Shown here: one piece after another, positions 1 through 64,000 of the stretch
Layout: the number at the start of each line of letters is the position of its first letter
Numbering within the stretch: position 1 is the first letter of the stretch
Source of the DNA: Streptomyces rubrogriseus
GTDB taxonomy: Bacteria; Actinomycetota; Actinomycetes; Streptomycetales; Streptomycetaceae
Reading direction: 5' to 3'
DNA length: 64,000 nucleotides
NCBI RefSeq assembly: GCF_027947575.1
Contig: NZ_CP116256.1
Coordinates: 7,378,001 to 7,442,000 of the forward strand
Notes under the pieces: generated by a model
Told to the model about the DNA's origin: nothing
Seen by the model: the letters and a program-made list of their open reading frames with translations, nothing else
The model's database searches: none
Position numbers and translations under genes: made by a program

Positions 1-2
1 CC

Positions 3-242
3 ACCGAGGACGGTTGGACCTTGGAGGTCGTCACCCCAGCTTGGCCCAACGACCGGGTTCTGCTGTCCCGCGACGGGGGCCTGCCCCACGCCGGTCCGCA
101 CGGGGAGCGGTGGTGGCACATCTTCCACGCCTCGTACTCCGAGATCCGGGCGGTCGGTTTCTCGCCTTCCGGGCGGACGATCGCCGTCGCGACGAGCAGT
201 GACCTCTCACTGTGGACTCGGGTGACCGCTCAACAGGACTGA
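3..242 (+). CDS. C-terminal end of a WD40/beta-propeller-like protein (partial)
   Basis: The frame is open to the left edge, so only the last 79 residues are visible. The stretch around FSPSGRTIAVATSSDLSLW has the look of a WD40 or beta-propeller blade (GFSPDG.IA.A...S..LW), and the protein ends soon after. Such repeats are scaffolds and carry no enzymatic assignment. The stop codon falls inside the possible start region of the next gene. What the full protein does cannot be judged from this piece. The identification as a propeller rests on one blade only. Confidence 0.5.
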   Translation, partial: TEDGWTLEVVTPAWPNDRVLLSRDGGLPHAGPHGERWWHIFHASYSEIRAVGFSPSGRTIAVATSSDLSLWTRVTAQQD

Positions 243-958
243 GCCGGTCGGCACCGCGTAGCGGTAGCGTCAGCCGGGTGGAGTCCTGTTGCGATCGTGC
301 ACCCGATGGCCTGACGAAGCGGGCCCGGAGCTTCGTCGTCACCCACGGCGTCAAGGTTGATGTGCCATGGGTGAACCAACACTGGGAGCATTGGCTGGCT
401 GCCGGGATCCCCTCAGCGGAGGTCGACCGCGCAGTGGCGTATCAGGAGCGTTGGGGTGGTCTCGTCCTTCCTCCCGCTCCGCATTACGACGGCGGACCGA
501 AGTACCTCGGTACCGACGTTCCGGAAGGTTCTCCGGCGGAGGGCTGGTGGTTCGAGGCCGGGCCTCAGCGGACAGCCGTGCCCTACTCGTTCATGATCGG
601 CCCCCAGGGCGAGTTCGGCATTCATGCCGATCGCTGGACGCCCCTGCACCGAACCATCGAAGGATGGGTGGAGGCCCTCGCGCTCGCCCACCATGCATCG
701 ACGTGGGCGAGACAGACAACCAAGATCACAGGTGACGAGGTCGACGCCCTGGCCCTGGACACCTTCGAGCCGGTGCAGGAGGTCGAGGGCCTGACGGACA
801 CGTGGTGGCGGGGCTCCGACTCGTTGGTGGCCGTCTATGCGGGAGAGGCCGAATCCCTCTCAGCTCCCCGATGCCGCACCGCGCTGGTCTACTCCGGGCT
901 CGACGAGTGGGGACTGTACGGCGGGGTTCCGGACGGGAAGAACGAAAAGGGGTTGTGA
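212..958 (+). CDS. Hypothetical protein, SUKH (SMI1/KNR4)-like, probably lacking its true N-terminus
   Basis: 248 codons from a GTG at 212. In-frame GTG codons at 362 and 371 are alternatives. From about residue 45 on, the protein looks like a well-formed acidic alpha/beta domain: AVAYQERWGGLVLPPAP, YSFMIGPQGEFGIHA, then a Trp-rich C-terminus ending SGLDEWGLYGG. This pattern resembles SMI1/KNR4-like (SUKH) proteins of Streptomyces, several of which are toxin-immunity proteins, but the assignment is from memory and is tentative. The first 40 or so residues (rich in Arg and Ser) do not look like the rest and overlap the preceding gene, so the true 5' part may be missing. The next reading frame begins at its stop codon. 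Confidence 0.55.
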   Translation: MDSGDRSTGLSRSAPRSGSVSRVESCCDRAPDGLTKRARSFVVTHGVKVDVPWVNQHWEHWLAAGIPSAEVDRAVAYQERWGGLVLPPAPHYDGGPKYLGTDVPEGSPAEGWWFEAGPQRTAVPYSFMIGPQGEFGIHADRWTPLHRTIEGWVEALALAHHASTWARQTTKITGDEVDALALDTFEPVQEVEGLTDTWWRGSDSLVAVYAGEAESLSAPRCRTALVYSGLDEWGLYGGVPDGKNEKGL

Positions 959-1424
959 ACGCGGCTTGACGTGGGTCAAGCCGTCGTTCCTGTGGATGAT
1001 GTACCGCTGCGGGTGGGCCGCCAAGGAGGGGCAGGAGACCGTCCTGGCCGTGGAGATCGGTCGCGAGGGCTTCGAGTGGGCCCTGCGTCACGCGTGCCTG
1101 TCGAGCTACCAGCCCGGCGTGCACAGCGACCGGGCCGCCTGGCAGCGCGGGTTGAAGCGCTCGCCCGCCCGCGTCCAGTGGGACCCCGAACGCGACCTGC
1201 GCCTCCAGCCCCTGCCCTACCGCTCCCTGCAGCTCGGCCTGGCCGGCGAGGCCGCGCGCCGGTACGCGGACGAGTGGACGGTCGCCATCCGCGACGTGAC
1301 TCCACTCGCCCACGAGGTCCACGCCCTCGTACGGGACGGTGACCTCGGCGCGGCACGGCGCCTGCTGCCCCGGGAGCAGCCGTATCCGGCCGCGGGAGAA
1401 CTGCTGAGCAACCTGCGGTCGTGA
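957..1424 (+). pseudogene. DUF4291 family protein, 5'-truncated remnant
   Basis: From about 963 the frame reads LTWVKPSFLWMMYRCGWA, then RVQWDPERDLRLQPLPYRSLQ and a C-terminal LLPREQPYP. These are hallmark segments of DUF4291 proteins (usually about 195-200 residues, function unknown). The family's first 40-45 residues, with the IRA.YDA.TI.VYQAY segment, are absent. In their place the frame runs back into the 3' end of the preceding gene. No convincing ribosome site or start precedes the conserved part; a TTG at 966 is the only near candidate. The simplest reading is that a deletion removed the 5' end of this gene together with DNA between it and its left neighbour. The conserved part has no internal stop. 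Confidence 0.65.
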
Positions 1425-1446
1425 TGGCGCTGTCGGCGTGGACGGG

Positions 1447-3255
1447 TCAGTCCACCTCGACGCCGAAGTCGCGCAGCAGCTCCTCCAGGCCGCCCGGGTA
1501 GCCCTTCCCGCCCACGACGAAGTCCCAGTCGCCGTTGGACCTGCGGCGGAAGGAGCCGAGGACCAGGGCGGTCTCGTGCGGGCGGCCGTCGGAGACCTGG
1601 AGTCGGCCCAGCTCCGTCAGCGCCGGGTCGAGGAGGCGGATGCACGCGTCCGTGAAACCGGACAGGTCGGCGTCCGGATTCGCCTCCGGGTCGACGGCGG
1701 CCACCAGCACGAGGCGGTCGGCGTCGTCCGGCAGGGTGTCGAACGAGGCACAGAGCGCGGCCTTGTCGGGTGCGGTGGCGGACAGTGTCCGTACCGAGCC
1801 GTCCGGGGTCCGCGGGTTGTTGTAGAAGACGAAGTGGTCGTCGGTCAGGATCCGGTTGCCCCGGCACACCAGGGCGCACACGTCGAGGGCGACGCTCCCG
1901 GACCAGGACATGCCGAGGATGTTGTAGTCGTCGGGCACCGACGGGTCCGGGGCGGGCGGCGGGGTGGAGTCCGGGCGGCCGCCGTCGCCCAGCCGGCCGC
2001 GCAGGCCGTGGCGGTGCAGCAGGTCGACGAGTTCGGCCCCCGAGACCAGCTCCAGCGGCTTGCCGTTGGCGAAGGTGTGCGAGCCGGGGCCGAACCCCGA
2101 GGTGGTGACGAGGACGCCCTTGTTCGCCCCGGCGTCCTGGACGGTCCCGTACAGGTCGCGTACGGCGGTGGGCGGCACCGTGCTGCGGTACCGCTTCACC
2201 TGGACGACGATCTGTCCGCCCCGGATCGGGGTCGGGTCCAGGGCGTGGACGTCCACCCCGCCGTCGTTGGAGCGTTGCGTGGTGACCGCCCGCATCCCCA
2301 TGGCCTCGAACAGCTCGGCCACGAGTCCCTCGAAGGCGATCGGGTCCATCTCGTACAGATCGGGTTCCTCGACGTCGCCGTGGGTGGTGACCCGGTGGCC
2401 GACCTCCTCGGGCCGGCGGCCCGGCCTGATCGCGACGAGCTGGTCCGGGCGGGCCGACACCTGCCCGCGCAGCGCGTCGGCCAGGCAGCTCTCCGCGTCC
2501 ACCTGGGCCAGGTGCAGTTCGCGGAAGGAGGAGCGCTCGGCCATGACGGTGGCCAGGAAGATGCGGTCCGGCCGGCCCGTCGTGGGGTCGTGTCCGTCGA
2601 CGAAGCCGTTGAGGGCCACCGACTCCAGGGCGCCGGACTCGTCGGCGGCGAACAGTTCGTGCAGCACGAGGAGCACGCACTGCGCGATGACCGCCTTGTA
2701 GAGGGCCCTGCGCTGTCCCACCGGTCGGGGGGTTTCCCGGTACTGGTCGGCCGCGTACATGTACCGCACGTACTTGGACTGCGGGACGACATCGCCCGCC
2801 GGCAGCTCCCAGTCGAGCACCAGTTGCCGGGCCACGGGGTCGTAGGTCATGGCGACCCGGCGGGGGAACCCCTCGGGCCAGGCCGTCGAGGTGTACAGGG
2901 CCGCGGAGAAGTACTCGACCACGGCTTCGGGCTCCCGGCGTCCGACGCCTTCGATCACCGCGGCCAGGGACGGCAGCTCTTCGGCGCGCATGAGGGTGGA
3001 GGGCCGGAAGACCGATGCCCGGCATCCCGAGGCCAGCAGCTCCTGGAGCACCGCGACCCGTGCGTCCAGCTCCTCGGTGCGGCGGATCGCGTCGGCCTGC
3101 TTGTACTCACGGTAGCTCTGAGCGGCCCGCCGCTCGTAGGCCCGTGCCTCCCGGGCGTCCTGTCTGTGCTGCCGTGCCTCGGCCTCCAGCCGGCGCTGTC
3201 GCTGCCGCTGCATCTCGGCCCAGACCCCGAAGGGCCCCGTGGTGCGACGACTCAT
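1447..3255 (-). CDS. Mrr-type restriction endonuclease domain fused to a C-terminal TerD domain
   Basis: 602 residues with at least three parts. Residues about 10-75 are a Glu/Arg/Gln-rich probable coiled coil. Residues about 300-420 are an Mrr_cat-type PD-(D/E)XK nuclease domain: DPIAFEGLVAELFEAMGMRA, then NDGGVDVHAL and QIVVQVKRYR, giving the D...QxK active-site pattern, and GVLVTTSGFG. Residues about 444-602 are a TerD domain: YNILGMSWSGSVALDV, DDHFVFYNN, DGSV, ADRLVLVAAV. Mrr domains cleave modified or foreign DNA. TerD domains belong to the tellurite/stress (Ter) system and often bind calcium. The combination suggests a DNA-targeting effector tied to Ter-type signalling, possibly defence. 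The middle region (about 75-300) is not recognised. It stands alone, reading away from the TetR gene. Confidence 0.85.
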   Translation of the reverse strand: MSRRTTGPFGVWAEMQRQRQRRLEAEARQHRQDAREARAYERRAAQSYREYKQADAIRRTEELDARVAVLQELLASGCRASVFRPSTLMRAEELPSLAAVIEGVGRREPEAVVEYFSAALYTSTAWPEGFPRRVAMTYDPVARQLVLDWELPAGDVVPQSKYVRYMYAADQYRETPRPVGQRRALYKAVIAQCVLLVLHELFAADESGALESVALNGFVDGHDPTTGRPDRIFLATVMAERSSFRELHLAQVDAESCLADALRGQVSARPDQLVAIRPGRRPEEVGHRVTTHGDVEEPDLYEMDPIAFEGLVAELFEAMGMRAVTTQRSNDGGVDVHALDPTPIRGGQIVVQVKRYRSTVPPTAVRDLYGTVQDAGANKGVLVTTSGFGPGSHTFANGKPLELVSGAELVDLLHRHGLRGRLGDGGRPDSTPPPAPDPSVPDDYNILGMSWSGSVALDVCALVCRGNRILTDDHFVFYNNPRTPDGSVRTLSATAPDKAALCASFDTLPDDADRLVLVAAVDPEANPDADLSGFTDACIRLLDPALTELGRLQVSDGRPHETALVLGSFRRRSNGDWDFVVGGKGYPGGLEELLRDFGVEVD

Positions 3256-3256
3256 G

Positions 3257-3303
3257 GGTTGTCAGCCCTCCCCCCTGCACCGGTTGTCCCCACAACCAGT
3301 TGT
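3257..3303. promoter_or_regulatory. Cluster of GTTGT half-sites at the start of the Mrr-TerD gene
   Basis: GGTTGT occurs at 3257-3262 (touching the start codon) and 3282-3287. The inverted form ACAACC lies at 3292-3297, and AGTTGT at 3298-3303. The pair 3282-3297 forms GGTTGT-cccc-ACAACC and the pair 3292-3303 forms ACAACC-AGTTGT. Repeated inverted half-sites right at the start of an isolated gene suggest a repressor operator. The binding protein is not known. Confidence 0.35.
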
Positions 3304-3373
3304 AGCGGGTCGACTTTATCCAGCAATCGCTGCCGCGCACATCCACTCGCCGCCCTTAACGACCGGGCCGGGA

Positions 3374-3970
3374 TCAGTCCGCCGCGCGCAGCCCCGCGAT
3401 CAGGGTGCGTACCAACTGCCGGGCGTCGTAACTCGGGTTGGGGGTCTCCGCGCCGATGCAGAGGTTGCCGACGCCGCGCATGAGCGCCAGGGGCGGTACG
3501 TCGGTGTCGATCTCGCCGGAGTCGGTGGCGGCGGCGAGGAGGTCGGTGCAGACGGGGACGAGGCGGTCGAGGAAGTACGCGTGGAGGGTCTCGAAGCCGG
3601 CGCTGTCGGACTGGAGGACCGCGGCGAGGCCGTGCTTGGTGACCAGGAAGTCGACGAACAGGTCGATCCAGCCCGCGAGCGCCGCGTACGGGGTCGGGCT
3701 GCTCGCCAGCAGGGCGGGACCGGCCTCGGCACAGGCCTCCACCTGGTGCCGGTAGACGCCGATGATGAGGTCCGCCCGGGTCGGGAAGTGACGGTAGATC
3801 GTGGCCGTGCCGACCCCGGCCTCGGCCGCGACGTCGCGCACGGGGGCCTCCACGCCCGATCTGACGAACACCGCGGCGGCCGCGTCGAGCAGGGTCTTCT
3901 CGTTGCGCCGGGCGTCCGCGCGCTTGGGCCGGGAGGCCGCCTGTCCCGTCGCCGCTTCGCCGTCCTTCAC
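3374..3970 (-). CDS. TetR/AcrR family transcriptional regulator
   Basis: 198 residues from a GTG at 3970 with an AAGGGA ribosome site about 8 nt upstream. Residues 20-65 form the TetR DNA-binding domain (ADARRNEKTLLDAAAAVF, GVGTATIYRHFPTRADLI). The remainder is a helical ligand-binding domain with a TetR_C-like end. It is divergent from the aldo/keto reductase gene at 4115. The intergenic region carries two copies of an imperfect palindrome, so it most likely represses both itself and the reductase. The ligand is unknown. Confidence 0.92.
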   Translation of the reverse strand: MKDGEAATGQAASRPKRADARRNEKTLLDAAAAVFVRSGVEAPVRDVAAEAGVGTATIYRHFPTRADLIIGVYRHQVEACAEAGPALLASSPTPYAALAGWIDLFVDFLVTKHGLAAVLQSDSAGFETLHAYFLDRLVPVCTDLLAAATDSGEIDTDVPPLALMRGVGNLCIGAETPNPSYDARQLVRTLIAGLRAAD

Positions 3971-3995
3971 CGTGCCGTTCCCTTCACCGATTGAT

Positions 3996-4047
3996 AAACG
4001 GGACACCGTTCCGTATTGTTGGGCGAGTAAACGGGACGGCGTTCCGC
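3996..4047. promoter_or_regulatory. Duplicated TetR operator candidate
   Basis: Two copies of AAACGGGACnnCGTTCCG lie at 3996-4014 and 4029-4047. Each is an imperfect inverted repeat (ACGGGAC / GTTCCGT). Their starts are 33 bp apart, close to three helical turns. They sit between the divergent TetR and aldo/keto reductase genes, the usual place for a TetR operator. That the TetR product binds here is inference. Confidence 0.65.
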
Positions 4048-4114
4048 TTGGTGTCCTCATGATGCCAGAGCCCCGAGCCCGCCACCAAGTCATGCCCCCG
4101 ATGGAGGAACCGTC

Positions 4115-5152
4115 ATGCAGTACCGCACCTTGGGCCGCACCGGTGTGCAGGTCAGCTCGCTCGCGCTCGGCGCCATGAACTTCGGCAGCATCGGGCGTAC
4201 CACCCAGGACGAGGCCACCGCCATCGTCGACGCCGCCCTGGAGGGCGGGATCAACCTCATCGACACCGCCGACATGTACGGCCGCGGCGAGTCGGAGGAG
4301 ATGGTCGGCAAGGCGATCGCCGGGCGTCGCGACGACATCGTGCTGGCCACGAAGGCGAACATGCCGATGAGCGACGAGCCCAACCACCAGGGCTCCTCGC
4401 GCCGATGGCTGGTCACCGAGCTGGACAACAGCCTGCGCCGCCTCGGCGTCGACCACGTCGACCTCTACCAGATCCACCGGTGGGACCCGACCACGAGCGA
4501 CGAGGAGACGCTGTCCGCGCTCACCGATCTGCAGCGCGCCGGGAAGATCCGGTACTTCGGGTCCTCCACCTTCCCCGCGTATCGCATCGTCGAGGCGCAG
4601 TGGGCCGCCCGCGAGCACCGGCTGGGCCGCTACGTCACCGAGCAGCCCAGCTACTCCCTCCTGCAACGCGGGATCGAGAGCCACGTGCTGCCGGTGACCG
4701 AGCAGTACGGGCTCGGCGTGCTGGCGTGGAGCCCGCTGGCCTCCGGATGGCTGTCCGGGGCGGTGCGCGCGGGACGCGAGGTCGCCACGCACCGGTCTGC
4801 GGTCCTGCCCGAGCGCTTCGACACCGCGCTGCCCGCCAACCGGGCCCGGCTCGACGCCGTCGAGCAGCTGGCCGCGGTCGCCGACGAGGCCGGGCTCACC
4901 CTGATCCAGCTCGCGCTCGGCTTCGTGACCGCGCACCCCGCCGTCACCGCCGCGCTCGTCGGGCCCCGCACCCTGGACCACCTCCACTCCCAGCTCGCCG
5001 CCGCCGACACGGTGCTCTCCGACGACGTCCTCGACGCGGTCGACGCCGTCGTCGCGCCGGGGACCGACCTCGCCGCGCACGAGAAGTTCGACGCCACGCC
5101 CGCGCTGCTCGACCCGGCGCTGCGCCGTCGGCGCCACCCGGCGGCCGCCTGA
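4115..5152 (+). CDS. Aldo/keto reductase
   Basis: 345 residues. An NADPH-dependent (beta/alpha)8 oxidoreductase of carbonyl substrates. The sequence shows the family landmarks: an N-terminal LGRTGVQVSSLALGAMNFG, the catalytic Asp/Tyr segment INLIDTADMYGRGESE, the lysine in VLATKAN, the His in DLYQIHRWDP, and a C-terminal cofactor segment ALVGPRTLDHL. It is close to the AKR11/YajO-type group. The specific substrate cannot be read from sequence. It is divergent from a TetR gene and preceded by doubled operator-like repeats, so expression is probably induced by the TetR ligand. Confidence 0.93.
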   Translation: MQYRTLGRTGVQVSSLALGAMNFGSIGRTTQDEATAIVDAALEGGINLIDTADMYGRGESEEMVGKAIAGRRDDIVLATKANMPMSDEPNHQGSSRRWLVTELDNSLRRLGVDHVDLYQIHRWDPTTSDEETLSALTDLQRAGKIRYFGSSTFPAYRIVEAQWAAREHRLGRYVTEQPSYSLLQRGIESHVLPVTEQYGLGVLAWSPLASGWLSGAVRAGREVATHRSAVLPERFDTALPANRARLDAVEQLAAVADEAGLTLIQLALGFVTAHPAVTAALVGPRTLDHLHSQLAAADTVLSDDVLDAVDAVVAPGTDLAAHEKFDATPALLDPALRRRRHPAAA

Positions 5153-5170
5153 ACGGCGGACGCCGAACCG

Positions 5171-5890
5171 TCAGCGCCCCGGGCGGCCCGCCCCCGCCGC
5201 CGCCTCGCCGCGCCCCCGGTAGCGGTACACGACGTACGGCCGCACCAGGTAGCCGAGCGGTGCCGTGAAGGCGTGGATCAGGCGCGTGTAGGGCCACAGG
5301 GCGAACAGGGCCATGGCGAGGAGTGCGTGCAGGCGGTAGACCAGCGGGGCCTGGGCCATGGCGGTCACGTCCGGGTCCAGTGCGAACAGGCTGCGGAACC
5401 AGACGGAGACGCCGAGCCGGTAGTCGTACGTGGACGCCGCCGTCGCACCGGACGCGGTGGCCGTCAGCCCGGCGAGGACGACCGTGAGCATCAGGGGGTA
5501 GACCACTCGGTCGCTCCGGCTGGTCGCGGCCCGGATCGCGGGGGTGCGCAGGCGGCGGTACAGGAGGAGGGCGAGGCCCGCCAGGGTCGCCAGGCCCGCG
5601 GTGCCGCCCGCGATCAGGGCGTTGGCGTGGTAGAGGTGCTCGCTGACGTGGAGGCGGTCGGTCAGCGACTCGGGGACCAGGAGCCCGGCCACGTGGCCGG
5701 CGATCACGAACAGCAGGCCGTAGTGGAAGAGCGGGCCCGCGATGCGCAGCAGCCGGCTCTCGTGCAGCTGGCTGGAACGGGTGGTGAAGCCGAAACGGTC
5801 GTAGCGGTAGCGCCAGGCCGTCCCCGCCACCAGCACCACCAGGGTCAGGTACGGCAGGACGCCCCACAGGGCGGTGTGCAGGTGCCTCAT
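5171..5890 (-). CDS. narI: Respiratory nitrate reductase gamma subunit NarI
   Basis: 239 residues, the membrane cytochrome b subunit that takes electrons from the quinone pool and passes them to NarH. Five hydrophobic segments are visible, beginning TALWGVLPYLTLVVLVAG. Candidate haem-ligand histidines lie in FHYGLLFVIAGHVAGLL and in RLHALLAMALFALWPYTRLIHAF. The ATG overlaps the narJ stop as ATGA, so it is the last gene of a tightly coupled operon. Length and topology are normal for NarI. Confidence 0.95.
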   Translation of the reverse strand: MRHLHTALWGVLPYLTLVVLVAGTAWRYRYDRFGFTTRSSQLHESRLLRIAGPLFHYGLLFVIAGHVAGLLVPESLTDRLHVSEHLYHANALIAGGTAGLATLAGLALLLYRRLRTPAIRAATSRSDRVVYPLMLTVVLAGLTATASGATAASTYDYRLGVSVWFRSLFALDPDVTAMAQAPLVYRLHALLAMALFALWPYTRLIHAFTAPLGYLVRPYVVYRYRGRGEAAAGAGRPGR

Positions 5891-6549
5891 CGGCGGGCTC
5901 CGTCGTCGTGCGGCCGGGGCTGGGCGGGGAAGGGGCCCAGGACGTCGAGGCCCACCGCCTCGGTCGGCGGGCCGGTACGGGTCAGGCGCAGGGCCTCCTC
6001 GCGGCTGGCCGGTGCCCGGCCCGGCAGGCACCGGCCGACGGCCTGGAGGAGGGCGGCGTAGGGGCTGCGGTGGGCTTCGAGGGCGTAGCGCAGGACCTCG
6101 ATCGCCGCACGGTGTTCCGTCAGCAGTGCGGTGCCCGCCTCGGGGGCGCGGGCGGCGAACTCCAGCATCAGCGGCAGGAAGTCGGGCAGTTCGTCGTCCG
6201 GCGGCAGCCAGCCGTGGGTGCGGTACACGGACTTGATACGGGCGAGTGCGGCGCCGCGGCGGCGGGTGTCGCCGTCGGTGTAGTAGGTGAGGTAGAGGCA
6301 GCGCCGGCGGCTGCGGTCGAAGGTGGCGACGTAGCGGGCGGCCACGGCGAGGGGGTCCTCCCGTTCCGCCCGGTCGCAGAAGGAGAGCAGGAGCTGGATC
6401 TCGGGGCCGGGGAGCGCGGCGACCGTCTCGCGGACGGTGCGCGGGCGGCGGGGCCAGTCCCGGTCCGGGTAGGCCAGCAGCAGGGCGGCGGCCTGGAAGA
6501 CGACCGGTGCGGTGGTGGTCGTCGCGGCGCGGCTGGGGCTACGGCTCAC
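5887..6549 (-). CDS. narJ: Nitrate reductase assembly chaperone NarJ (delta subunit)
   Basis: 220 residues from a GTG at 6549 that overlaps the narH stop as GTGA. NarJ is a cytoplasmic TorD-like chaperone needed for molybdenum cofactor insertion and assembly of NarGH; it is not part of the final enzyme. The protein is helical, with the NarJ-type stretches FQAAALLLAYPD, RRRCLYLTYYTDGDTRRRG and LPDFLPLMLEFAA. The long open frame further upstream in the same register is a shadow of narH; the overlap with the narH stop sets the start. Confidence 0.93.
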   Translation of the reverse strand: MSRSPSRAATTTTAPVVFQAAALLLAYPDRDWPRRPRTVRETVAALPGPEIQLLLSFCDRAEREDPLAVAARYVATFDRSRRRCLYLTYYTDGDTRRRGAALARIKSVYRTHGWLPPDDELPDFLPLMLEFAARAPEAGTALLTEHRAAIEVLRYALEAHRSPYAALLQAVGRCLPGRAPASREEALRLTRTGPPTEAVGLDVLGPFPAQPRPHDDGARR

Positions 6550-8201
6550 AGCTCGGGCTCCGTCCGGACGGTGCCGCGGGCGCGCGGGAAGAGGCCGTTC
6601 GGGCGTCCCTTCCCGTTCCAGTTCAGGAGGTTGACCCGGCCGCGCAGCGCGGACGACGTGCCGGACCCGGCGGTCGGCGGCGCGTGGAAGGCGTCGGGGT
6701 CGAACTCCCCGAAGCCGGGTCCGGCGCCCGCGCCGTCCGGCATCATCCCCGGCCCGCCCACCCCGTCCAGGCTGCAACCCGCCCCGGTGCCGCCGGGGTC
6801 GGGGACGGAGCCGGTGTAGGCGGTCGGGATGACGTACCGCTCGTCGTACTTGGCGAGGGCGAGCAGCCGGTACAGCTCCAGGATGCCCGGCTCGTCCAGT
6901 CCGACCGCCTCGGCGATCCGCGGGTCCTGCTCCTCGCCGAGGTTGACGCGCCGCATGTGGGAGCGCATCGCGGCCAGCCGGCACAGGGCGGCCTCCACGG
7001 GCCCCGGATCGCCCGCGGTGAAGAGTTCGGCGAGGTAGCCGAGGGGAATGCGCAGCGTGTCGATGGCGCCGAACAGCGCGGCCGGGTCCTCCCCGTCGTG
7101 CCCGGTGCCGGTGAGGGCGTCGACGACCGGGGAGAGCGGCGGGACGTACCAGACCATGGGCATCGTGCGGTACTCCGGGTGCAGCGGGAGCGCGACGCGG
7201 TACCGGGTGATCAGCGCGTGGACCGGGGAGCGGCGCGCGGCCTCGACCCAGTCGTGCGGGATGCCGGACGCCTGGGCCGCGCGGGCCACCTCGGGGTCGT
7301 CGGGGTCGAGAAAGCAGCCGAGCTGGGCCTCGTACAGGTCCTTCTCGTCGGTGACCGAGGCGGCGGCGCCGACCTTGTCGGGGTCGTAGAGCATGACGCC
7401 GAGGTAGCGCAGCCGGCCGACGCAGGTCTCGGAGCAGACGGTGGGGTCGCCGGCCTCGATGCGCGGGTAGCAGAAGGTGCACTTCTCGGCCTTGCCGGTG
7501 GAGTGGTTGAAGTAGACCTTCTTGTACGGGCAGCCGCTGACGCACATCCGCCAGCCCCGGCAGCGGTCCTGGTCGACCAGGACGATGCCGTCCTCGACGC
7601 GCTTGTAGAGGGCGCCGGAGGGGCAGACGGCGACGCAGGACGGGTTGAGGCAGTGCTCGCAGATGCGGGGCAGGTAGAACATGAACGCCCGCTCGTAGTC
7701 GAGTCGGACCTGCTCGCTCATCCGGGCGAGGAGGGGGTCCGCGGCGAGCTGTGCGGGGCCGCCGCCGAGGTCGTCGTCCCAGTTGGGGCCCCAGGTGATC
7801 TCGGTGGGGCGGCCGTCGATCGCCGAGCGGGGCGGGGCGGTGGGGACGTCGTCGCCGAGGGGGGCGGTGGTGAGGTTCTCGTAGTCGTAGGTCCAGGGCT
7901 GGTAGTAGTCGTCCAGGGTGGGGAGTTCGGGGTTGGCGAAGAGGCGGGCGAGGCGGCGGGCGCGGCCGCCGGTGCGCGGGACCAGGCGCCCGCCCTTGAG
8001 GTGCCAGCCGCCCTTCCACTTCTCCTGGTCCTCGTGGCCGCGGGGGTAGCCCTGGCCGGGGCGGGTCTCGACGTTGTTGAACCAGACGTACTCGGTGCCG
8101 GTGCGGTTGGTCCAGGTCTGTTTGCAGGTGACCGAGCAGGTGTGGCAGCCGATGCACTTGTCGAGGTTCATGACCATCGCCACCTGTGCCATGACGCGCA
8201 T
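6546..8201 (-). CDS. narH: Respiratory nitrate reductase beta subunit NarH
   Basis: 551 residues. This iron-sulfur subunit wires NarI to NarG. Cysteine clusters of the family are present: CIGCHTCSVTC near the N-terminus, CEHCLNPSCVAVC, CRGWRMCVSGC (the Trp variant that binds the [3Fe-4S] cluster) and CTFCYPRIEAGDPTVCSETC. The ATG at 8201 shares one base with the narG stop (TGATG), and a GGAGG lies 10 nt upstream. A second Met three codons in is an alternative start. The C-terminal tail is Gly/Pro-rich and longer than strictly needed. Confidence 0.96.
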   Translation of the reverse strand: MRVMAQVAMVMNLDKCIGCHTCSVTCKQTWTNRTGTEYVWFNNVETRPGQGYPRGHEDQEKWKGGWHLKGGRLVPRTGGRARRLARLFANPELPTLDDYYQPWTYDYENLTTAPLGDDVPTAPPRSAIDGRPTEITWGPNWDDDLGGGPAQLAADPLLARMSEQVRLDYERAFMFYLPRICEHCLNPSCVAVCPSGALYKRVEDGIVLVDQDRCRGWRMCVSGCPYKKVYFNHSTGKAEKCTFCYPRIEAGDPTVCSETCVGRLRYLGVMLYDPDKVGAAASVTDEKDLYEAQLGCFLDPDDPEVARAAQASGIPHDWVEAARRSPVHALITRYRVALPLHPEYRTMPMVWYVPPLSPVVDALTGTGHDGEDPAALFGAIDTLRIPLGYLAELFTAGDPGPVEAALCRLAAMRSHMRRVNLGEEQDPRIAEAVGLDEPGILELYRLLALAKYDERYVIPTAYTGSVPDPGGTGAGCSLDGVGGPGMMPDGAGAGPGFGEFDPDAFHAPPTAGSGTSSALRGRVNLLNWNGKGRPNGLFPRARGTVRTEPEL

Positions 8202-11200
8202 CAGTACGTGACCTCCTGGGAGCGGCGCCGGACGGTGGTGACGGCGTCGCGCTGGTTGCCGGTGGGCCCGTAGTAGTTGGGGGCGAAGGAGAGCTGGCCG
8301 TAGCCGCCGATGAGGTGGGTGGGCTTGACGAGCAGCTTGGTCAGGGAGTTGTGGACGCCGCCGCGGCGGCCGTTCGCCTCCGACTTCGGCACGTTCACCA
8401 GGCGTTCCTGCACGTGGTACATGAGCACCGTGCCGTCCGGGACGCGGTGGGAGACGATCGCGCGGGCGACCACGACGCCGTGCGCGTTGACGGCCTCCAC
8501 CCAGTCGTTGTCGGCGGCGCCGATCGCGTCGGCGTCGGCGGGGCTCATCCAGATGACGGGGCCGCCGCGGGCCAGGGTCTGCATCAGCAGGTTCTCCTGG
8601 TACTCGGAGTGGATGGACCACTTGGCGTGCGGGGTGAGGTAGCGGACGGTCACCGCGCGGCCGTCCCCGGTCGGTGTCGGTGCGTCGCCCAGCTCGGCCA
8701 GGTTCAGCGGGGGCCGGTAGACGGGGAGTTGTTCGCCCAGCTCGGCCATCCAGTCGTGGTCGACGTAGAAGTGCTGGCGGCCGGTGAGGGTGTGCCAGGG
8801 CTTCTTGTGCTCGGTGTTGACCGTGAAGGGCGAGTAGCGCCGGTCGGGTGCCTCCTTGCCGGACCACTCGAAGCTCGCCCCGACCTGCACGGGGCGCTCC
8901 TGGGTGTCCGAGAAGACCACCCGCCGCTCCCCCACCGACGCGGCCAGCTCGGCGAGCCCGGCGCCGGGGCCGACGCGGTCGGCGAGGCGGTCGAAACCCT
9001 CGGCGGCGAGGCGGCCGTTGGTGGTGCCGGACAGGGCGAGGATCGCCTCGCAGAACTTGACGTCGGTGTCGAGCAGGGGGCGGCCGTGAGCCGGTCCGGC
9101 GGGGGCCGTGCCGCAGCGGGCGGCGAGCCAGCGGGCCTCCTCGTGCGGATTGACGGTGACGCCCTTGACGGTCATGCCGTGCTCCTCGGCCAGCGGCCCG
9201 AAGGCGGCGAGCCGGTCGGCGACGGCCGTGTAGTCCCGTTCCACCAGGGAGACCTGAGGGGCGTTGCGGCCCGGCTCGACGGGGGTGCGGCCGTCGCGCC
9301 AGTCGGTGACCCGGCCGCCGGGCTGGGCTCTCTCGCCGGGTGTGTCGTGCTGGAGGGCGGTGGCGACCAGGTCGTGGGCCGTGTCGAGGCGGCCGGCGGC
9401 GAGTTCGCCGAGGCGGCGGGCGAGGGAGTGGAAGATCTCGAAGTCGGTGCGGGCCTGCCAGGGCGGGTTGATCGCGGGGCTGAAGGCGTGCACGAAGGGG
9501 TGCATGTCCGTGGAGGACAGGTCGTGCTTCTCGTACCAGGTGGCGGCGGGCAGCACGAGGTCGGAGAAGAGCGTCGTGGAGGTCATCCGGAAGTCGAGGC
9601 TCAGCAGCAGGTCGAGCTTGCCCTGCGGGGCGTCGTCCCGCCAGGCCACGGAGCGCGGCCGGTGCTCGGGCGGTGCCTCGTCGGCGGTGGCGCCGTCCCG
9701 GGCGCCGAGCAGGTGGCGCAGGAAGTACTCGTTGCCCTTGGCGGAGGAGCCGATCAGGTTGGCCCGCCACACGGTCAGCACGCGCGGCCAGTTGCGGGGC
9801 GCGTCGGGGTCCTCGCAGGCGAAGTCCACGGCGCCCGAACCGAGTTGGTCCGCGATCCAGTCACCGGGCTCCTGACCGCTCTCGCGGGCCCGGCGGCCGA
9901 GGTCGAGCGGGTTGGCGTCGAAGGTCGGGTACGACGGCATCCAGCCGAGCCGGGCCGACTGGGCCACCAAATCGGCGGTGTGCCGCCCGGCGAGGGTGCC
10001 GGGGGCGGTGGGCGACGCGAGGGCGTCGGCCGCGTGGGACTCGTACCGCCACTGGCCGGTGTGCAGGTACCAGTACGGGGTGCCCGCCATCTGCCGCGAG
10101 GGCCGGACCCAGTCGGAGGCCGTGGACAGCTGCTGCCAGCCGGTGTACGGGCGGACCTTCTCCTGGCCGACGTAGTGCGCCCAGCCGCCGCCGTTGACGC
10201 CCTGGCAGCCGGTGAGGATGAGCAGGGAGAGGAAGGAGCGGTAGATGGTGTCGGAGTGGAACCAGTGGTTGGTGCCGGCGCCCATGACGATCATGCAGCG
10301 GCCCCGGGTCTGTTCGGCGGTGCGCGCGAACTCCCGGGCCGCGCGGACCGCCGCCTCGGCCGGGACGGAGGTGAGGCGCTCCTGCCAGGCGGGCGTGCAG
10401 GGCTGCTCGGCGTCGTCGTAGCCGGCGGGCCAGTGGCCGGCGAGGCCGGGGCGGGCCACGGCGTACTGGGCGAGCAGCAGGTCGTAGACGGTGGTGACGA
10501 GCCGGCCGCCGATCTCCCGGGCCGGTACGCCGCGCACGACGGTGGCGCCGGGTTCGTCGAAGCGGGGCAGCACCACCTCGACACCGTTGTCGCCGCGGCC
10601 GCCCGTGTGCCCGTGCAGGGTGAGGAGCGGGTCGGTCCCGCCCAGGTCGAGGTTCCAGCGCCCCGCACCCTCCTTGCCCCACCGGTCGCCGAGGGTGCCG
10701 TTCGGGACGACCACGTCGTCGGTGTCGGCGTCGATCAGCACCGGCATCCAGGCCCGGGCCGCGGCGTCGGCGTGCCGGCCGAGACCGAGGTCGGCGGCGG
10801 TGACGAACTTGCCGGGCGTCCAGCGGCCCTCCTCGTGCTCGTCGAGGGCGACCAGGAAGGGCAGGTCGGTGAAGCGCTTGACGTAGTCGGTGAAGTACGG
10901 CACCTGCCGGCGCACGAAGAACTCGGTGAGCAGCACGTGCCCCATCGCCATGGCGAGCGCCCCGTCCGTACCGGGATGCGGGTGCAGCCACTCGTCGGCG
11001 AACTTGGTGGCGTCCGCGTAGTCCGGCGAGACGACGACGACCTTCTGGCCCCGGTAGCGGGCCTCCGCCATCCAGTGCGCGTCGGGGGTGCGGGTGACGG
11101 GGACGTTGGAGCCCCACAGCATCAGGTAGGCCGCGTCCCACCAGTCGCCCGACTCCGGTACGTCGGTCTGGTCGCCGAAGACCTGCGGGGAGGCGATCGG

Positions 11201-11908
11201 CAGGTCGGCGTACCAGTCGTAGAAGGAGATCATCGGGGCGCCGATGAGGGAGTGGTAGCGGGCGCCGACCGCGTGCGAGGCCATGGACATGGCGGGGATC
11301 GGGGAGAACCCGGCGACCCGGTCGGGGCCGTACTCGGCGATGGTGTGCACCTGGGCGGCGGCGGCGATCTCCAGCGCCTCGTCCCAGTCGACGCGGACGA
11401 AGCCGCCGCGACCGCGGGCCGACTGGTAGCGACGCCGCTTCTCGGGGTCGGAGGTCAGCTCGGCCCAGGCGGCCACGGGGTCGCCGCCGTGCCGGCGTTT
11501 GGCGTCCCGGTACATTTCCACGAGGACGCCCCGGGCCAACGGATGGCGAACACGGGTGGGCGAGTAGGTGTACCAGGAAAAGGAGGCGCCGCGCGGACAG
11601 CCGCGCGGCTCGTACTCGGGCCGGTCGGGGCCGACGCTCGGATAATCCGTCTGCTGGGTCTCCCAGGTGATCAGACCGTCCTTGACGTACACCTTCCACG
11701 AGCACGATCCCGTGCAGTTGACGCCATGGGTGGAGCGCACGACTTTGTCATGCGCCCACCGCTCACGATAAGGACGGTCGTTGACGTTCTGGTCCGTGCG
11801 GTACACGGCCCTCAGATCGAGGGTGGTAGGGGACCTCCGCAGCAGCTGACCTGCCTTCAGAAGCCGGTCGGCGGCGTCGGCCACGGCCTTCGCCCTGCTT
11901 CGCACCAC
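8201..11908 (-). CDS. narG: Respiratory nitrate reductase alpha subunit NarG
   Basis: 1235 residues, the catalytic molybdo-bis-MGD subunit that reduces nitrate to nitrite at the cytoplasmic face of the membrane. The N-terminal HGVNCTGSCSWKVYVKDG holds the His and Cys ligands of the FS0 cluster, followed by PRGCPRGASFSWYTYSPTRVRHPL. Molybdopterin-binding segments continue through the protein. GTG at 11908 is chosen because AAGGAG lies 8 nt upstream; an open frame continues about 50 codons further but that part is not NarG-like. First gene of narGHJI, all overlapping. S. coelicolor has three such operons, and this one probably corresponds to its third set. Confidence 0.96.
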   Translation of the reverse strand: MVRSRAKAVADAADRLLKAGQLLRRSPTTLDLRAVYRTDQNVNDRPYRERWAHDKVVRSTHGVNCTGSCSWKVYVKDGLITWETQQTDYPSVGPDRPEYEPRGCPRGASFSWYTYSPTRVRHPLARGVLVEMYRDAKRRHGGDPVAAWAELTSDPEKRRRYQSARGRGGFVRVDWDEALEIAAAAQVHTIAEYGPDRVAGFSPIPAMSMASHAVGARYHSLIGAPMISFYDWYADLPIASPQVFGDQTDVPESGDWWDAAYLMLWGSNVPVTRTPDAHWMAEARYRGQKVVVVSPDYADATKFADEWLHPHPGTDGALAMAMGHVLLTEFFVRRQVPYFTDYVKRFTDLPFLVALDEHEEGRWTPGKFVTAADLGLGRHADAAARAWMPVLIDADTDDVVVPNGTLGDRWGKEGAGRWNLDLGGTDPLLTLHGHTGGRGDNGVEVVLPRFDEPGATVVRGVPAREIGGRLVTTVYDLLLAQYAVARPGLAGHWPAGYDDAEQPCTPAWQERLTSVPAEAAVRAAREFARTAEQTRGRCMIVMGAGTNHWFHSDTIYRSFLSLLILTGCQGVNGGGWAHYVGQEKVRPYTGWQQLSTASDWVRPSRQMAGTPYWYLHTGQWRYESHAADALASPTAPGTLAGRHTADLVAQSARLGWMPSYPTFDANPLDLGRRARESGQEPGDWIADQLGSGAVDFACEDPDAPRNWPRVLTVWRANLIGSSAKGNEYFLRHLLGARDGATADEAPPEHRPRSVAWRDDAPQGKLDLLLSLDFRMTSTTLFSDLVLPAATWYEKHDLSSTDMHPFVHAFSPAINPPWQARTDFEIFHSLARRLGELAAGRLDTAHDLVATALQHDTPGERAQPGGRVTDWRDGRTPVEPGRNAPQVSLVERDYTAVADRLAAFGPLAEEHGMTVKGVTVNPHEEARWLAARCGTAPAGPAHGRPLLDTDVKFCEAILALSGTTNGRLAAEGFDRLADRVGPGAGLAELAASVGERRVVFSDTQERPVQVGASFEWSGKEAPDRRYSPFTVNTEHKKPWHTLTGRQHFYVDHDWMAELGEQLPVYRPPLNLAELGDAPTPTGDGRAVTVRYLTPHAKWSIHSEYQENLLMQTLARGGPVIWMSPADADAIGAADNDWVEAVNAHGVVVARAIVSHRVPDGTVLMYHVQERLVNVPKSEANGRRGGVHNSLTKLLVKPTHLIGGYGQLSFAPNYYGPTGNQRDAVTTVRRRSQEVTY

Positions 11909-11940
11909 GCTGCCATCTCCTTGCGAACGCGCCGGAGCAA

Positions 11941-11963
11941 TGCCCGCCGGAATACGGCGGGCA
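11941..11963 (-). promoter_or_regulatory. Perfect 9-bp hairpin in the nar leader
   Basis: TGCCCGCCG-gaata-CGGCGGGCA is a perfect inverted repeat ending 33 bp upstream of the narG start. In RNA it would form a stable stem just before the ribosome site, and in DNA it could be an operator. The rest of the 216-bp gap to the next gene holds a short CGGCC/GGCCG stem at 12103-12117, a weak terminator candidate for the reductase gene at 12125. Confidence 0.45.
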
Positions 11964-12124
11964 CGCTGTGTGCCGCATTCAGCATCTCGCCGGAATCCAC
12001 TGCAGAAACGGTATTTCTTCAGCCTTTGCGGAGGAGGGGGAGAAGGTTTTGGTCCACTTTGCAATTGTTGTCATGCGCATATTCTTCAGCTACGCCGACT
12101 TTCGGCCAGAAAGGCCGGGAGAAC

Positions 12125-12916
12125 TCATACGACCGCCCTCTCCGCCAGGAATTCGGCCCACGTCACCTTGCCGACCAGCGCGTCTTCCAGCGTGAGATTC
12201 TGGCCAGAACGGTACGCGCGCCCCGCTTTCCCGGGAATGCGCACCGGCAGCTTCGGGCGCCGGCGCCCGCCGCGCAGGTCCAGATAGGAACGGGCCAGCG
12301 TGGCCAGATCGAGGACCTCGGGTCCGGTCAGGTCGGGCACCCGGCCGGACGGCTCGGCGAGGGTCAGCTCGGCCAGGCGTACGGCGACCTCGCGGGCGGC
12401 CACCGGTTGCAGACGCAGCCCGCCGGGCACCGGGAGCACCGGCAGCCGGGTCATCTTCTCAATCATCGTCAGGGTCAGCTCGTGGAACTGGGCCGCGCGC
12501 AGCACCGTCCAGCCGAGGCCCGAGTCGGCGATCGCCCGCTCCGACTCCAGCTTGGTCCGCAGCCAGGCGAGGGGGACGCGGTCGGCTCCGACGACCGAGA
12601 TGTACGCGAGGTGCCGTACGTCCGCGCGGGCGGCGGCGCGGACCAGGGTGCGGGTCGCCTCGTCGTCGCCCTTGGGGCCGCCCGCCAGGTGGAGCACGGT
12701 GTGCACGCCGTCGACGGCGGCCTCGACGCCCTCACCGGTGCGCAGGTCGCCGGTGACGTACGTGACGCCGTGACCGGTGGCGGGGCGGGTCTGCCGGGTG
12801 AGGACGCGGACGTCGTGGCCGGCCTCCCGCAGCAGCGGGACGACGTGGCCGCCGAGGGTGCCGGTGCCTCCGGTGACCAGGAGGGGCGTGCTGGGGGTCG
12901 AGGCGTGGTGCGTCAT
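12125..12916 (-). CDS. NAD(P)-binding SDR/NmrA-like reductase or epimerase
   Basis: 263 residues with an N-terminal Rossmann motif LLVTGGTGTLGGHVV (GxxGxxG) and atypical-SDR features: GDLRTGEGVEAAVDGVHTVLHLAG, ISVVGAD, and a C-terminal helical part. It lacks the classical YxxxK of active SDRs, and looks like the NmrA/UDP-glucose-epimerase-like group that senses redox state or reduces quinones. The substrate is unknown. It is transcribed toward the nar operon but separated from it by 216 bp. Confidence 0.85.
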   Translation of the reverse strand: MTHHASTPSTPLLVTGGTGTLGGHVVPLLREAGHDVRVLTRQTRPATGHGVTYVTGDLRTGEGVEAAVDGVHTVLHLAGGPKGDDEATRTLVRAAARADVRHLAYISVVGADRVPLAWLRTKLESERAIADSGLGWTVLRAAQFHELTLTMIEKMTRLPVLPVPGGLRLQPVAAREVAVRLAELTLAEPSGRVPDLTGPEVLDLATLARSYLDLRGGRRRPKLPVRIPGKAGRAYRSGQNLTLEDALVGKVTWAEFLAERAVV

Positions 12917-13069
12917 GGCTGCTGCTCCCGGTGTCCGTGGCGTCCGGGGAGCGGGGCCGGTGCCGAAGCACGGCCGCCCCGCCCGGACGTCCGCCGTGTG
13001 TGTCGTGGCGGTATGACCCGGGGCGGGGCGGCTGTGTGACAGGGAGCGGGGAGTAATCCGAGAAAACTT

Positions 13070-13087
13070 CCCCGGGCTCTCCCGGGA
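13070..13087 (-). terminator. Terminator of the alcohol dehydrogenase gene
   Basis: On the minus strand, just past the stop codon at 13092, CCCGGG-agag-CCCGGG is followed by GAAGTTTTC. The stem and short T run fit a rho-independent terminator. Confidence 0.55.
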
Positions 13088-13091
13088 GGGA

Positions 13092-14132
13092 TCAGATCGT
13101 CGCGGTGTCGATCACGAAGCGGTAGCGCACGTCGCTGGACAGGACGCGCTCGTAGGCCTCGTTGATCTCGGAGGCGGCGATCAGCTCGATCTCGGCACCG
13201 ATGCCGTGCTCCGCGCAGAAGTCCAGCATCTCCTGGGTCTCGGCGATGCCGCCGATCATGGAGCCGGTCAGCGACTTGCCGCCGCCGAGCAGCGCGAACA
13301 GGTTGAGGGAGACGGGCTCCTCGGGGGCGCCGACGTTGGCCAGCGTGCCCTCCGTCTTCAGCAGTCCCAGGTAGGCGCCGAAGTCGAGCGGCGCGGAGAC
13401 CGTGGAGACGATCAGGTCGAAGGTGCCCGCCAGCTCCTCGAAGGTGGCCGGGTCGCTGGTGGCGTAGTAGTGGTCGGCGCCCAGCTTCAGACCGTCGTCC
13501 TTCTTGCGCAGGGACTGCGACAGCACGGTCACCTCGGCGCCCAGGGCGTGCGCGAGCTTGACGGCCATGTGGCCGAGGCCGCCCAGGCCGACGACGGCGA
13601 CCTTCTTGCCGGGGCCCGCGTTCCAGCGCCTGAGCGGGGAGTACGTGGTGATGCCGGCGCACAGCAGGGGCGCGGCCTCGTCCAGGGAGATGCCCTCGGG
13701 GATGCCGAGGACGAAGTTCTCGTCGACGACGACCTTCTCGGAGTAGCCGCCGTAGGTGGGCTCGCCGTCCTTGCCGACGCCGTTGTACGTCATCACGTTG
13801 CCGCCCGTGCAGTACTGCTCGCGGCCGGCCTTGCAGTTCTCGCACTCGCGGCAGGAGTCGACCATGCAGCCGACGCCCACCCGGTCGCCGACGGCGAACT
13901 TGGTGACACCGGGGCCGACCGCGGAGACGATGCCCGCGATCTCGTGGCCGGGGACCATCGGGAAGATGGCCTCGCCCCAGCCCTCGCGGACCTGGTGGAT
14001 GTCGGAGTGGCAGATGCCGGCGAACTTGATGTCGATCAGGACGTCGTGTTCCCGCACCTCGCGCCGCTCGATGGTGGTGCGCTCCAGCGGTGCCTTGGCG
14101 GCGGGTGCTGCGTACGCGGCGACAGTGGTCAT
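13092..14132 (-). CDS. Zinc-dependent alcohol dehydrogenase (NAD(P)-dependent, class III MDR type)
   Basis: 346 residues. Catalytic zinc ligands are the Cys in GICHSDIH and the His/Glu of MVPGHEIAG. The structural zinc lobe is [15 protein letters not shown], and the nucleotide-binding motif is [12 protein letters not shown]. This arrangement is that of YahK/CAD-like alcohol dehydrogenases that reduce aldehydes. It is divergent from an XRE regulator 168 bp away, with repeats between them, so it is probably controlled by that regulator. Physiological substrate unknown. Confidence 0.94.
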
Positions 14133-14217
14133 GCCGGGTTCTCCGGGTTTCTCTTGACGTGACTGGGTGATGCTTCCACCCTGCCTGCGACCTGCGGATC
14201 CACCCAGACCACGGCTT

Positions 14218-14274
14218 TGCGTACGACCGGCGTGCGTACCACCGACGGGGACAGGCTCATGTGCGTACGACCGG
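14218..14274. promoter_or_regulatory. Direct repeats between the alcohol dehydrogenase and XRE regulator
   Basis: TGCGTACGACCGG occurs twice, at 14218-14230 and 14262-14274, 44 bp apart, with a partial copy TGCGTACC at 14233-14240. Each contains the palindromic core CGTACG or part of it. The repeats lie in the divergent promoter region and end 27 bp before the XRE start, so they are good operator candidates. Confidence 0.5.
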
Positions 14275-14300
14275 GAATACGTCCGGTGATACTGGAGGGT

Positions 14301-15179
14301 ATGGATGGACAGCTTGACCGGCGGGCCGAACTGAGCGAGTTCCTGCGCACCCGGCGGGCCCGGCTCAAGCCGGAGGACGTGGGTCTGGAGTCGTACGGAC
14401 GGCAGCGCAGGGTGCCCGGGCTGCGGCGCGAGGAGCTGGCGCAGCTGGCCGGGGTTTCGGTGGCGTACTACACGCGCCTCGAGCAGGGCAACGGGCAGAA
14501 CGTGTCGGCGGAGGTCCTGGACGCCATCGCCCGCGCGCTGCGGCTGACCGACGCGGAGCAGGCCCACCTGACCCACCTGGCGAAGCCGAAGCAGCAGCGC
14601 AGGCGGGCGTCGGCGGGCCGGAGCCAGCAGCGACCGGTACGGGTGGCGCTGCTCCAGCTGCTGGAGTCGATCGACACGGTGCCCGCGTACGTGACGGGCC
14701 GCCGCTCCGAGATCCTCGCCTGGAACCGGATGGCCGCGGCCCTCTTCGGCGACTGGGGCAAGCTCCCGGCCGCCGAGCGGAACTGGGCGCGGCTGGTCTT
14801 CCTGAACCCGGACTACCGCGAGCTGTTCGTCGACTGGGACCAGAAGGCGTACGACATGGTCAGCTTCCTGCGCATGGACGCGGGCCGCCATCCGGACGAC
14901 CCGCGCCTGTCCGCTCTGGTCGGCGAACTCTCCGTGAAGAGCGAGGAGTTCCGCCGCCTGTGGGCCACCCACGACGTCAAGGAGAAGAGCTACGGCGTCA
15001 AGCGGATGCGGCACCCGCTGGTCGGCGACCTGACCCTGTCCTTCGAGACGTTCCGCCTGGTCGACGACGACGAACAGGCCTTCATCACGTACCACGCGGA
15101 GCCCGGCTCACCGTCGGCGGAGGCACTGCGCCTGCTGGCGAGCTGGGGGACGGACGCGGCGGCTTCACTGTCGGCGTGA
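14301..15179 (+). CDS. XRE-family regulator, MmyB-like ligand-binding domain
   Basis: 292 residues from ATG 14301 with GGAGGG just upstream. Residues about 10-85 hold the helix-turn-helix: [28 protein letters not shown]. The rest matches the MmyB-like (PAS-fold) ligand-binding domain common in actinobacteria: [27 protein letters not shown] and the C-terminal [27 protein letters not shown]. It is divergent from the zinc alcohol dehydrogenase and most likely regulates it and itself. The ligand is unknown; some relatives are proposed to bind lipids. Confidence 0.92.
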
Positions 15180-15200
15180 CGGAGCCCGGCCTCCGCCGGC

Positions 15201-16136
15201 TCACGCGGCCGGGGCCGTCGCCCAGGAGCGCAGCTTCTCGGGGTTGCGCATCGCCCACAGGTGGCGGACGCGGTGGTCCCGGACGCCGAAGGAGTACACC
15301 GTCACGACGGTGCCGTCCTGGCAGCCGACCAGGCCGGGCCGCCCGTTGACCGTGCGTTCGAGCAGCGTCTGCCCGGACTGCCGCGGGCCGAAGCGGAGCA
15401 GTCCGCGCGCGATCGGCTCGCTGCCCCGCAGCGGGTGCTCCAGGGTGCGCACCACACCGCCGCCGTCGCCGACCGCGGTCACCTCGGGGTCGAGGAGCCG
15501 GATGAGCGCGTCGACGTCGTTGGTCTCCCAGGCCCGCTTGAGATCGCGTACGACGACCGCGTCCTGCGCCGTCGACGTGGCGGCGGTCTCCTGCGCGGTG
15601 CGGATCGCCCGGCGCGCCGTGGACGCCAGCCGGCGGCAGGCGGCCGGCGTGCGGCCGACGATCCCGGCCACCTCGGGAAACGGATAGCGGAAGACGTCGT
15701 GGAGGACGAAGGCGACCCGCTGGGCGGGGGACATCGAGTCCAGGACGACCAGGAAGGCCATGCCGACCGACTCGTCGAGGGTGATCAGGTCGGCCGGGTC
15801 GGAGGCGATGCCGGGTGTGCGTGCGGCGGTCCGCTCGGCGGGGTCGGCCAGCGGCTCGGGGAGCCACTGACCTACGTAGTGCTCCCGCCGGGTCCGGGCG
15901 GAGCGCAGGTGGTTGAGGCAGACCCGGCTGACGACCGTCGTGAGCCAGGCCCCCGGGGACACGACGGCTTCCCGCCGGTCCGCGGGCATCGCGTACCAGC
16001 GGGCGTACGCCTCCTGGACGGCGTCCTCCGCGTCGGCCAGCGAGCCGAGCATCCGGTAGGCCACGTTGATCAGTTGCCGTCGCTCGCCGGTGACCGGCGC
16101 GGATCGGGTGGTCGTTGCTGCGGATCGGGTGGTCAT
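15201..16136 (-). CDS. ECF41-family RNA polymerase sigma factor (SigJ type)
   Basis: 311 residues. Sigma region 2 is at the N-terminus (RRQLINVAYRMLGSLADAEDAVQEAYARW) and region 4 follows (MSPAQRVAFVLHDVFRYPFPEVAGIVGRTPAACRRLASTARRA). A SnoaL/NTF2-like C-terminal domain carries GDGGG and NPEKL, the two conserved motifs of ECF41 factors. In that family the C-terminal domain regulates the sigma factor in place of an anti-sigma protein. ATG at 16136 is chosen from the start of homology. A near-perfect ECF41 promoter lies upstream, and the divergent neighbour is a CMD-family protein, the classic ECF41 partner. Confidence 0.92.
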   Translation of the reverse strand: MTTRSAATTTRSAPVTGERRQLINVAYRMLGSLADAEDAVQEAYARWYAMPADRREAVVSPGAWLTTVVSRVCLNHLRSARTRREHYVGQWLPEPLADPAERTAARTPGIASDPADLITLDESVGMAFLVVLDSMSPAQRVAFVLHDVFRYPFPEVAGIVGRTPAACRRLASTARRAIRTAQETAATSTAQDAVVVRDLKRAWETNDVDALIRLLDPEVTAVGDGGGVVRTLEHPLRGSEPIARGLLRFGPRQSGQTLLERTVNGRPGLVGCQDGTVVTVYSFGVRDHRVRHLWAMRNPEKLRSWATAPAA

Positions 16137-16186
16137 TGCCTCCGACGCTCCTTCTGCCGCGTGCGCGCGTGTCCTCACTCCCCTAC

Positions 16187-16213
16187 GACGCGACAGCGCG
16201 GCCGTCTGTGACA
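16187..16213 (-). promoter_or_regulatory. ECF41-type promoter of the sigma gene (autoregulation)
   Basis: On the minus strand the sequence is TGTCACA, then exactly 16 bp, then CGTC. This is the published ECF41 consensus without a mismatch. The predicted start is near 16180, about 45 nt upstream of the sigma factor ATG at 16136. Confidence 0.8.
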
Positions 16214-16244
16214 AGCGGGCCGGAGGCCTTGGTCCGGGGCACGG

Positions 16245-16271
16245 GCTCACACTTCGGGGCGCCACGGTGTC
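16245..16271 (+). promoter_or_regulatory. ECF41-like promoter of the CMD gene
   Basis: GCTCACA, 16 bp, TGTC: five of seven and three of four positions match the ECF41 consensus TGTCACA-n16-CGTC, with identical spacing. The predicted start is about 38 nt before the CMD ATG at 16317. Confidence 0.6.
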
Positions 16272-16316
16272 GGAGAGGGAAAGGACGAACGACCGACTCG
16301 AAGGAGCGTCTCCGCC

Positions 16317-16838
16317 ATGACCACCACCGAGGACACGACCACCACCGCCGCGGAGCAGGACGGGACGCGGTCCCGCCTGCCCGACCCCACCGGGCTCTAC
16401 CCGGAGTTGACGGCCCTCTCCGCCGCCGTGCAGAAGGCGCTGCGCAACGGCCCGGTCCCGCAGGCCACCCTCGCCCTGATGCGCCTGCGCACCGCACAGG
16501 TGATCGGCAGCACCTACCACGGCGTCGCGGCGACCGACGCCCTGCGCAAGGCCGGTGAGGAGGAGCGGCGCATCACGGCCGTGGCGACCTGGCAGAGCGC
16601 CCCCTGCTTCACCGATCCCGAGCGTGCCGCGCTGGAACTCGCGGAGGCCGTCCTCACCCCGAACCCGTTCGGGGACCGGGTGAGTGACGACCTGTTCGCC
16701 CGGCTGTCCCGGCACTACGACACCGACGAGATCTGGAACCTCACCATGGCCCTGGGCCACTTCAGCCTGTTCACCCCGGTCGCCCTCGTCGGCAAGCCGG
16801 TGCCCGGCCGGCCCCCGGGGAGGAACTACACCGACTGA
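16317..16838 (+). CDS. Carboxymuconolactone decarboxylase (AhpD)-fold protein without catalytic cysteines
   Basis: 173 residues with the helical CMD/AhpD fold: MRLRTAQVIGSTYHG, then ITAVATWQSAPCFTDPERAALELAEAVL and LTMALGHFSLFTPVAL. In active AhpD-like proteins the first segment reads as CxxC followed by His. Here those positions are Ser65, His68 and Ala72, so peroxidase chemistry is not expected. CMD proteins are the usual genomic partners of ECF41 sigma factors, and this gene is divergent from one, behind an ECF41-like promoter. It may act as a non-redox sensor or binding protein. ATG at 16317 has GGAG about 12 nt upstream. Confidence 0.85.
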   Translation: MTTTEDTTTTAAEQDGTRSRLPDPTGLYPELTALSAAVQKALRNGPVPQATLALMRLRTAQVIGSTYHGVAATDALRKAGEEERRITAVATWQSAPCFTDPERAALELAEAVLTPNPFGDRVSDDLFARLSRHYDTDEIWNLTMALGHFSLFTPVALVGKPVPGRPPGRNYTD

Positions 16839-16862
16839 CGGCCCGTCGCCGGCCGCACACCG

Positions 16863-17546
16863 TCAAGCCGAGGCGTTCTCCTTGACGGTGATGCGGCCCT
16901 TGCGGATGGTGGCCACGCGGGGGGCCTTCCGGGCGATCGCCGAGTCGTGGGTGACCATGACGAAGGTGAGGCCCAGCTCCTTCCACATGCGGTCGAGCAC
17001 GTCCATGATCTCGTCACGGGTCGACTCGTCGAGGTTTCCGGTGGGTTCGTCCGCGAGGAGCACCTTCGGCTGCTTCACCAGGGCGCGGGCGATGGCGACG
17101 CGCTGCTGCTGGCCGCCGGACATCTCGCCGGGGAGGTGGCCGAGGCGTTCGCCGAGGCCGACGGAGGCCAGGGCCTCGGCGGCCTTCTCGCGCCGCTCCT
17201 TCGCCTTGACGCCGAGCGGGACCAGGGCGGTCTCGACGTTCTCCTGGGCGGTCAGGGTCGGGATCAGGTTGAAGGACTGGAAGACGAAGCCGATGCTCTC
17301 GCTGCGCACCCGGGTCAGCCTGGCCTCGGGAAGCGTGGCGAGGTCGGTGCCGTCGAGGACGATCCGGCCCGAGCTGGGCCGGTCGAGGGCGCCCAGCATC
17401 TGGAGCAGGGTGGACTTGCCGCCGCCGGTGGGGCCCTGGATGACCAGCCGGTCGCCGTCGGCGATGGTCAGGTCGACGCCGTCGAGGGCGTGCACGGCGG
17501 CCTTGCCGCGGGTGTAGCGCTTGGTGACGCCGCTGAGTTCGTACAT
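16863..17546 (-). CDS. ABC transporter ATP-binding protein (MacB/LolD type)
   Basis: 227 residues. Walker A QGPTGGGKSTLL, Q-loop FVFQSFNLIPTLTAQENV, signature MSGGQQQRVAIARAL and Walker B VLLADEPTGNLD are all intact. Such ATPases pair with FtsX/MacB-type permeases for lipoprotein or peptide export or mechanical signalling. The ATG at 17546 has its own CAGGAG 7 nt upstream, which supports an independent protein even though the frame upstream is open into the permease gene. The partner permease is immediately upstream and frameshifted. Confidence 0.94.
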   Translation of the reverse strand: MYELSGVTKRYTRGKAAVHALDGVDLTIADGDRLVIQGPTGGGKSTLLQMLGALDRPSSGRIVLDGTDLATLPEARLTRVRSESIGFVFQSFNLIPTLTAQENVETALVPLGVKAKERREKAAEALASVGLGERLGHLPGEMSGGQQQRVAIARALVKQPKVLLADEPTGNLDESTRDEIMDVLDRMWKELGLTFVMVTHDSAIARKAPRVATIRKGRITVKENASA

Positions 17547-17578
17547 GGTGCGACTCCTGGAGTACGGGGAAGGTGGAG

Positions 17579-19061
17579 CTACTCGACGCGGCGCAGGGCG
17601 TCCGCCGGGCGCAGCCGTGAGGCGCGCCAGCCGCCGAAGCCGCCGGCGACGAGCCCGCTCGACCACGGCCAGGGCGACCGCGAGGGCGATGGTGGTGAGG
17701 CTGACGGGTGCGGTCAGGGCGATGTCGAGGGTCTTGGCGGCCGCCTGTCTTCCGGGGCCGCCCAGGCCGCCTCCGCCGAAGCCGCCGCCGGCACCGCCCG
17801 CACCCCCGCCACCGCCCGTGCCGCCGCCCAACTGGGCCTGGAGCGTGGGGCTGACGGCGGTGACGGCGTACGCGCCCGCGAGGCCCAGCGCGATGCCGAG
17901 GGCGCCGCCGACCAGGCCGTTGACGACGGCTTCGCCGATCACCTGCCGGGTGACCCGGCCCGAGCGCCAGCCGAGCGCCTTGAGCGTGCCGAACTCGCGC
18001 ACCCGGCGGGAGACGGCGGAGGAGGTGAGCAGACCGGCGACCAGGAAGGCGGCCACGAGGACGACGATCGACAGCCACTTGCCGACGCCGGTGGCAAGCG
18101 AGGAGGCGGTGGACAGGGAGCCGGAGACGGTGTCGGCGAGGTCGGCGGAGGTGGTGACCGTGGTACCGGGGACGTTCTTCTGGATCGCGGACTTGACGCC
18201 GTCGATCCGCTGCGAGTCGGTCGCCTTGACGTAGATGGTGGTGACCTTGTCCTTCGCGTCACCCAGCGTCTGGGCCTGCTTCAGCGGCAGGTAGAGGTCG
18301 GCCGCCGCGTCGCCGCTGTCCGCCGTGGCGATGCCCACGATCTCGAACTTCGTGTCCTTGACGGTGACCGTGCTGCCGGTCTCGAGCTTCTTCTCCTTGG
18401 CGTACGCCGAGTCGGCGACGGCGACCTTGGCGTCGGTCTCCGACTCCTCGAAGGTGCGGCCGCTGGTGATGGTGGACGTGGTCAGCGGGCCGAGGGCGGG
18501 CTCGGTGACGTCGGTGCCGTAGACGGAGTAGCTGTTGACGTCGAAGTCGGCGCCGCCGCCCTGGACGCGGCCCTGCGGCGACTGCCCGCCGCCCGGTCCG
18601 CCGCCCTGGCCCGCGCCGCCGCCCGAGCCGTCCTGCTGGAACTGGCCGCGGGAGAACTCGCCGCTGACCTTGACGACTTGCAGGCTCAGGCCGCCCACCG
18701 CGTCGGCGACGCCGCTCTGCCCGGCGACCTTGCCGACGGTCGTGCTCGCCAGCGACTGGAAGCCCTGCACCATGACGCGGTCGGTGCTCTGCTCCTCCTC
18801 GGAGCCGTCGTCCTGCGCGTCGAAGCGGAAGCGCGGCCGTTCGGCGGTGCCGCCGGAGGATGCCTCGGCGGCCTTGGTGACCGTCATGTCCGTGCCGAGC
18901 CCGTACAGGGACTCCAGGACCTTGTCCTGGGCCCGGCTCATCCCGGAGGAGACGGAGTCGACGACGATGACCAGCGCGATGCCCAGCGCCAGGCCCGAGG
19001 CGACGACGAGGGCCGCCTTTCGGCGGCGGCGCAGCTCGCGCCTCAGGTACGTGAAGAACAT
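17579..19061 (-). pseudogene. ABC transporter permease (MacB/FtsX type), frameshifted near the 3' end
   Basis: About 493 residues if restored. An N-terminal transmembrane segment (VVASGLALGIALVIVVDSV) is followed by a large extracellular MacB-like domain with Gly-rich linkers and a C-terminal set of membrane helices (IVVLVAAFLVAGLLTSS). After ALAVALAVV the frame turns into an Arg-rich string and runs in-frame into the ATPase gene. Removing one base at about 17659 restores GGLVAGGFGGWRASRLRPA, the normal FtsX-type ending, with a TAG stop at 17579-17581. This is either a true single-base insertion or a consensus error. ATG 19061 is the start of homology. Confidence 0.8.
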
Positions 19062-19094
19062 GGCCGCAACGTAAGGACGGCCCGTGATGAAGGG

Positions 19095-19110
19095 GTAAGG
19101 CCCGCGTAAG
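19095..19110 (-). promoter_or_regulatory. CTTAC direct repeat upstream of the ABC exporter
   Basis: On the minus strand CTTAC occurs twice, 11 bp apart (CTTACGCGGGC-CTTACCCC), about 35-50 bp upstream of the permease start. An 11-bp direct repeat is typical of OmpR/PhoB-type response-regulator sites. Which regulator would bind is unknown. Confidence 0.4.
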
Positions 19111-19136
19111 AGAAGGATGAGAAGCCGGGAAAGGCG

Positions 19137-19175
19137 GGGCGCCCGCCGCTCCCCTGCGGGGAGTGGCGGGCGCCC
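19137..19175 (-). terminator. Strong terminator after the L,D-transpeptidase gene
   Basis: An 18-bp stem (one G-T pair) with the loop TGC, 36 bp past the stop codon of the L,D-transpeptidase. It insulates that gene from the ABC operon that starts at 19061 on the same strand. Confidence 0.85.
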
Positions 19176-19210
19176 GTGCGAAGTGGCCGCGGCCCTGGGG
19201 GAGTTCGGCG

Positions 19211-20455
19211 TCAGACCGCCGAACCCGCCTTCCACTGGGCCCAGTCCATGTTCCAGCCGTTGAGGCCGTTGTCCGGGGCGATGGTCTTGTCGCCGGTGTT
19301 CTGGACGACGACCACGTCACCGATGATCGAGTTGTTGTAGAACCAGGCGCCGGGCGTGTTCGGGTCGTTGGCACCCTTGGCGTCGGCCAGGCCCACGCAG
19401 CCGTGGCTGGTGTTGACGCTGCCGAAGATGCCCTTGCCCCAGTAGTTGCCGTGGATGAAGGTGCCGGAGGTGCTCAGCCGCATGGCGTGCGGCACGTCCT
19501 TGATGTCGTACTCGCCCTTGCCGTCGTCGTCGGTGAAGCCGACGGTCGAGCCGTCCATCCGGGTCTCCTTGTACTTCTCGGAGATCACCATCTGGCCTTC
19601 GTAGGTCTTGTTGTCCGGGGAGCCGGCCGAGATCGGGATGGTCTTGACCGTCTTGCCGTCCTGCGTGACCTTCATCTGCTTGGTCTTCGCGTCGACGTAG
19701 GAGACCTGGTTGCGGCCGATCTTGAAGGTGACCGACTTCTGCTGGACGCCGTAGACGCCGTCGGCGCCCTGGACGCCGTCGAGGGCCAGCTTGAGGGTGA
19801 CGGTCGAGCCCTCCTGCCAGTAGTCCTTGGGGCGGCAGTCCATGCGCTGGGTGGAGAACCAGTGGCAGGCGACCTCCTGGCCGCTGCTGCTGTTGACCGT
19901 GATGCCCTTCTGGACGGCGGCCTTGTCGGTGATCTGCTTGTCGAAGTTGATCGACACGGGCATCCCGACGCCGACGGTCTTGCCGTCGTCCGGGGTGAAG
20001 GTCCCGATGAAGCTGTTCTGGGGGGAGACCGTGGTGAACGACGCGTTCTCGTGGGCGGCGCGGCCCTCGGAGTCCTGCGCCGTCGCCGTGATCTGGTACT
20101 TGGTGGCGCGCTCCAGCTGACCGCCGGGCTTCCAGCTGGTCTTGTCGGCGGATATCTCGCCCTTGACCTCGGTGCCGTCCGAGGCGGTCATCTTCACCTC
20201 GGTGAGCGTGCCCTTGCTCACGGTGACGCCGGCGGAGTTGTTGATGGAGGCGTTGTCCGAGCCGCCCTTGGGCGTGATCTTGATCTGTGCCTCGGACGTC
20301 TTCTTGGCCGCCGCCTCGTCGACCTCGGCCTGCGACGTCTTGTCCCCACCCCCGGAGGTGTCGGCGTCGCTACTGGAACATGCCGAGAGCACCAGCACAC
20401 CGCCGAGCAGTGCGGACGCGGCCGCCAGGCCCTTGCGCCGCTTACCGTCCGTCAT
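19211..20455 (-). CDS. L,D-transpeptidase, lipoprotein (YkuD domain)
   Basis: 414 residues from the ATG at 20455; an ATG 15 nt earlier is also possible but lacks a ribosome site, whereas GGAG precedes this one. The N-terminus is a lipoprotein signal (GLAAASALLGGVLVLSAC, lipobox Cys followed by SSSD). Two Ig-like domains follow, then the C-terminal YkuD domain with the catalytic HGNYW...SHGCVGL. The enzyme makes 3-3 (meso-DAP to meso-DAP) cross-links in peptidoglycan outside the membrane. The architecture matches mycobacterial Ldt enzymes. Monocistronic, with a strong terminator. Confidence 0.95.
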   Translation of the reverse strand: MTDGKRRKGLAAASALLGGVLVLSACSSSDADTSGGGDKTSQAEVDEAAAKKTSEAQIKITPKGGSDNASINNSAGVTVSKGTLTEVKMTASDGTEVKGEISADKTSWKPGGQLERATKYQITATAQDSEGRAAHENASFTTVSPQNSFIGTFTPDDGKTVGVGMPVSINFDKQITDKAAVQKGITVNSSSGQEVACHWFSTQRMDCRPKDYWQEGSTVTLKLALDGVQGADGVYGVQQKSVTFKIGRNQVSYVDAKTKQMKVTQDGKTVKTIPISAGSPDNKTYEGQMVISEKYKETRMDGSTVGFTDDDGKGEYDIKDVPHAMRLSTSGTFIHGNYWGKGIFGSVNTSHGCVGLADAKGANDPNTPGAWFYNNSIIGDVVVVQNTGDKTIAPDNGLNGWNMDWAQWKAGSAV

Positions 20456-20639
20456 CACACGCTTCTCCATCGTTGCCGATTCCCGAAACCCCGAGATACC
20501 CCGTCAATAACTTTCAACGCTACGACCGGTTCGTCCCGTTCCACATCGCTCACGGGTGTGGGGCATGCCACGTTTGCCGCCCGGAGGCAGGAGGTGGTGC
20601 GGGGAGGTGTCGGTCAGTGCGCACCGTGAGACGACGAAA

Positions 20640-20665
20640 CCCCGGGCGGCGGTTGCCGCCCGGGG
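20640..20665 (-). terminator. Terminator after the acidic hypothetical gene
   Basis: CCCCGGGCGGC-ggtt-GCCGCCCGGGG, a perfect 11-bp stem, 22 bp past the stop codon at 20688. Confidence 0.85.
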
Positions 20666-20687
20666 TCAGGAATTTCCCCACACCGCG

Positions 20688-21041
20688 TCAGCCGACCGTC
20701 ATTTCCTCGTCTTCCGGGTCGTTCTCGCCGCCATCATCCTCGTCGAGGTCCCACTCGGGCGAGTCGGGGTCGTAGTCGATCTGCTCACTGCTCCAGGAGG
20801 CCTGCTGGAGCTCGACCCCGGGCACCACGCTGACCAGGTCGAACGGGTCCACGAGATGCGCCAGTGCCTCGGCGGTGTCCTCCGTCACAGCGTGCTCGGA
20901 GTCGGCCCGTTCCGCGTCGGACAGGTCGGTGTCGTCGGCGAGGGCCTGCAGGGCGGCCCCGGTGACGGCCTCCTCGTCGTCGATCTCTAGCACCAGCTCG
21001 ACGCGAATACGTACAAACCGTGATGTCTCTGGAGTGCTCAT
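20688..21041 (-). CDS. Small acidic hypothetical protein
   Basis: 117 residues from the ATG at 21041. The N-terminal half has an alternating beta-strand look (FVRIRVELVLEIDDEEAVTGAALQALADD). The C-terminus is extremely acidic (DPDSPEWDLDEDDGGEN). There are no membrane segments or known catalytic motifs. It is conserved in appearance in Streptomyces but I cannot assign a function. It is divergent from a secreted sortase substrate. Confidence 0.75.
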   Translation of the reverse strand: MSTPETSRFVRIRVELVLEIDDEEAVTGAALQALADDTDLSDAERADSEHAVTEDTAEALAHLVDPFDLVSVVPGVELQQASWSSEQIDYDPDSPEWDLDEDDGGENDPEDEEMTVG

Positions 21042-21150
21042 GCCCGGAGCGTAAGGCCGACCGCTCCCGTGACTTTCCTGTGACCCGCGCCTTTCACTAA
21101 CATCTGCCCACACGGCCAATTCGCCAGCGCCACAAGGGGATCGATATTCC

Positions 21151-21480
21151 GTGTCATCCGCTCGCCGTTCGTTGCTGACCGCCGCCGCCGCGGGCGGCCT
21201 GCTCTGTGCCCTGTGGTTCGTCCCGTCGGCGAACGCGACACCCGAGACACCGGTGCTCGAATCCGCCGCCGCGACCCCGTCTCCGCAGGTCACCGCCCAG
21301 GCGAGAGCCGCCTCCGCCGACGCGTCCACGGACACGGCGGCCACCGGCGAGGGCACCACCCGGCTGGCCGACACCGGCAGCTTCGACAGCACCCCGTACG
21401 TCGTCGGCGGCGCCCTCTGCCTCGGCCTCGGCGCCGGCTTCGTGGGCTACTCGGTCCGCCGGGAACGCCTCGGCCTTTGA
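21151..21480 (+). CDS. Small secreted LAXTG-anchored surface protein
   Basis: 109 residues from a GTG. A signal peptide (SLLTAAAAGGLLCALWFVPSANA) is followed by an Ala/Thr/Ser-rich linker. The C-terminal sorting signal is LADTG, then a hydrophobic stretch (YVVGGALCLGLGAGFVGY) and a basic tail SVRRERLGL. LAXTG is the motif of class E sortases of Streptomyces, which attach proteins such as long chaplins to the wall. The mature part would be only about 50 residues. Function unknown. Confidence 0.85.
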   Translation: MSSARRSLLTAAAAGGLLCALWFVPSANATPETPVLESAAATPSPQVTAQARAASADASTDTAATGEGTTRLADTGSFDSTPYVVGGALCLGLGAGFVGYSVRRERLGL

Positions 21481-21563
21481 GAGAACTTGACGTTCTTTTG
21501 GCTTTCTTGACCGTCGGAAGGCCCCTTGGCGGATCCGTCCGGCCGTCCGGTGCGCCCGGAGAC

Positions 21564-21604
21564 GGTCCGAGGGGGCCCGGCGCCGCGCCGGGCCCCCTCG
21601 GACC
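21564..21604. terminator. Bidirectional terminator
   Basis: A perfect 19-bp GC-rich stem with a CCG loop between two convergent genes, the sortase substrate (ends 21480) and hutH (ends 21620). Confidence 0.92.
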
Positions 21605-21619
21605 TGTCACCACCGCCCG

Positions 21620-23164
21620 CTAGCGCAGCGGCCCCGTGACACTCTCCGCGGCCGCGACCAGGTGCCCGGCGCGCACGAACGCGTCCGCCGCGGCGAGGTC
21701 GGGCGCCAGGTGGCGGTCCGGTCCCGGACCCTGCACACCGGCCGCCCGTACGGCCTCGACGACGGCCTGCGACGCGGGCGCCGGGGTCAGGCCCTCGCGG
21801 AGCTGGATCGCGCGCGTGGCGGCGTACAGCTCGACGGCGATCACGCGCGCCAGGTTGTCGACGGCCGTGCGCAGCTTGCGCGCCGCCGACCAGCCCATCG
21901 ACACGTGGTCCTCCTGCATCGCGGAGGACGGGATGGAGTCCGCCGAGGCCGGTACGGCGAGCCGCTTCAGCTCGCCGACCAGGGCGGCCTGCGTGTACTG
22001 GGCGATCATCAGGCCGGAGTCGACGCCCGGGTCGTCGGCGAGGAACGGCGGCAGGCCGTGGCTGCGGTTCTTGTCCAGGAGCCGGTCGGTGCGCCGCTCG
22101 GCGATGGAGCCGAGGTCGGCGACGGCGACGGCGAGGAAGTCCAGGACGTAGGCGACCGGGGCGCCGTGGAAGTTGCCGTTGGACTCGACGCGCCCGTCGG
22201 GCAGGACCACCGGGTTGTCGACGGCCGCCGCCAGCTCCCGCTCGGCGACGAGACCGGCGTGCGCCATGGTGTCGCGTCCGGCACCGGCGACCTGCGGGGC
22301 ACAGCGCACCGAGTAGGCGTCCTGGACGCGGGGGGCGTCGTCCTGGTGGTGGCCGGTCAGGCCGGAGCCCTTCAGCACGGCGGCCATGTTGGCGGCGCTG
22401 GCGGCCTGCCCGGGGTGCGGGCGGATGGCGTGCAGCTCGGGGGCGAGCACGCGGTCGGTGCCGAGCAGGGCCTCCATGGTCAGCGCGGCGGTGATGTCGG
22501 CCGACTTGTAGAGGGTGTCGAGGTCGGCGAGGGCCATGACCAGCATGCCGAGCATGCCGTCGGTGCCGTTGAGGAGGGCGAGGCCCTCCTTCTCGCGCAG
22601 CTCGACCGGGGCGATCCCGTGCGCGGCGAGCAGCTCACCGGCGGGCCGTACGGTGCCGTCGGGACCCTCGGCGTCGCCCTCGCCCATGAGGGTCAGCGCG
22701 CAGTGGGAGAGCGGGGCGAGGTCGCCGGAGCAGCCGAGGGAGCCGTACTCGTGCACGACCGGGGTGATCCCGGCGTTGAGCACGTCGGCCATGGTCTGCG
22801 CGACCTCCGGGCGGACCCCGGTGTGGCCGGAGCAGACGGTCTTCAGCCGCAGGAACATCAGCGCGCGGACCACCTCGCGCTCGACGCGCGGGCCCATCCC
22901 GGCGGCGTGCGAGCGGACGATGTTGCGCTGGAGCTGAGCCCGCAGGTCGGGGCTGATGTGCCGGGTCGCCAGGGCGCCGAAGCCGGTGCTCACGCCGTAC
23001 ACGGGGTCCGGCTTGGCGGCCAGCGCGTCCACGATGCCGCGGGCCGCGGCGAGGGCCGCCACCGCCTCCTCGGAGAGCTCGATCCGGGCGCCCGCGCGCG
23101 CCACGGCGAGAACGTCGGACGCGGTGACCCCCGACGTCCCCACCACCACAGTGTGCATATCCAT
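21620..23164 (-). CDS. hutH: Histidine ammonia-lyase
   Basis: 514 residues, starting MDMHTVVVG as in known Streptomyces histidases. It converts L-histidine to trans-urocanate and ammonia, the first step of histidine use. The MIO prosthetic group forms from the tripeptide in GSLGCSGDLAPL, here Cys-Ser-Gly where many bacterial enzymes have Ala-Ser-Gly. The rest is typical: PDPVYGVSTGFG, QRNIVRSHA, and the Gln/Tyr/Glu-rich active site (GNFHGAPVA, SMQEDHVSMG). Standing alone, it is not part of a hut operon here. Confidence 0.97.
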   Translation of the reverse strand: MDMHTVVVGTSGVTASDVLAVARAGARIELSEEAVAALAAARGIVDALAAKPDPVYGVSTGFGALATRHISPDLRAQLQRNIVRSHAAGMGPRVEREVVRALMFLRLKTVCSGHTGVRPEVAQTMADVLNAGITPVVHEYGSLGCSGDLAPLSHCALTLMGEGDAEGPDGTVRPAGELLAAHGIAPVELREKEGLALLNGTDGMLGMLVMALADLDTLYKSADITAALTMEALLGTDRVLAPELHAIRPHPGQAASAANMAAVLKGSGLTGHHQDDAPRVQDAYSVRCAPQVAGAGRDTMAHAGLVAERELAAAVDNPVVLPDGRVESNGNFHGAPVAYVLDFLAVAVADLGSIAERRTDRLLDKNRSHGLPPFLADDPGVDSGLMIAQYTQAALVGELKRLAVPASADSIPSSAMQEDHVSMGWSAARKLRTAVDNLARVIAVELYAATRAIQLREGLTPAPASQAVVEAVRAAGVQGPGPDRHLAPDLAAADAFVRAGHLVAAAESVTGPLR

Positions 23165-23275
23165 ATTCAGGAGCGTACGCAGTGAATTCGATGATGTCAC
23201 GAGGGGATGCGTCACGGATGCGCGCGGGCTGCGCCCCTTACCGCCCGCCTCGCCGCACCCTTGCCGGGTCCGGCG

Positions 23276-24423
23276 TCAGGGCGAGTGCCGCCCGCGGAAC
23301 CTCCTGCGCTCCCCGTCCTCCGCCCGGGAGGGCTCGTCCGCGAGCCGCACGACCGGGTCGTCGGGTCCCTCGCGCCCCGCGACGACCGGCCCGGCCGCCC
23401 GCTCGGCCTTGGCGCGGTACTGGGCGGCGTCCGCGAGCCGGAACAGCCGGCGGGCGGAACGCACCGACCCGACCGGGGCCTCGGTGGACGCGACCCCGCA
23501 GGCCACGCCGTCCCCCAGCTCCAGCTCGGCCGCCCGGCGGCACAGCTCCTCGGCCGCCTTGACCACGGCGTCGGCGGGCGGCCCGACCGCGAGCAGACAG
23601 AACTCGTCCCCGCCGAGCCGCGCGGCCAGCGCCCCCGGCAGCATCGCCCCGCACAGCGACAGCACCGACCCGAACCGCTCCAGGAGCCGGTCCCCGACGG
23701 CGTGGCCGTGCGTGTCGTTCACCCGCTTGAGGCCGTTCAGGTCGCAGACGACGAGGCTGACGACGACACCCTCCTCGCGGTGCCGCTCCACGGCCTCGTC
23801 CAGCGCGGCGTCGACCGCGCGCCGATTGGCCAGCCCGGTGAGCGCGTCGGTGTACGCGAGCCGCCTGACCTCCTCCAGCCGCTCGGTCTGCGCGATCCCG
23901 GCGGCGACGACGGAGGCCAGTACGGTGGCGAAGTCGGCGTCGCCTCGTTCGAAGACCCGCTCCCCCACCGGCCGGGCCACGTACAGCTCGCCCCAGGCCC
24001 GCCCGTGCAGCACGATCGGCGCGACCACGCAGCAGCCGCGGCCCCGGCGGCGCAGGGCGGCGACCCGCTGGTGGACGTAGCCGGGGCGTCCGGCGGCGGG
24101 CCCTCGGCCGTCTCGACCCAGGCGTCGGGCTCCCCGCCGCCGGCCCAGCGTTCGTGCAGGAACTCGGTGATCTCCGCGAACTGGTGCACCGGGTAGGACT
24201 CGTCCTCCGGAAACTCCTCCTCGTCCTCGGCCCGCCGGCCGACGTTCACGAGGACCCGCAGCCGCCCCAGCTCCCGCTCCCACACCGACAGCGCGGCGAA
24301 GCTGCCGCCCAGCGCCAGGCACCCGCCGACGGCCGCCGCCCGCCACGCCTCCCGCGCGCTGTGCGCGGCGGCCATCCCCTGCGCAAGCGCCACCACGGCC
24401 GCGAGCCGCCTGTCGTCACCCAT
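23276..24423 (-). pseudogene. GAF-GGDEF diguanylate cyclase, single-base frameshift
   Basis: About 382 residues if restored. The 5' part from ATG 24423 (MGDDRRLAAVVALAQGMAAAHS) runs to WVETAEGP. The rest is in another frame from GRPGYVHQRV on, through a GAF-like region to the GGDEF domain (YTDALTGLANRRAVD, NDTHGHAVGD, RLGGDEFCLL). Total length is one base short of a multiple of three, and a missing base in 24083-24104 explains it. The GGDEF motif itself is intact. Such proteins make c-di-GMP, which holds back sporulation in Streptomyces through BldD. It starts with leaderless geometry (TAGCCT, 6 nt, ATG). It may be a true mutation or a consensus error. Confidence 0.8.
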
Positions 24424-24493
24424 CACTCCAGGCTAGGGAGATTCACGAAGAAACGTTACTCAAACGGGGCGAACCGGGCGATTGCCTCCGGCT

Positions 24494-24527
24494 CGCGCGG
24501 TGGTGTCACTCGCGCGGTCGTGTCACT
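24494..24527. repeat. Tandem 17-bp duplication at the end of the enoyl-CoA hydratase gene
   Basis: CGCGCGGTSGTGTCACT occurs twice in tandem, differing at one base. The right-hand copy contains the stop codon of the hydratase gene (24523-24525), so the duplication lies across and just past its 3' end. Confidence 0.6.
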
Positions 24528-25323
24528 CGCCCGGCCACCGCGGTGCCCGCTTCTCGTTGAACGCCGCCACTCCCTCGGCGCGGTCCCCCGAGAACGCCAC
24601 CGACCGCCACGCCGCGTCCTCGACCTCGAGTCCCGCACGCAGGTCCAGCCCGTGCCCCAGGCGCAGCGCACGCTTGGCCGCGCGCAGGCCCACGGGCGAG
24701 TTCGCGGCCATCCGGGCGGCCAGCTCCAGCGCCTCCTCCCGGTCCCGCCCCTCCTCCACCAGCTGGTCCACGAGCCCCAGCTCCCGTGCCTCCCCGGCCG
24801 CCACCCGCCGTGCCGTGAACACCAGCTCGGCCGCCCGCGCCGCACCCACCCGGCGCGGCAGCAGCTGCGTACCGCCACCGCCCGGGATCACGCCCACCGA
24901 CACCTCCGGCAGCCCCACCACGGCGGTGGGGTCGGCCACGATCACGTCGCACGACAGCGCCAGCTCGAACCCGCCGCCCAGCGCGAACCCGTGCACGGCC
25001 GCGACCGTCGGCACCGGCAGCTCCAGCACCGCGGTGTACGCCCCGCGCGTCACCGGCCGCTGCCGCAGCAGATCGGCGTCGGTGAAGGAGTTGCGCTCCT
25101 TCAGGTCCGCCCCCACGCAGAACGCCCGCTCGTGCGTCGAGGTCAGCACCACCACCCGCACGCTCCGGTCCTCGCCCAGCGCCGCGCAGGCCGCCGCCAC
25201 GGACCGGGCCATCGCGGTCGACACGGCGTTCATGGCCTTCGGCCGGTCGAGGGCGAGCTCCGCGACATGGCCCTCCCCGTGCCGCCGCACCAGGACGAAC
25301 TCTCCGAACCGCTCCTCGCTCAT
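24523..25323 (-). CDS. Enoyl-CoA hydratase/isomerase family protein
   Basis: 266 residues with the crotonase fold. The oxyanion-hole segments are present (AFCVGADLKER and AAVHGFALGGGFELALSCD), and the two acidic catalytic positions fit GLPEVSVGVIPGGGGTQLLPR. It hydrates 2-enoyl-CoAs in fatty-acid or amino-acid breakdown. The exact substrate cannot be told. An operator-like GTTAAC pair lies directly upstream, so it may be under a fatty-acid or acyl-CoA responsive repressor. Confidence 0.93.
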   Translation of the reverse strand: MSEERFGEFVLVRRHGEGHVAELALDRPKAMNAVSTAMARSVAAACAALGEDRSVRVVVLTSTHERAFCVGADLKERNSFTDADLLRQRPVTRGAYTAVLELPVPTVAAVHGFALGGGFELALSCDVIVADPTAVVGLPEVSVGVIPGGGGTQLLPRRVGAARAAELVFTARRVAAGEARELGLVDQLVEEGRDREEALELAARMAANSPVGLRAAKRALRLGHGLDLRAGLEVEDAAWRSVAFSGDRAEGVAAFNEKRAPRWPGE

Positions 25324-25334
25324 GACACCCTCCG

Positions 25335-25350
25335 GTTAACGCGTGTTAAC
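25335..25350. promoter_or_regulatory. GTTAAC-n4-GTTAAC operator candidate
   Basis: Two self-complementary GTTAAC hexamers separated by GCGT, ending 12 bp before the enoyl-CoA hydratase start. AT-rich palindromes are rare in this DNA, which makes it stand out. Confidence 0.5.
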
Positions 25351-25533
25351 AAGTAGACCGCCCGATCATCGCAGCCGGGCTCGCCCGGGGGAAGGCCGGG
25401 CACGCCCGGCCCCGACCGACCCCGCTTACCCGTTCGAGTGACATACGGCCGACCGCCGTACCCCGGTCCGGGCCGGCCCGTAGCCTCGCTCCGCCATGGC
25501 GCAGCGGGGGCGCGTGCGCACCGGGGAGGGATC

Positions 25534-26199
25534 ATGACGACGACCGGCACACCGACAGAGCCGCGGTACGCGTGGGGCCGCCGCGGGCGGCACCGCAGGC
25601 CCCGACCCCGCAAGGTGCTGCTGGCCGCGGGCGGCCTCGCCCTGGCGGCGGGCGCCCTGAGCGTCGTACGCCTGCTGCCCGAGCCCGGCGGCGACGTCGG
25701 CGGCCTCCGCGCCGGGGCGGAACCGCGCGTGGAGGGCGGCGGACGGGACACGGCCCCCGCCCCGGCGACGGCCCCCGCCACCGGCACCGTCGGCGAGCCG
25801 TCCGGAACCGGTCCCTCCGCGACGTCCGCCATGGGCGGCCTGAGCGGCTCCCCCGGACCGGGCCTCATACCCGGTCTCGTGCCCGCCCCCTCCGCGAGCG
25901 GTCCGGCGGTCCCGCTGCCCACCGCCCCGCCCGTGCGCACCCCGGGCGCCGCCCTGAAGCCAGGGCAAGGCGACGGCGAAGGGCCGGGGGAACGGGAACG
26001 GGGGGAGGACACCGGGGAGCGGGCCCCGGCCCCGGGGACTGCGCAGCCGTCGCGGTCCGACCGCCCCGTACCGCACCCGGTGCCGCCCCCGCCACCGGAC
26101 CGCGGCACGCCCCCGCCGTCCGATCCGGCGCCGGAACCGGCGGATCCCGGCCTGTGCGTGCCGGTCATCGGCCTCTGCGTGGACCTGCTCGGCGACTGA
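25534..26199 (+). CDS. Proline-rich, membrane-anchored extracellular hypothetical protein
   Basis: 221 residues from ATG 25534 with GGAGGG 4 nt upstream. A basic cytoplasmic N-terminus (RRGRHRRPRPRK) precedes one membrane segment (VLLAAGGLALAAGALSVV). A long Pro/Gly/Ala-rich low-complexity stalk follows, ending in a short conserved-looking tail with two cysteines (GLCVPVIGLCVDLLGD). It probably acts at the cell surface. I do not recognise a family. An inverted repeat TACGGC-n5-GCCGTA lies at 25444-25460 upstream. Confidence 0.7.
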   Translation: MTTTGTPTEPRYAWGRRGRHRRPRPRKVLLAAGGLALAAGALSVVRLLPEPGGDVGGLRAGAEPRVEGGGRDTAPAPATAPATGTVGEPSGTGPSATSAMGGLSGSPGPGLIPGLVPAPSASGPAVPLPTAPPVRTPGAALKPGQGDGEGPGERERGEDTGERAPAPGTAQPSRSDRPVPHPVPPPPPDRGTPPPSDPAPEPADPGLCVPVIGLCVDLLGD

Positions 26200-26282
26200 G
26201 AAGCCCCGTACGACGGACACGGCCCACGACGGCCGCGGCCCACCCACGACGACCGGCGGCACGGGGCCGGGACGCCCGGGGT

Positions 26283-27428
26283 CTACGACTCCCCGCCGCC
26301 GCCGTCCCGGCGGGTGAGCAGCCACGGCTCGACCACGCCGAGGCCGCGCACCGGCCGCTGCCACATCGGCTGGAGCGCGAAGCGGTACACCGGCGGCTCC
26401 TCGCCCTCCTTCTCCGCCGCGGCGGCCTCCTCCGCCGCCGCAGCCTCCGAGGCGGGGGCGTCCCGGGTGCGGATCAGCTCCTCCGCGAAGGCCGTGTCGA
26501 CGAGGACCGCGTCCTTGGGGGCTATCGAGGTGAGCCGGGAGGCCAGGTTGACGGTGGTGCCGAAGACGTCGCCCATCCGGGTGGTGACCGTGCCGAAGGC
26601 GATGCCGACGCGCAGTTCCGGCATGGTCTCGTCGTGGGCCATCGTCTCGACGAGGAGCAGCGCGATCTCGGCGGCCGTACCGGCGTCGTCGGCGGCGTAG
26701 AGGACCTCGTCGCCGAGGGTCTTGACCAGCCGTCCGCCGCGCGCGGCCACCAGGTCGGCGGAGGTGGTCTCGAAGGCCTCGACCAGCTCGCCGAGCTCCT
26801 CCTCCTCCATCCGCCGGGTCAGCCGAGTGAAGCCGACCAGGTCCGCGAAGCCCACCGCGAGCCGCCGGTCCACCATCTCCTCGTCGTCCCCGGCCTGGAT
26901 GACGCGGCCGGCCGAGGCGGCGAGCTGGCGCCGCCAGACGTACACGAGGAACTCCTGCAGCTCGGGCAGGAGCAGTTCGACGATGGGGTACGTCACCTCG
27001 GTGCGCGTCATCCCCGGCTCCGGGGGCTCGGTCAGGCCCTCCAGGAAGGAGTCGATCTGCCACTCGGCCAACCGGGCGGTGGTCTGTCCCGTGGACCGGG
27101 CGACCTGGACGGCCATCGCCTCGCTGAGCAGTCCCGCCTCCACCAGACCGGCCAGTCGCCTGAGGGCGAGGACGTCGGCCTCGGTGAGCGCCTTGGCCTG
27201 GCCGATGTCGGCGAAGCCCATGGCCCGCCAGAAGCGGGAGGCCAGTTCCATGGAGACGCCCGCGCTGCGGGCGGCCTGGAAGGGGGTGTAGCGGCGCTCG
27301 GCACCCAGGATGAGCCCCTCGAGGCGCAGCGCGAGCGGGTCCTCGCCGGGATCGGCGGAGTCCGGGGCGGGCTCGGGGTCCACCCGGCCGTCCCCGTCCG
27401 CGCCGGAGCCGGTGTCGTCGACGGTCAC
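26283..27428 (-). CDS. cya: Class III adenylate cyclase
   Basis: 381 residues. An N-terminal helical region (GLILGAERRYTPFQAARSAGVS), a MerR-like or helical regulatory part, is followed by the class III catalytic domain from about residue 190: VGFADLVGFTRLTRR with the metal-binding Asp residues, KTLGDEVLYAADD, and GTTVNLASRL. A Glu/Ala-rich tail follows. It makes cAMP; in Streptomyces this cyclase is needed for germination and normal development. It is cytoplasmic, with no membrane segments. It is downstream of birA in the same direction but with a 115-bp gap. Confidence 0.93.
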   Translation of the reverse strand: MTVDDTGSGADGDGRVDPEPAPDSADPGEDPLALRLEGLILGAERRYTPFQAARSAGVSMELASRFWRAMGFADIGQAKALTEADVLALRRLAGLVEAGLLSEAMAVQVARSTGQTTARLAEWQIDSFLEGLTEPPEPGMTRTEVTYPIVELLLPELQEFLVYVWRRQLAASAGRVIQAGDDEEMVDRRLAVGFADLVGFTRLTRRMEEEELGELVEAFETTSADLVAARGGRLVKTLGDEVLYAADDAGTAAEIALLLVETMAHDETMPELRVGIAFGTVTTRMGDVFGTTVNLASRLTSIAPKDAVLVDTAFAEELIRTRDAPASEAAAAEEAAAAEKEGEEPPVYRFALQPMWQRPVRGLGVVEPWLLTRRDGGGGES

Positions 27429-27543
27429 GCCTGCTGCCTTTCCGATCTGCCGCGGTCAGGTTCGACCGGCCCCAACTTTACGTCAGGTGTGCCCCAGCTC
27501 ACTCCCGTGCGGTCCGCACTCCGAGAGTGCCCGGGGGACGCGC

Positions 27544-28419
27544 TCACGCCAACCGCAGGTGCACGATGTCCCCGGCACCCACCGGCTCCTGCACCCCCTC
27601 CCCGGTCGCGAGGACCAGCCGCCCGTCGCCGTCCACGGCCACGGCCTCCCCGACGAGCGACCGGTCCCCCGGCAGCTCCGCGCGCACCATGCGCCCGAGC
27701 GTCGCGCAGCCCGCCGCGTACGTCTCCTGCAGCCCGCTGGCCGCCGGGTCGCCGCCCGCCGAGCGCCAGCGCCCGTACCAGTCCTCCAGCGACCGCAGCA
27801 CGCCGCGCAGCAGCGGGTCCCGGTCGGTGTTCACGGCCCCGGCCAGCGCCAGCGACCCGGCCCGCGGGACCGGCAGCTCGTCGGCGCGGAGCGAGACGTT
27901 GATGCCGACGCCGATGACGACGCCGTCGTCCCCGGCCCGCTCGGCGAGGATGCCGCCGGCCTTGCGCTCCTCGTCGCCGACGGTCACCAGCAGGTCGTTG
28001 GGCCACTTCAGGGCGGTGTCGACGCCGGCCGCCCGGGACAGCCCGGTCGCCACGGCGACGCCGGTGAGCAGCGGCAGCCAGCCCCAGCGGGCCACGGGGA
28101 TCTCGGCGGGCCGCAGCAGCACGGAGAAGAACAGCCCGGAGCGGGCGGGTGCCGTCCACTGCCGGTCGAGCCGCCCCCGGGCGGCGCTCTGCTCCTCGGC
28201 GACGAGAACGACACCCTCCGCCAGGTCGCCCTCGGCGGCCCGGGCCACGAGGTCGGAGTTGGTGGAGCCGGTGCGCTGCACGACGTCGACCTGCCGCCAC
28301 AGCCCGCCGTCCCGCACCAGTCCCCGGCGCAGGGCCGTGCTGCTGAGGGGGGGCCGGTCCAGGTCGGACCACCTGTTGCGCGGGGAGTCCGGGGAGTCGG
28401 AGGAATCTCGGGGCGTCAT
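27544..28419 (-). CDS. birA: Biotin--[acetyl-CoA carboxylase] ligase
   Basis: 291 residues from ATG 28419. Landmarks are RTGSTNSDLV, ARGRLDRQWTAP (the biotinyl-AMP loop), LKWPNDLL and GGILAE, with a C-terminal SH3-like part. It lacks the N-terminal DNA-binding domain of E. coli BirA, so it is a ligase only. It attaches biotin to the carrier lysine of acyl-CoA carboxylase alpha subunits, including AccA2 encoded 3.6 kb away. It is divergent from pccB. A TAGGGT hexamer 7 nt before the ATG suggests a leaderless transcript. Confidence 0.95.
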   Translation of the reverse strand: MTPRDSSDSPDSPRNRWSDLDRPPLSSTALRRGLVRDGGLWRQVDVVQRTGSTNSDLVARAAEGDLAEGVVLVAEEQSAARGRLDRQWTAPARSGLFFSVLLRPAEIPVARWGWLPLLTGVAVATGLSRAAGVDTALKWPNDLLVTVGDEERKAGGILAERAGDDGVVIGVGINVSLRADELPVPRAGSLALAGAVNTDRDPLLRGVLRSLEDWYGRWRSAGGDPAASGLQETYAAGCATLGRMVRAELPGDRSLVGEAVAVDGDGRLVLATGEGVQEPVGAGDIVHLRLA

Positions 28420-28529
28420 GCAACCCACCCTAGGTGTGGGAAAGACCGCACTGCCGAACGGAAGGGCCCCTACTACTCTACGAACGAGTAACCGTCCCCC
28501 CTTTTGAGCAGGCAGGGAGCCGCATCCCG

Positions 28530-30122
28530 ATGTCCGAGCCGGAAGAGCAGCAGCCCGACATCCACACGACCGCGGGCAAGCTCGCGGATCTCAGGCGCCG
28601 TATCGAGGAAGCGACGCACGCCGGTTCCGCACGCGCCGTCGAGAAGCAGCACGCCAAGGGCAAGCTGACGGCTCGTGAACGCATCGACCTCCTCCTCGAC
28701 GAGGGTTCCTTCGTCGAGCTGGACGAGTTCGCCCGGCACCGCTCCACCAACTTCGGCCTCGACGCCAACCGCCCCTACGGCGACGGCGTCGTCACCGGCT
28801 ACGGCACCGTCGACGGTCGCCCCGTGGCCGTCTTCTCCCAGGACTTCACCGTCTTCGGCGGCGCGCTGGGCGAGGTCTACGGCCAGAAGATCGTCAAGGT
28901 GATGGACTTCGCCCTCAAGACCGGCTGCCCGGTCGTCGGCATCAACGACTCCGGCGGCGCCCGCATCCAGGAGGGTGTGGCCTCCCTCGGCGCCTACGGC
29001 GAGATCTTCCGCCGCAACACCCACGCCTCCGGCGTGATCCCGCAGATCAGCCTGGTCGTCGGCCCGTGTGCGGGCGGCGCGGTGTACTCCCCCGCGATCA
29101 CCGACTTCACGGTGATGGTGGACCAGACCAGCCACATGTTCATCACCGGCCCCGACGTCATCAAGACGGTCACCGGCGAGGACGTCGGCTTCGAGGAGCT
29201 GGGCGGCGCCCGCACCCACAACTCCACCTCGGGCGTGGCCCACCACATGGCCGGCGACGAGAAGGACGCGGTCGAGTACGTCAAGCAGCTCCTGTCGTAC
29301 CTGCCGTCCAACAACCTCTCCGAGCCCCCCGCCTTTCCGGAGGAGGCGGACCTCGCGGTCACGGACGAGGACGCCGAGCTGGACACGATCGTCCCGGACT
29401 CGGCGAACCAGCCCTACGACATGCACTCCGTCATCGAGCACGTCCTGGACGACGCCGAGTTCTTCGAGACGCAACCCCTCTTCGCGCCGAACATCCTCAC
29501 CGGTTTCGGCCGCGTGGAGGGGCGCCCGGTCGGCATCGTCGCCAACCAGCCCATGCAGTTCGCCGGCTGCCTGGACATCACGGCCTCCGAGAAGGCGGCC
29601 CGCTTCGTGCGCACCTGCGACGCCTTCAACGTCCCCGTCCTCACCTTCGTGGACGTCCCCGGCTTCCTGCCCGGCGTCGACCAGGAGCACGACGGCATCA
29701 TCCGCCGCGGCGCCAAGCTGATCTTCGCCTACGCCGAGGCCACGGTGCCGCTCATCACGGTCATCACCCGCAAGGCCTTCGGCGGCGCCTACGACGTCAT
29801 GGGCTCCAAGCACCTGGGCGCCGACCTCAACCTGGCCTGGCCCACCGCCCAGATCGCCGTCATGGGCGCCCAGGGCGCGGTCAACATCCTGCACCGCCGC
29901 ACCATCGCCGACGCCGGTGACGACGCCGAGGCCACCCGGGCCCGCCTGATCCAGGAGTACGAGGACGCCCTCCTCAACCCCTACACCGCCGCCGAACGCG
30001 GCTACGTCGACGCCGTGATCATGCCCTCCGACACCCGCCGCCACATCGTCCGCGGCCTGCGCCAGCTGCGCACCAAGCGCGAGTCCCTGCCCCCGAAGAA
30101 GCACGGCAACATCCCCCTGTAA
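28530..30122 (+). CDS. pccB: Propionyl-CoA carboxylase beta (carboxyltransferase) subunit
   Basis: 530 residues, the same size as S. coelicolor PccB. It transfers carboxyl from carboxybiotin to propionyl-CoA, giving methylmalonyl-CoA, a precursor for polyketides. Carboxyltransferase features include [28 protein letters not shown], the acyl-CoA oxyanion region [16 protein letters not shown] (with the Asp that selects propionyl over acetyl) and [16 protein letters not shown]. It works with AccA2 and PccE. The next gene starts 10 bp after its stop. Confidence 0.96.
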
Positions 30123-30131
30123 GGAGCCGCT

Positions 30132-30341
30132 GTGACCATCAAGGTCGTCCGGGGCAACCCCACCCCGGAAGAACTGGCCGCCGCCCTGACGGTGGTCAGG
30201 GCCCGCGCGGCAGCGACGGAAGCGGAGCCGTCCGGCCCCCAGTCGCCGCGCGACGCGTGGTCGGACCCGTCCCGCATCGCGACGACCCGCCTCCCCCACC
30301 CGGGCCCGGCGTCATGGACCCGCACGTACTGGCCCGGGTGA
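30132..30341 (+). CDS. pccE: Acyl/propionyl-CoA carboxylase epsilon subunit
   Basis: 69 residues from a GTG with AAGGAG upstream. The N-terminus IKVVRGNPTPEELAAALTVV is the epsilon-subunit signature, and the C-terminus ends SWTRTYWPG. Epsilon subunits bind the beta subunit and strongly stimulate the carboxylase. It is co-transcribed with pccB. Confidence 0.94.
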   Translation: MTIKVVRGNPTPEELAAALTVVRARAAATEAEPSGPQSPRDAWSDPSRIATTRLPHPGPASWTRTYWPG

Positions 30342-30354
30342 GGTCGAATACCCA

Positions 30355-30396
30355 GGGGCGCGGGGAACCGCGCACGGAACGGCACCCCCGCGCCCC
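30355..30396 (+). terminator. Terminator of pccB-pccE (Streptomyces GGGGCGCGGGG repeat)
   Basis: GGGGCGCGGGG, 20 nt, CCCCGCGCCCC. This family of interspersed elements (GGGGCGCGGGGAAC...) is common after Streptomyces genes and doubles as a terminator. Confidence 0.75.
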
Positions 30397-30451
30397 GATT
30401 TAAGTACCCGTACTCAAGTCGCCGCCGCCCGCCAAGCCCCACGCTAGTGAC

Positions 30452-30580
30452 ATGCTGTGGTCCGACCCCGAGAACGAGCCGCCCAAGGAACTGCGCGACA
30501 CGCAGGACATGCTGCGGCGGCTGAGCGTGTTCCTGGCGCTGGCCATGGTCCTCGCGATGATCGTCCTCGGCCTGGGCTGA
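30452..30580 (+). CDS. Small single-pass membrane protein (42 residues)
   Basis: An ATG at 30452 opens a 42-residue frame: a charged N-terminus (MLWSDPENEPPKELRDTQ), an amphipathic part and one hydrophobic segment (VFLALAMVLAMIVLGLG) up to the stop at 30580. Codon use is normal for the genome, and the frame fills the space between the pccE terminator and maf. It is probably a conserved Streptomyces microprotein. There is no clear ribosome site. Function unknown. Confidence 0.65.
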   Translation: MLWSDPENEPPKELRDTQDMLRRLSVFLALAMVLAMIVLGLG

Positions 30581-30612
30581 GCCGGCCCCGCCCGGGTGAC
30601 TAACCTGGCCCC

Positions 30613-31233
30613 ATGACTCCTCAGTCCCGCCGCCGACTCGTCCTCGCCTCCCAGTCCCCGGCCCGGCTCGGCCTGCTGCGCCAGGCGGGGCTCGCCCCGG
30701 AGGTCCTCGTGAGCGGTGTCGACGAGGAGGCCGTCACCGCCCCCACCCCCGCCGAGCTGGCCCTCGCCCTGGCCGAGGCCAAGGCGTCCGTCGTGGCCGC
30801 GAAGCCGGAGGTGCACGGGGCGCTGGTGATCGGCTGCGACTCGGTGCTCGACCTGGACGGCCAGGCGCTCGGCAAGCCGGCGGACGCGGAGGAGGCCACC
30901 GCCCGCTGGAAGGCGATGCGCGGCCGGGCGGGCACGCTGCAGACCGGCCACTGCGTCTGGGACACCGCCTCCGGCCGCCACGTCTCGGCGACCGCGTCCA
31001 CGGTCGTCCGCTTCGGCGAGCCGACCGACGACGAGATCGCCGCCTACGTGGCCTCCGGGGAGCCCCTCCACGTCGCCGGGGCGTTCACCCTGGACGGCCG
31101 CTCGGCCCCGTTCATCGACGGCATCGACGGCGACCACGGGAACGTCATCGGCCTCAGCCTGCCCCTGCTGCGCCGCCTGCTCGCCGACCTCGGGACGGGC
31201 ATCACGGAGTTGTGGGCGCCGGCGGAGGACTGA
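30613..31233 (+). CDS. maf: Maf family nucleotide pyrophosphatase
   Basis: 206 residues. The N-terminus [21 protein letters not shown] is the Maf signature, and [16 protein letters not shown] and [20 protein letters not shown] contain the conserved substrate and metal residues. It hydrolyses dTTP/UTP or modified nucleotides to monophosphates. TAACCT lies 6 nt before the ATG, so the mRNA is probably leaderless. Its 3' end overlaps the convergent membrane-protein gene by 32 bp. Confidence 0.93.
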
Positions 31234-31684
31234 CCGGGGAGCCGTCATCGCCCTTGCCGTCCTCGGCCCGCTGCCCGGCGGCGGGCTGCTCCCGGGCGTC
31301 GTACGTCATCAGCAGCAGCACGATCAGACCCAGTACGACGATCATGAAGATGAAGGCGCCGGGCCCCACCAGCCCCCAGGTGAAGGCACCGAGCAGCCCG
31401 TGCACCACGGCGGCGCTGATCAGCAGGATCCGGCCGAGCCCCGCGGGCGCGCGGTCGCGCAGCGCCACGAGCAGGGCGACCAGGGCGCACAGCGCGAAGT
31501 ACAGGCCGAAGACCACCCCGCCGATCTTCGAGGACAGGGACATCATGTCCGGGTCCAGACCGGCCAGGGACATGTCCTGGCGGTCGACGACGATCGCCAG
31601 GAACCAGTTCAGCGCCGCGACGCCGACCGCCTCCGCGAAGAGCACGACCGCCACGACCCACGCCACCGGCCTGCGCACCGACAC
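31202..31684 (-). CDS. Integral membrane protein, four helices
   Basis: 160 residues with four hydrophobic segments ([82 protein letters not shown]) and a polar Pro-rich cytoplasmic tail. No known motif. A GTG start with GGTGGG upstream. Its tail-coding end overlaps maf on the other strand by 32 bp, so the two transcripts are antisense at their 3' ends. Confidence 0.85.
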
Positions 31685-32058
31685 CGGTCCCCACCCACCT
31701 TCGACCGCTGCCGCACAGGACAGCTGTTACCCCAAGTACGTTCGAGACCAGAGGAACGCTACTAACGGGTAAACCTCGCCACAAGGGTTCCGGCGCGAGC
31801 AAAGAATCATTGGGCCATTAGTAGGGACTCCACAAAGAAACCGAGTGGCCCGCAGCACGCCCTTACAGAGACCTTGACCACATCGGAGGGCTAGGGTTTC
31901 CCCCAGGAGTCCTGCGTACCGCGGTACTGCAAGGGCTTTCGGGGGTCGAGCGAGCCTCGAATCACGCTCCGTGTGGGCAAGCTCACCATTGGGGACGGGT
32001 CGAAGTGCCGTGTCGGCAGTCCCTAAACTCGGCTTGTTTCAAGGAGGGAGCCTCAATC
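31685..32058. other. 374-bp intergenic region with the accA2 promoter
   Basis: No convincing gene. It must hold the promoters of the membrane protein (to the left) and of accA2 (to the right). A TAAACT hexamer at 32025-32030 is a possible -10 for accA2, about 28 bp before its start codon, but I see no good -35. A TTGACC at 31874-31879 is unpaired. AAGGAGGGAG precedes the accA2 start. Confidence 0.4.
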
Positions 32059-33831
32059 GTGCGCAAGGTGCTCATCGCCAATCGTGGCGAAATCGCTGTC
32101 CGCGTGGCCCGGGCCTGCCGGGACGCCGGGATCGCGAGCGTGGCCGTCTACGCGGATCCGGACCGGGACGCGTTGCACGTCCGTGCCGCTGATGAGGCGT
32201 TCGCCCTGGGTGGTGACACCCCCGCGACCAGCTATCTGGACATCGCCAAGGTCCTCAAAGCCGCCCGCGAGTCGGGCGCGGACGCCATCCACCCCGGCTA
32301 CGGATTCCTCTCGGAGAACGCCGAGTTCGCGCAGGCGGTCCTGGACGCCGGCCTGATCTGGATCGGCCCGCCCCCACACGCCATCCGCGACCTGGGCGAC
32401 AAGGTCGCCGCCCGCCACATCGCCCAGCGGGCCGGCGCCCCCCTGGTCGCCGGCACCCCCGACCCCGTCTCCGGCGCGGACGAGGTCGTCGCCTTCGCGA
32501 AGGAACACGGCCTGCCCATCGCGATCAAGGCCGCCTTCGGCGGCGGCGGCCGCGGCCTCAAGGTCGCCCGCACCCTCGAAGAGGTCCCCGAGCTGTACGA
32601 CTCCGCCGTCCGCGAGGCCGTGGCCGCCTTCGGCCGCGGGGAATGCTTCGTCGAGCGCTACCTCGACAAGCCCCGCCACGTGGAGACCCAGTGCCTGGCC
32701 GACACCCACGGCAACGTGGTCGTCGTCTCCACCCGCGACTGCTCCCTGCAGCGCCGCCACCAAAAGCTCGTCGAGGAGGCCCCCGCACCCTTCCTCTCCG
32801 ACGCCCAGACGGCAGAGCTGTACGCGTCCTCCAAGGCCATCCTCAAGGAGGCCGGCTACGTCGGCGCCGGCACCGTGGAGTTCCTCGTCGGCATGGACGG
32901 CACGATCTCCTTCCTGGAGGTCAACACCCGCCTCCAGGTCGAACACCCGGTCACCGAGGAAGTCGCCGGCATCGACCTGGTCCGCGAGATGTTCCGCATC
33001 GCCGACGGCGAAGAACTCGGCTACGACGACCCCGCCCTGCGCGGCCACTCCTTCGAGTTCCGCATCAACGGCGAGGACCCCGGCCGCGGCTTCCTGCCCG
33101 CCCCCGGCACCGTCACCCTCTTCGACGCACCCACCGGCCCCGGCGTCCGCCTCGACGCCGGCGTCGAATCCGGCTCCGTCATCGGCCCCGCCTGGGACTC
33201 CCTGCTCGCCAAACTCATCGTCACCGGCCGCACCCGCGCCGAGGCACTCCAGCGGGCGGCCCGCGCCCTGGACGAGTTCACCGTCGAGGGCATGGCCACC
33301 GCCATCCCCTTCCACCGCACGGTCGTCCGCGATCCGGCCTTCGCCCCCGAACTCACCGGCTCCACCGACCCCTTCACCGTCCACACCCGGTGGATCGAGA
33401 CCGAGTTCGTCAACGAGATCAAGCCCTTCACCACGCCCGCCGATACCGAGGCGGACGAGGAGTCGGGCCGTGAGACGGTCGTCGTCGAGGTCGGCGGCAA
33501 GCGCCTGGAAGTCTCCCTCCCCTCCAGCCTGGGCATGTCCCTGGCCCGCACCGGCCTGGCAGCCGGGGCCCGCCCCAAACGCCGCGCGGCCAAGAAGTCC
33601 GGCCCCGCCGCCTCCGGCGACACCCTCGCCTCCCCGATGCAGGGCACCATCGTCAAGATCGCCGTCGAGGAGGGCCAGGAAGTCCAGGAAGGCGACCTCA
33701 TCGTCGTCCTCGAAGCGATGAAGATGGAACAGCCCCTCAACGCCCACAGGTCCGGCACCATCAAGGGCCTCACCGCCGAAGTCGGCGCCTCCCTCACCTC
33801 CGGCGCCGCCATCTGCGAGATCAAGGACTGA
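32059..33831 (+). CDS. accA2: Acyl-CoA carboxylase alpha subunit (biotin carboxylase + BCCP)
   Basis: 590 residues from a GTG with a strong AAGGAGG. Biotin carboxylase domain: N-terminal [22 protein letters not shown] split by the ATP-grasp loop [13 protein letters not shown], then [20 protein letters not shown]-terminal biotin carrier domain follows an Ala/Lys linker, with EAMKM, where the Lys is biotinylated by BirA. It supplies carboxybiotin to PccB for propionyl-CoA and to AccB for acetyl-CoA. A bidirectional terminator follows. Confidence 0.97.
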
Positions 33832-33846
33832 CGAGTCCCGCACCAC

Positions 33847-33897
33847 GACAGGGGCGCCCGACGGACCACCTCACACGGTCCGCCGGGCGCCCCTGTC
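33847..33897. terminator. Bidirectional terminator between accA2 and the DeoR gene
   Basis: GACAGGGGCGCCCG...CGGACC pairs with GGTCCG...CGGGCGCCCCTGTC, about 20 base pairs with one mismatch, between two convergent genes. Confidence 0.9.
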
Positions 33898-33931
33898 ACT
33901 GCCCGCCGGACGGGGACCGCCGGACGAGGCC

Positions 33932-34921
33932 CTACCGTCGCCGCATGTCGGCGACGCGCGCCCGCTCCGCTCCGCCCCCCTGCTCACCCAGCGCGGTGGC
34001 AGACCGCAACCCCGCGCCCGCAGCCCCCGGAACCTGACGGCGCGGCCCCGGAAGCGGCACGTCCCGACGTTGCTGACGCCCCACGGAATCACCCCCCGGG
34101 GCCCCCGAAGCCCCGGTGCCGTTCGCCGTACCACCCCCTGACGCCCCGGCCACGGCGATCTGCACGCCCTGGTCGGCCAGGGCCTGCAACTCGGTGGCGG
34201 CGCGGTCGTCGTGGCCCGGCGACTCGTCGGTGACCAGACGGGTGATGACGTCGGTGGGCACGGTCTGGAACATGGTGTCCGTACCCAGCTTGGAGTGGTC
34301 GGCGAGGACGACGACCTCGGCGGCGGCCTGGACCAGCGCCCGGTCGACGGAGGCCGACAGCATGTTGGAGGTGGACAGCCCCCGCTCGGCGGTCAGCCCG
34401 CTCCCGGACAGGAAGGCCTTGGAGACCCGCAGCCCCTGGAGGGACTGCTCGGCCCCCGACCCCACCAGGGCGTAGTTGGACCCCCTGAGCGTGCCTCCGG
34501 TCATCACCACTTCGACCCGGTTGGCATGGGCAAGGGCCTGGGCCACCAGCAGCGAGTTGGTGACGACGGTCAGCCCGGGCACTCGCGCGAGCCGGCGGGC
34601 CAGCTCCTGCGTCGTCGTACCCGCCCCCACCACGATGGCTTCGCCCTCTTCGACGAGGCCCGCGGCGAGATCGGCGATGGCCGTCTTCTCGGCGGTCGCG
34701 AGATGGGATTTCTGCGGAAAGCCGGACTCTCGCGTGAACCCGCCCGGCAGTACCGCACCGCCGTGCCGGCGGTCGAGGAGTCCTTCTGCCTCCAGTGCGC
34801 GCACGTCCCGCCGTACGGTCACTTCGGAGGTCTGGACGACGCGGGCGAGCTCACGGAGCGACACGGCCCCGTTCGCTCGCACCATTTCGAGGATCAATTG
34901 GCGACGTTCTGCAGCGAACAC
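33932..34921 (-). CDS. DeoR/GlpR family transcriptional regulator
   Basis: 329 residues. The N-terminal helix-turn-helix is FAAERRQLILEMV...SLRELARVVQTSEVTVRRDVRALEAEGLLDRRHGGAV. The C-terminal sugar-phosphate-sensing domain has VVGAGTTTQELARRL, VTNSLLVAQAL and LADHSKLG. About 75 residues of Gly/Arg-rich extension beyond the normal end are unusual. The nearby nucleoside genes make a deoxyribose-phosphate effector plausible, but its own promoter carries a different palindrome from theirs. Confidence 0.92.
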   Translation of the reverse strand: MFAAERRQLILEMVRANGAVSLRELARVVQTSEVTVRRDVRALEAEGLLDRRHGGAVLPGGFTRESGFPQKSHLATAEKTAIADLAAGLVEEGEAIVVGAGTTTQELARRLARVPGLTVVTNSLLVAQALAHANRVEVVMTGGTLRGSNYALVGSGAEQSLQGLRVSKAFLSGSGLTAERGLSTSNMLSASVDRALVQAAAEVVVLADHSKLGTDTMFQTVPTDVITRLVTDESPGHDDRAATELQALADQGVQIAVAGASGGGTANGTGASGAPGGDSVGRQQRRDVPLPGPRRQVPGAAGAGLRSATALGEQGGGAERARVADMRRR

Positions 34922-34966
34922 GAAACTGACAGTAACCCCAACGACCGTCTGCTTTCAGCAGTATGC

Positions 34967-34989
34967 GCCGAATAACAGAAGTTGTTCGC
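34967..34989. promoter_or_regulatory. Inverted repeat upstream of the DeoR-type gene
   Basis: GCCGAATAAC-agaa-GTTGTTCGC forms an imperfect palindrome about 45-68 bp before the DeoR-type start. It is AT-rich for this DNA and is probably the autoregulatory operator. Confidence 0.5.
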
Positions 34990-35053
34990 ATGCCACCACC
35001 GGAAGTGGTATACGGGCCTACCCCGGCCGCCTATGCCACCCGCAAGCACCGCA

Positions 35054-35076
35054 ACTCCCCGTGACCAGCGGGGAGT
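35054..35076 (-). terminator. Terminator after the flavoprotein reductase gene
   Basis: ACTCCCCG-tgaccag-CGGGGAGT, a perfect 8-bp stem, 24 bp past the stop codon at 35100. Confidence 0.7.
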
Positions 35077-35099
35077 CATTTCCAGCCGCGCCCGCCGGC

Positions 35100-36548
35100 C
35101 TACTGCTCCCCGCCGGCCTTGCGCGTGTGCAACTGCCGCGCCACCTCCGCAATCGACCCCGAGAGCGAGGGATACACGGTGAAGGCGTTGGCGATCTGCT
35201 CGACCGTCAGGTTGTTGTCGACGGCGATCGAGATCGGATGGATCAGCTCCGAAGCACGCGGCGCCACCACCACACCCCCCACCACGATCTCGGTACCGGG
35301 CCGGCAGAAGATCTTGACGAAGCCGTCCCGGATGCCCTGCATCTTGGCGCGCGGGTTGCGCAGCAGCGGCAGCTTCACCACGCGGGCATCGATCTTGCCG
35401 GCGTCCACGTCGGCCTGCGAGTACCCGACGGTGGCGATCTCGGGGTCGGTGAAGACGTTGGCGGAGACGGTCTTCAGATTCAGCGGAGTAACGGCGTCGC
35501 CCAGGAAGTGGTACATGGCGATCCGCCCCTGCATGGCCGCCACCGAGGCCAGCGCGAAGACGCCGGTGACGTCACCGGCGGCGTACACACCGGGAGCCGA
35601 GGTCCGCGAGACCCGGTCGGTCTTGATGTGCCCGGAGTCCTTGAGCCGGACGCCCGCCTCCTCCAGCCCCATCCCCTCCGTGTTGGGGATGGCACCGACG
35701 GCCATCAGACAGTGCGACCCGGTGATGACCCGCCCGTCGGACAGCGTCACCTCGACCCGGTCCCCCACCCGCTTGACGGACTGGGCCCGCGACCGCGACA
35801 TGACGTTCATCCCACGCCGCCGGAACACGTCTTCCAGAACGGCCGCCGCATCCGGGTCCTCGCCCGGCAGCACCCGGTCCCGCGACGACACGAGGGTGAC
35901 CCGCGACCCGAGCGCCTGATAGGCCCCGGCGAACTCGGCACCGGTGACACCGGACCCGACCACGATGAGCTCTTCGGGCAGCTCCTCCAGGTCGTACACC
36001 TGGGTCCAGTTCAGGATCCGCTCCCCGTCGGGCCGTGCGTCCGGCAGCTCCCGCGGATGCCCACCCGTAGCGATGAGCACCGCGTCGGCGGTCAGCGTCT
36101 CCTCGCTCCCGTCGGCGGCCCGCACCACGACCTTCCGCGACCCGTCGAGCCCCTGCATGCCCTCCAGCCGACCGCGCCCGCGCATGACCCGCGCACCCGC
36201 ACGGGTCACGGAGGCGGTGATGTCGTGCGACTGCGCCAGCGCGAGCCGCTTCACCCGCCGGTTGACCTTGCCCAGATCGACACCCACCACCCGGGCGGCC
36301 TGCTCCATGGGCGGAGTGTCGTCGGCGACGATGATCCCCAGCTCCTCATAGGAGGAGTCGAAGGTGGTCATCACCTCAGCCGTCGCGATGAGGGTCTTGG
36401 ACGGCACGCAGTCGGTCAGCACCGACGCCCCGCCCAGACCGTCGCAGTCGACGACGGTCACCTCCGCGCCGAGTTGAGCGGCCACCAGCGCCGCTTCGTA
36501 TCCGCCGGGTCCGCCGCCAATGATCACGATCCGAGTCACGTACCCCAT
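35100..36548 (-). CDS. Flavoprotein disulfide reductase family, LpdA-type NAD(P)H quinone reductase
   Basis: 482 residues with FAD (GGGPGGYEAA) and NAD (VVGSGVTGAEFAGAY) binding motifs and the dimerisation domain of lipoamide dehydrogenases. The redox-active site is broken: ASVLTDCVPSKT has Ser42 where the first cysteine should be, keeping only Cys47. The C-terminal His-Pro-Thr active-site motif is replaced by VYPSLSGS. The same losses are known for Mycobacterium LpdA (Rv3303c), which reduces quinones with NAD(P)H and is not a lipoamide dehydrogenase. Annotation as a pyruvate dehydrogenase E3 would be wrong. Confidence 0.9.
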   Translation of the reverse strand: MGYVTRIVIIGGGPGGYEAALVAAQLGAEVTVVDCDGLGGASVLTDCVPSKTLIATAEVMTTFDSSYEELGIIVADDTPPMEQAARVVGVDLGKVNRRVKRLALAQSHDITASVTRAGARVMRGRGRLEGMQGLDGSRKVVVRAADGSEETLTADAVLIATGGHPRELPDARPDGERILNWTQVYDLEELPEELIVVGSGVTGAEFAGAYQALGSRVTLVSSRDRVLPGEDPDAAAVLEDVFRRRGMNVMSRSRAQSVKRVGDRVEVTLSDGRVITGSHCLMAVGAIPNTEGMGLEEAGVRLKDSGHIKTDRVSRTSAPGVYAAGDVTGVFALASVAAMQGRIAMYHFLGDAVTPLNLKTVSANVFTDPEIATVGYSQADVDAGKIDARVVKLPLLRNPRAKMQGIRDGFVKIFCRPGTEIVVGGVVVAPRASELIHPISIAVDNNLTVEQIANAFTVYPSLSGSIAEVARQLHTRKAGGEQ

Positions 36549-36634
36549 TGTCCCGCACCCTTCAACGAGAGGCCGCCCGGGGCCACCACCGTGACGACGG
36601 CGATGCCCGACACCCCTGCCGTACCCTTCCCCTC

Positions 36635-37072
36635 ATGTCGCTCTACGCCGCATACGCCGGCAACCTCGACGCGCGGTTGATGACCCGCCGCGCCCCGCAC
36701 TCGCCGCTGCGCGCCACCGGCTGGCTGAACGGGTGGCGGCTGACCTTCGGGGGCGAGCACATGGGCTGGGAGGGCGCCCTGGCGACCCTCGTGGAGGACC
36801 CGATCTCCCAGGTCTTCGTCTCCCTCTACGACATCGCCCCGATGGACGAGGACTCCCTGGACCGCTGGGAGGGCGTGGGCCTGGACATCTACCGCCGCAC
36901 CCGGGTCCGCGTCCACACCCTCGACGGCGAGGAGGGTGCCTGGACCTACGTCCTGAACGCCTACGAGGGCGGCCTGCCCTCCGCCCGCTACCTGGGCGAG
37001 ATCGCGGACGCCGCCGAATCGTCCGGCGCCCCCCACGACTACGTCATGGAACTCCGCAAACGCCCCTGCTGA
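36635..37072 (+). CDS. Gamma-glutamylcyclotransferase (GGCT-fold) family protein
   Basis: 145 residues from ATG 36635. The N-terminal SLYAAYAGNLD is the glycine-containing substrate loop (YGSN-like), followed by RAPHSPLRATGWLNGWRLTF, the acidic DEDSLDRWEGVG with the likely catalytic Glu, and WTYVLNAYEGGLPSARYL. GGCT-like proteins cyclise gamma-glutamyl groups or serve as enzymes of unknown substrate. It is divergent from the flavoprotein gene, 86 bp away, and 92 bp upstream of the PNP gene. Confidence 0.88.
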   Translation: MSLYAAYAGNLDARLMTRRAPHSPLRATGWLNGWRLTFGGEHMGWEGALATLVEDPISQVFVSLYDIAPMDEDSLDRWEGVGLDIYRRTRVRVHTLDGEEGAWTYVLNAYEGGLPSARYLGEIADAAESSGAPHDYVMELRKRPC

Positions 37073-37128
37073 GGACGTCCTCGTCAAAACCTCCAACCCA
37101 AAAACCACCATCCCGTGACCTCTGCCAT

Positions 37129-37158
37129 CTACGCGCGTAGCCGCAAACCGGCTACCCT
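37129..37158 (+). promoter_or_regulatory. Nucleoside operator and leaderless promoter of the PNP gene
   Basis: CTACGCGCGTAG (37129-37140) is a perfect 12-bp palindrome, identical to those before deoC and add. TACCCT at 37153-37158 is 6 nt before the GTG start, so transcription would begin at the start codon. Confidence 0.75.
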
Positions 37159-37164
37159 CTTCGC

Positions 37165-37989
37165 GTGAACGCATCTCTTCTTCCGGACGACATCCAGGGC
37201 GACCCGTACGCCGCCGCCGACGCCGCCGCGGCCCGCCTGCGCGAACTCACCGGCGCCGAGACCCACGACGTCGCCCTCGTGATGGGCTCCGGCTGGGCAC
37301 CGGCCGTGGACGCCCTGGGCGCCCCCGAGGCCGATCTCCAGGTCACCGACCTCCCGGGCTTCCCCGAGCCCGCGGTGGAGGGCCACGGCGGCAAGGTCCG
37401 CTCGTACACCCTCGGCGACAAGCGCGCACTGGTCTTCCTGGGCCGCACCCATTACTACGAGGGCCACGGCGTCGCCGCCGTCTCCCACGGCGTCCGCACC
37501 GCGGTCGCCGCCGGCGTCAAGACGATCATCCTGACCAACGGCTGCGGCGGCCTGCGCGAGGGCATGCGCCCCGGCCAGCCGGTCCTGATCAGCGACCACA
37601 TCAACCTGACCGCCACCTCCCCCATCGTCGGCGCCAACTTCGTCGACCTCACCGACCTCTACTCGCCCCGCCTGCGGGCGCTGTGCAAGGAGGTCGACGC
37701 CACGCTGGAGGAGGGCGTCTACGCCCAGTTCCCCGGCCCGCACTACGAGACCCCGGCCGAGATCCGCATGGCCCGCGTCATCGGTGCCGACCTGGTGGGC
37801 ATGTCGACGGTCCTGGAGGCGATCGCGGCCCGCGAGGCCGGCGCGGAGGTCCTGGGCATCTCCCTGGTCACCAACCTCGCCGCGGGCATGACGGGCGAGC
37901 CCCTCAACCACGAGGAGGTCCTCCAGGCGGGCCGCGACTCCGCCGCCCGCATGGGGAAGCTGCTCACCCAGGTACTGGGCCGGCTGTAG
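37165..37989 (+). CDS. Purine nucleoside phosphorylase
   Basis: 274 residues of the trimeric PNP type (PunA-like). It splits purine (deoxy)nucleosides with phosphate into base and (deoxy)ribose-1-phosphate. Visible motifs are [44 protein letters not shown] with the ligand residues, [23 protein letters not shown] and the Asn in [11 protein letters not shown]. The GTG start at 37165 fits a leaderless mRNA. The sugar phosphate goes on to the phosphomutase encoded next and to DeoC. Confidence 0.95.
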
Positions 37990-38058
37990 CCGAGGCCCAG
38001 TGGTCCGGCGTGGGCTTGGCACCCGGCACGGGGGTGGGTCGCGTGACCCGGCGCTGCC

Positions 38059-38100
38059 GGGGTGCCTCCCCCAGTGCCTGAACGGCCTGGGAGGTACCCC
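38059..38100. repeat. Palindromic extragenic repeat
   Basis: GGGGTGCCTCCC, 18 nt, GGGAGGTACCCC. I recognise it as a member of an interspersed Streptomyces element with a GGGG.ACCTCCC...GGGAGG.ACCCC core, and it may terminate the PNP transcript. Confidence 0.6.
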
Positions 38101-38111
38101 CACCGCCCACC

Positions 38112-38131
38112 CGTGCCGCCCCAGCGGCACG
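38112..38131 (+). terminator. Hairpin downstream of PNP
   Basis: CGTGCCGC-ccca-GCGGCACG, a perfect 8-bp stem about 120 bp past the PNP stop. Terminator candidate. Confidence 0.45.
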
Positions 38132-38360
38132 ACTGCCCGCGACTACGGGGGCGACGGCCCGCGGGCGCGTACGGCGGGAAGGGGACGTGTCGGGGGGTGT
38201 TCGCCCGCAGCGGTTGGCGCGTCAACGCGGCGAGCCCTTGTAGCCGACCGATTCCGCGCCGTTCCGAGGACGAGCACCCCCCGGCGCGGCCCCGACCCAC
38301 CCACAACGCACCGCGCTACGCGCACCCCCACCGAAGCCGCAGCGGCGCCGCAGGCACCCC

Positions 38361-38396
38361 GCACCCGCACCCGCACCCGCACCCGCACCCGCACCA
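38361..38396. repeat. GCACCC hexanucleotide tandem array
   Basis: Five perfect GCACCC units (38361-38390) plus a partial one, preceded by an imperfect unit at 38354-38360. The array ends 25 bp before the GTG of the phosphomutase gene, so unit number could change promoter or ribosome-site spacing. Confidence 0.8.
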
Positions 38397-38420
38397 CCGA
38401 CACCCGAGAGGCTGACCGAC

Positions 38421-40070
38421 GTGCAAGACGTGCAAGACGACCTCCTCGCACGAGCCAAGGCATGGCTGGCCGAGGACCCCGACGCGGACACCCGCGCGGA
38501 ACTCGCCCGCCTCATCGACGCCGAGGACCACGCCGAGCTCACCGCACGCTTCTCCGGCACCCTCCAGTTCGGCACCGCGGGCCTGCGCGGCGAACTGGGC
38601 GCCGGCCCGATGCGCATGAACCGCTCGGTCGTCATCCGCGCCGCCGCGGGCCTCGCCGCGTACCTCAAGAAAGAAGGCCGGCACGACGGCCTGGTGGTCA
38701 TCGGCTACGACGCCCGCCACAAGTCCGCCGACTTCGCCCGCGACACCGCCGCCGTCATGACCGGCGCCGGCCTCAGGGCGGCCGTACTCCCCCGCCCTCT
38801 CCCCACCCCCGTCCTCGCCTTCGCGATCCGCCACCTCGGCGCGGTCGCCGGAGTGGAGGTCACCGCCAGCCACAACCCGCCCCGGGACAACGGCTACAAG
38901 GTGTACCTCGGCGACGGCTCCCAGATCGTGCCCCCCGCCGACGCCGACATCGCCGCCGAGATCGACGCCGTGCGCACCCTCCACGACGTCCCCCGCCCCG
39001 ACACCGGCTGGCAGACCCTCGACGACGACGTCCTCGACGCCTACCTCACCCGCACGGACGCCGTCCTCGCCGCCGACTCCCCCCGCACCGCCCGCACGGT
39101 CTACACGGCGATGCACGGCGTGGGCAAGGACACCCTCCTCGCCGCCTTCGCCCGAGCCGGCTTCCCGCGCCCCACCCTCGTCACCGAGCAGGCCGACCCC
39201 GACCCGGACTTCCCCACCGTCGCCTTCCCCAACCCGGAGGAGCCCGGCGCGATGGACCTCGCCTTCGCGACGGCGAGGGCGGCGAACCCGGACCTGATCA
39301 TCGCCAACGACCCGGACGCGGACCGCCTGGCAGTGGCCGTACCCGACACCGCGGAGGCCACCGGCTGGCGCATGCTCCGGGGCGACGAGGTCGGCGCCCT
39401 GCTCGCCGCCCACCTGGTCACCCGCGGAGCGCACGGCACGTTCGCGGAGTCGATCGTCTCGTCGTCCCTCCTGACCCGCATCGCCGCGAAGGCGAACCTC
39501 CCCCACGTCGAAACCCTCACCGGCTTCAAGTGGATCGCCCGCGTCGAGAACATCCGCTACGGCTACGAGGAAGCCCTCGGCTACTGCGTCGACCCCGCGG
39601 GCGTCCGCGACAAGGACGGCATCACCGCGGCCCTCCTGATCACGGAACTGGCTTCCACCCTCAAGCAGGCCGGCCGCACCCTCCTCGACCTGCTCGACGA
39701 CATCGCCGTGGAACACGGCCTGCACGCCACGGACCAGCTCTCGGTCCGCGTGGAGGACCTCTCCCTGATCGCCGCGGCGATGAACCGCCTGCGCGAACAG
39801 CCCCCGGCAACCCTCGCGGGCCTCCCCGTCACCACCGCGGAGGACCTCACCCGGGGCACGGACACCCTCCCGCCCACGGACGGCCTGCGCTACACGCTCG
39901 ACGGAGCCAGGGTCGTCGTCCGCCCGAGCGGCACGGAGCCCAAGCTCAAGTGCTACCTGGAGGTGGTCGTCCCAGTGGCCGAGCACGCCGGCCTCCCCGC
40001 AGCCCGCGCCAAGGCTGCGGACCTGCTGACGGCGCTCAAGCGCGACCTGTCGACGGCGGCGGGCATCTGA
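38421..40070 (+). CDS. Alpha-D-phosphohexomutase family protein, probable phosphopentomutase
   Basis: 549 residues from a GTG. Family motifs are FGTAGLRGELGAGPMRMN, the phosphoserine loop VTASHNPPRDNGYKVY, the metal loop ANDPDADRLAV, the sugar loop GDEVGALLAAH and the C-terminal phosphate site RPSGTEPKLK. It resembles the PGM2-like group, whose human member is a phosphopentomutase. Between PNP and deoC it would convert ribose-1-P and deoxyribose-1-P to the 5-phosphates. Annotation as phosphomannomutase is the usual default and is less likely in this context. Confidence 0.85.
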   Translation: MQDVQDDLLARAKAWLAEDPDADTRAELARLIDAEDHAELTARFSGTLQFGTAGLRGELGAGPMRMNRSVVIRAAAGLAAYLKKEGRHDGLVVIGYDARHKSADFARDTAAVMTGAGLRAAVLPRPLPTPVLAFAIRHLGAVAGVEVTASHNPPRDNGYKVYLGDGSQIVPPADADIAAEIDAVRTLHDVPRPDTGWQTLDDDVLDAYLTRTDAVLAADSPRTARTVYTAMHGVGKDTLLAAFARAGFPRPTLVTEQADPDPDFPTVAFPNPEEPGAMDLAFATARAANPDLIIANDPDADRLAVAVPDTAEATGWRMLRGDEVGALLAAHLVTRGAHGTFAESIVSSSLLTRIAAKANLPHVETLTGFKWIARVENIRYGYEEALGYCVDPAGVRDKDGITAALLITELASTLKQAGRTLLDLLDDIAVEHGLHATDQLSVRVEDLSLIAAAMNRLREQPPATLAGLPVTTAEDLTRGTDTLPPTDGLRYTLDGARVVVRPSGTEPKLKCYLEVVVPVAEHAGLPAARAKAADLLTALKRDLSTAAGI

Positions 40071-40121
40071 AAGGCCGGGGGTGCGAGGCACCCCGGCCGC
40101 ACTCACCCACCCGCACCGCGG

Positions 40122-40826
40122 TCACCCCACCCCGAACAGCACCCCCAGCGCCACCGCCCCCGCCACGACCGGCACGACGATCTCGTACGCCCACCGCACC
40201 GTCACCCCGCCCTGCGAGCCCTCGGCCGCCTTCCGCGCCTCCCACAGCTCCCGCAGCTCGTCCATGACCTTGTCGGCCTCGGCCCGCACCGGCCCGTCGC
40301 CCTCGACGGCCGAGGACCCGGCACCACCGCCCCGCGTGCCGAACTGCCCCACGCCCCCGAGCACGCTCCCGCGCCTGCGCCCCCCGGCACCACCGGCGAG
40401 CCGCCGGTCCTCCTGCCGCGCGGCCTTCTTGCGCCCCCGCAGCGAGACGGGAACGGACCACAGCTGGAACTTGTCGCCGCCCTCGGTGAAGACCTCGTTC
40501 GAGTACGCGGACCGGAACGACTCGACCTGCGCCCAGGGCAGGACGATCACACGGAACGGATTGCGCACCCGCATCCGGTCGTCGTTGGCGAAGACGGCGG
40601 GCCGCACGGTGTAGGCGGCGACGAGCGGCACCAGGAAGACCAGCGCCGCGAGCGCCTTCCAGCGGGTGTCCCCCTCGCCCGTGACCAGGGCGTCGATGCC
40701 GAGCCACAGCGCGAGGGCGAGTACCAGCACGCCTCCGGAGATACCCGCGGGCGAGCGGTAGGCCCGGTCCTTGGACACGGGTCCCGAGGGCTGCGGCGAG
40801 GATGACTGGGGCTCCGGGGTGGTCAT
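40122..40826 (-). CDS. PH-domain (bPH) membrane protein
   Basis: 234 residues. Two helices near the N-terminus (GGVLVLALALWLGIDALV; ALAALVFLVPLVAAYTV) precede a bacterial PH-like segment (RVRNPFRVIVLPWAQVESFRSAYSNEVFT...LWSVPVSL). A Gly/Arg-rich linker and a final helix (IVVPVVAGAVALGVLFGVG) follow. Relatives (YdbS-like/PH6) are membrane proteins of unknown role. It is divergent from deoC, 109 bp away. Confidence 0.85.
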   Translation of the reverse strand: MTTPEPQSSSPQPSGPVSKDRAYRSPAGISGGVLVLALALWLGIDALVTGEGDTRWKALAALVFLVPLVAAYTVRPAVFANDDRMRVRNPFRVIVLPWAQVESFRSAYSNEVFTEGGDKFQLWSVPVSLRGRKKAARQEDRRLAGGAGGRRRGSVLGGVGQFGTRGGGAGSSAVEGDGPVRAEADKVMDELRELWEARKAAEGSQGGVTVRWAYEIVVPVVAGAVALGVLFGVG

Positions 40827-40910
40827 GCTGCCGATTGTGCCCGACGCCCCGCCCGGTGCTCACATGCGGTGCCGCTACATCGGACGAGCCCACGGGGGCT
40901 GTACAGACCG

Positions 40911-40929
40911 CTACGCGCGTAGATATGCT
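40911..40929 (+). promoter_or_regulatory. Nucleoside operator and leaderless promoter of deoC
   Basis: CTACGCGCGTAG at 40911-40922 ends 1 bp before the -10 element TATGCT (40924-40929). The GTG start at 40936 begins 6 nt later. Repressor bound here would block RNA polymerase directly. Confidence 0.78.
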
Positions 40930-40935
40930 CGTCTG

Positions 40936-41937
40936 GTGACCATGCCCACCACTGCACCCGCCGCAAACGGACCCGCACAGGGCCCCGCAAACGGACCCGC
41001 ACGCGGATTCGCCGACGTCACCGCGTCCGACAGCACCCTGCGCCGCTTCCTCCACGGACTGCCCGGCGTCGACACCGTCGGCCTGGAGGCGCGCGCCGCC
41101 TCCCTCGGCACCCGATCCATCAAGACCACCGCGAAGGCCTACGCCCTCGACCTGGCCATCTCGATGGTCGACCTGACGACGCTGGAAGGCGCGGACACCC
41201 CGGGCAAGGTCCGGGCGCTCGGCGCGAAGGCGGTCCGCCCCGACCCGACCGACCGCACGGCCCCGTCGACGGCGGCCGTCTGCGTCTACCCCGACATGGT
41301 GCCCACCGCCAGGGAAGCCGTCGCCGGCTCCGGCGTGAAGGTCGCGTCGGTCGCCACGGCGTTCCCGGCCGGCCGCGCCTCGCTGGCCGTCAAGCTGGCC
41401 GACGTGCGCGAGGCCGTGGCGGCGGGCGCGGACGAGGTCGACATGGTCATCGACCGCGGCGCGTTCCTGGCCGGTCAGTACATGAAGGTGTACGACGAGA
41501 TCACCGCCGTGCGCGAGGCCTGCGGGACGGCCGCCCGTCTGAAGGTCATCTTCGAGACCGGCGAGCTGTCGACGTACGACAACATCCGCCGCGCCAGCTG
41601 GCTCGGCATGCTGGCGGGCGCGGACTTCATCAAGACATCGACCGGCAAGGTCGCGGTCAACGCGACACCCGCCAACACGCTCCTCATGCTGGAGGCGGTC
41701 CGCGACTTCCGCGCCCAGACCGGCGTCCAGGTGGGCGTGAAGCCGGCCGGCGGCATCCGCACCGCGAAGGACGCGATCAAGTTCCTGGTCCTGGTCAACG
41801 AGACGGTGGGCGAGGACTGGCTGGACAACCACTGGTTCCGCTTCGGCGCCTCCTCGCTCCTCAACGACCTGCTGATGCAGCGCCAGAAGCTGGCCACAGG
41901 CCGTTACTCCGGCCCCGACTACGTGACGGTGGACTGA
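40936..41937 (+). CDS. deoC: Deoxyribose-phosphate aldolase
   Basis: 333 residues from the leaderless GTG at 40936. It cleaves 2-deoxyribose-5-phosphate to acetaldehyde and glyceraldehyde-3-phosphate. Class I aldolase residues: DEVDMVIDRGAFLAG, RLKVIFETGEL with the proton-relay Lys, DFIKTSTGK with the Schiff-base Lys, and GVKPAGGIRTA. The N-terminal 30 or so residues (Pro/Asn/Gly-rich) are an extension not seen in short DeoCs. An aldehyde dehydrogenase gene begins 5 bp after its stop, consistent with removal of the acetaldehyde. Confidence 0.95.
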   Translation: MTMPTTAPAANGPAQGPANGPARGFADVTASDSTLRRFLHGLPGVDTVGLEARAASLGTRSIKTTAKAYALDLAISMVDLTTLEGADTPGKVRALGAKAVRPDPTDRTAPSTAAVCVYPDMVPTAREAVAGSGVKVASVATAFPAGRASLAVKLADVREAVAAGADEVDMVIDRGAFLAGQYMKVYDEITAVREACGTAARLKVIFETGELSTYDNIRRASWLGMLAGADFIKTSTGKVAVNATPANTLLMLEAVRDFRAQTGVQVGVKPAGGIRTAKDAIKFLVLVNETVGEDWLDNHWFRFGASSLLNDLLMQRQKLATGRYSGPDYVTVD

Positions 41938-41942
41938 TCGAC

Positions 41943-43397
41943 ATGGCACCCACACCCTCATCCGCACCCGCGTTCGAGTACGCACCGGCACCCGAGTCCC
42001 GCGCGGTCGTCGACATCGCCCCCTCCTACGGCCTGTTCATCGACGGCGAGTTCACCGAGGCGGCCGACGGCAAGGTCTTCAAGACGGTCTCCCCCGCCAC
42101 CGAGGAGGTCCTCTCCGAGGTCGCCGAGGCCGGCGAGGCGGACGTCGACCGCGCCGTGAAGGCCGCCCGCAAGGCCTTCGAGAAGTGGTCGGCGCTGCCC
42201 GGCGCGGAGCGTGCGAAGTACCTCTTCCGCATCGCCCGCATCATCCAGGAACGCAGCCGGGAACTGGCCGTCCTGGAAACCCTCGACAACGGCAAGCCGA
42301 TCAGGGAGACGCGCGACGCCGACCTCCCCCTGGTCGCCGCGCACTTCTTCTACTACGCCGGCTGGGCCGACAAGCTCGACCACGCCGGCTACGGCGCGAA
42401 CCCCCGCCCCCTGGGCGTCGCGGGCCAGGTCATCCCCTGGAACTTCCCGCTCCTGATGCTGGCCTGGAAGATCGCCCCGGCGCTCGCCACCGGCAACACG
42501 GTGGTCCTGAAGCCCGCCGAGACGACCCCCCTCTCCGCCCTGTTCTTCGCGGACATCTGCCGCCAGGCCGGGCTGCCCAGGGGCGTCGTCAACATCATCA
42601 CCGGCGACGGCCGCGCCGGGGCGGCGCTCACCGCGCACCCCGACGTGAACAAGGTCGCCTTCACGGGCTCCACGGCGGTCGGCAAGCAGATCGCGCGCAC
42701 GGTCGCGGGCACCCGCAAGAAGCTCACCCTCGAACTGGGCGGCAAGGGCGCCAACATCGTCTTCGACGACGCCCCGATCGACCAGGCCGTCGAGGGCATC
42801 GTCAACGGCATCTTCTTCAACCAGGGCCAGGTCTGCTGCGCGGGCAGCCGCCTCCTGGTCCAGGAGTCGATCCACGACGAGCTGCTGGACTCCCTGAAGC
42901 GCAGGCTCACCACCCTCCGCCTGGGCGACCCGCTGGACAAGAACACGGACATCGGCGCGATCAACTCCGCCGAGCAGCTGGCCCGTATCACCGCACTCGC
43001 CTGCCAGGGCGAGGCGGAGGGCGCCGAGCGCTGGTCCCCGGCCTGCGAACTGCCCTCCTCCGGCTACTGGTTCGCCCCGACGCTCTTCACGAACGTCACC
43101 CAGGCGCACACGGTGGCCCGCGACGAGATCTTCGGCCCGGTCCTGTCCGTCCTCACCTTCCGCACGCCGGACGAGGCGGTCGCCAAGGCCAACAACACGC
43201 CGTACGGCCTGTCGGCGGGCATCTGGACGGAGAAGGGCTCGCGCATCCTGGCGGTCGCGAACAAGCTCCGTGCCGGTGTGATCTGGTCCAACACGTTCAA
43301 CAAGTTCGACCCGACGTCGCCGTTCGGCGGCTACAAGGAGTCGGGCTTCGGCCGCGAGGGCGGCCGCCACGGCCTGGAGGCGTACCTCGATGTCTGA
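41943..43397 (+). CDS. NAD-dependent aldehyde dehydrogenase
   Basis: 484 residues, a complete ALDH: IPWNFPLLMLAWKIAPALATGNTVVLKPAE (NAD site), LELGGKGANIVF with the catalytic Glu, NQGQVCCAGSRLLVQ with the catalytic Cys, and EIFGPVLSVLTF. It follows deoC at 5 bp and overlaps the next gene by 8 bp, so all three are one unit. The likely job is to oxidise acetaldehyde made by DeoC. Specificity is inferred from context only. Confidence 0.93.
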   Translation: MAPTPSSAPAFEYAPAPESRAVVDIAPSYGLFIDGEFTEAADGKVFKTVSPATEEVLSEVAEAGEADVDRAVKAARKAFEKWSALPGAERAKYLFRIARIIQERSRELAVLETLDNGKPIRETRDADLPLVAAHFFYYAGWADKLDHAGYGANPRPLGVAGQVIPWNFPLLMLAWKIAPALATGNTVVLKPAETTPLSALFFADICRQAGLPRGVVNIITGDGRAGAALTAHPDVNKVAFTGSTAVGKQIARTVAGTRKKLTLELGGKGANIVFDDAPIDQAVEGIVNGIFFNQGQVCCAGSRLLVQESIHDELLDSLKRRLTTLRLGDPLDKNTDIGAINSAEQLARITALACQGEAEGAERWSPACELPSSGYWFAPTLFTNVTQAHTVARDEIFGPVLSVLTFRTPDEAVAKANNTPYGLSAGIWTEKGSRILAVANKLRAGVIWSNTFNKFDPTSPFGGYKESGFGREGGRHGLEAYLDV

Positions 43398-44289
43398 GCG
43401 ACTCAGCGTGCTGAAGACCTACAAGCTGTACGTCGGCGGGAAGTTCCCGCGTTCCGAGAGCGGCCGGGTGTACGAGGTGAGCGACGCGAAGAACAGGTGG
43501 CTGGCCAACGCCCCCCTCTCCTCCCGCAAGGACGCCCGTGACGCGGTGGTCGCCGCGCGCAAGGCGTTCGGCGGCTGGTCCGGCGCGACGGCGTACAACC
43601 GCGGGCAGATCCTCTACCGGATCGCCGAGATGCTGGAGGGCCGCCGCGACCAGTACGTCGCGGAGGTCGCCGACGCGGAAGGCCTGTCGAAGTCGAAGGC
43701 GGCGGCCCAGGTGGACGCCGCGATCGACCGCTGGGTCTGGTACGCGGGCTGGACCGACAAGATCACCCAGGTGGTCGGCGGCGGCAACCCGGTCGCGGGC
43801 CCCTTCTTCAACCTCTCCTCCCCGGAGCCGACCGGCGTCGTGGCCGTCCTGGCCCCGCAGAAGTCGTCCTTCCTGGGCCTGGTGTCCGTCGTCGCCCCGG
43901 TCATCGCTACGGGCAACACGGCAGTGGTGGTGGCCTCGGAGAAGTCCCCCCTCCCCGCCCTCTCCCTGGGCGAGGTCCTGGCCACCTCCGACCTGCCCGG
44001 CGGTGTGGTCAACATCCTCTCCGGCCGCACGGCGGAGATCGCCGCCCCGCTCGCCGCCCACCAGGACGTCAACGCGATCGACCTCGCGGGCGCCGACGAG
44101 GAGCTGGCGAGGGAGCTGGAGATCGCGGCGGCGGACAATCTCAAGCGCGTCCTGCGTCCACAGCCTGTGGACGACGCGGGCGCGGACTGGTCCGCGACCC
44201 CGGGCACGGACCGCATGACGGCGTTCCTGGAGACGAAGACGGTCTGGCACCCGACGGGCGCCCTGGGCGCCTCCGGCTCGTCGTACTGA
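43390..44289 (+). CDS. Aldehyde dehydrogenase-family protein without catalytic domain
   Basis: 299 residues. The first 250 align with the NAD-binding half of ALDHs (YKLYVGGKFPRSESGRVYEV, FGGWSGATAYNRGQILYRIAEMLEGR), but PWNFP is replaced by LAPQKSSF, VVLKPAE by VVVASEK, and the LELGG Glu and the catalytic Cys are absent. It stops where the catalytic domain would start. The frame is clean and translationally coupled (8-bp overlap) to a full ALDH, so it looks like a kept, non-catalytic partner subunit and not a random truncation. Confidence 0.85.
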   Translation: MSERLSVLKTYKLYVGGKFPRSESGRVYEVSDAKNRWLANAPLSSRKDARDAVVAARKAFGGWSGATAYNRGQILYRIAEMLEGRRDQYVAEVADAEGLSKSKAAAQVDAAIDRWVWYAGWTDKITQVVGGGNPVAGPFFNLSSPEPTGVVAVLAPQKSSFLGLVSVVAPVIATGNTAVVVASEKSPLPALSLGEVLATSDLPGGVVNILSGRTAEIAAPLAAHQDVNAIDLAGADEELARELEIAAADNLKRVLRPQPVDDAGADWSATPGTDRMTAFLETKTVWHPTGALGASGSSY

Positions 44290-44319
44290 CCGAATCCTCC
44301 GTCAGCCGACGCCGACGGG

Positions 44320-44351
44320 CCGCGGCTCCTCCCCGTCCGGAGGAGCCGCGG
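44320..44351. terminator. Bidirectional terminator
   Basis: CCGCGGCTCCTCC-ccgtcc-GGAGGAGCCGCGG, a perfect 13-bp stem between the convergent ALDH and kinase genes. Confidence 0.92.
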
Positions 44352-44354
44352 TCT

Positions 44355-46415
44355 TCACTCGGCCGAGCAGGGCCTCAGTTCCGGCCGGCTGGGCGCGGTC
44401 TTCCGTCCCGTCAGCGGGGACAGGTCCTTCATGTACATTTCCGCCCACTCCTTTCCGGCCAGGATCTCCTTGAGCCCCGAGCACACCTTGCTCTTCAGGA
44501 GCGGGTCGTCCTTCCGCATCGCCACCCCGTAGGGCTCCGTGCCCGCGCCGCTGGGCAGCAGCTTCAGATGCGCCGGATCGTTCTGGGCGTACCCGGCGAG
44601 AAGCACGTCGTCCGAGGCGACCGCGTACACGCTCGAGCGCTTGTCCAGCAGTCTTTCCACGCACTCCTTGTAGGTGTCGGGCTGCCACTTCCCCGTGGTG
44701 TACCCGTCCTCCTTCAGCCTGTCCGCGTACGTGGAGTCCCGCGCCGTGCACACCTCGACCTGGTTCCGCTTCACGTCGACGGCTTCGCCGAGGTCGTACT
44801 TGGCGGAGTTCTTGCGGACGAGGAGGCTGCTGCCCGCCTTGTAGTAGGGGCCGACGAAGCTGATGCCGTCCCGCTTCTCACGCTCGGGCGTCATGCTGTA
44901 CGAGGCGACGACGAGGTCCACCTCGCCGTTCTTCAGCTTGCTCGCCCGGTTGGCCGTGGTCACCCCGTAGAAGTCCACCTGTGACTTGTCGTAGCCCAGT
45001 TTGCCGGCGAGGGCGTAGGCGATGTCGACGTCGAACCCGCTCCACCCGCCGGTGTCCTTGTCGTAGAAGCTCAGCCCGGGCTGGTCCTCCTTCGCCCCGA
45101 CCGTCAGCCGCTTCCTGGCGCTCTTCCACTGCTCCCACGCCTGCTCCGCGTCGCCCCCGGCGGCTCCCCCTCCCTGCTGCCCGGAGGCGTCGTCCTGCTT
45201 GCCCCCGGAGTCGCCCCGCGAGACGAGCCAGCCGCCACCGGCCAGCAGTACGACACACGCCGCGGCCGCCGCCACCTTCCAGCCCGACAGCCGCCCGCGG
45301 CCGCCGCCCGACGCCACCGGCGACGGCACGGAGGGAACGGCTCCGGAGGGAACGGCCCCGGAGGACGACGCGGCGGGCGCCGCCGCGGTCACCGCCGGCA
45401 CGGGCTCCGAGTCGGGCGACGCGGACTCCGAGGCGGGCGGCGCGGACTCCGAGGCGGGCGGCGCGGGCCGGGCCGTGGGCGGGGGTGCGGGTGCGGGTGT
45501 GGCGGCCCTGGCGGGGGTCGGCCTGCCGGGGTCCGCGAGGACGTCCCGGAGCATCTCCTCCGCCCCGGCGGCGTCCAGGCGCCGGTCCGGGTCCGTCGTC
45601 AACAGCCCCTGGATGACCGGGCCGAGGGGGCCGGCGTACCGGAGCACGGGGTCGGGCGACTGCTGGATGTTCGCCTGCACCTCCCAGACCTCGTTGCCGC
45701 CGAAGGGCAGGCGGCCCTCGACCATCTCGTACAGCGTGACGCCCAGGGCCCACAGGTCGGAGGCGGAGGTGGGGCCGGGGGCGGCGGGAGCGAAGAGTTC
45801 GGGCGCCAGGTAGGGGGGCGTGCCGATGATGCCGCCGTGCCGGGTCACCCGGTCCGCGCCCTCGAAGGTGGCGATGCCGAAGTCCACCAGGACCACCTGG
45901 CCGCCGTCCCGCACCAGGACGTTGCCCGGCTTGACGTCGCGGTGCAGGACCGACGCCTCGTGAACCGCCCGCAGCCCCTGGGCCATCTGGAGGCCGATCT
46001 CCGCGGCCCTGGGCACGCCGAGGACCCGGTCGCGGCTCAACAGGTCGGCCAGCGACCGCCCTTCGAGCAGCTTCATCACGATCCAGACCTGGTCGGCGGT
46101 CTCGATCTGGTCGTGCACCGTCACCACGTTCTGGTGCTCGATCTTGGCGAGCGCCTCCGCCTCGCGACGGGCGCGCTGCATCGCCGCCTTCTGCGTGTCC
46201 GGGGTCATGGCCCTGCGGTCCAGGAGCCCCTTCACCGCGACGAACCGGCGCAGCCGCCGGTCGTGGGCCTTCCAGACCTCGCCCATGCCGCCGCTGCCGA
46301 TGGGCTCCAGCAGCTCGTAGCGGCCCTCGATCACGGTGTGGGAGACGGGGGGACGATCCTCGGGATGCCCGTCGGCTCCGCCGCCGGCCCCGTTGATTCC
46401 GTCGTCGTTGTGCAC
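44355..46415 (-). CDS. Receptor Ser/Thr protein kinase with extracellular solute-binding (SBP_bac_3) domain
   Basis: 686 residues from a GTG (AGGGGG upstream). PknB-type kinase domain at about 32-295: GSGGMGEVWKA, VAVK (Lys62), HRDVKPGN (158-165), DFG (178-180), GTPPYLAPE. A Pro/Ser-rich juxtamembrane region with PPASESA repeats follows, then one membrane helix (380-399). Outside is a GluB/ArtJ-type binding domain, residues about 435-670 (LTVGAKEDQPGLSFYDKDTGGWSGFDVDIAYALAGKLG, LKNGEVDLVVASYSMTPERE, DVLLAGYAQND). It probably senses an amino acid or similar solute outside and phosphorylates cytoplasmic targets. No transporter genes adjoin it. Confidence 0.93.
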   Translation of the reverse strand: MHNDDGINGAGGGADGHPEDRPPVSHTVIEGRYELLEPIGSGGMGEVWKAHDRRLRRFVAVKGLLDRRAMTPDTQKAAMQRARREAEALAKIEHQNVVTVHDQIETADQVWIVMKLLEGRSLADLLSRDRVLGVPRAAEIGLQMAQGLRAVHEASVLHRDVKPGNVLVRDGGQVVLVDFGIATFEGADRVTRHGGIIGTPPYLAPELFAPAAPGPTSASDLWALGVTLYEMVEGRLPFGGNEVWEVQANIQQSPDPVLRYAGPLGPVIQGLLTTDPDRRLDAAGAEEMLRDVLADPGRPTPARAATPAPAPPPTARPAPPASESAPPASESASPDSEPVPAVTAAAPAASSSGAVPSGAVPSVPSPVASGGGRGRLSGWKVAAAAACVVLLAGGGWLVSRGDSGGKQDDASGQQGGGAAGGDAEQAWEQWKSARKRLTVGAKEDQPGLSFYDKDTGGWSGFDVDIAYALAGKLGYDKSQVDFYGVTTANRASKLKNGEVDLVVASYSMTPEREKRDGISFVGPYYKAGSSLLVRKNSAKYDLGEAVDVKRNQVEVCTARDSTYADRLKEDGYTTGKWQPDTYKECVERLLDKRSSVYAVASDDVLLAGYAQNDPAHLKLLPSGAGTEPYGVAMRKDDPLLKSKVCSGLKEILAGKEWAEMYMKDLSPLTGRKTAPSRPELRPCSAE

Positions 46416-46572
46416 TCGGCCCCCTAGCACCACTTGCGCGAAACGTGAGTCACCACAGATTAGACGGCCCCCACGGAGCCCCCGCGACGAACGGGCAGGG
46501 CGGACCACCGCGACGGAAACGGGCCGCGACCCCCCGCTCGGAGGGATCGCGGCCCGGCGTGCGCGGACCGCG

Positions 46573-46977
46573 TCAGCGCAGCAGCTCCGTCACCTCCCCC
46601 ACCACCGGCACGGCACCCAGCGACTGGGCCTGAGCGACCGGCCCCGTCAGGGCCGTCGAGGTCAGCGGCTGGAAGTCGGCGACCTTCGTACCGACGCCGT
46701 TGTCCAGCGGGTCGACCCCGGTGCCGGCCAGGGGGTTGGGCTTGAGGTCGGCGACCGGGCCGGTGACGAAGCCGACGGTGCCGGTCACGGCCGCCAGGCC
46801 CGCCTGCGGGTCGATGTTGCCCAGGGACGTGGGGCGGGTGTGCGCCAGACCGGCGATGGTCTCGCCGCTGTCCGCGGAAGCCGTCGCCGCTCCTGCTGCC
46901 AGGGCGGCACCGGCGGTCGCCAGGGCGACCAGGGCGCGCTGTGCGTGCGGGGTGCGGGGGGACGCGTGTCGGGCCAT
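46573..46977 (-). CDS. Small secreted hypothetical protein
   Basis: 134 residues from ATG 46977, with a signal peptide (ALVALATAGAALAAGAATASA). The mature part is rich in Gly, Val and Pro with repeats of the kind GTVGFVTGPVADLKPNPLAGTGVDPL. Resembles a group of Streptomyces secreted proteins sometimes mislabelled ATP-binding. A second one of this kind is at 52902. No enzymatic motif. Confidence 0.75.
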   Translation of the reverse strand: MARHASPRTPHAQRALVALATAGAALAAGAATASADSGETIAGLAHTRPTSLGNIDPQAGLAAVTGTVGFVTGPVADLKPNPLAGTGVDPLDNGVGTKVADFQPLTSTALTGPVAQAQSLGAVPVVGEVTELLR

Positions 46978-47136
46978 CGCTGCTGCCACCTCTTGGTGTG
47001 GATTGCTACGGACTGCCCTGACAACAGCGCACACCGTGATCAGGTCACCGCACAGCGCGACCGAGATGTGACGCACGCGGCAAAGTCCACCCGCGGGGTC
47101 GTACGCCGGCCGTCGGATGCCTCAGACTGGTGTCCC

Positions 47137-47772
47137 GTGAGCTCCCATCCGCCCATACCGACGCGAGTCGTGCTGCTCTGCGGCCCCTCCGGCTCCGGCA
47201 AGTCCCTCCTCGCCGCGCACTCCGGCCTCCCGGTGCTGCGCCTCGACGACTTCTACAAGGAGGGCACCGACCCGACGCTGCCGACGGTGCCCCTCAGTAC
47301 CGACATCGACTGGGACCACCCGGCGTCGTGGGACGCGGACGCGGCGGTCGCCGCCATCCGGGAGCTGTGCCGCACGGGGCGTACCGGCGTGCCCGTCTAC
47401 GACATCTCGCTGAGCGCCCGCACCGGCGAGGAGACCGTAGACATCGGACGGACGCCGCTGTTCCTCGCGGAGGGCATCTTCGCCGCGGAACTGGTGGACC
47501 GCTGCCGGGAACTGGGCGTGCTGGCCGACGCGCTGTGCCTGAGCCGGGGCCCGCTGACGACCTTCCGCCGCCGGTTCCTGCGGGACCTGCGCGAGGGCCG
47601 CAAGTCCGTGCCGTTCCTGCTCCGCAGGGGCTGGCGGCTGATGCGGCTGGAGCGGTCGGTCATCGCCCGGCAGACCGCCCTGGGCGCCCACGCCTGCGAC
47701 CGGGACGAGGCGATGGGCCGGCTGGCCGCCGCGGCGGCGGGACGATGCGCCACCAGCCGTACGGCCGCGTAA
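47137..47772 (+). CDS. udk: Uridine kinase (P-loop)
   Basis: 211 residues from a GTG. P-loop LLCGPSGSGKSLLAA, the uridine-kinase-like LRLDDFYKEGTDPTLP, WDHPASWD and the second base region VYDISLSARTGEE. It would phosphorylate uridine or cytidine, a salvage step that fits the surrounding nucleoside genes. A CAGACT at 47123-47128 is a possible -10. No CTACGCGCGTAG palindrome precedes it, so it is probably outside that regulon. Confidence 0.88.
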   Translation: MSSHPPIPTRVVLLCGPSGSGKSLLAAHSGLPVLRLDDFYKEGTDPTLPTVPLSTDIDWDHPASWDADAAVAAIRELCRTGRTGVPVYDISLSARTGEETVDIGRTPLFLAEGIFAAELVDRCRELGVLADALCLSRGPLTTFRRRFLRDLREGRKSVPFLLRRGWRLMRLERSVIARQTALGAHACDRDEAMGRLAAAAAGRCATSRTAA

Positions 47773-47792
47773 CGCCTGCCCCCGCATGCGGA

Positions 47793-47831
47793 AGCGGGAC
47801 TGGACGGACCCCCCGGCCCTCCAGTCCCGCT
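47793..47831 (+). terminator. Terminator after uridine kinase
   Basis: AGCGGGACTGGA, 15 nt, TCCAGTCCCGCT: a perfect 12-bp stem 21 bp past the stop. Confidence 0.85.
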
Positions 47832-47840
47832 CCCTTTCCA

Positions 47841-47908
47841 CCCCCGTGGATCCCCCGTGATCCCCGGCCCCCGTTGTTCCCCCGTGTCCCCCGTGGTGCT
47901 TCCCCGTG
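47841..47908. repeat. CCCCCGTG repeat array
   Basis: CCCCCGTG or a one-base variant occurs at 47841, 47852, 47868, 47879 and 47888, and CCCCGTG at 47902. Units are 9-16 bp apart, between udk and sigQ. No other feature is seen from 47832 to 48004. Confidence 0.6.
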
Positions 47909-48004
47909 AGTAAGAGCCCGGGTCCCTCCCCCTGATACACCCCGGCTCGAAACTTTTTTCACGGGGCCCCGCCCCTCGGGCCCGGTCCCCCCCGGCCCGT
48001 ACCT

Positions 48005-48736
48005 TCAGGCGACCAGTTCGCCGAAGGCGTCCTCCTGGTCACGGCCGAAGCTGAGGACCTCGTCCTCGCGCAGCCGGCGCAGCGAGCGCCAGATGCTGGA
48101 CTTCACCGTGCCGACGCTGATGTCGAGGATGTCCGCGATCTCCGGGTCCGTGCGGCCCTCGTAGTAGCGCAGGACCAGCATGGTGCGCTGCAGTTCGGGC
48201 AGCCGGGCGAGCGCCTGCCACAGGACGGTGCGCAGCTCGGTGCCGCGCATCGCGTCCATGTCGCCGGGCGTCTCCGGCAGTTCCTCGGTCGGGTACTCGT
48301 TGAGCTTGCGGCGCCGCCAGGCGCTGATGTGCAGGTTGGTCATGGTCCGGCGGAGGTATCCGCCGACCGCCGCCTTGTCACTGATCCGGTCCCACGCCCG
48401 GTAGGTCGAGAACAGCGCGCTCTGCAGCAGGTCCTCGGCCTCGAAGCGGTCGCCGGTGAGGTGGTAGGCGGTGGCGTACAGGGAGGAGCGGCGCTCCTGC
48501 ACGTAGGCGGTGAACTCCGCCTCCGACAGGGAGCGGTGCTCCCCCCGGTCCCCCGTGTTCCCCGTCTCCCCCGTGTTCGCGTCAACCACCGTCATGTACG
48601 CGGTGTGCTGACGCCCGGTGCCGCGAGCGCACCCCCGCCCGCTCACGGCACCGGACTTCTCGGAACCCCGGTGTGCGTGCACGTCGTGCAGACGCGTGAC
48701 CACTGCGCTGGTGTTGGTGCCCTTCAGCGTGTTCAT
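48005..48736 (-). CDS. sigQ: ECF (SigE-type) sigma factor SigQ
   Basis: 243 residues from ATG 48736. Region 2 is FTAYVQERRSSLYATAYHLTGDRFEAEDLLQSALFSTYRAW, and region 4 is LARLPELQRTMLVLRYYEGRTDPEIADILDISVGTVKSSIWRSLRRLRED. An N-terminal extension of about 70 residues with TGNTGDRGE repeats is poorly conserved and its start is uncertain. In S. coelicolor sigQ lies divergent to afsQ1 and antagonises the AfsQ system's effect on antibiotics; the same arrangement and spacing are seen here. Confidence 0.92.
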   Translation of the reverse strand: MNTLKGTNTSAVVTRLHDVHAHRGSEKSGAVSGRGCARGTGRQHTAYMTVVDANTGETGNTGDRGEHRSLSEAEFTAYVQERRSSLYATAYHLTGDRFEAEDLLQSALFSTYRAWDRISDKAAVGGYLRRTMTNLHISAWRRRKLNEYPTEELPETPGDMDAMRGTELRTVLWQALARLPELQRTMLVLRYYEGRTDPEIADILDISVGTVKSSIWRSLRRLREDEVLSFGRDQEDAFGELVA

Positions 48737-48816
48737 CTCGCGCCCCCCGTCGTGGACTGCCGGTTGCCTGTGACGAAAAGCCTGCCGCGGCGACTTCATG
48801 GCCGTGTCCGCCGACT

Positions 48817-48832
48817 GTCACAGAGCTGTCAC
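48817..48832. promoter_or_regulatory. AfsQ1 box in the sigQ-afsQ1 divergent promoter
   Basis: GTCAC-agagct-GTCAC matches the published AfsQ1 consensus GTnAC-n6-GTnAC exactly. A third GTCAC follows at 48841-48845. Confidence 0.8.
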
Positions 48833-48944
48833 AGGGGTCCGTCACCGCTGCACCACCCTTCCTTCACAGGGTCCGGCGGCGTCGTGGGAGCCCAACCGCA
48901 CCCGCAGGTCGAACACCGGCCCCCTCATGGGCCAGAATGAGCGC

Positions 48945-49622
48945 GTGCCTTCCCTGTTGCTGATCGAGGACGACGACGCCATCCGTACGGCCCTGGAGCT
49001 CTCCCTGACCCGCCAGGGCCATCGGGTGGCCACCGCTGCCAGTGGTGAGGACGGTCTGAAGCTGTTGCGCGAGCAGCGGCCGGACCTGATCGTGCTGGAC
49101 GTGATGCTGCCCGGCATCGACGGTTTCGAGGTGTGCCGTCGCATCCGGCGCACCGACCAGCTGCCGATCATCCTGCTGACCGCGCGCAACGACGACATCG
49201 ACGTGGTCGTCGGTCTCGAGTCGGGCGCCGACGACTACGTCGTCAAACCCGTCCAGGGCCGGGTCCTGGACGCCCGGATCCGGGCCGTGCTGCGGCGCGG
49301 GGAGCGGGAGTCCACCGACTCGGCGAGCTTCGGCAGCCTGGTCATCGACCGTTCGGCGATGACCGTGACGAAGAACGGCGAGGACCTTCAGCTGACGCCC
49401 ACCGAGCTGCGGCTGCTCCTGGAGCTGAGCCGACGGCCGGGACAGGCGCTGTCCCGGCAGCAGTTGCTGCGGCTGGTGTGGGAGCACGACTACCTCGGCG
49501 ACTCCCGGCTGGTGGACGCGTGCGTGCAGCGGCTGCGCGCCAAGGTCGAGGACGTGCCGTCGTCCCCGACCCTGATCCGTACCGTGCGGGGTGTCGGCTA
49601 CCGGCTGGATCCGCCTCAGTGA
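48945..49622 (+). CDS. afsQ1: Two-component response regulator AfsQ1
   Basis: 225 residues, the known size. OmpR/PhoB family: receiver domain with acidic pocket EDDD (8-11), phospho-acceptor Asp52 in VLDVMLPG and Lys in VVKP, and a C-terminal winged helix (LTPTELRLLLELSRRPGQALSRQQLLRLVWEH...VDACVQRLRAKV). It responds to nitrogen/glutamate-related conditions through AfsQ2 and controls antibiotic synthesis and nitrogen genes. GTG 48945 lies 6 nt after CAGAAT, suggesting leaderless mRNA. Overlaps afsQ2 by 4 bp (GTGA). Confidence 0.96.
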   Translation: MPSLLLIEDDDAIRTALELSLTRQGHRVATAASGEDGLKLLREQRPDLIVLDVMLPGIDGFEVCRRIRRTDQLPIILLTARNDDIDVVVGLESGADDYVVKPVQGRVLDARIRAVLRRGERESTDSASFGSLVIDRSAMTVTKNGEDLQLTPTELRLLLELSRRPGQALSRQQLLRLVWEHDYLGDSRLVDACVQRLRAKVEDVPSSPTLIRTVRGVGYRLDPPQ

Positions 49623-51226
49623 CACGGGAACACCAGGGGGGTACCCGCGGCCTGGCCGCGGCGCGCAAGGGTTTCTGGTCCGGTCTGCGCTTCACCAGCC
49701 TGCGCCTCAGGCTGGTCCTCGTCTTCGGCCTGGTCGCGCTCACCGCCGCCGTGTCCGCGTCCGGCATCGCGTACTGGCTGAACCGGGAGGCGGTGCTGAC
49801 CCGTACCCAGGACGCGGTGCTGCGGGACTTCGAGCAGGAGATGCAGAACCGGGCGGGCGCGCTGCCGGAGCACCCCACGCAGGACGAGGTGCAGCACACG
49901 GCGGGGCAGATGGCCAACAGCAGCCAGCGGTTCTCGGTGCTGCTGGTCGCCGAGAGCGCCGACGGCACCGCCGTGTACGGCAGCTCCGGCGGCCTGGGCG
50001 GCTTCGCGCTGTCCGACGTGCCCGAGTCGCTGCGCACGGCCGTGAACAAGGAGCAGAAGCTCACCTCGGCCAACAAGCACCGGTACCACCTGTACTGGCA
50101 GCGGACAACCGACGACGGCACCCCGTACCTGGTGGCCGGCACGAAGGTGATCGGCGGCGGGCCGACCGGGTACATGCTCAAGTCGCTGGAACCGGAGGCC
50201 AAGGACCTGAACTCGCTCGCCTGGTCGCTGGGGATCGCCACCGCGCTCGCCCTGCTCGGTTCGGCGCTGCTCGCGCAGGCCCTGGCGACGACCGTGCTGA
50301 AGCCCGTGCACCGGCTCGGGGTCGCGGCGCGGCGGCTGGGCGAGGGGAAGCTGGACACCCGGCTGCGGGTGTCCGGCACCGACGAACTGGCCGACCTGTC
50401 GCGCACCTTCAACAGCGCCGCCGAGAACCTGGAGAAGCGGGTCGCGGACATGGCGGGCCGGGAGCAGGCCTCCCGGCGCTTCGTCGCGGACATGAGCCAC
50501 GAGCTGCGTACACCGCTGACGGCGCTCACCGCGGTGACGGAAGTGCTGGAGGAGGAGCTGGAGTACGCGGGCGAGGGCGAGGGGGAGGGCGGGAGTTTCG
50601 ACCCGATGGTCGAGCCCGCGGTGCGGCTGGTGGTGAGCGAGACGCGGCGGCTGAACGACCTGGTGGAGAACCTGATGGAGGTCACCCGCTTCGACGCGGG
50701 CACCGCCCGCCTGGTCCTGGACGACGTCGACGTCGCCGACCAGATCACCGCCTGCATCGACGCCCGGGCCTGGCTGGACGCCGTCGACCTGGAGGCCGAG
50801 CGCGGCGTCCACGCCCGCCTCGACCCGCGCCGGCTGGACGTCATCCTCGCCAACCTGATCGGCAACGCGCTCAAGCACGGCGGGTCGCCGGTCAGGGTCT
50901 CCGTGGCGCGGGCGGACGACGAGATCGTGATCCGGGTGCGGGACAACGGTCCCGGCATCCCCGAGGACGTCCTGCCGCACGTCTTCGACCGCTTCTACAA
51001 GGCGAGCGCGTCCCGGCCGCGCTCCGAGGGCAGCGGGCTCGGTCTGTCCATCGCACTGGAGAACGCGCACATCCACGGCGGTGAGATCACCGCGGAGAAC
51101 GCCCCGGAGGGCGGTGCGGTGTTCACCCTGCGGCTGCCGCAGGACCCGTCGCCGCCCGCCGACGAGGACGGCGGGGCCGACGAGGAGACCGAGGACCGGG
51201 GCAAGGACGCGAAGGGACAGGTCTGA
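49619..51226 (+). CDS. afsQ2: Two-component sensor histidine kinase AfsQ2
   Basis: 535 residues, the known size. Two membrane helices (LVLVFGLVALTAAVSASGIAYW and LAWSLGIATALALLGSALLAQAL) enclose an extracellular sensor of about 140 residues. HAMP follows (VLKPVHRLGVAARRLGEGKLDTRL), then the H-box DMSHELRTPLTALT (His294), N-box ANLIGNALKHGG and G-boxes VRDNGPGIPE and GSGLGLSIALENAHIHGG. It phosphorylates AfsQ1. Its stop shares one base with the next ATG. Confidence 0.96.
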   Translation: MTREHQGGTRGLAAARKGFWSGLRFTSLRLRLVLVFGLVALTAAVSASGIAYWLNREAVLTRTQDAVLRDFEQEMQNRAGALPEHPTQDEVQHTAGQMANSSQRFSVLLVAESADGTAVYGSSGGLGGFALSDVPESLRTAVNKEQKLTSANKHRYHLYWQRTTDDGTPYLVAGTKVIGGGPTGYMLKSLEPEAKDLNSLAWSLGIATALALLGSALLAQALATTVLKPVHRLGVAARRLGEGKLDTRLRVSGTDELADLSRTFNSAAENLEKRVADMAGREQASRRFVADMSHELRTPLTALTAVTEVLEEELEYAGEGEGEGGSFDPMVEPAVRLVVSETRRLNDLVENLMEVTRFDAGTARLVLDDVDVADQITACIDARAWLDAVDLEAERGVHARLDPRRLDVILANLIGNALKHGGSPVRVSVARADDEIVIRVRDNGPGIPEDVLPHVFDRFYKASASRPRSEGSGLGLSIALENAHIHGGEITAENAPEGGAVFTLRLPQDPSPPADEDGGADEETEDRGKDAKGQV

Positions 51227-51837
51227 TGACCGTACGCCGTCTGCCGGCCCTCTCCGGGCTCGCGGCAGTGGCCGTGCTGCTGACCGGGTGCGGCATCCGC
51301 GCCACCGAGGTGCCCACCGACTACGGTCCCGCGCCGTCGCGGGTGCGCTGCTCGCTCGCCGAGCCGGACGTGTCGACGCGGACCACACCCGGGCTGCCGG
51401 CGCAGGTGTTCCTGCTGTGCGGCTCGTCGCTGGTGGCCGTGGACCGCACGGTGCGGGTGCCGGAGGGCGCCTCGGACTCGGGGCGGCGGGTGCTGGTGGC
51501 CCAGGGACTGCTGGACGAGCTGACGGCACAGCCGTCGGCCGCGGAGAAGGAGGCCGGTTACACGTCGGACGTGCGCCGCGGGATCGTGGTGACGGGACCG
51601 CGTTCCGGCGACCCCGAGGACACGCTGCGGCTGAGCACCGATCCCGACGACCTGACCTCGTACGCGCTCGCGCAGGTGGTGTGCACCTTCTCCGACTCCG
51701 CCGCGGCCGAGGGCGACGGCTCGGTGATCCTGGCCGGGCCCACCGACCGGTCCGCCCGCCGCTACTCCTGCACGGACGAGGTCCGGGCCCGGCCGGGCAG
51801 CAACGAACCGCCCGCGGACGAGGTCACGGGCGGCTGA
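51226..51837 (+). CDS. Lipoprotein co-transcribed with afsQ1-afsQ2
   Basis: 203 residues. A lipoprotein signal with LLTGCG lipobox precedes a GerM/LpqB-like pattern: PAQVFLLCGSSLVAVDRTVRV and VLVAQGLLDELTAQPSAAE (similar to sporulation/spore-morphology GerMN domains). ATG overlaps the afsQ2 stop (TGATG), so it is translationally coupled to the sensor kinase. Its orthologue in S. coelicolor lies in the same operon and may modulate AfsQ2. Role inferred. Confidence 0.88.
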   Translation: MTVRRLPALSGLAAVAVLLTGCGIRATEVPTDYGPAPSRVRCSLAEPDVSTRTTPGLPAQVFLLCGSSLVAVDRTVRVPEGASDSGRRVLVAQGLLDELTAQPSAAEKEAGYTSDVRRGIVVTGPRSGDPEDTLRLSTDPDDLTSYALAQVVCTFSDSAAAEGDGSVILAGPTDRSARRYSCTDEVRARPGSNEPPADEVTGG

Positions 51838-51848
51838 CGGGCCGCACC

Positions 51849-51873
51849 GCGCGGCACCGGGCGGGTGCCGCGC
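51849..51873 (+). terminator. Terminator after the afsQ operon
   Basis: GCGCGGCACC-n5-GGTGCCGCGC, a perfect 10-bp stem just past the stop. A second hairpin GGCCCC-gca-GGGGCC follows at 51877-51891. Confidence 0.85.
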
Positions 51874-51963
51874 GAAGGCCCCGCAGGGGCCGTGTGGCGC
51901 AAGCCTCACCCTTGCGTGGAGGCGCCCGGAACCGCGCACGGCGGGGGGCGCGTCTAGGGGGAC

Positions 51964-52515
51964 GTGCAGCGTCATGGGTTCCTCGGCGGCAGCGCCGCGC
52001 TCCGCATCCGTGTGACAGGAAGTGTTCTCCTGGTCGCACATCTCGCGTTCGTCGCCTGGTACGCGCTGCGGCCGCTGGACGTCCCCTGGGTACTGCCGCC
52101 CAACCTGGAGCCGTTCGCCGGGATCCGCGCCGACCTGGCGCTGGGCGGGCGCGCGGCGGCCCGTTCGATCGGCGGCTCGCTGGCCCTGCTGGCGCCGCTC
52201 GGCGTCCTGCTGCCGGTGGCCGGCGGGCGGCTGCACGTCTCGCCGCTGGCGTCCCTGCTGCGCACCACGGCCGCGGCCGCCCTGCTGTCGGTGGGCGTCG
52301 AGCTGCTGCAGACCGGGGTGCCCGGTCAGGTCGTCGACATCGACTCGGTGCTGCTGAACACGGTGGGCGTGGCCCTCGCGCACCTCGCCGTCGTCCCGGC
52401 GGGCCGGGCCCGGCTCCGCCGCTGGTACCGGCAGCACGGGCGGGAGGGCCTCCTCCAGGAGGAGCCCGGTCAGGGTCGGACCCCGACGATTCCCAGGGTC
52501 GGTATCGCCCCGTAG
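51964..52515 (+). CDS. VanZ family membrane protein
   Basis: 183 residues from a GTG, with four to five hydrophobic segments (GSVLLVAHLAFVAWYAL; IGGSLALLAPLGVLLPVAG; TTAAAALLSVGVELLQ; VLLNTVGVALAHLAVV). The motif VELLQ...VVDIDSVLLNTVGVALAH is the VanZ signature. VanZ confers low-level teicoplanin resistance in enterococci, but most actinobacterial members have no known role. Confidence 0.9.
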   Translation: MQRHGFLGGSAALRIRVTGSVLLVAHLAFVAWYALRPLDVPWVLPPNLEPFAGIRADLALGGRAAARSIGGSLALLAPLGVLLPVAGGRLHVSPLASLLRTTAAAALLSVGVELLQTGVPGQVVDIDSVLLNTVGVALAHLAVVPAGRARLRRWYRQHGREGLLQEEPGQGRTPTIPRVGIAP

Positions 52516-52610
52516 AGCGACGCTTTGTGCGGTTCGTCTCCGTAGCGTGGAGGGCAGATGAAGGGGAAGCCGGAGGGCAGCCCCACCCACACGCTCACGA
52601 AGGAGCCGCG

Positions 52611-52814
52611 ATGTCCAGCCTCGCCCGCCCCACCCACGGCCGCATGATCGGCGGAGTGTGCGCCGCGCTGGCCCGGCGCTTCGGCACCTCCGCCGGCACG
52701 ATGCGGGTGATCTTCCTGGTCTCCTGCCTGCTGCCCGGCCCGCAGTTCCTGCTCTACCTGGCCCTGTGGATCCTGCTCCCGTCCGAGGAGAAGGCCGCCC
52801 GTACGGCCTGGTGA
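52611..52814 (+). CDS. PspC domain membrane protein
   Basis: 67 residues with AAGGAG 7 nt before the ATG. RMIGGVCAALARRFGTSAGTMRVIFLVSCLLPGPQFLLYLALWILLP is a complete PspC domain. Such small proteins are associated with envelope-stress regulation, and here it follows the afsQ region. A bidirectional terminator lies 30 bp downstream. Confidence 0.92.
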   Translation: MSSLARPTHGRMIGGVCAALARRFGTSAGTMRVIFLVSCLLPGPQFLLYLALWILLPSEEKAARTAW

Positions 52815-52843
52815 CAGACGTACCACCCCTCTGGTACACCGAT

Positions 52844-52872
52844 GGGGCGCACCCGGCGACCGGGTGCGCCCC
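52844..52872. terminator. Bidirectional terminator
   Basis: GGGGCGCACCCG-n5-CGGGTGCGCCCC, a perfect 12-bp stem between the PspC gene and the convergent secreted-protein gene. Confidence 0.9.
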
Positions 52873-52901
52873 TTCGGCGCGTACGGGGGAGGCGGTGGCG
52901 C

Positions 52902-53270
52902 TCAGCCGCCCAGCGGGAGGCCGTTGACCGGCAGGCCCTGGGTGGGCAGCCCCTTCAGCGGCACACCGCCGAGCAGCTTGGCGACCGGCTCGGTCGGGCC
53001 CTCGGCGAGCTGCTCGGCGACCACCTGCTCGACCACCGGCTGCGCGACGGTCAGACCGGTGTGGGAGATCTTGCGGCCCTGCTCCAGCACGTTGCCCGCG
53101 CCGGGCGCCACCTGGGAGACGGTCTCCGCGGGGAGGGTGCGGGCGACGGAGTCCACCGTCTGCGCGGTGTCCGGGAGCTCGGGGGCCGCGGTGGCCGCGC
53201 CCGCGCCGGCGGCGGCGAAGGCGGCGCCGAGGGCGGCGACACCGAGGGTCTTGGCAGCAGACTGCTTCAT
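52902..53270 (-). CDS. Small secreted hypothetical protein
   Basis: 122 residues with a signal peptide (TLGVAALGAAFAAAGAGAATAAP) and GAGGA 9 nt upstream. The mature part has Gln/Glu/Val-rich helical segments and ends in GLPTQGLPVNGLPLGG-type repeats. Like the protein at 46573 it belongs to a loosely defined Streptomyces group with no known function. Confidence 0.78.
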   Translation of the reverse strand: MKQSAAKTLGVAALGAAFAAAGAGAATAAPELPDTAQTVDSVARTLPAETVSQVAPGAGNVLEQGRKISHTGLTVAQPVVEQVVAEQLAEGPTEPVAKLLGGVPLKGLPTQGLPVNGLPLGG

Positions 53271-53359
53271 GAAGATGCGTCCTCGTAATGGGGTGACGGG
53301 GATGTGAGCGGTCCTTGACCGTAAACACGCGCCACCCCCGGCGGCAAACATCGAAATGC

Positions 53360-53382
53360 GGACGGATGGTGAATGTCCGTCC
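53360..53382 (-). terminator. Terminator after adenosine deaminase
   Basis: GGACGGA-n9-TCCGTCC, a 7-bp stem about 30 bp past the stop at 53411. Confidence 0.55.
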
Positions 53383-53410
53383 ACGTTTCCGTATTACCGT
53401 CGTCCCGCGT

Positions 53411-54613
53411 TCAGTCGTCGGATTCCGAAGAACCGCTGGTCGAAGCCGTCTGCTGGAACAGCCATTCGGATTTCAGCTCGGCATATCCGGGCTTGATGAC
53501 GTCATTGATCATGGCCAGTCGTTCATCGAAAGGAATGAACGCTGATTTCATCGCATTGACGGAGAACCACTGCATGTCGTCGAGCGTGTAGCCGAATGCC
53601 TCGACCAGGTGCTCGAATTCCCGGCTCATGCTGGTGTGGGACATCAGCCGGTTGTCGGTGTTGACGGTGGCCCGGAAGTGCAGCCGGCGCAGCAGCCCGA
53701 TGGGGTGCTCGGCGTAGGAGTCGGCGGCGCCGGTCTGGAGGTTGGAGCTGGGGCACAGCTCCAGCGGGATCCGCTTGTCGCGGACGTAGGAGGCGAGCCG
53801 CCCGAGCTTGACCGAGCCGTCCTCGTGGACCTGGATGTCGTCGATGATGCGCACCCCGTGCCCGAGCCGGTCGGCGCCGCACCACTGAAGAGCCTGCCAG
53901 ATGGACGGCAGCCCGAAGGCCTCGCCGGCGTGGATGGTGAAGTGGTTGTTCTCCCGCTTCAGGTACTCGAAGGCGTCCAGGTGCCGGGTGGGCGGGTAAC
54001 CGGCCTCGGCGCCCGCGATGTCGAATCCGACCACGCCCAGATCGCGGTAGCGGTTGGCGAGTTCGGCGATCTCCAGGGAGCGGGCCGCGTGCCGCATCGC
54101 GGTGAGCAGGGCGCCGACCCGGATGCGGTGGCCGTTGTCCCGGGCGCGCCGCTCGCCCTCCCGGAAGCCCTCGTTGACGGCCTCGACGACCTCTTCGAGG
54201 GTCAGCCCCTTCTCCAGGTGCTGCTCGGGGGCGTACCGCACCTCGGCGTAGACGACGCCGTCCTCGGCGAGGTCCTGCGCGCACTCGGCGGCGACCCGGA
54301 CCAGCGCGTCGCGGGTCTGCATGACGCCGACGGTGTGGGAGAAGGTCTCCAGGTACCGCTCCAGGGACCCGGAGTCGGCGGCCTGCCGGAACCAGGTGCC
54401 GAGCAGGTCGGCGTCGGTTTCGGGGAGGTCCCCGTAGCCCGTCTCGCGGGCGAGTTCCACGACCGTGCCCGGCCGCAGACCGCCGTCGAGGTGATCGTGC
54501 AGCAGGACCTTCGGCGCCCGGCGGATCCGGTCCGGCGACGGTGTCTTCGAGACGGTCGCGGTATGCGTCGCGCTGCTCGCCGCGGCGCTCTTCTCGGTGC
54601 TTTGGCTCGTCAT
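53411..54613 (-). CDS. add: Adenosine deaminase
   Basis: 400 residues. It converts (deoxy)adenosine to (deoxy)inosine, the substrate of the PNP enzyme. Zinc ligands HDHLDGG near the N-terminus, [10 protein letters not shown] with the catalytic His and Glu, LGHGVRI, and a final zinc Asp in [13 protein letters not shown] 54613 is leaderless: TAGAGT sits exactly 6 nt before it, and the CTACGCGCGTAG palindrome just upstream of that. Confidence 0.96.
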
Positions 54614-54619
54614 TTGCGC

Positions 54620-54641
54620 ACTCTAACTCCTACGCGCGTAG
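54620..54641 (-). promoter_or_regulatory. Nucleoside operator and leaderless promoter of add
   Basis: CTACGCGCGTAG at 54630-54641 (minus-strand direction) is followed 4 nt later by TAGAGT (54625-54620) and, after 6 nt, by the ATG at 54613. Third copy of the palindrome shared with PNP and deoC. Confidence 0.76.
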
Positions 54642-54748
54642 AACACCGGGCGAATGCCCGGACCCGATGCGCTGTACGGACTCCCCGATATGTAACGGTG
54701 ACCGCGCGGAAGGGTTCCGTACACCCGGTCTTCTGAGAATCTTCTGCC

Positions 54749-55510
54749 ATGGCACAGCAAGCGACGCCGGTCCGTCGGGCCCGGCTGGGGCGGACGCTCG
54801 GTCCGGAGGGGACGGCGGTGAGCGGTGTGGTGCTGCTGCTCCCCGAGGGCGACGAGGTCTCCGACCGCAGGCCCTCCGCGCTGCTCGCGGCCGCGTCCGT
54901 GCGCGCGTTGGGGCGCAGGCTGGCACGCGCGGGCCGGGAGGAGGGTCTGGCCACGCATGTCGTGCACTACCGCTACCGCGGCTGGAACGGCGCCGAGGCC
55001 CACCTCGCCCGGGACGCCGAGTGGGCCGCCGACGAGGCCGTACGGCGCTACGGCGACGTACCCGTCTGCCTGGTCGGCACCGGAATGGGCGGCCGGGCGG
55101 CGTTGCGGGCAGCGGGGAACGAGGCCGTCAACTCGGTGCTGGCGATCGCCCCTTGGCTGCCGGAGGACGACGTGGCCGCGCCACCCGAACCGGTGAAGCA
55201 GCTCGCCGGGCGGCAGGTGCTGATCGTGCACGGCACCAACGACGGCCGCAGCGACCCGGAGTTGTCCTTCCGGCTCGCCTCCCGGGCGAAGAAGGCGAAC
55301 CGCGGTGTGTGCCGGTTCGAGGTGCACTCCGACGGCCACGGGCTGCGGCAGTACCGGGACGAGGTCACCGCGCTGGCCGAGGACTTCGTGATGGGCGTGC
55401 TGTTCGGGCAGTCCTTCTCGCGCCCGGTGGAGGACGCCCTGGCCGCTCCCCCGCCGCTGGGACTGCGGATGCCGTTGGCGGCGGGGTTCGGGAAGTCGCT
55501 GCGGCGGTAG
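54749..55510 (+). CDS. Alpha/beta hydrolase-fold protein with no nucleophile serine
   Basis: 253 residues. The dienelactone hydrolase-like fold is visible: GVVLLLPEGDE, HVVHYRYRGWNG, VCLVGTGMGG, VLIVHGTNDGRSDP (acidic residue) and HSDGHGL (His). The nucleophile elbow that should read GxSxG is GTGMG, with Gly112 where Ser belongs. Canonical esterase chemistry is not expected. The Asp and His of the triad are kept. Divergent from add, 135 bp away. Confidence 0.85.
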   Translation: MAQQATPVRRARLGRTLGPEGTAVSGVVLLLPEGDEVSDRRPSALLAAASVRALGRRLARAGREEGLATHVVHYRYRGWNGAEAHLARDAEWAADEAVRRYGDVPVCLVGTGMGGRAALRAAGNEAVNSVLAIAPWLPEDDVAAPPEPVKQLAGRQVLIVHGTNDGRSDPELSFRLASRAKKANRGVCRFEVHSDGHGLRQYRDEVTALAEDFVMGVLFGQSFSRPVEDALAAPPPLGLRMPLAAGFGKSLRR

Positions 55511-55527
55511 GCCCCCCGTCGCGAGGT

Positions 55528-56481
55528 TCAGGACGGCAGGAGGCTCCCCCGCCGTGACAGCAGGAACCTCTTGAACGCCGCGACGGGCGGCGTGTCCGTG
55601 CGTCCCGCCAGCCAGGCCACGCCGATCTCGCGGGCGGCGCGCGGGGCGGTGACCGTCAGTTCGACGACGCCGGGGCGGGGCACGGCGGGCGGCGGCAGCA
55701 GGGCGACGCCGAGACCGGCCGCGACCAGGCCGCGCAGCGTCTCCGCCTCCTCCCCCTCGAAGGCCACCCTGGGCCGGAAACCGGCCTCCTTGCACAGCGC
55801 GTCGGTGATGCGCCGCAGGCCGTAGCCGGGCTCCAGGGTCACGAAGATCTCGTCGGCGGCCTCGGCGAGGCGGATGCGCCGGCGCCCGGCCAGGGAGTGG
55901 TCGGCCGGGACGACCAGGCGCAGCTTCTGCTCGTCGAGGCGGCGGGCGACCAGGTCGGGGGCGTCGGGGACCGGGGAGGTGAGGCACAGGTCCAGCTCCC
56001 CCGCGCGCAGCCGCTCCAGCATGGCCTCGCCGTAGTTCTGCACGAGGCTGAAGCGGACCCGGGGGTGGTCGGCGCGGAAGGCGTGCAGCAGGCCGGGGAC
56101 GGTCTCGGCGCCCATGGTGTGCAGGAAGCCGAAGGCGACCTTGCCGGTGGCCGGGTCGGCGTCGGCGCGGACCTCGTCGGCGGCCCGCTCGACCTCGGCG
56201 AGGGCGCGTTCGACGGAGCCGAGGAAGGTGCGCCCGGCGACGGTCAGCGCGAGGGTGCGGCCGCGCCGGACGAACAGGTCGACGCCGAGGTCCTCCTCCA
56301 GGCGGACGAGGGCGCGGGAGAGGGTCGACTGGGGGACGTTCATCTCCTGGGCGGCCCGGGTGACGTGCTCGGTGCGGGCCACGCCGGCGAAGTGCGCGAG
56401 GCGGGGCGCGAGCAGCGCGACGATGTCTTCTGTGTCACCGGACGGTGACAGGCGGGGCCGTGAGCTTTGCTGATGCACCAT
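55528..56481 (-). CDS. LysR-type transcriptional regulator
   Basis: 317 residues from ATG 56481 (an ATG 18 nt earlier is possible). Helix-turn-helix: LAHFAGVARTEHVTRAAQEMNVPQSTLSRALVRLEEDLGVDLFVRRGRTLALT. A substrate-binding domain follows (GKVAFGFLHTMGAETVPGLLHAF, ...GYGLRRITDALCKEAG). Divergent from an MFS exporter 63 bp away, which it most likely controls. Confidence 0.93.
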   Translation of the reverse strand: MVHQQSSRPRLSPSGDTEDIVALLAPRLAHFAGVARTEHVTRAAQEMNVPQSTLSRALVRLEEDLGVDLFVRRGRTLALTVAGRTFLGSVERALAEVERAADEVRADADPATGKVAFGFLHTMGAETVPGLLHAFRADHPRVRFSLVQNYGEAMLERLRAGELDLCLTSPVPDAPDLVARRLDEQKLRLVVPADHSLAGRRRIRLAEAADEIFVTLEPGYGLRRITDALCKEAGFRPRVAFEGEEAETLRGLVAAGLGVALLPPPAVPRPGVVELTVTAPRAAREIGVAWLAGRTDTPPVAAFKRFLLSRRGSLLPS

Positions 56482-56544
56482 GGGAACGATTATGGCCATT
56501 CCATGCATTGGACGGATGAGTAAGGGGCTTCGTACCTTCGTGGC

Positions 56545-57846
56545 ATGACTCCCGCCGATACCGGGGCGTCCACGGTCGTGGACGCCGCATCCGCCGCCTC
56601 CGACTCCCTCGCGTCCTCCGACTCGCGCATGGCGCCGGGCGGCCCCGGCTACCGCCGGATGAGTTTCGCGCTGTTCCTGGCGGGCGTCGCGACCTTCGCG
56701 CTCCTCTACTCCACCCAGGCCCTGCTGCCGCTGATCTCCGGCGACCTGGGCGTCACGGCGAGCGACGCGAGCTGGACGGTGGCCGCCGCGACCGGTGGCC
56801 TCGCGGTGTTCGTGCTGCCGATGAGCGCGCTGTCGGAGCGGTTCGGACGGCGTACGGTCATGACGGCGTCGCTGGCGGTCGCGGTGACCGTCGGGCTGCT
56901 GGTGCCCTTCGCCCCGTCGCTGCCGGCGCTGGTCGCGCTGCGGGCGGTGCAGGGCGCGGCGCTGGCCGGGCTGCCGGCCTCGGCGACGGCGTACCTGGCG
57001 GAGGAGGTGCGGCCGCGGGCGCTGGTCACCGCGATCGGCCTGTTCGTGGCGGGCAACAGCGTGGGCGGGATGAGCGGCCGGGTGATCACCGGCTGGGTCG
57101 CCCAGGAGTGGGGCTGGCGGGTCGCCGTCGGGGTGATCGGCCTGGTCGCGGTGGCCTGCGCGGTGGCCTTCCGGCTGCTGCTGCCGGCGCCGAAGCACTT
57201 CACGCCGGGCTCGCTGCGCCCGCGGGTCCTGGTCCGCACGGTCCGCGACCACCTGGCCGACCCGCTGCTGCGCCGCCTGTACGCGATCGGCGCGCTGTTC
57301 ATGACGGTGTTCGGCGGCGTCTACACGGTGATCGGCTACCGCCTGACCGAGGCACCCTTCTCCCTCCCGCAGGGTCTGATCGGCTCGATCTTCCTGGTCT
57401 ACCTGGTCGGCACGGTCTCGGCCTCGACGGCGGGCCGGCTGGTGGGCCGCCTGGGCCGCCGCGGCGCGCTCTACCTCGGCGCCGGTACGACGGCGGCGGG
57501 CCTGCTGCTGTCCCTGGCGCCGTCCCTGCCGCTGGTCCTGCTCGGCCTGGTGCTGATCACGGCGGGCTTCTTCGCCGGGCACGCGGTGGCGTCCTCGGCG
57601 GTCGGCAAGACCGCGCAGCACGGCCGGGCCCAGGCCTCGGCGCTGTACCAGTCCGCCTACTACGTGGGTTCCAGCGCGGGCAGTACGGTCGGCGCGGTGG
57701 CCTTCCACTCCGGCGGCTGGGCCGGCACGGTCGCGGTGGGGGTGCTCGCGGTGCTGGGCGTCGTGGCCATCACGGTCTCCGGGTCGCTGGCGGCCCGCCG
57801 CCAGGCCGCGGTCGCGCCCGTGAGGGCTCTGGGCCTGCCGCGCTGA
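56545..57846 (+). CDS. MFS transporter (AraJ/YnfM-type efflux)
   Basis: 433 residues with 12 hydrophobic segments, starting RMSFALFLAGVATFALLYSTQALLP. The loop LSERFGRRTVMT is the MFS signature motif. This sub-group exports small molecules or sugars. TACCTT lies 6 nt before the ATG (leaderless geometry). Divergent from a LysR gene, so probably substrate-induced. Confidence 0.93.
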   Translation: MTPADTGASTVVDAASAASDSLASSDSRMAPGGPGYRRMSFALFLAGVATFALLYSTQALLPLISGDLGVTASDASWTVAAATGGLAVFVLPMSALSERFGRRTVMTASLAVAVTVGLLVPFAPSLPALVALRAVQGAALAGLPASATAYLAEEVRPRALVTAIGLFVAGNSVGGMSGRVITGWVAQEWGWRVAVGVIGLVAVACAVAFRLLLPAPKHFTPGSLRPRVLVRTVRDHLADPLLRRLYAIGALFMTVFGGVYTVIGYRLTEAPFSLPQGLIGSIFLVYLVGTVSASTAGRLVGRLGRRGALYLGAGTTAAGLLLSLAPSLPLVLLGLVLITAGFFAGHAVASSAVGKTAQHGRAQASALYQSAYYVGSSAGSTVGAVAFHSGGWAGTVAVGVLAVLGVVAITVSGSLAARRQAAVAPVRALGLPR

Positions 57847-57953
57847 CCTGCGCCTTTCTTGACTGCACAGGCCATTGTCAGTCCCCTGCGGTAGCTTCCG
57901 AAGTGCGAGGCGCGAAGACGCGCACGACGGGACGCCACAGGGGTGGGTGGACG

Positions 57954-58958
57954 ATGACCAACGGCACCGTGACGACGGAGCTGGACTCCGCGCTGGAGAA
58001 GCACCGGCCCGAGCTGACGGGGTACTGCTACCGGATGCTCGGTTCCTCCTTCGAGGCCGAGGACGCCGTGCAGGACACGCTGGTCCGCGCCTGGCGGAGC
58101 TACGACAAGTTCGAGGGCCGCTCCAGCCTGCGCTCGTGGCTGTACCGGATCGCGACCAACGTCTGCCTGGACATGCTGACCGCGGGCAACAAGCGGGCGC
58201 GTCCGATGGACCTGACGGAGGCGACACCGCTCGCCCAGGCCGCGCTGTCCCCGCGCCCGGACCACACCTGGCTGGAGCCGATGCCCGACGCCCGTGTGCT
58301 GCCGCAGACCGCCGACCCGGCCGAGGCCGCGGTCGCCAAGGAGTCCGTGCGGCTCGCCTTCATGGCCGCCCTCCAGCAGCTGCCGCCCAAGCAGCGGGCG
58401 GTGCTGATCCTGCGCGAGGTGCTGGCGTGGCGGGCGAGCGAGGTCGCCGAGCTGCTCGGCACCTCGGTCGCCTCCGTCAACAGCGCGTTGCAGCGCGCCC
58501 GCGCGACACTCGCCGAGCGGGCGGACCGCGGCGCCGACGCGGCGGTGTCGGACCCGTTGGACGAGGAGCAGCAGAAGCTGCTGGAGCGCTATGTCGCGGC
58601 CTTCGAGGGCTACGACATGACGGCGCTGACGGCGCTCCTGCACGAGGACGCGGTCATGACGATGCCGCCGTTCGACCTGTGGCTGGCCGGCCCGGCGGAC
58701 ATCACCGGTTTCATGACGACGCTCGGCGCCGCGTGCGCCGGGTCGCGGCTGCTGCCGGTCCAGGCCAACGGGCTGCCGGCCTTCGCGCACTACAAGCCGG
58801 ACCCGGAGGCGGGCGGCTTCGCGCCGTGGGCGGTCCAGGTGCTGGAGATCTCAGAGGGCCGCATCACCGGGTTCCACTGCTTCCTCGACACCAAGCGGTG
58901 GTTCCCGCTCTTCGACCTGCCGCTCCGTCTCGAAGCGGAGGCCGACGAGGTCCAGTAG
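57954..58958 (+). CDS. ECF sigma factor with SnoaL-like domain (TIGR02960/SigX5 type)
   Basis: 334 residues. Region 2 is ELTGYCYRMLGSSFEAEDAVQDTLVRAWRSYDKFEGRSSLRSWLYRIATNVCLDML, and region 4 is LQQLPPKQRAVLILREVLAWRASEVAELLGTSVASVNSALQRARATL. A C-terminal SnoaL-like domain follows (YVAAFEGYDMTALTALLHEDAVMTMPPFDLWLAGP). No anti-sigma gene adjoins it. Its last 108 bp are overlapped by an antisense gene (STAS protein). Confidence 0.94.
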   Translation: MTNGTVTTELDSALEKHRPELTGYCYRMLGSSFEAEDAVQDTLVRAWRSYDKFEGRSSLRSWLYRIATNVCLDMLTAGNKRARPMDLTEATPLAQAALSPRPDHTWLEPMPDARVLPQTADPAEAAVAKESVRLAFMAALQQLPPKQRAVLILREVLAWRASEVAELLGTSVASVNSALQRARATLAERADRGADAAVSDPLDEEQQKLLERYVAAFEGYDMTALTALLHEDAVMTMPPFDLWLAGPADITGFMTTLGAACAGSRLLPVQANGLPAFAHYKPDPEAGGFAPWAVQVLEISEGRITGFHCFLDTKRWFPLFDLPLRLEAEADEVQ

Positions 58959-59237
58959 GGCGTGCAGGGCCGGATCGGGGTCGCGCAGCCGGATCCGGCC
59001 CCCGGCCCGCCGGGCGGTGAGCTCCAGCCGCGCCAGCAGGTCGACCACGGCGAGCCCCGGCGGCCCGAGACCGCCGACGTCGCAGACGACCACCCCGGCC
59101 CGGGTGCTTTCCAGCAGCGCGCGCACCTCGTCGCAGAACCGGGGCGTCTCCCCTCGGGAGACGGGCCCCGGCAGCACGAGTACGGCGGGTGTCACGGCGT
59201 CCACGTGCGGTAGACCCGGCGTCTGCCGGGAAATCAT
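58851..59237 (-). CDS. STAS domain protein (anti-anti-sigma-like)
   Basis: 128 residues from ATG 59237. The STAS-like fold shows VLVLPGPVSRGETPRFCDEVRALLESTRAGVVVCDVGGLGPPGLAVVDLLARL, but the phosphorylated Ser of SpoIIAA is replaced (VGGLGPPGL). Its last 36 codons lie antisense to the end of the sigma factor gene, so the two transcripts overlap. Whether it acts on a sigma factor is inference. Confidence 0.75.
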   Translation of the reverse strand: MISRQTPGLPHVDAVTPAVLVLPGPVSRGETPRFCDEVRALLESTRAGVVVCDVGGLGPPGLAVVDLLARLELTARRAGGRIRLRDPDPALHALLDLVGLRFETERQVEEREPPLGVEEAVEPGDAAL

Positions 59238-59381
59238 CGGTGCCCGCCGCCGGAGATCGCAGCAGAGATCACATTGACGTGCGCGGACTCCGCCCCGGAG
59301 GGTTTGCTGCATGCCCCACGCATCCCCTCCGTCTCCCCGTGCCATATCGTCCCCGGTCCGCCCGCTCGGCGGGGAGGTGCC

Positions 59382-60302
59382 GTGCAGGGGGTGCTGACCG
59401 GCTTCGCGGTCATCGCGGTGGTGATCGGCGTCGGCTATGTGCTCGGCCTGCGCGGCCATCTGGGCCCTCAGGGCCGCGAGGTGCTGACCAAGCTCGCCTT
59501 CCACGTGGCCTCCCCGGCCCTGCTGTTCACCACGCTGGCGACGGCCGACCTGTCGGTGGTCTTCTCCGCCCGGCTGCTGGTGACGGCCCTGTCCACGGTG
59601 GCGGTGGCCGGTGCGTTCGTCGCGGTGGGCGTCGTACGGGGCTGGGGTGTGGGCCGTACGACGATCGGCGCGCTGTGCTCCGGCTACGTCAACTCCGGCA
59701 ACCTCGGCATCCCGATCGCCGTGTACGTCCTGGGCGACACCTCGCTGGTGGCGCCGGTGCTGCTGTTCCAGCTGGTGCTGGTGACGCCGGTGGCGGTGAC
59801 GATCCTGGACCTGTCGCGCGGGGGCGCCGGGGGCACCCTGTGGCGGCGCCTGCTGACGCCGCTGCGCAATCCGATCGCGCTGGGCTCACTCGCCGGGGTC
59901 GCGGTCGCCGCGAGCGGCCTCGAGGTGCCCGACCCGGTCATGGACCCGGTGACGCTGATCGGCAACATGTCGGTCCCGGCGGTGCTGCTGGCCTTCGGCA
60001 TCGGCCTGTGCGGCTCCACCATGCCGCTGCGGGGCGTGGAACGGCGGCCGGTGCTGCTCGCGGTCGCGCTGAAGGCGGTGGGCCAGCCCGCGGTGGCCTG
60101 GGCGCTGGCGTCCGGAGTCTTCGGTCTGCGGGGCCCCCAACTCCTCGACGTGGTGGTGACGTCGGCGCTCCCCGCCGCGCAGAACCTGTACACCTACGCG
60201 TCGACCTACGGGGTCGGCGAGCGCCTGGCCCGCGACGCCATCCTGGTCTCGACGGTGGTGTCCGTGCCGGTGCTGGTGGGAGTGGCGGCGGTGCTCGGGT
60301 GA
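59382..60302 (+). CDS. AEC family transporter (auxin efflux carrier type)
   Basis: 306 residues from GTG 59382 with GGGAGG close upstream. Ten hydrophobic segments including FAVIAVVIGVGYVLGL, LAFHVASPALLFTTLA, CSGYVNSGNLGIPIAVYVLGD (the conserved NxxxxGIP region) and the C-terminal LLDVVVTSALPAAQNLYTYAS. AEC carriers move organic acids or amino acids. It ends 1 bp from the convergent Uma2 gene. Confidence 0.9.
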   Translation: MQGVLTGFAVIAVVIGVGYVLGLRGHLGPQGREVLTKLAFHVASPALLFTTLATADLSVVFSARLLVTALSTVAVAGAFVAVGVVRGWGVGRTTIGALCSGYVNSGNLGIPIAVYVLGDTSLVAPVLLFQLVLVTPVAVTILDLSRGGAGGTLWRRLLTPLRNPIALGSLAGVAVAASGLEVPDPVMDPVTLIGNMSVPAVLLAFGIGLCGSTMPLRGVERRPVLLAVALKAVGQPAVAWALASGVFGLRGPQLLDVVVTSALPAAQNLYTYASTYGVGERLARDAILVSTVVSVPVLVGVAAVLG

Positions 60303-60303
60303 G

Positions 60304-60888
60304 TCAGGCCTCGGGGAACTCACCGGTGTCGATGGTCAGGTCGAAGGGTGCGGGGAGCGTGAGGGAGTCGCCGAACTTCGCGGCGCTCAGCACCCGGTAG
60401 ACATCACCCTTCGGTTCGCCGTACAGCGTCGCGGTGGGGCCGCCGGGTGCCCAGCGGTCGACGAGCAGGTAGAGGGGGATCCCCGCGGTGGCGCAGGCGG
60501 CGGGCTTGCCGATGCGGTCGTGCCGGGCGTCGGACTTGGAGGTGACTTCGACGACGAGCTCCGCGAGGGCGGCGGGGATGTGGGTGTCGGACTCCGTGTG
60601 ATCCGGCAACTGGGTCACCACAAGATCCGGGATCAGCATCCCGAGGCGAGACGGCACCGATAGCGCGAGGGTCTGATAGATCCCCCATCGGTCAGGGATC
60701 ACCGCGTACAGACGGCGCTGAATGCGATCGGTGATGTCGTTGTGAGGCAGTCCCGGAGCTGGTGACACGGTGATGATCCCCTCGATGATCTCCACCTTGC
60801 TGCCCTCGGGCCAATCCATCTCCTCCCAGAACCGGACGAGGTCGTCCCAGTTCTGGTCGGGCTCCTGGCTCACGGTGAGTGCGCTCAT
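60304..60888 (-). CDS. Uma2 family (DUF820) nuclease-fold protein
   Basis: 194 residues with the Uma2/DUF820 PD-(D/E)XK fold: WPEGSKVEIIEGIITVSP, MLIPDLVV, ELVVEVTSKSDARHDRIGKP, YLLVDRW. The PD...ExTSK active-site pattern is intact. Uma2 proteins are abundant in actinobacteria and cyanobacteria, with no settled role. A palindrome lies 12 bp before its ATG. Confidence 0.9.
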   Translation of the reverse strand: MSALTVSQEPDQNWDDLVRFWEEMDWPEGSKVEIIEGIITVSPAPGLPHNDITDRIQRRLYAVIPDRWGIYQTLALSVPSRLGMLIPDLVVTQLPDHTESDTHIPAALAELVVEVTSKSDARHDRIGKPAACATAGIPLYLLVDRWAPGGPTATLYGEPKGDVYRVLSAAKFGDSLTLPAPFDLTIDTGEFPEA

Positions 60889-60900
60889 GGCGGTTCTCCT

Positions 60901-60917
60901 ATCGGTGCGTCACCGAT
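60901..60917. promoter_or_regulatory. Palindrome at the start of the Uma2 gene
   Basis: ATCGGTG-cgt-CACCGAT, a perfect 7-bp inverted repeat ending 12 bp before the ATG on the minus strand. Operator or leader hairpin. Confidence 0.45.
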
Positions 60918-60928
60918 CCCAGCATGCC

Positions 60929-60962
60929 GAACGGGACCGGCACTGGTCTACCGGTCCCGTTC
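60929..60962 (-). terminator. Terminator of the deoA operon
   Basis: GAACGGGACCGG-n10-CCGGTCCCGTTC, a perfect 12-bp stem, 22 bp past the deoA stop. Confidence 0.88.
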
Positions 60963-60984
60963 ACCCGTACGAGGAAACCGCAGG

Positions 60985-62268
60985 TCAGGCGATGCGTTCC
61001 CGCACCACCGGCGAGGCGGTGAAGGGCGTGCCCGCCGGGGCCACGTCGTACGCGCCCTCCACCGCCGCCAGCGCGTACTCGAAGCGGTCCGGGGTGTCCG
61101 TGTGGAGGGTGAGGAGGGGCTGGCCCGCGGTGACCGTGTCGCCGGGCTTGGCGTGGAGTTCGACGCCCGCGGCGGCCTGCACCGGGTCCTCCTTGCGGGC
61201 GCGGCCCGCGCCCAGGCGCCAGGCGGCGACGCCGATGTCGTAGGCGTCGAGGCGGGTCAGGACGCCGGAGGCGCCCGCCTTCACCACGTGCTGCTCCTTC
61301 GACGTGGGCAGGGCCGCGTCCGGGTCGCCGCCCTGGGCCGCGATCATGCGGCGCCAGACGTCCATCGCGGAGCCGTCGGCCAGTGCCTTCGCCGGGTCGG
61401 CGTCCTTCAGGCCCGCCGCGTCGAGCATTTCGCGGGCCAGGGCCAACGTCAGCTCGACCACGTCCGCCGGACCGCCGCCCGCCAGGACCTCGACCGACTC
61501 GCGGACCTCCAGGGCGTTGCCCGCGGTCAGGCCGAGGGGGGTGGCCATGTCGGTGAGGAGCGCGACCGTCTTCACGCCGTGGTCGGTGCCGAGGCCGACC
61601 ATCGTGGAGGCCAGTTCGCGGGCGTCCTCGATGGTCTTCATGAAGGCGCCGGAGCCCACCTTCACGTCCAGGACCAGCGATCCGGTGCCCTCGGCGATCT
61701 TCTTGGACATGATGGAGGAGGCGATCAGCGGGATCGCCTCGACCGTGCCCGTCACGTCGCGCAGCGCGTACAGCTTCTTGTCGGCCGGGGCCAGACCGTC
61801 GCCCGCCGCGCAGATCACCGCGCCGGTGGTGTCCAGGACGTCCAGCATCTCCTCGTTGGACAGGAGGGCGCGCCAGCCGGGGATGGACTCCAGCTTGTCC
61901 AGGGTGCCGCCGGTGTGGCCGAGGCCGCGGCCGGAGAGCTGCGGGACGGCCGCGCCGCACGCCGCCACCAGGGGTGCGAGGGGCAGGGTGATCTTGTCGC
62001 CGACGCCGCCCGTGGAGTGCTTGTCGGCGGTCGGGCGGGACAGGGACGAGAAGTCCATGCGCTCGCCCGAGGCGATCATCGCGGCCGTCCAGCGGGCGAT
62101 CTCGCCGCGGTTCATGCCGTTGAGCAGGATCGCCATCGCGAGCGAGGACATCTGCTCGTCGGCCACCTCACCGCGCGTGTAGGCGTCGATGACCCAGTCG
62201 ATCTGCTCACCGGTCAGCTCGCCGCGGTCCCGCTTGGTGCGGATGACGGAGATGACGTCCATGGCCAT
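60985..62268 (-). CDS. deoA: Thymidine phosphorylase
   Basis: 427 residues. It splits thymidine/deoxyuridine with phosphate into base and 2-deoxyribose-1-phosphate, which feeds the phosphomutase and DeoC. Motifs KHSTGGVGDKITL and SGRGLGHTGGTLDKLESIPG are typical of the glycosyltransferase-3/NP-II family. MDV two codons in is an alternative start. Follows cdd by 24 bp in the operon. Confidence 0.97.
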   Translation of the reverse strand: MAMDVISVIRTKRDRGELTGEQIDWVIDAYTRGEVADEQMSSLAMAILLNGMNRGEIARWTAAMIASGERMDFSSLSRPTADKHSTGGVGDKITLPLAPLVAACGAAVPQLSGRGLGHTGGTLDKLESIPGWRALLSNEEMLDVLDTTGAVICAAGDGLAPADKKLYALRDVTGTVEAIPLIASSIMSKKIAEGTGSLVLDVKVGSGAFMKTIEDARELASTMVGLGTDHGVKTVALLTDMATPLGLTAGNALEVRESVEVLAGGGPADVVELTLALAREMLDAAGLKDADPAKALADGSAMDVWRRMIAAQGGDPDAALPTSKEQHVVKAGASGVLTRLDAYDIGVAAWRLGAGRARKEDPVQAAAGVELHAKPGDTVTAGQPLLTLHTDTPDRFEYALAAVEGAYDVAPAGTPFTASPVVRERIA

Positions 62269-62292
62269 GTCTGGCTTTCCTAACGCGAGTTA

Positions 62293-62685
62293 CTACTTGG
62301 TGAGGTGGTCGGGGCCGAAGGCCTGCGGGAGCATCCGGGACAGGGGCAGGATCCCCTCCGGGGTCTCCAGGAGCAGCTCCGGGCCGCCGAACTCGTACAG
62401 GAGCTGGCGGCAGCGGCCGCAGGGGACGAGTACCTCGCCCGCGCCGTCGACGCAGACGAAGTGCGTCAGCCGGCCGCCGCCGGTCACCTGCAACTGGGAG
62501 ACCAGCCCGCACTCGGCGCACAGGCCGATGCCGTAGCTGGCGTTCTCCACGTTGCACCCGGTGACGGTGCGGCCGTCGTCGACGAGGGCGGCGGCGCCCA
62601 CGGCGTACCCCGAGTAGGGGGCGTACGCCCGGGACATCGCGTCCCGGGCCGCCGTGCGCAGCTCCTCCCAGTCGGCCCCGGTCAC
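62293..62685 (-). CDS. cdd: Cytidine deaminase
   Basis: 130 residues. It makes (deoxy)uridine from (deoxy)cytidine. Zinc ligands and catalytic Glu are in NVENASYGIGLCAECG and PCGRCRQLL (three Cys, small tetrameric type). GTG overlaps the permease stop (GTGA), so it is translationally coupled to the uptake system. Confidence 0.95.
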   Translation of the reverse strand: MTGADWEELRTAARDAMSRAYAPYSGYAVGAAALVDDGRTVTGCNVENASYGIGLCAECGLVSQLQVTGGGRLTHFVCVDGAGEVLVPCGRCRQLLYEFGGPELLLETPEGILPLSRMLPQAFGPDHLTK

Positions 62686-63956
62686 TTGCCCTGGCCCTTG
62701 CGGTACTGCATGCCGTCCGCCTTGGGCATCCGCAGCCGTTGCGCGGACAGGGCGAGGACGACGAGGGTGACGACGTACGGCGTGGCGGAGACGACCTGGT
62801 TGGGGACCTCGTTGGTGCCGGCGTACCAGGCGAAGACCAGGGCGCCGACGACGAAGGTGATAGCGGCCTTGACGTACTTCTTGCGGATCACCAGCCAGAT
62901 GGCGCCGGCGACCAGCAGCAGCGCGCCGAGCAGCAGCAGGGCGTGCACGTTGGCGGAGCCGCCGCGCAGGTTGAGGCTGTCGGTGTAGCCGAAGAGGCCG
63001 GCGCCGATGGCGAGGCCGCCCGGCATCCAGTTGCCGAAGATCATCGCCGCGAGGCCGATGTAGCCGCGGCCGCTGGTCTGGCCCTCCAGGTAGAAGGGGT
63101 TGGCCACGATGGACAGGAAGACGCCGCCGAGGCCGGCCAGGCCGCCGGAGATGATCACGGCCAGGTACTTGTACTTGTAGACGTTGACGCCGAGGGACTC
63201 GGCGGCGATCGGGTTCTCGCCGCAGGAGCGCAGCCGCAGGCCGAACGGGGTGCGCCACAGGATCCACCAGGTGGCGGGGATCAGGGCGACCGCGATCAGG
63301 GTGAGCCAGGAGACGTCGGTGACCAGGCCGCCGAGCAGGCCCGCGATGTCCGAGACGAAGAACCAGTGCTGGTCGTTGAGGCTGTCCAGCCAGCCGGACA
63401 GGCCCGGGATCGAGAAGTGGCCGAGGGAGTCGACCGGCGGGGACTGCTTGGCGGAGCCGCCCTGGTGGCCCTCGAAGGCGAGCGGGGCGAGGTAGCGGGT
63501 GGCGCCGAGGGCGAGGATGTTGATGGCCACACCGGAGACGATGTGGTTGACGTTGAAGGTGATCGTGACGATGGCGTGCAGCAGGCCGCCGAGGCAGCCG
63601 CCGACGATGCCGACGAGGACGCCGGTCCACGGACCCCACTGGAAGCCGGCCCAGGCACCGAACCAGGTGCCGAGGATCATCATGCCCTCGAGGCCGATGT
63701 TGACGACGCCCGCGCGCTCGGCCCACAGGCCGCCGAGACCGGCGAGGCCGATCGGCACGGCGAGCTGGAGGGCGGTGGACATCTGGCTGACGTTGGTGAT
63801 GCCGTTGGCGCCGGTGATCAGGCGGACGATCGAGGTCAGCGCCAGGGCTCCGGCGATGACCAGGAGCAGCACGGGCCACGACATGCGGCGGCCGGTCGGT
63901 GGTGCGTGCTCCAGCGACGGCTGGTTGACGTCGGTCGCTGTGGTCGGAGCGGTCAT
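62682..63956 (-). CDS. Nucleoside ABC transporter permease
   Basis: 424 residues, about ten membrane helices, of the BPD_transp_2 family (YufQ/NupQ-like): GLGGLWAERAGVVNIGLEGMMILG is the classic signature, followed by VNHIVSGVAINILALGATRY, RSCGENPIAAESLGVNV and ISGGLAGLGGVFLSIV. Works with a second permease (just upstream), an ATPase and a BmpA-type lipoprotein that lie beyond the window. ATG overlaps the upstream stop. Confidence 0.95.
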   Translation of the reverse strand: MTAPTTATDVNQPSLEHAPPTGRRMSWPVLLLVIAGALALTSIVRLITGANGITNVSQMSTALQLAVPIGLAGLGGLWAERAGVVNIGLEGMMILGTWFGAWAGFQWGPWTGVLVGIVGGCLGGLLHAIVTITFNVNHIVSGVAINILALGATRYLAPLAFEGHQGGSAKQSPPVDSLGHFSIPGLSGWLDSLNDQHWFFVSDIAGLLGGLVTDVSWLTLIAVALIPATWWILWRTPFGLRLRSCGENPIAAESLGVNVYKYKYLAVIISGGLAGLGGVFLSIVANPFYLEGQTSGRGYIGLAAMIFGNWMPGGLAIGAGLFGYTDSLNLRGGSANVHALLLLGALLLVAGAIWLVIRKKYVKAAITFVVGALVFAWYAGTNEVPNQVVSATPYVVTLVVLALSAQRLRMPKADGMQYRKGQGK

Positions 63957-64000
63957 CGGCCGGCCACCTCCTTCTTCGAGTTGTCGGTGGCGCCGAGGAC
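63953..64000 (-). CDS. C-terminal end of the upstream ABC permease (partial)
   Basis: The last 15 codons (ending TDNSKKEVAGR) of a gene that enters from the right edge. Its stop overlaps the next ATG as ATGA, and GGAGG within it serves the next gene. From operon logic it should be the companion permease. The sequence itself is too short to prove this. Confidence 0.7.
   Translation of the reverse strand, partial: VLGATDNSKKEVAGR

Follow-up and report, generated by a model that had tools for sequence, protein, structure and literature searches.

A conserved 12-bp palindrome as a predicted operator of nucleoside salvage genes in Streptomycetaceae

In a stretch of 64,000 nucleotides from Streptomyces rubrogriseus (hereafter, the window), the same perfect 12-bp palindrome, CTACGCGCGTAG, stands before three genes of nucleoside breakdown, which raises the question of what it does there and which protein reads it. 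Judging from sequence, we give a probability of about 0.8 to the reading that CTACGCGCGTAG serves as operator for a single dimeric, sequence-specific repressor of nucleic-acid and nucleoside scavenging in the Streptomycetaceae. A sequence-only reading had reported the identical palindrome at 37129-37140, 40911-40922 and 54630-54641 and nowhere else in the 64 kb; the window scan confirmed these three exact copies and found no further site within two mismatches. Since shuffled versions of the window contain on average 4.3 sites within two mismatches, three such sites are no excess, and the excess lies in the exactness of all three. The arms CTAC-N4-GTAG occur three times in the window against 0.13 expected, and in 0 of 100 shuffles were there three or more.

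The first predicted operator, O1 (37129-37140), lies in the promoter of pnp, the purine nucleoside phosphorylase gene (37165-37989, plus strand; Pfam PNP_UDP_1; NCBIfam PUNP, 341.6 bits with a cut-off of 302.6), whose GTG start at 37165 is read as leaderless. It is exact in all 80 related loci, where the 12 bp are invariant and the flanking positions mostly variable; the putative -10 element TACCCT (37153-37158, plus strand), chosen by eye, is mostly strongly conserved in the same loci. The deoB position is occupied by a gene of the phosphoglucomutase/phosphomannomutase family (38421-40070, plus strand; Pfam PGM_PMM domains). The second predicted operator, O2 (40911-40922), precedes the putative -10 TATGCT (40924-40929, plus strand, by eye) of deoC, the deoxyribose-phosphate aldolase gene (40936-41937, plus strand; Pfam DeoC), whose GTG start at 40936 was picked by eye within a longer open frame (40771-41937). 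deoC was found in 64 of the 80 loci and not in the other 16; O2 is exact in all 64, and ATATGCTC is invariant across 55 aligned deoC promoters. Two aldehyde dehydrogenase genes follow 3' of deoC (41943-43397 and 43390-44289, plus strand; Pfam Aldedh).

The third predicted operator, O3 (54630-54641), and a putative -10 TAGAGT (54620-54625, minus strand, by eye) precede the adenosine deaminase gene add (53411-54613, minus strand; NCBIfam PRK09358.1-2, 644 bits), which starts at the ATG of 54613. The site is present before all 25 add orthologues, exactly in 23 and with one mismatch in two; three of the 28 genomes have no add orthologue, and their best homologue has no site within two mismatches. 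As the sequence-only reading had it, the sites are just upstream of -10 elements: plausible hexamers, assigned by eye, follow after 12 (pnp), 1 (deoC) and 4 (add) bases, and in each case the start codon comes 6 bases after the hexamer. A sigma-70 consensus scan of 36800-44500, a range that takes in pnp and deoC but not add, gave no promoter.

A fourth site had been predicted past the right edge, and it is present at genome position 7444776, 2,776 bp beyond the window (L006:4776-4787), ahead of an ABC ATPase gene in an operon that begins outside the window. Within the window this operon continues with an ABC permease gene (62682-63956, minus strand; BPD_transp_2), cdd (62293-62688, minus strand), and the distal gene deoA for a thymidine/pyrimidine nucleoside phosphorylase (60985-62268, minus strand; NCBIfam PRK05820.1). 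The translation of the open frame 62293-63879 carries CAEC and PCGRC motifs in its C-terminal part, which we take to be the cytidine deaminase, cdd.

The 8.41-Mb genome contains exactly five exact copies of CTACGCGCGTAG and the reversed-sequence control none. The five stand at pnp, deoC, add, the nucleoside ABC transporter-cdd-deoA operon and purS, so that four of the five genome-wide matches are at nucleoside operons and one is at purS, a placement near-exclusive to nucleoside and purine operons. One regulator gene had been expected among the matches, and there is none among the five exact sites; therefore, nothing shows autoregulation through CTACGCGCGTAG, and the sites tie it to no protein. 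One-mismatch copies are not in overall excess genome-wide (15 against 26 in the control). In this genome, however, 11 of the 15 lie near a gene start, compared with 7 of the 26 control sites (p = 0.005), and among these near-start sites, to which the functional comparison was restricted, 6 of 11 against 0 of 7 adjoin nucleic-acid or nucleobase genes (p = 0.025; one of the seven control genes, L449, has no Pfam match). One-mismatch copies lie at two 5'-nucleotidase genes, two nucleobase permease genes and a second adenosine deaminase gene, add2. A carbon-nitrogen hydrolase gene was left out of the six because its best NCBIfam model, below cut-off, is N-carbamoylputrescine amidase.

The palindrome recurs among relatives. 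In 61 genomes of the genus there are 231 matches to CTACGCGCGTAG against 37 to the control, with a Poisson tail of about 1e-101 that is merely indicative because the genomes are related. Within the Streptomycetaceae an exact copy is present in 149 of 150 genomes, and the single genome without one has one-mismatch sites at add and deoC and none at pnp. With the site conserved at the orthologous pnp and deoC promoters of close relatives and, within one mismatch, before the add orthologues, and recurring at the transporter promoter, the proposal of a nucleoside-salvage regulon is supported, as neither the genome-wide matches nor the orthologous promoters refute it. Beyond the genus sample, 10 of 268 genomes of the class have an exact match, and in 8 of these 10 no site was seen, by eye, before a recognisable nucleoside gene; this reading covered loci L128-L134, L204, L205 and L357, of which L132, L134 and L357 had no gene called by the gene caller, and left out genomes G219 and G299. 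One genome, G146, has three exact sites that are apparently unrelated. In relatives of the same order (families f47 and f48), 10 pnp and 8 deoC regions were read over about 180 bp flanking the start and contained no site with two or fewer mismatches.

Further targets appear in some lineages. Among the matches listed, an exact site lies at add2 in six genomes and at a secreted 5'-nucleotidase gene in one; purNH has it in at least four genomes of two genera, and purS in at least two. Of 34 extra isolated exact sites inspected in the family, 13 have no evident nucleoside link; among the 34, six are before secreted proteins of unknown function and two before a HAD phosphatase of unknown substrate. 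It is close to an even bet, in our estimation, that an undescribed family-wide repressor handles nucleic acids as a single resource by way of one nearly invariant 12-bp operator, reaching from a secreted nuclease, 5'-nucleotidases and nucleoside and nucleobase transporters to breakdown into pentose phosphates, with de novo purine synthesis in several lineages and an operator in the first codons of add2.

The bound repressor would act by blocking RNA polymerase. If transcription is leaderless, the pnp site would span roughly -36 to -25, over the -35 end, and the deoC and add sites would fall in the spacer. In the transporter operon it would be downstream of the probable -10, at purS over the -35 region, and at add2 within the first codons. 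The signal for release may be nucleoside plenty or purine shortage, perhaps sensed as deoxyribose or ribose phosphate or as a purine, and on release uptake, phosphorolysis, deamination and pentose breakdown would begin together. During development Streptomyces break down some of their own mycelium, and several of the antibiotics that they produce have nucleosides as precursors. The operator could be a handle on the recycling of DNA from dying hyphae and on the supply of nucleoside-antibiotic precursors. With its regulon defined, this orphan operator also offers a direct way to the nucleoside regulator.

In E. coli, DeoR and CytR control deoCABD, udp, cdd and nup genes. As in that system, one palindromic operator would join nucleoside uptake and catabolism here, and a gene with DeoR domains lies in the cluster; in contrast, the operator sequence appears unlike the known E. 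coli ones, and the targets may extend to 5'-nucleotidases and, in some species, to purine synthesis. A dedicated nucleoside regulator is also known from a Gram-positive of another phylum: NupR of B. thuringiensis, a GntR/HutC regulator of a nucleoside permease, according to PMC9430930. AdeR, HpxR and UriR are described in PMC4052901 as LacI-family local regulators of nucleoside use; unlike them, CTACGCGCGTAG is tied to no LacI protein. In the full text searched, literal matches to the 12-mer or 10-mer were only in papers unrelated by title, and no title or abstract opening among the papers searched describes the operator; a prior description in the S. coelicolor motif survey of Studholme 2004 is possible.

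The alternative that survives best, possible with the odds leaning against it, is that CTACGCGCGTAG is a PurR-like operator of purine homeostasis, relieved at purine scarcity, and not one of nucleoside catabolism. The B. subtilis PurR regulon has a similar mix of purine synthesis and permease targets, and the sites at purS and purNH, together with the one-mismatch sites at nucleobase permeases and 5'-nucleotidases, resemble the PurR regulons of B. subtilis and E. coli. However, the near-universal targets include deoC with its aldehyde dehydrogenases, and the transporter operon has deoA-cdd, all genes of carbon catabolism; the core is catabolic here, and sites at pur genes amount to at least six genomes among the matches listed. 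E. coli PurR is also treated in PMC4052901. The co-regulation of catabolic and de novo purine genes is in itself a poor fit to a simple inducible-catabolism model.

As regards the protein behind the preferred repressor reading, the sequence-only reading had considered the central CGCG with symmetrical arms to suit a LacI- or GntR-type repressor, a family assignment that is conjectural. A LacI-family repressor responding to a nucleoside or purine is doubtful. The centre C|G, where CTACGC meets GCGTAG, fits the usual shape of LacI operators, and 31 LacI domains in the genome exceed the cut-off. One LacI gene adjoins a presumably glnR-like gene; a 5'-nucleotidase gene bearing a one-mismatch site lies roughly 5 kb from this LacI gene. 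Nevertheless, none of the 20 exact and one-mismatch genomic sites coincides with one of the 32 LacI matches, the scanned cluster genes included none of LacI type, and 30 of the 32 LacI loci yielded five two-mismatch sites only. The best placed of these, around the start of the glnR-adjacent LacI gene, was judged informally to be no better than chance. Even-palindrome operators of LacI proteins are known in Streptomyces for GvmR and ScnR1, as stated in PMC12292694.

The best single candidate is the DeoR/GlpR-family gene beside pnp (33932-34921, minus strand; HTH_DeoR and DeoRC domains), although its product is unlikely to be the repressor; in that role it would have a phosphorylated (deoxy)ribose for its inducer, like E. 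coli DeoR. Its distribution matches that of the operator: an orthologue of at least 76% identity is present in 23 of 23 family genomes, whereas 8 of 8 order relatives lack one (their best homologues reach 37-45%, or no homologue passes the E-value cut-off). DNA-binding residues 1-44 are identical in all 23, the gene adjoins pnp in 79 of 80 loci, and the sole sequence relative found in the PDB is the repressor of the deoxyribose operon of E. coli. Against this, the linkage to pnp may be mere gene-order conservation, and the protein, at 76.7 bits, falls far short of the 244-bit cut-off of the NCBIfam equivalog for E. coli DeoR. Two genomes of another family encode homologues (53-60% identity) that share the SEVTVRRD helix; the 20 kb around these genes contain neither a nucleoside gene of the cluster nor a site with at most one mismatch. 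The sequence-only reading had doubted this gene for the different element at its promoter; that observation stood, while the distribution now speaks for the gene. The 23 aligned upstream regions lack CTACGCGCGTAG and strongly conserve CTGCTGAAAGCAG (34949-34961, minus strand), of which there is no second exact copy in the window or in 13 scanned loci. Autoregulation is not obligatory for a regulator of the E. coli DeoR type.

It is very improbable that CTACGCGCGTAG is a transcription-initiation or DNA-structure element without a dedicated regulator: its core alternates CG and it adjoins the -10, but how far from the -10 it lies, and on which side, varies between promoters, and the exact copies in this genome are restricted to one metabolic area.

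Other regulators were considered and set aside. In an S. coelicolor argR mutant, PMC3293853 reports lower deoxyribose-phosphate aldolase SCO4914 and higher adenosine deaminase and secreted nucleotidase transcripts; because these effects are opposite in sign, ArgR was rejected as the regulator of CTACGCGCGTAG. A small HTH gene of the Cro type adjacent to map (L016, L042, L195), near a site that precedes a carbon-nitrogen hydrolase or HAD gene, and a gene of that cluster called PucR-like by eye (L417:5878-7524), for which NCBIfam gave only weak matches, had proximity only in their favour. At L218 and L237 there are three tandem CACTAC-N4-GTAGTG boxes, one of them with the core; such boxes resemble a BlaI/CopY-type operator and probably belong to another regulator.

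The 12-bp palindrome CTACGCGCGTAG was claimed to precede three nucleoside catabolism genes, and the three copies are exact: at 37129-37140 before purine nucleoside phosphorylase (pnp), at 40911-40922 before deoxyribose-phosphate aldolase (deoC), with two aldehyde dehydrogenase genes downstream of it, and at 54630-54641 before adenosine deaminase (add). No further site with up to two mismatches was found in the window, where the pattern of the arms only, CTAC-N4-GTAG, has three copies (0.13 expected). By eye, a -10-like hexamer lies 12, 1 or 4 bases past each site, as the sequence-only reading had placed them, and the start codon is close to the transcription start expected from each hexamer, in a leaderless-like arrangement; in actinobacterial leaderless genes, the start codon is about where transcription begins. 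A generic promoter scan of the pnp and deoC region did not detect any promoter, which has little weight in a high-GC genome. The window PNP and its Streptomyces hyderabadensis counterpart share 98% identity. In the complete genome (8.41 Mb, single contig) there are five exact copies of the motif and none of the reversed control. One of them is the site that had been predicted for a transporter operon beyond the right edge (position 4776 of locus L006): it precedes an ABC ATPase gene followed by two permeases, cytidine deaminase and thymidine phosphorylase, with two PnrA-like binding proteins encoded directly upstream of the operon. The fifth copy is located before purS.

The conservation of the operator before orthologous genes was confirmed at the three window loci. 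Exact sites were present in 80/80 GTDB loci around pnp (the best 80, of which 79 are labelled Streptomyces and one Kitasatospora) and in the 64 loci, all of them, where deoC was found; the flanks are mostly variable around the invariant site in the pnp promoters, and at deoC a flank block is conserved as well. Since those 80 loci belong to the closest relatives, they are less informative than the comparison of add in 28 genomes, picked largely for having few exact copies. An add orthologue (at least 79% identity) was found in 25 of them, with the exact site in 23 and a one-base variant in two; the remaining three have only distant homologues (at most 60% identity) with no site there within two mismatches. 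The exact motif was counted 231 times in 61 Streptomyces genomes, own genome included, vs 37 for the control. At least one exact site occurs in 149 of 150 genomes of Streptomycetaceae, and in a class-wide sample it was present in 28/28 genomes of the genus and in 10/268 others. One-base variants were observed at pnp and deoC in other genera of Streptomycetaceae, and in relatives from two other families of the order the site was absent at pnp (10/10 loci) and at deoC (8/8 found). Therefore, it seems that the operator arose in Streptomycetaceae or was retained by that family only. In one genome, two exact operators 70 bp apart precede deoC (L250:3001 and 3071, G012).

The own genome also carries 15 sites with one mismatch, and 26 such sites of the control. 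Taking as near a gene start the range from 130 bases inside to 350 upstream, 11/15 operator sites vs 7/26 control sites fell within it (p = 0.005). Nucleic-acid or nucleobase genes were found at six of those 11 sites vs none of the seven controls (p = 0.025, only indicative, as the function classes were set after seeing the genes). They are a second adenosine deaminase gene (add2), two 5'-nucleotidases (with the site 35 and 69 bases upstream of their presumed starts), an NCS1-type permease (48 bases, and 94 from a divergent gene as well), an NCS2-type permease (125 bases, and 66 from a divergent DUF2530 gene as well) and a secreted protein with a GmrSD_C domain, a probable HNH nuclease, with the site inside its early codons. 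The other five have no obvious link: a carbon-nitrogen hydrolase whose substrate is unclear, a GDSL lipase, an oligopeptide-type permease, a GH25 hydrolase and, judged by eye, an rpoB-like gene. One of the 5'-nucleotidases shares 65% identity with the protein of L196, and the product of its neighbour gene shares 74% with that of the L196 neighbour; thus, this is the same locus, whose site is exact in one species and has one mismatch in the own genome.

Among the family matches listed plus the fetched loci, which are not a census, we collected 34 isolated exact sites. Six correspond to add2 (L030, L186, L187, L192, L194 and L247), with the operator within codons 3-7 (MTATRVD); these proteins are each >90% identical to one another's reference copy, and the own-genome copy (L379:4493) has the operator in its first codons with one mismatch. 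The overlapped codons include GTA, a codon that is rare in Streptomyces. Another four sites belong to purN-purH, two to purS, one to a secreted 5'-nucleotidase, two to a HAD phosphatase and six to related secreted proteins without assigned function, while 13 have no evident link, several being inside coding sequence. The secreted-looking proteins, from six genomes (L199, L235, L239, L241, L245, L248), show He_PIG, CBM_4_9, weak ABC_transp_aux or InhA-MAM matches, and are candidate nucleic-acid-related exoproteins. At the map locus (L016:1501, with one mismatch, L042:1501 and L195:3001), the gene downstream of the operator is for a carbon-nitrogen hydrolase in one species, and for a HAD phosphatase in the two others; a small Cro-type HTH gene adjoins each.

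The position of the site relative to the promoter, with hexamers assigned by eye, is variable: the -35 end at pnp, the spacer at deoC and add, the -35 at purS, downstream of the probable -10 at the transporter and the first codons at add2. Because of this variation, reading by a repressor fits better than by an activator. The predicted regulon would span uptake, phosphorolysis, deamination and pentose breakdown and, through the weaker sites, extracellular nucleoside release; the inducer is likely a nucleoside-derived metabolite. That purine synthesis genes carry the operator in some lineages hints instead at purine status as the signal.

Regarding the repressor, the sequence-only reading had expected a regulator gene among the motif copies, and none of the sites in the own genome, exact or with one mismatch, was seen to precede one. 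A candidate is the DeoR-type protein encoded at 33932..34921 on the reverse strand, whose gene was present in 23/23 family genomes tested, without an orthologue in 8/8 order relatives, and adjoins pnp in 79/80 loci; residues 1-44 do not vary among the 23. However, its own promoter conserves a different element, as had been pointed out: a long upstream region, GGTGCAAAC-CTGAAAGCAG-CGGTC-GTTAC-GTC (window 34925-35010 and 23 orthologous regions, L324-L346), unlike the nucleoside operator. Furthermore, two homologues in another family have the same recognition helix and no such operator nearby. The protein is closer to AgaR/GlpR than to the E. coli DeoR equivalog, and under the cut-off for all of them. 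The LacI genes of the own genome gave no convincing match as regulator.

Operator-defined metabolic regulons are an ordinary kind of system, but this specific regulon appears to be new and is readily testable. A full-text search on the motif sequence itself and on nucleoside regulation in Streptomyces, with subscription papers mostly outside its scope, gave no account of the operator; an S. coelicolor transcriptome study names a purine iModulon (PMC11538686).

In another genome (G430; L218/L237), three tandem CACTAC-N4-GTAGTG boxes surround the site, one with an ATAT centre, which we take to be BlaI/CopY-like, and one with the operator core; the adjoining gene is CopD-like by eye.
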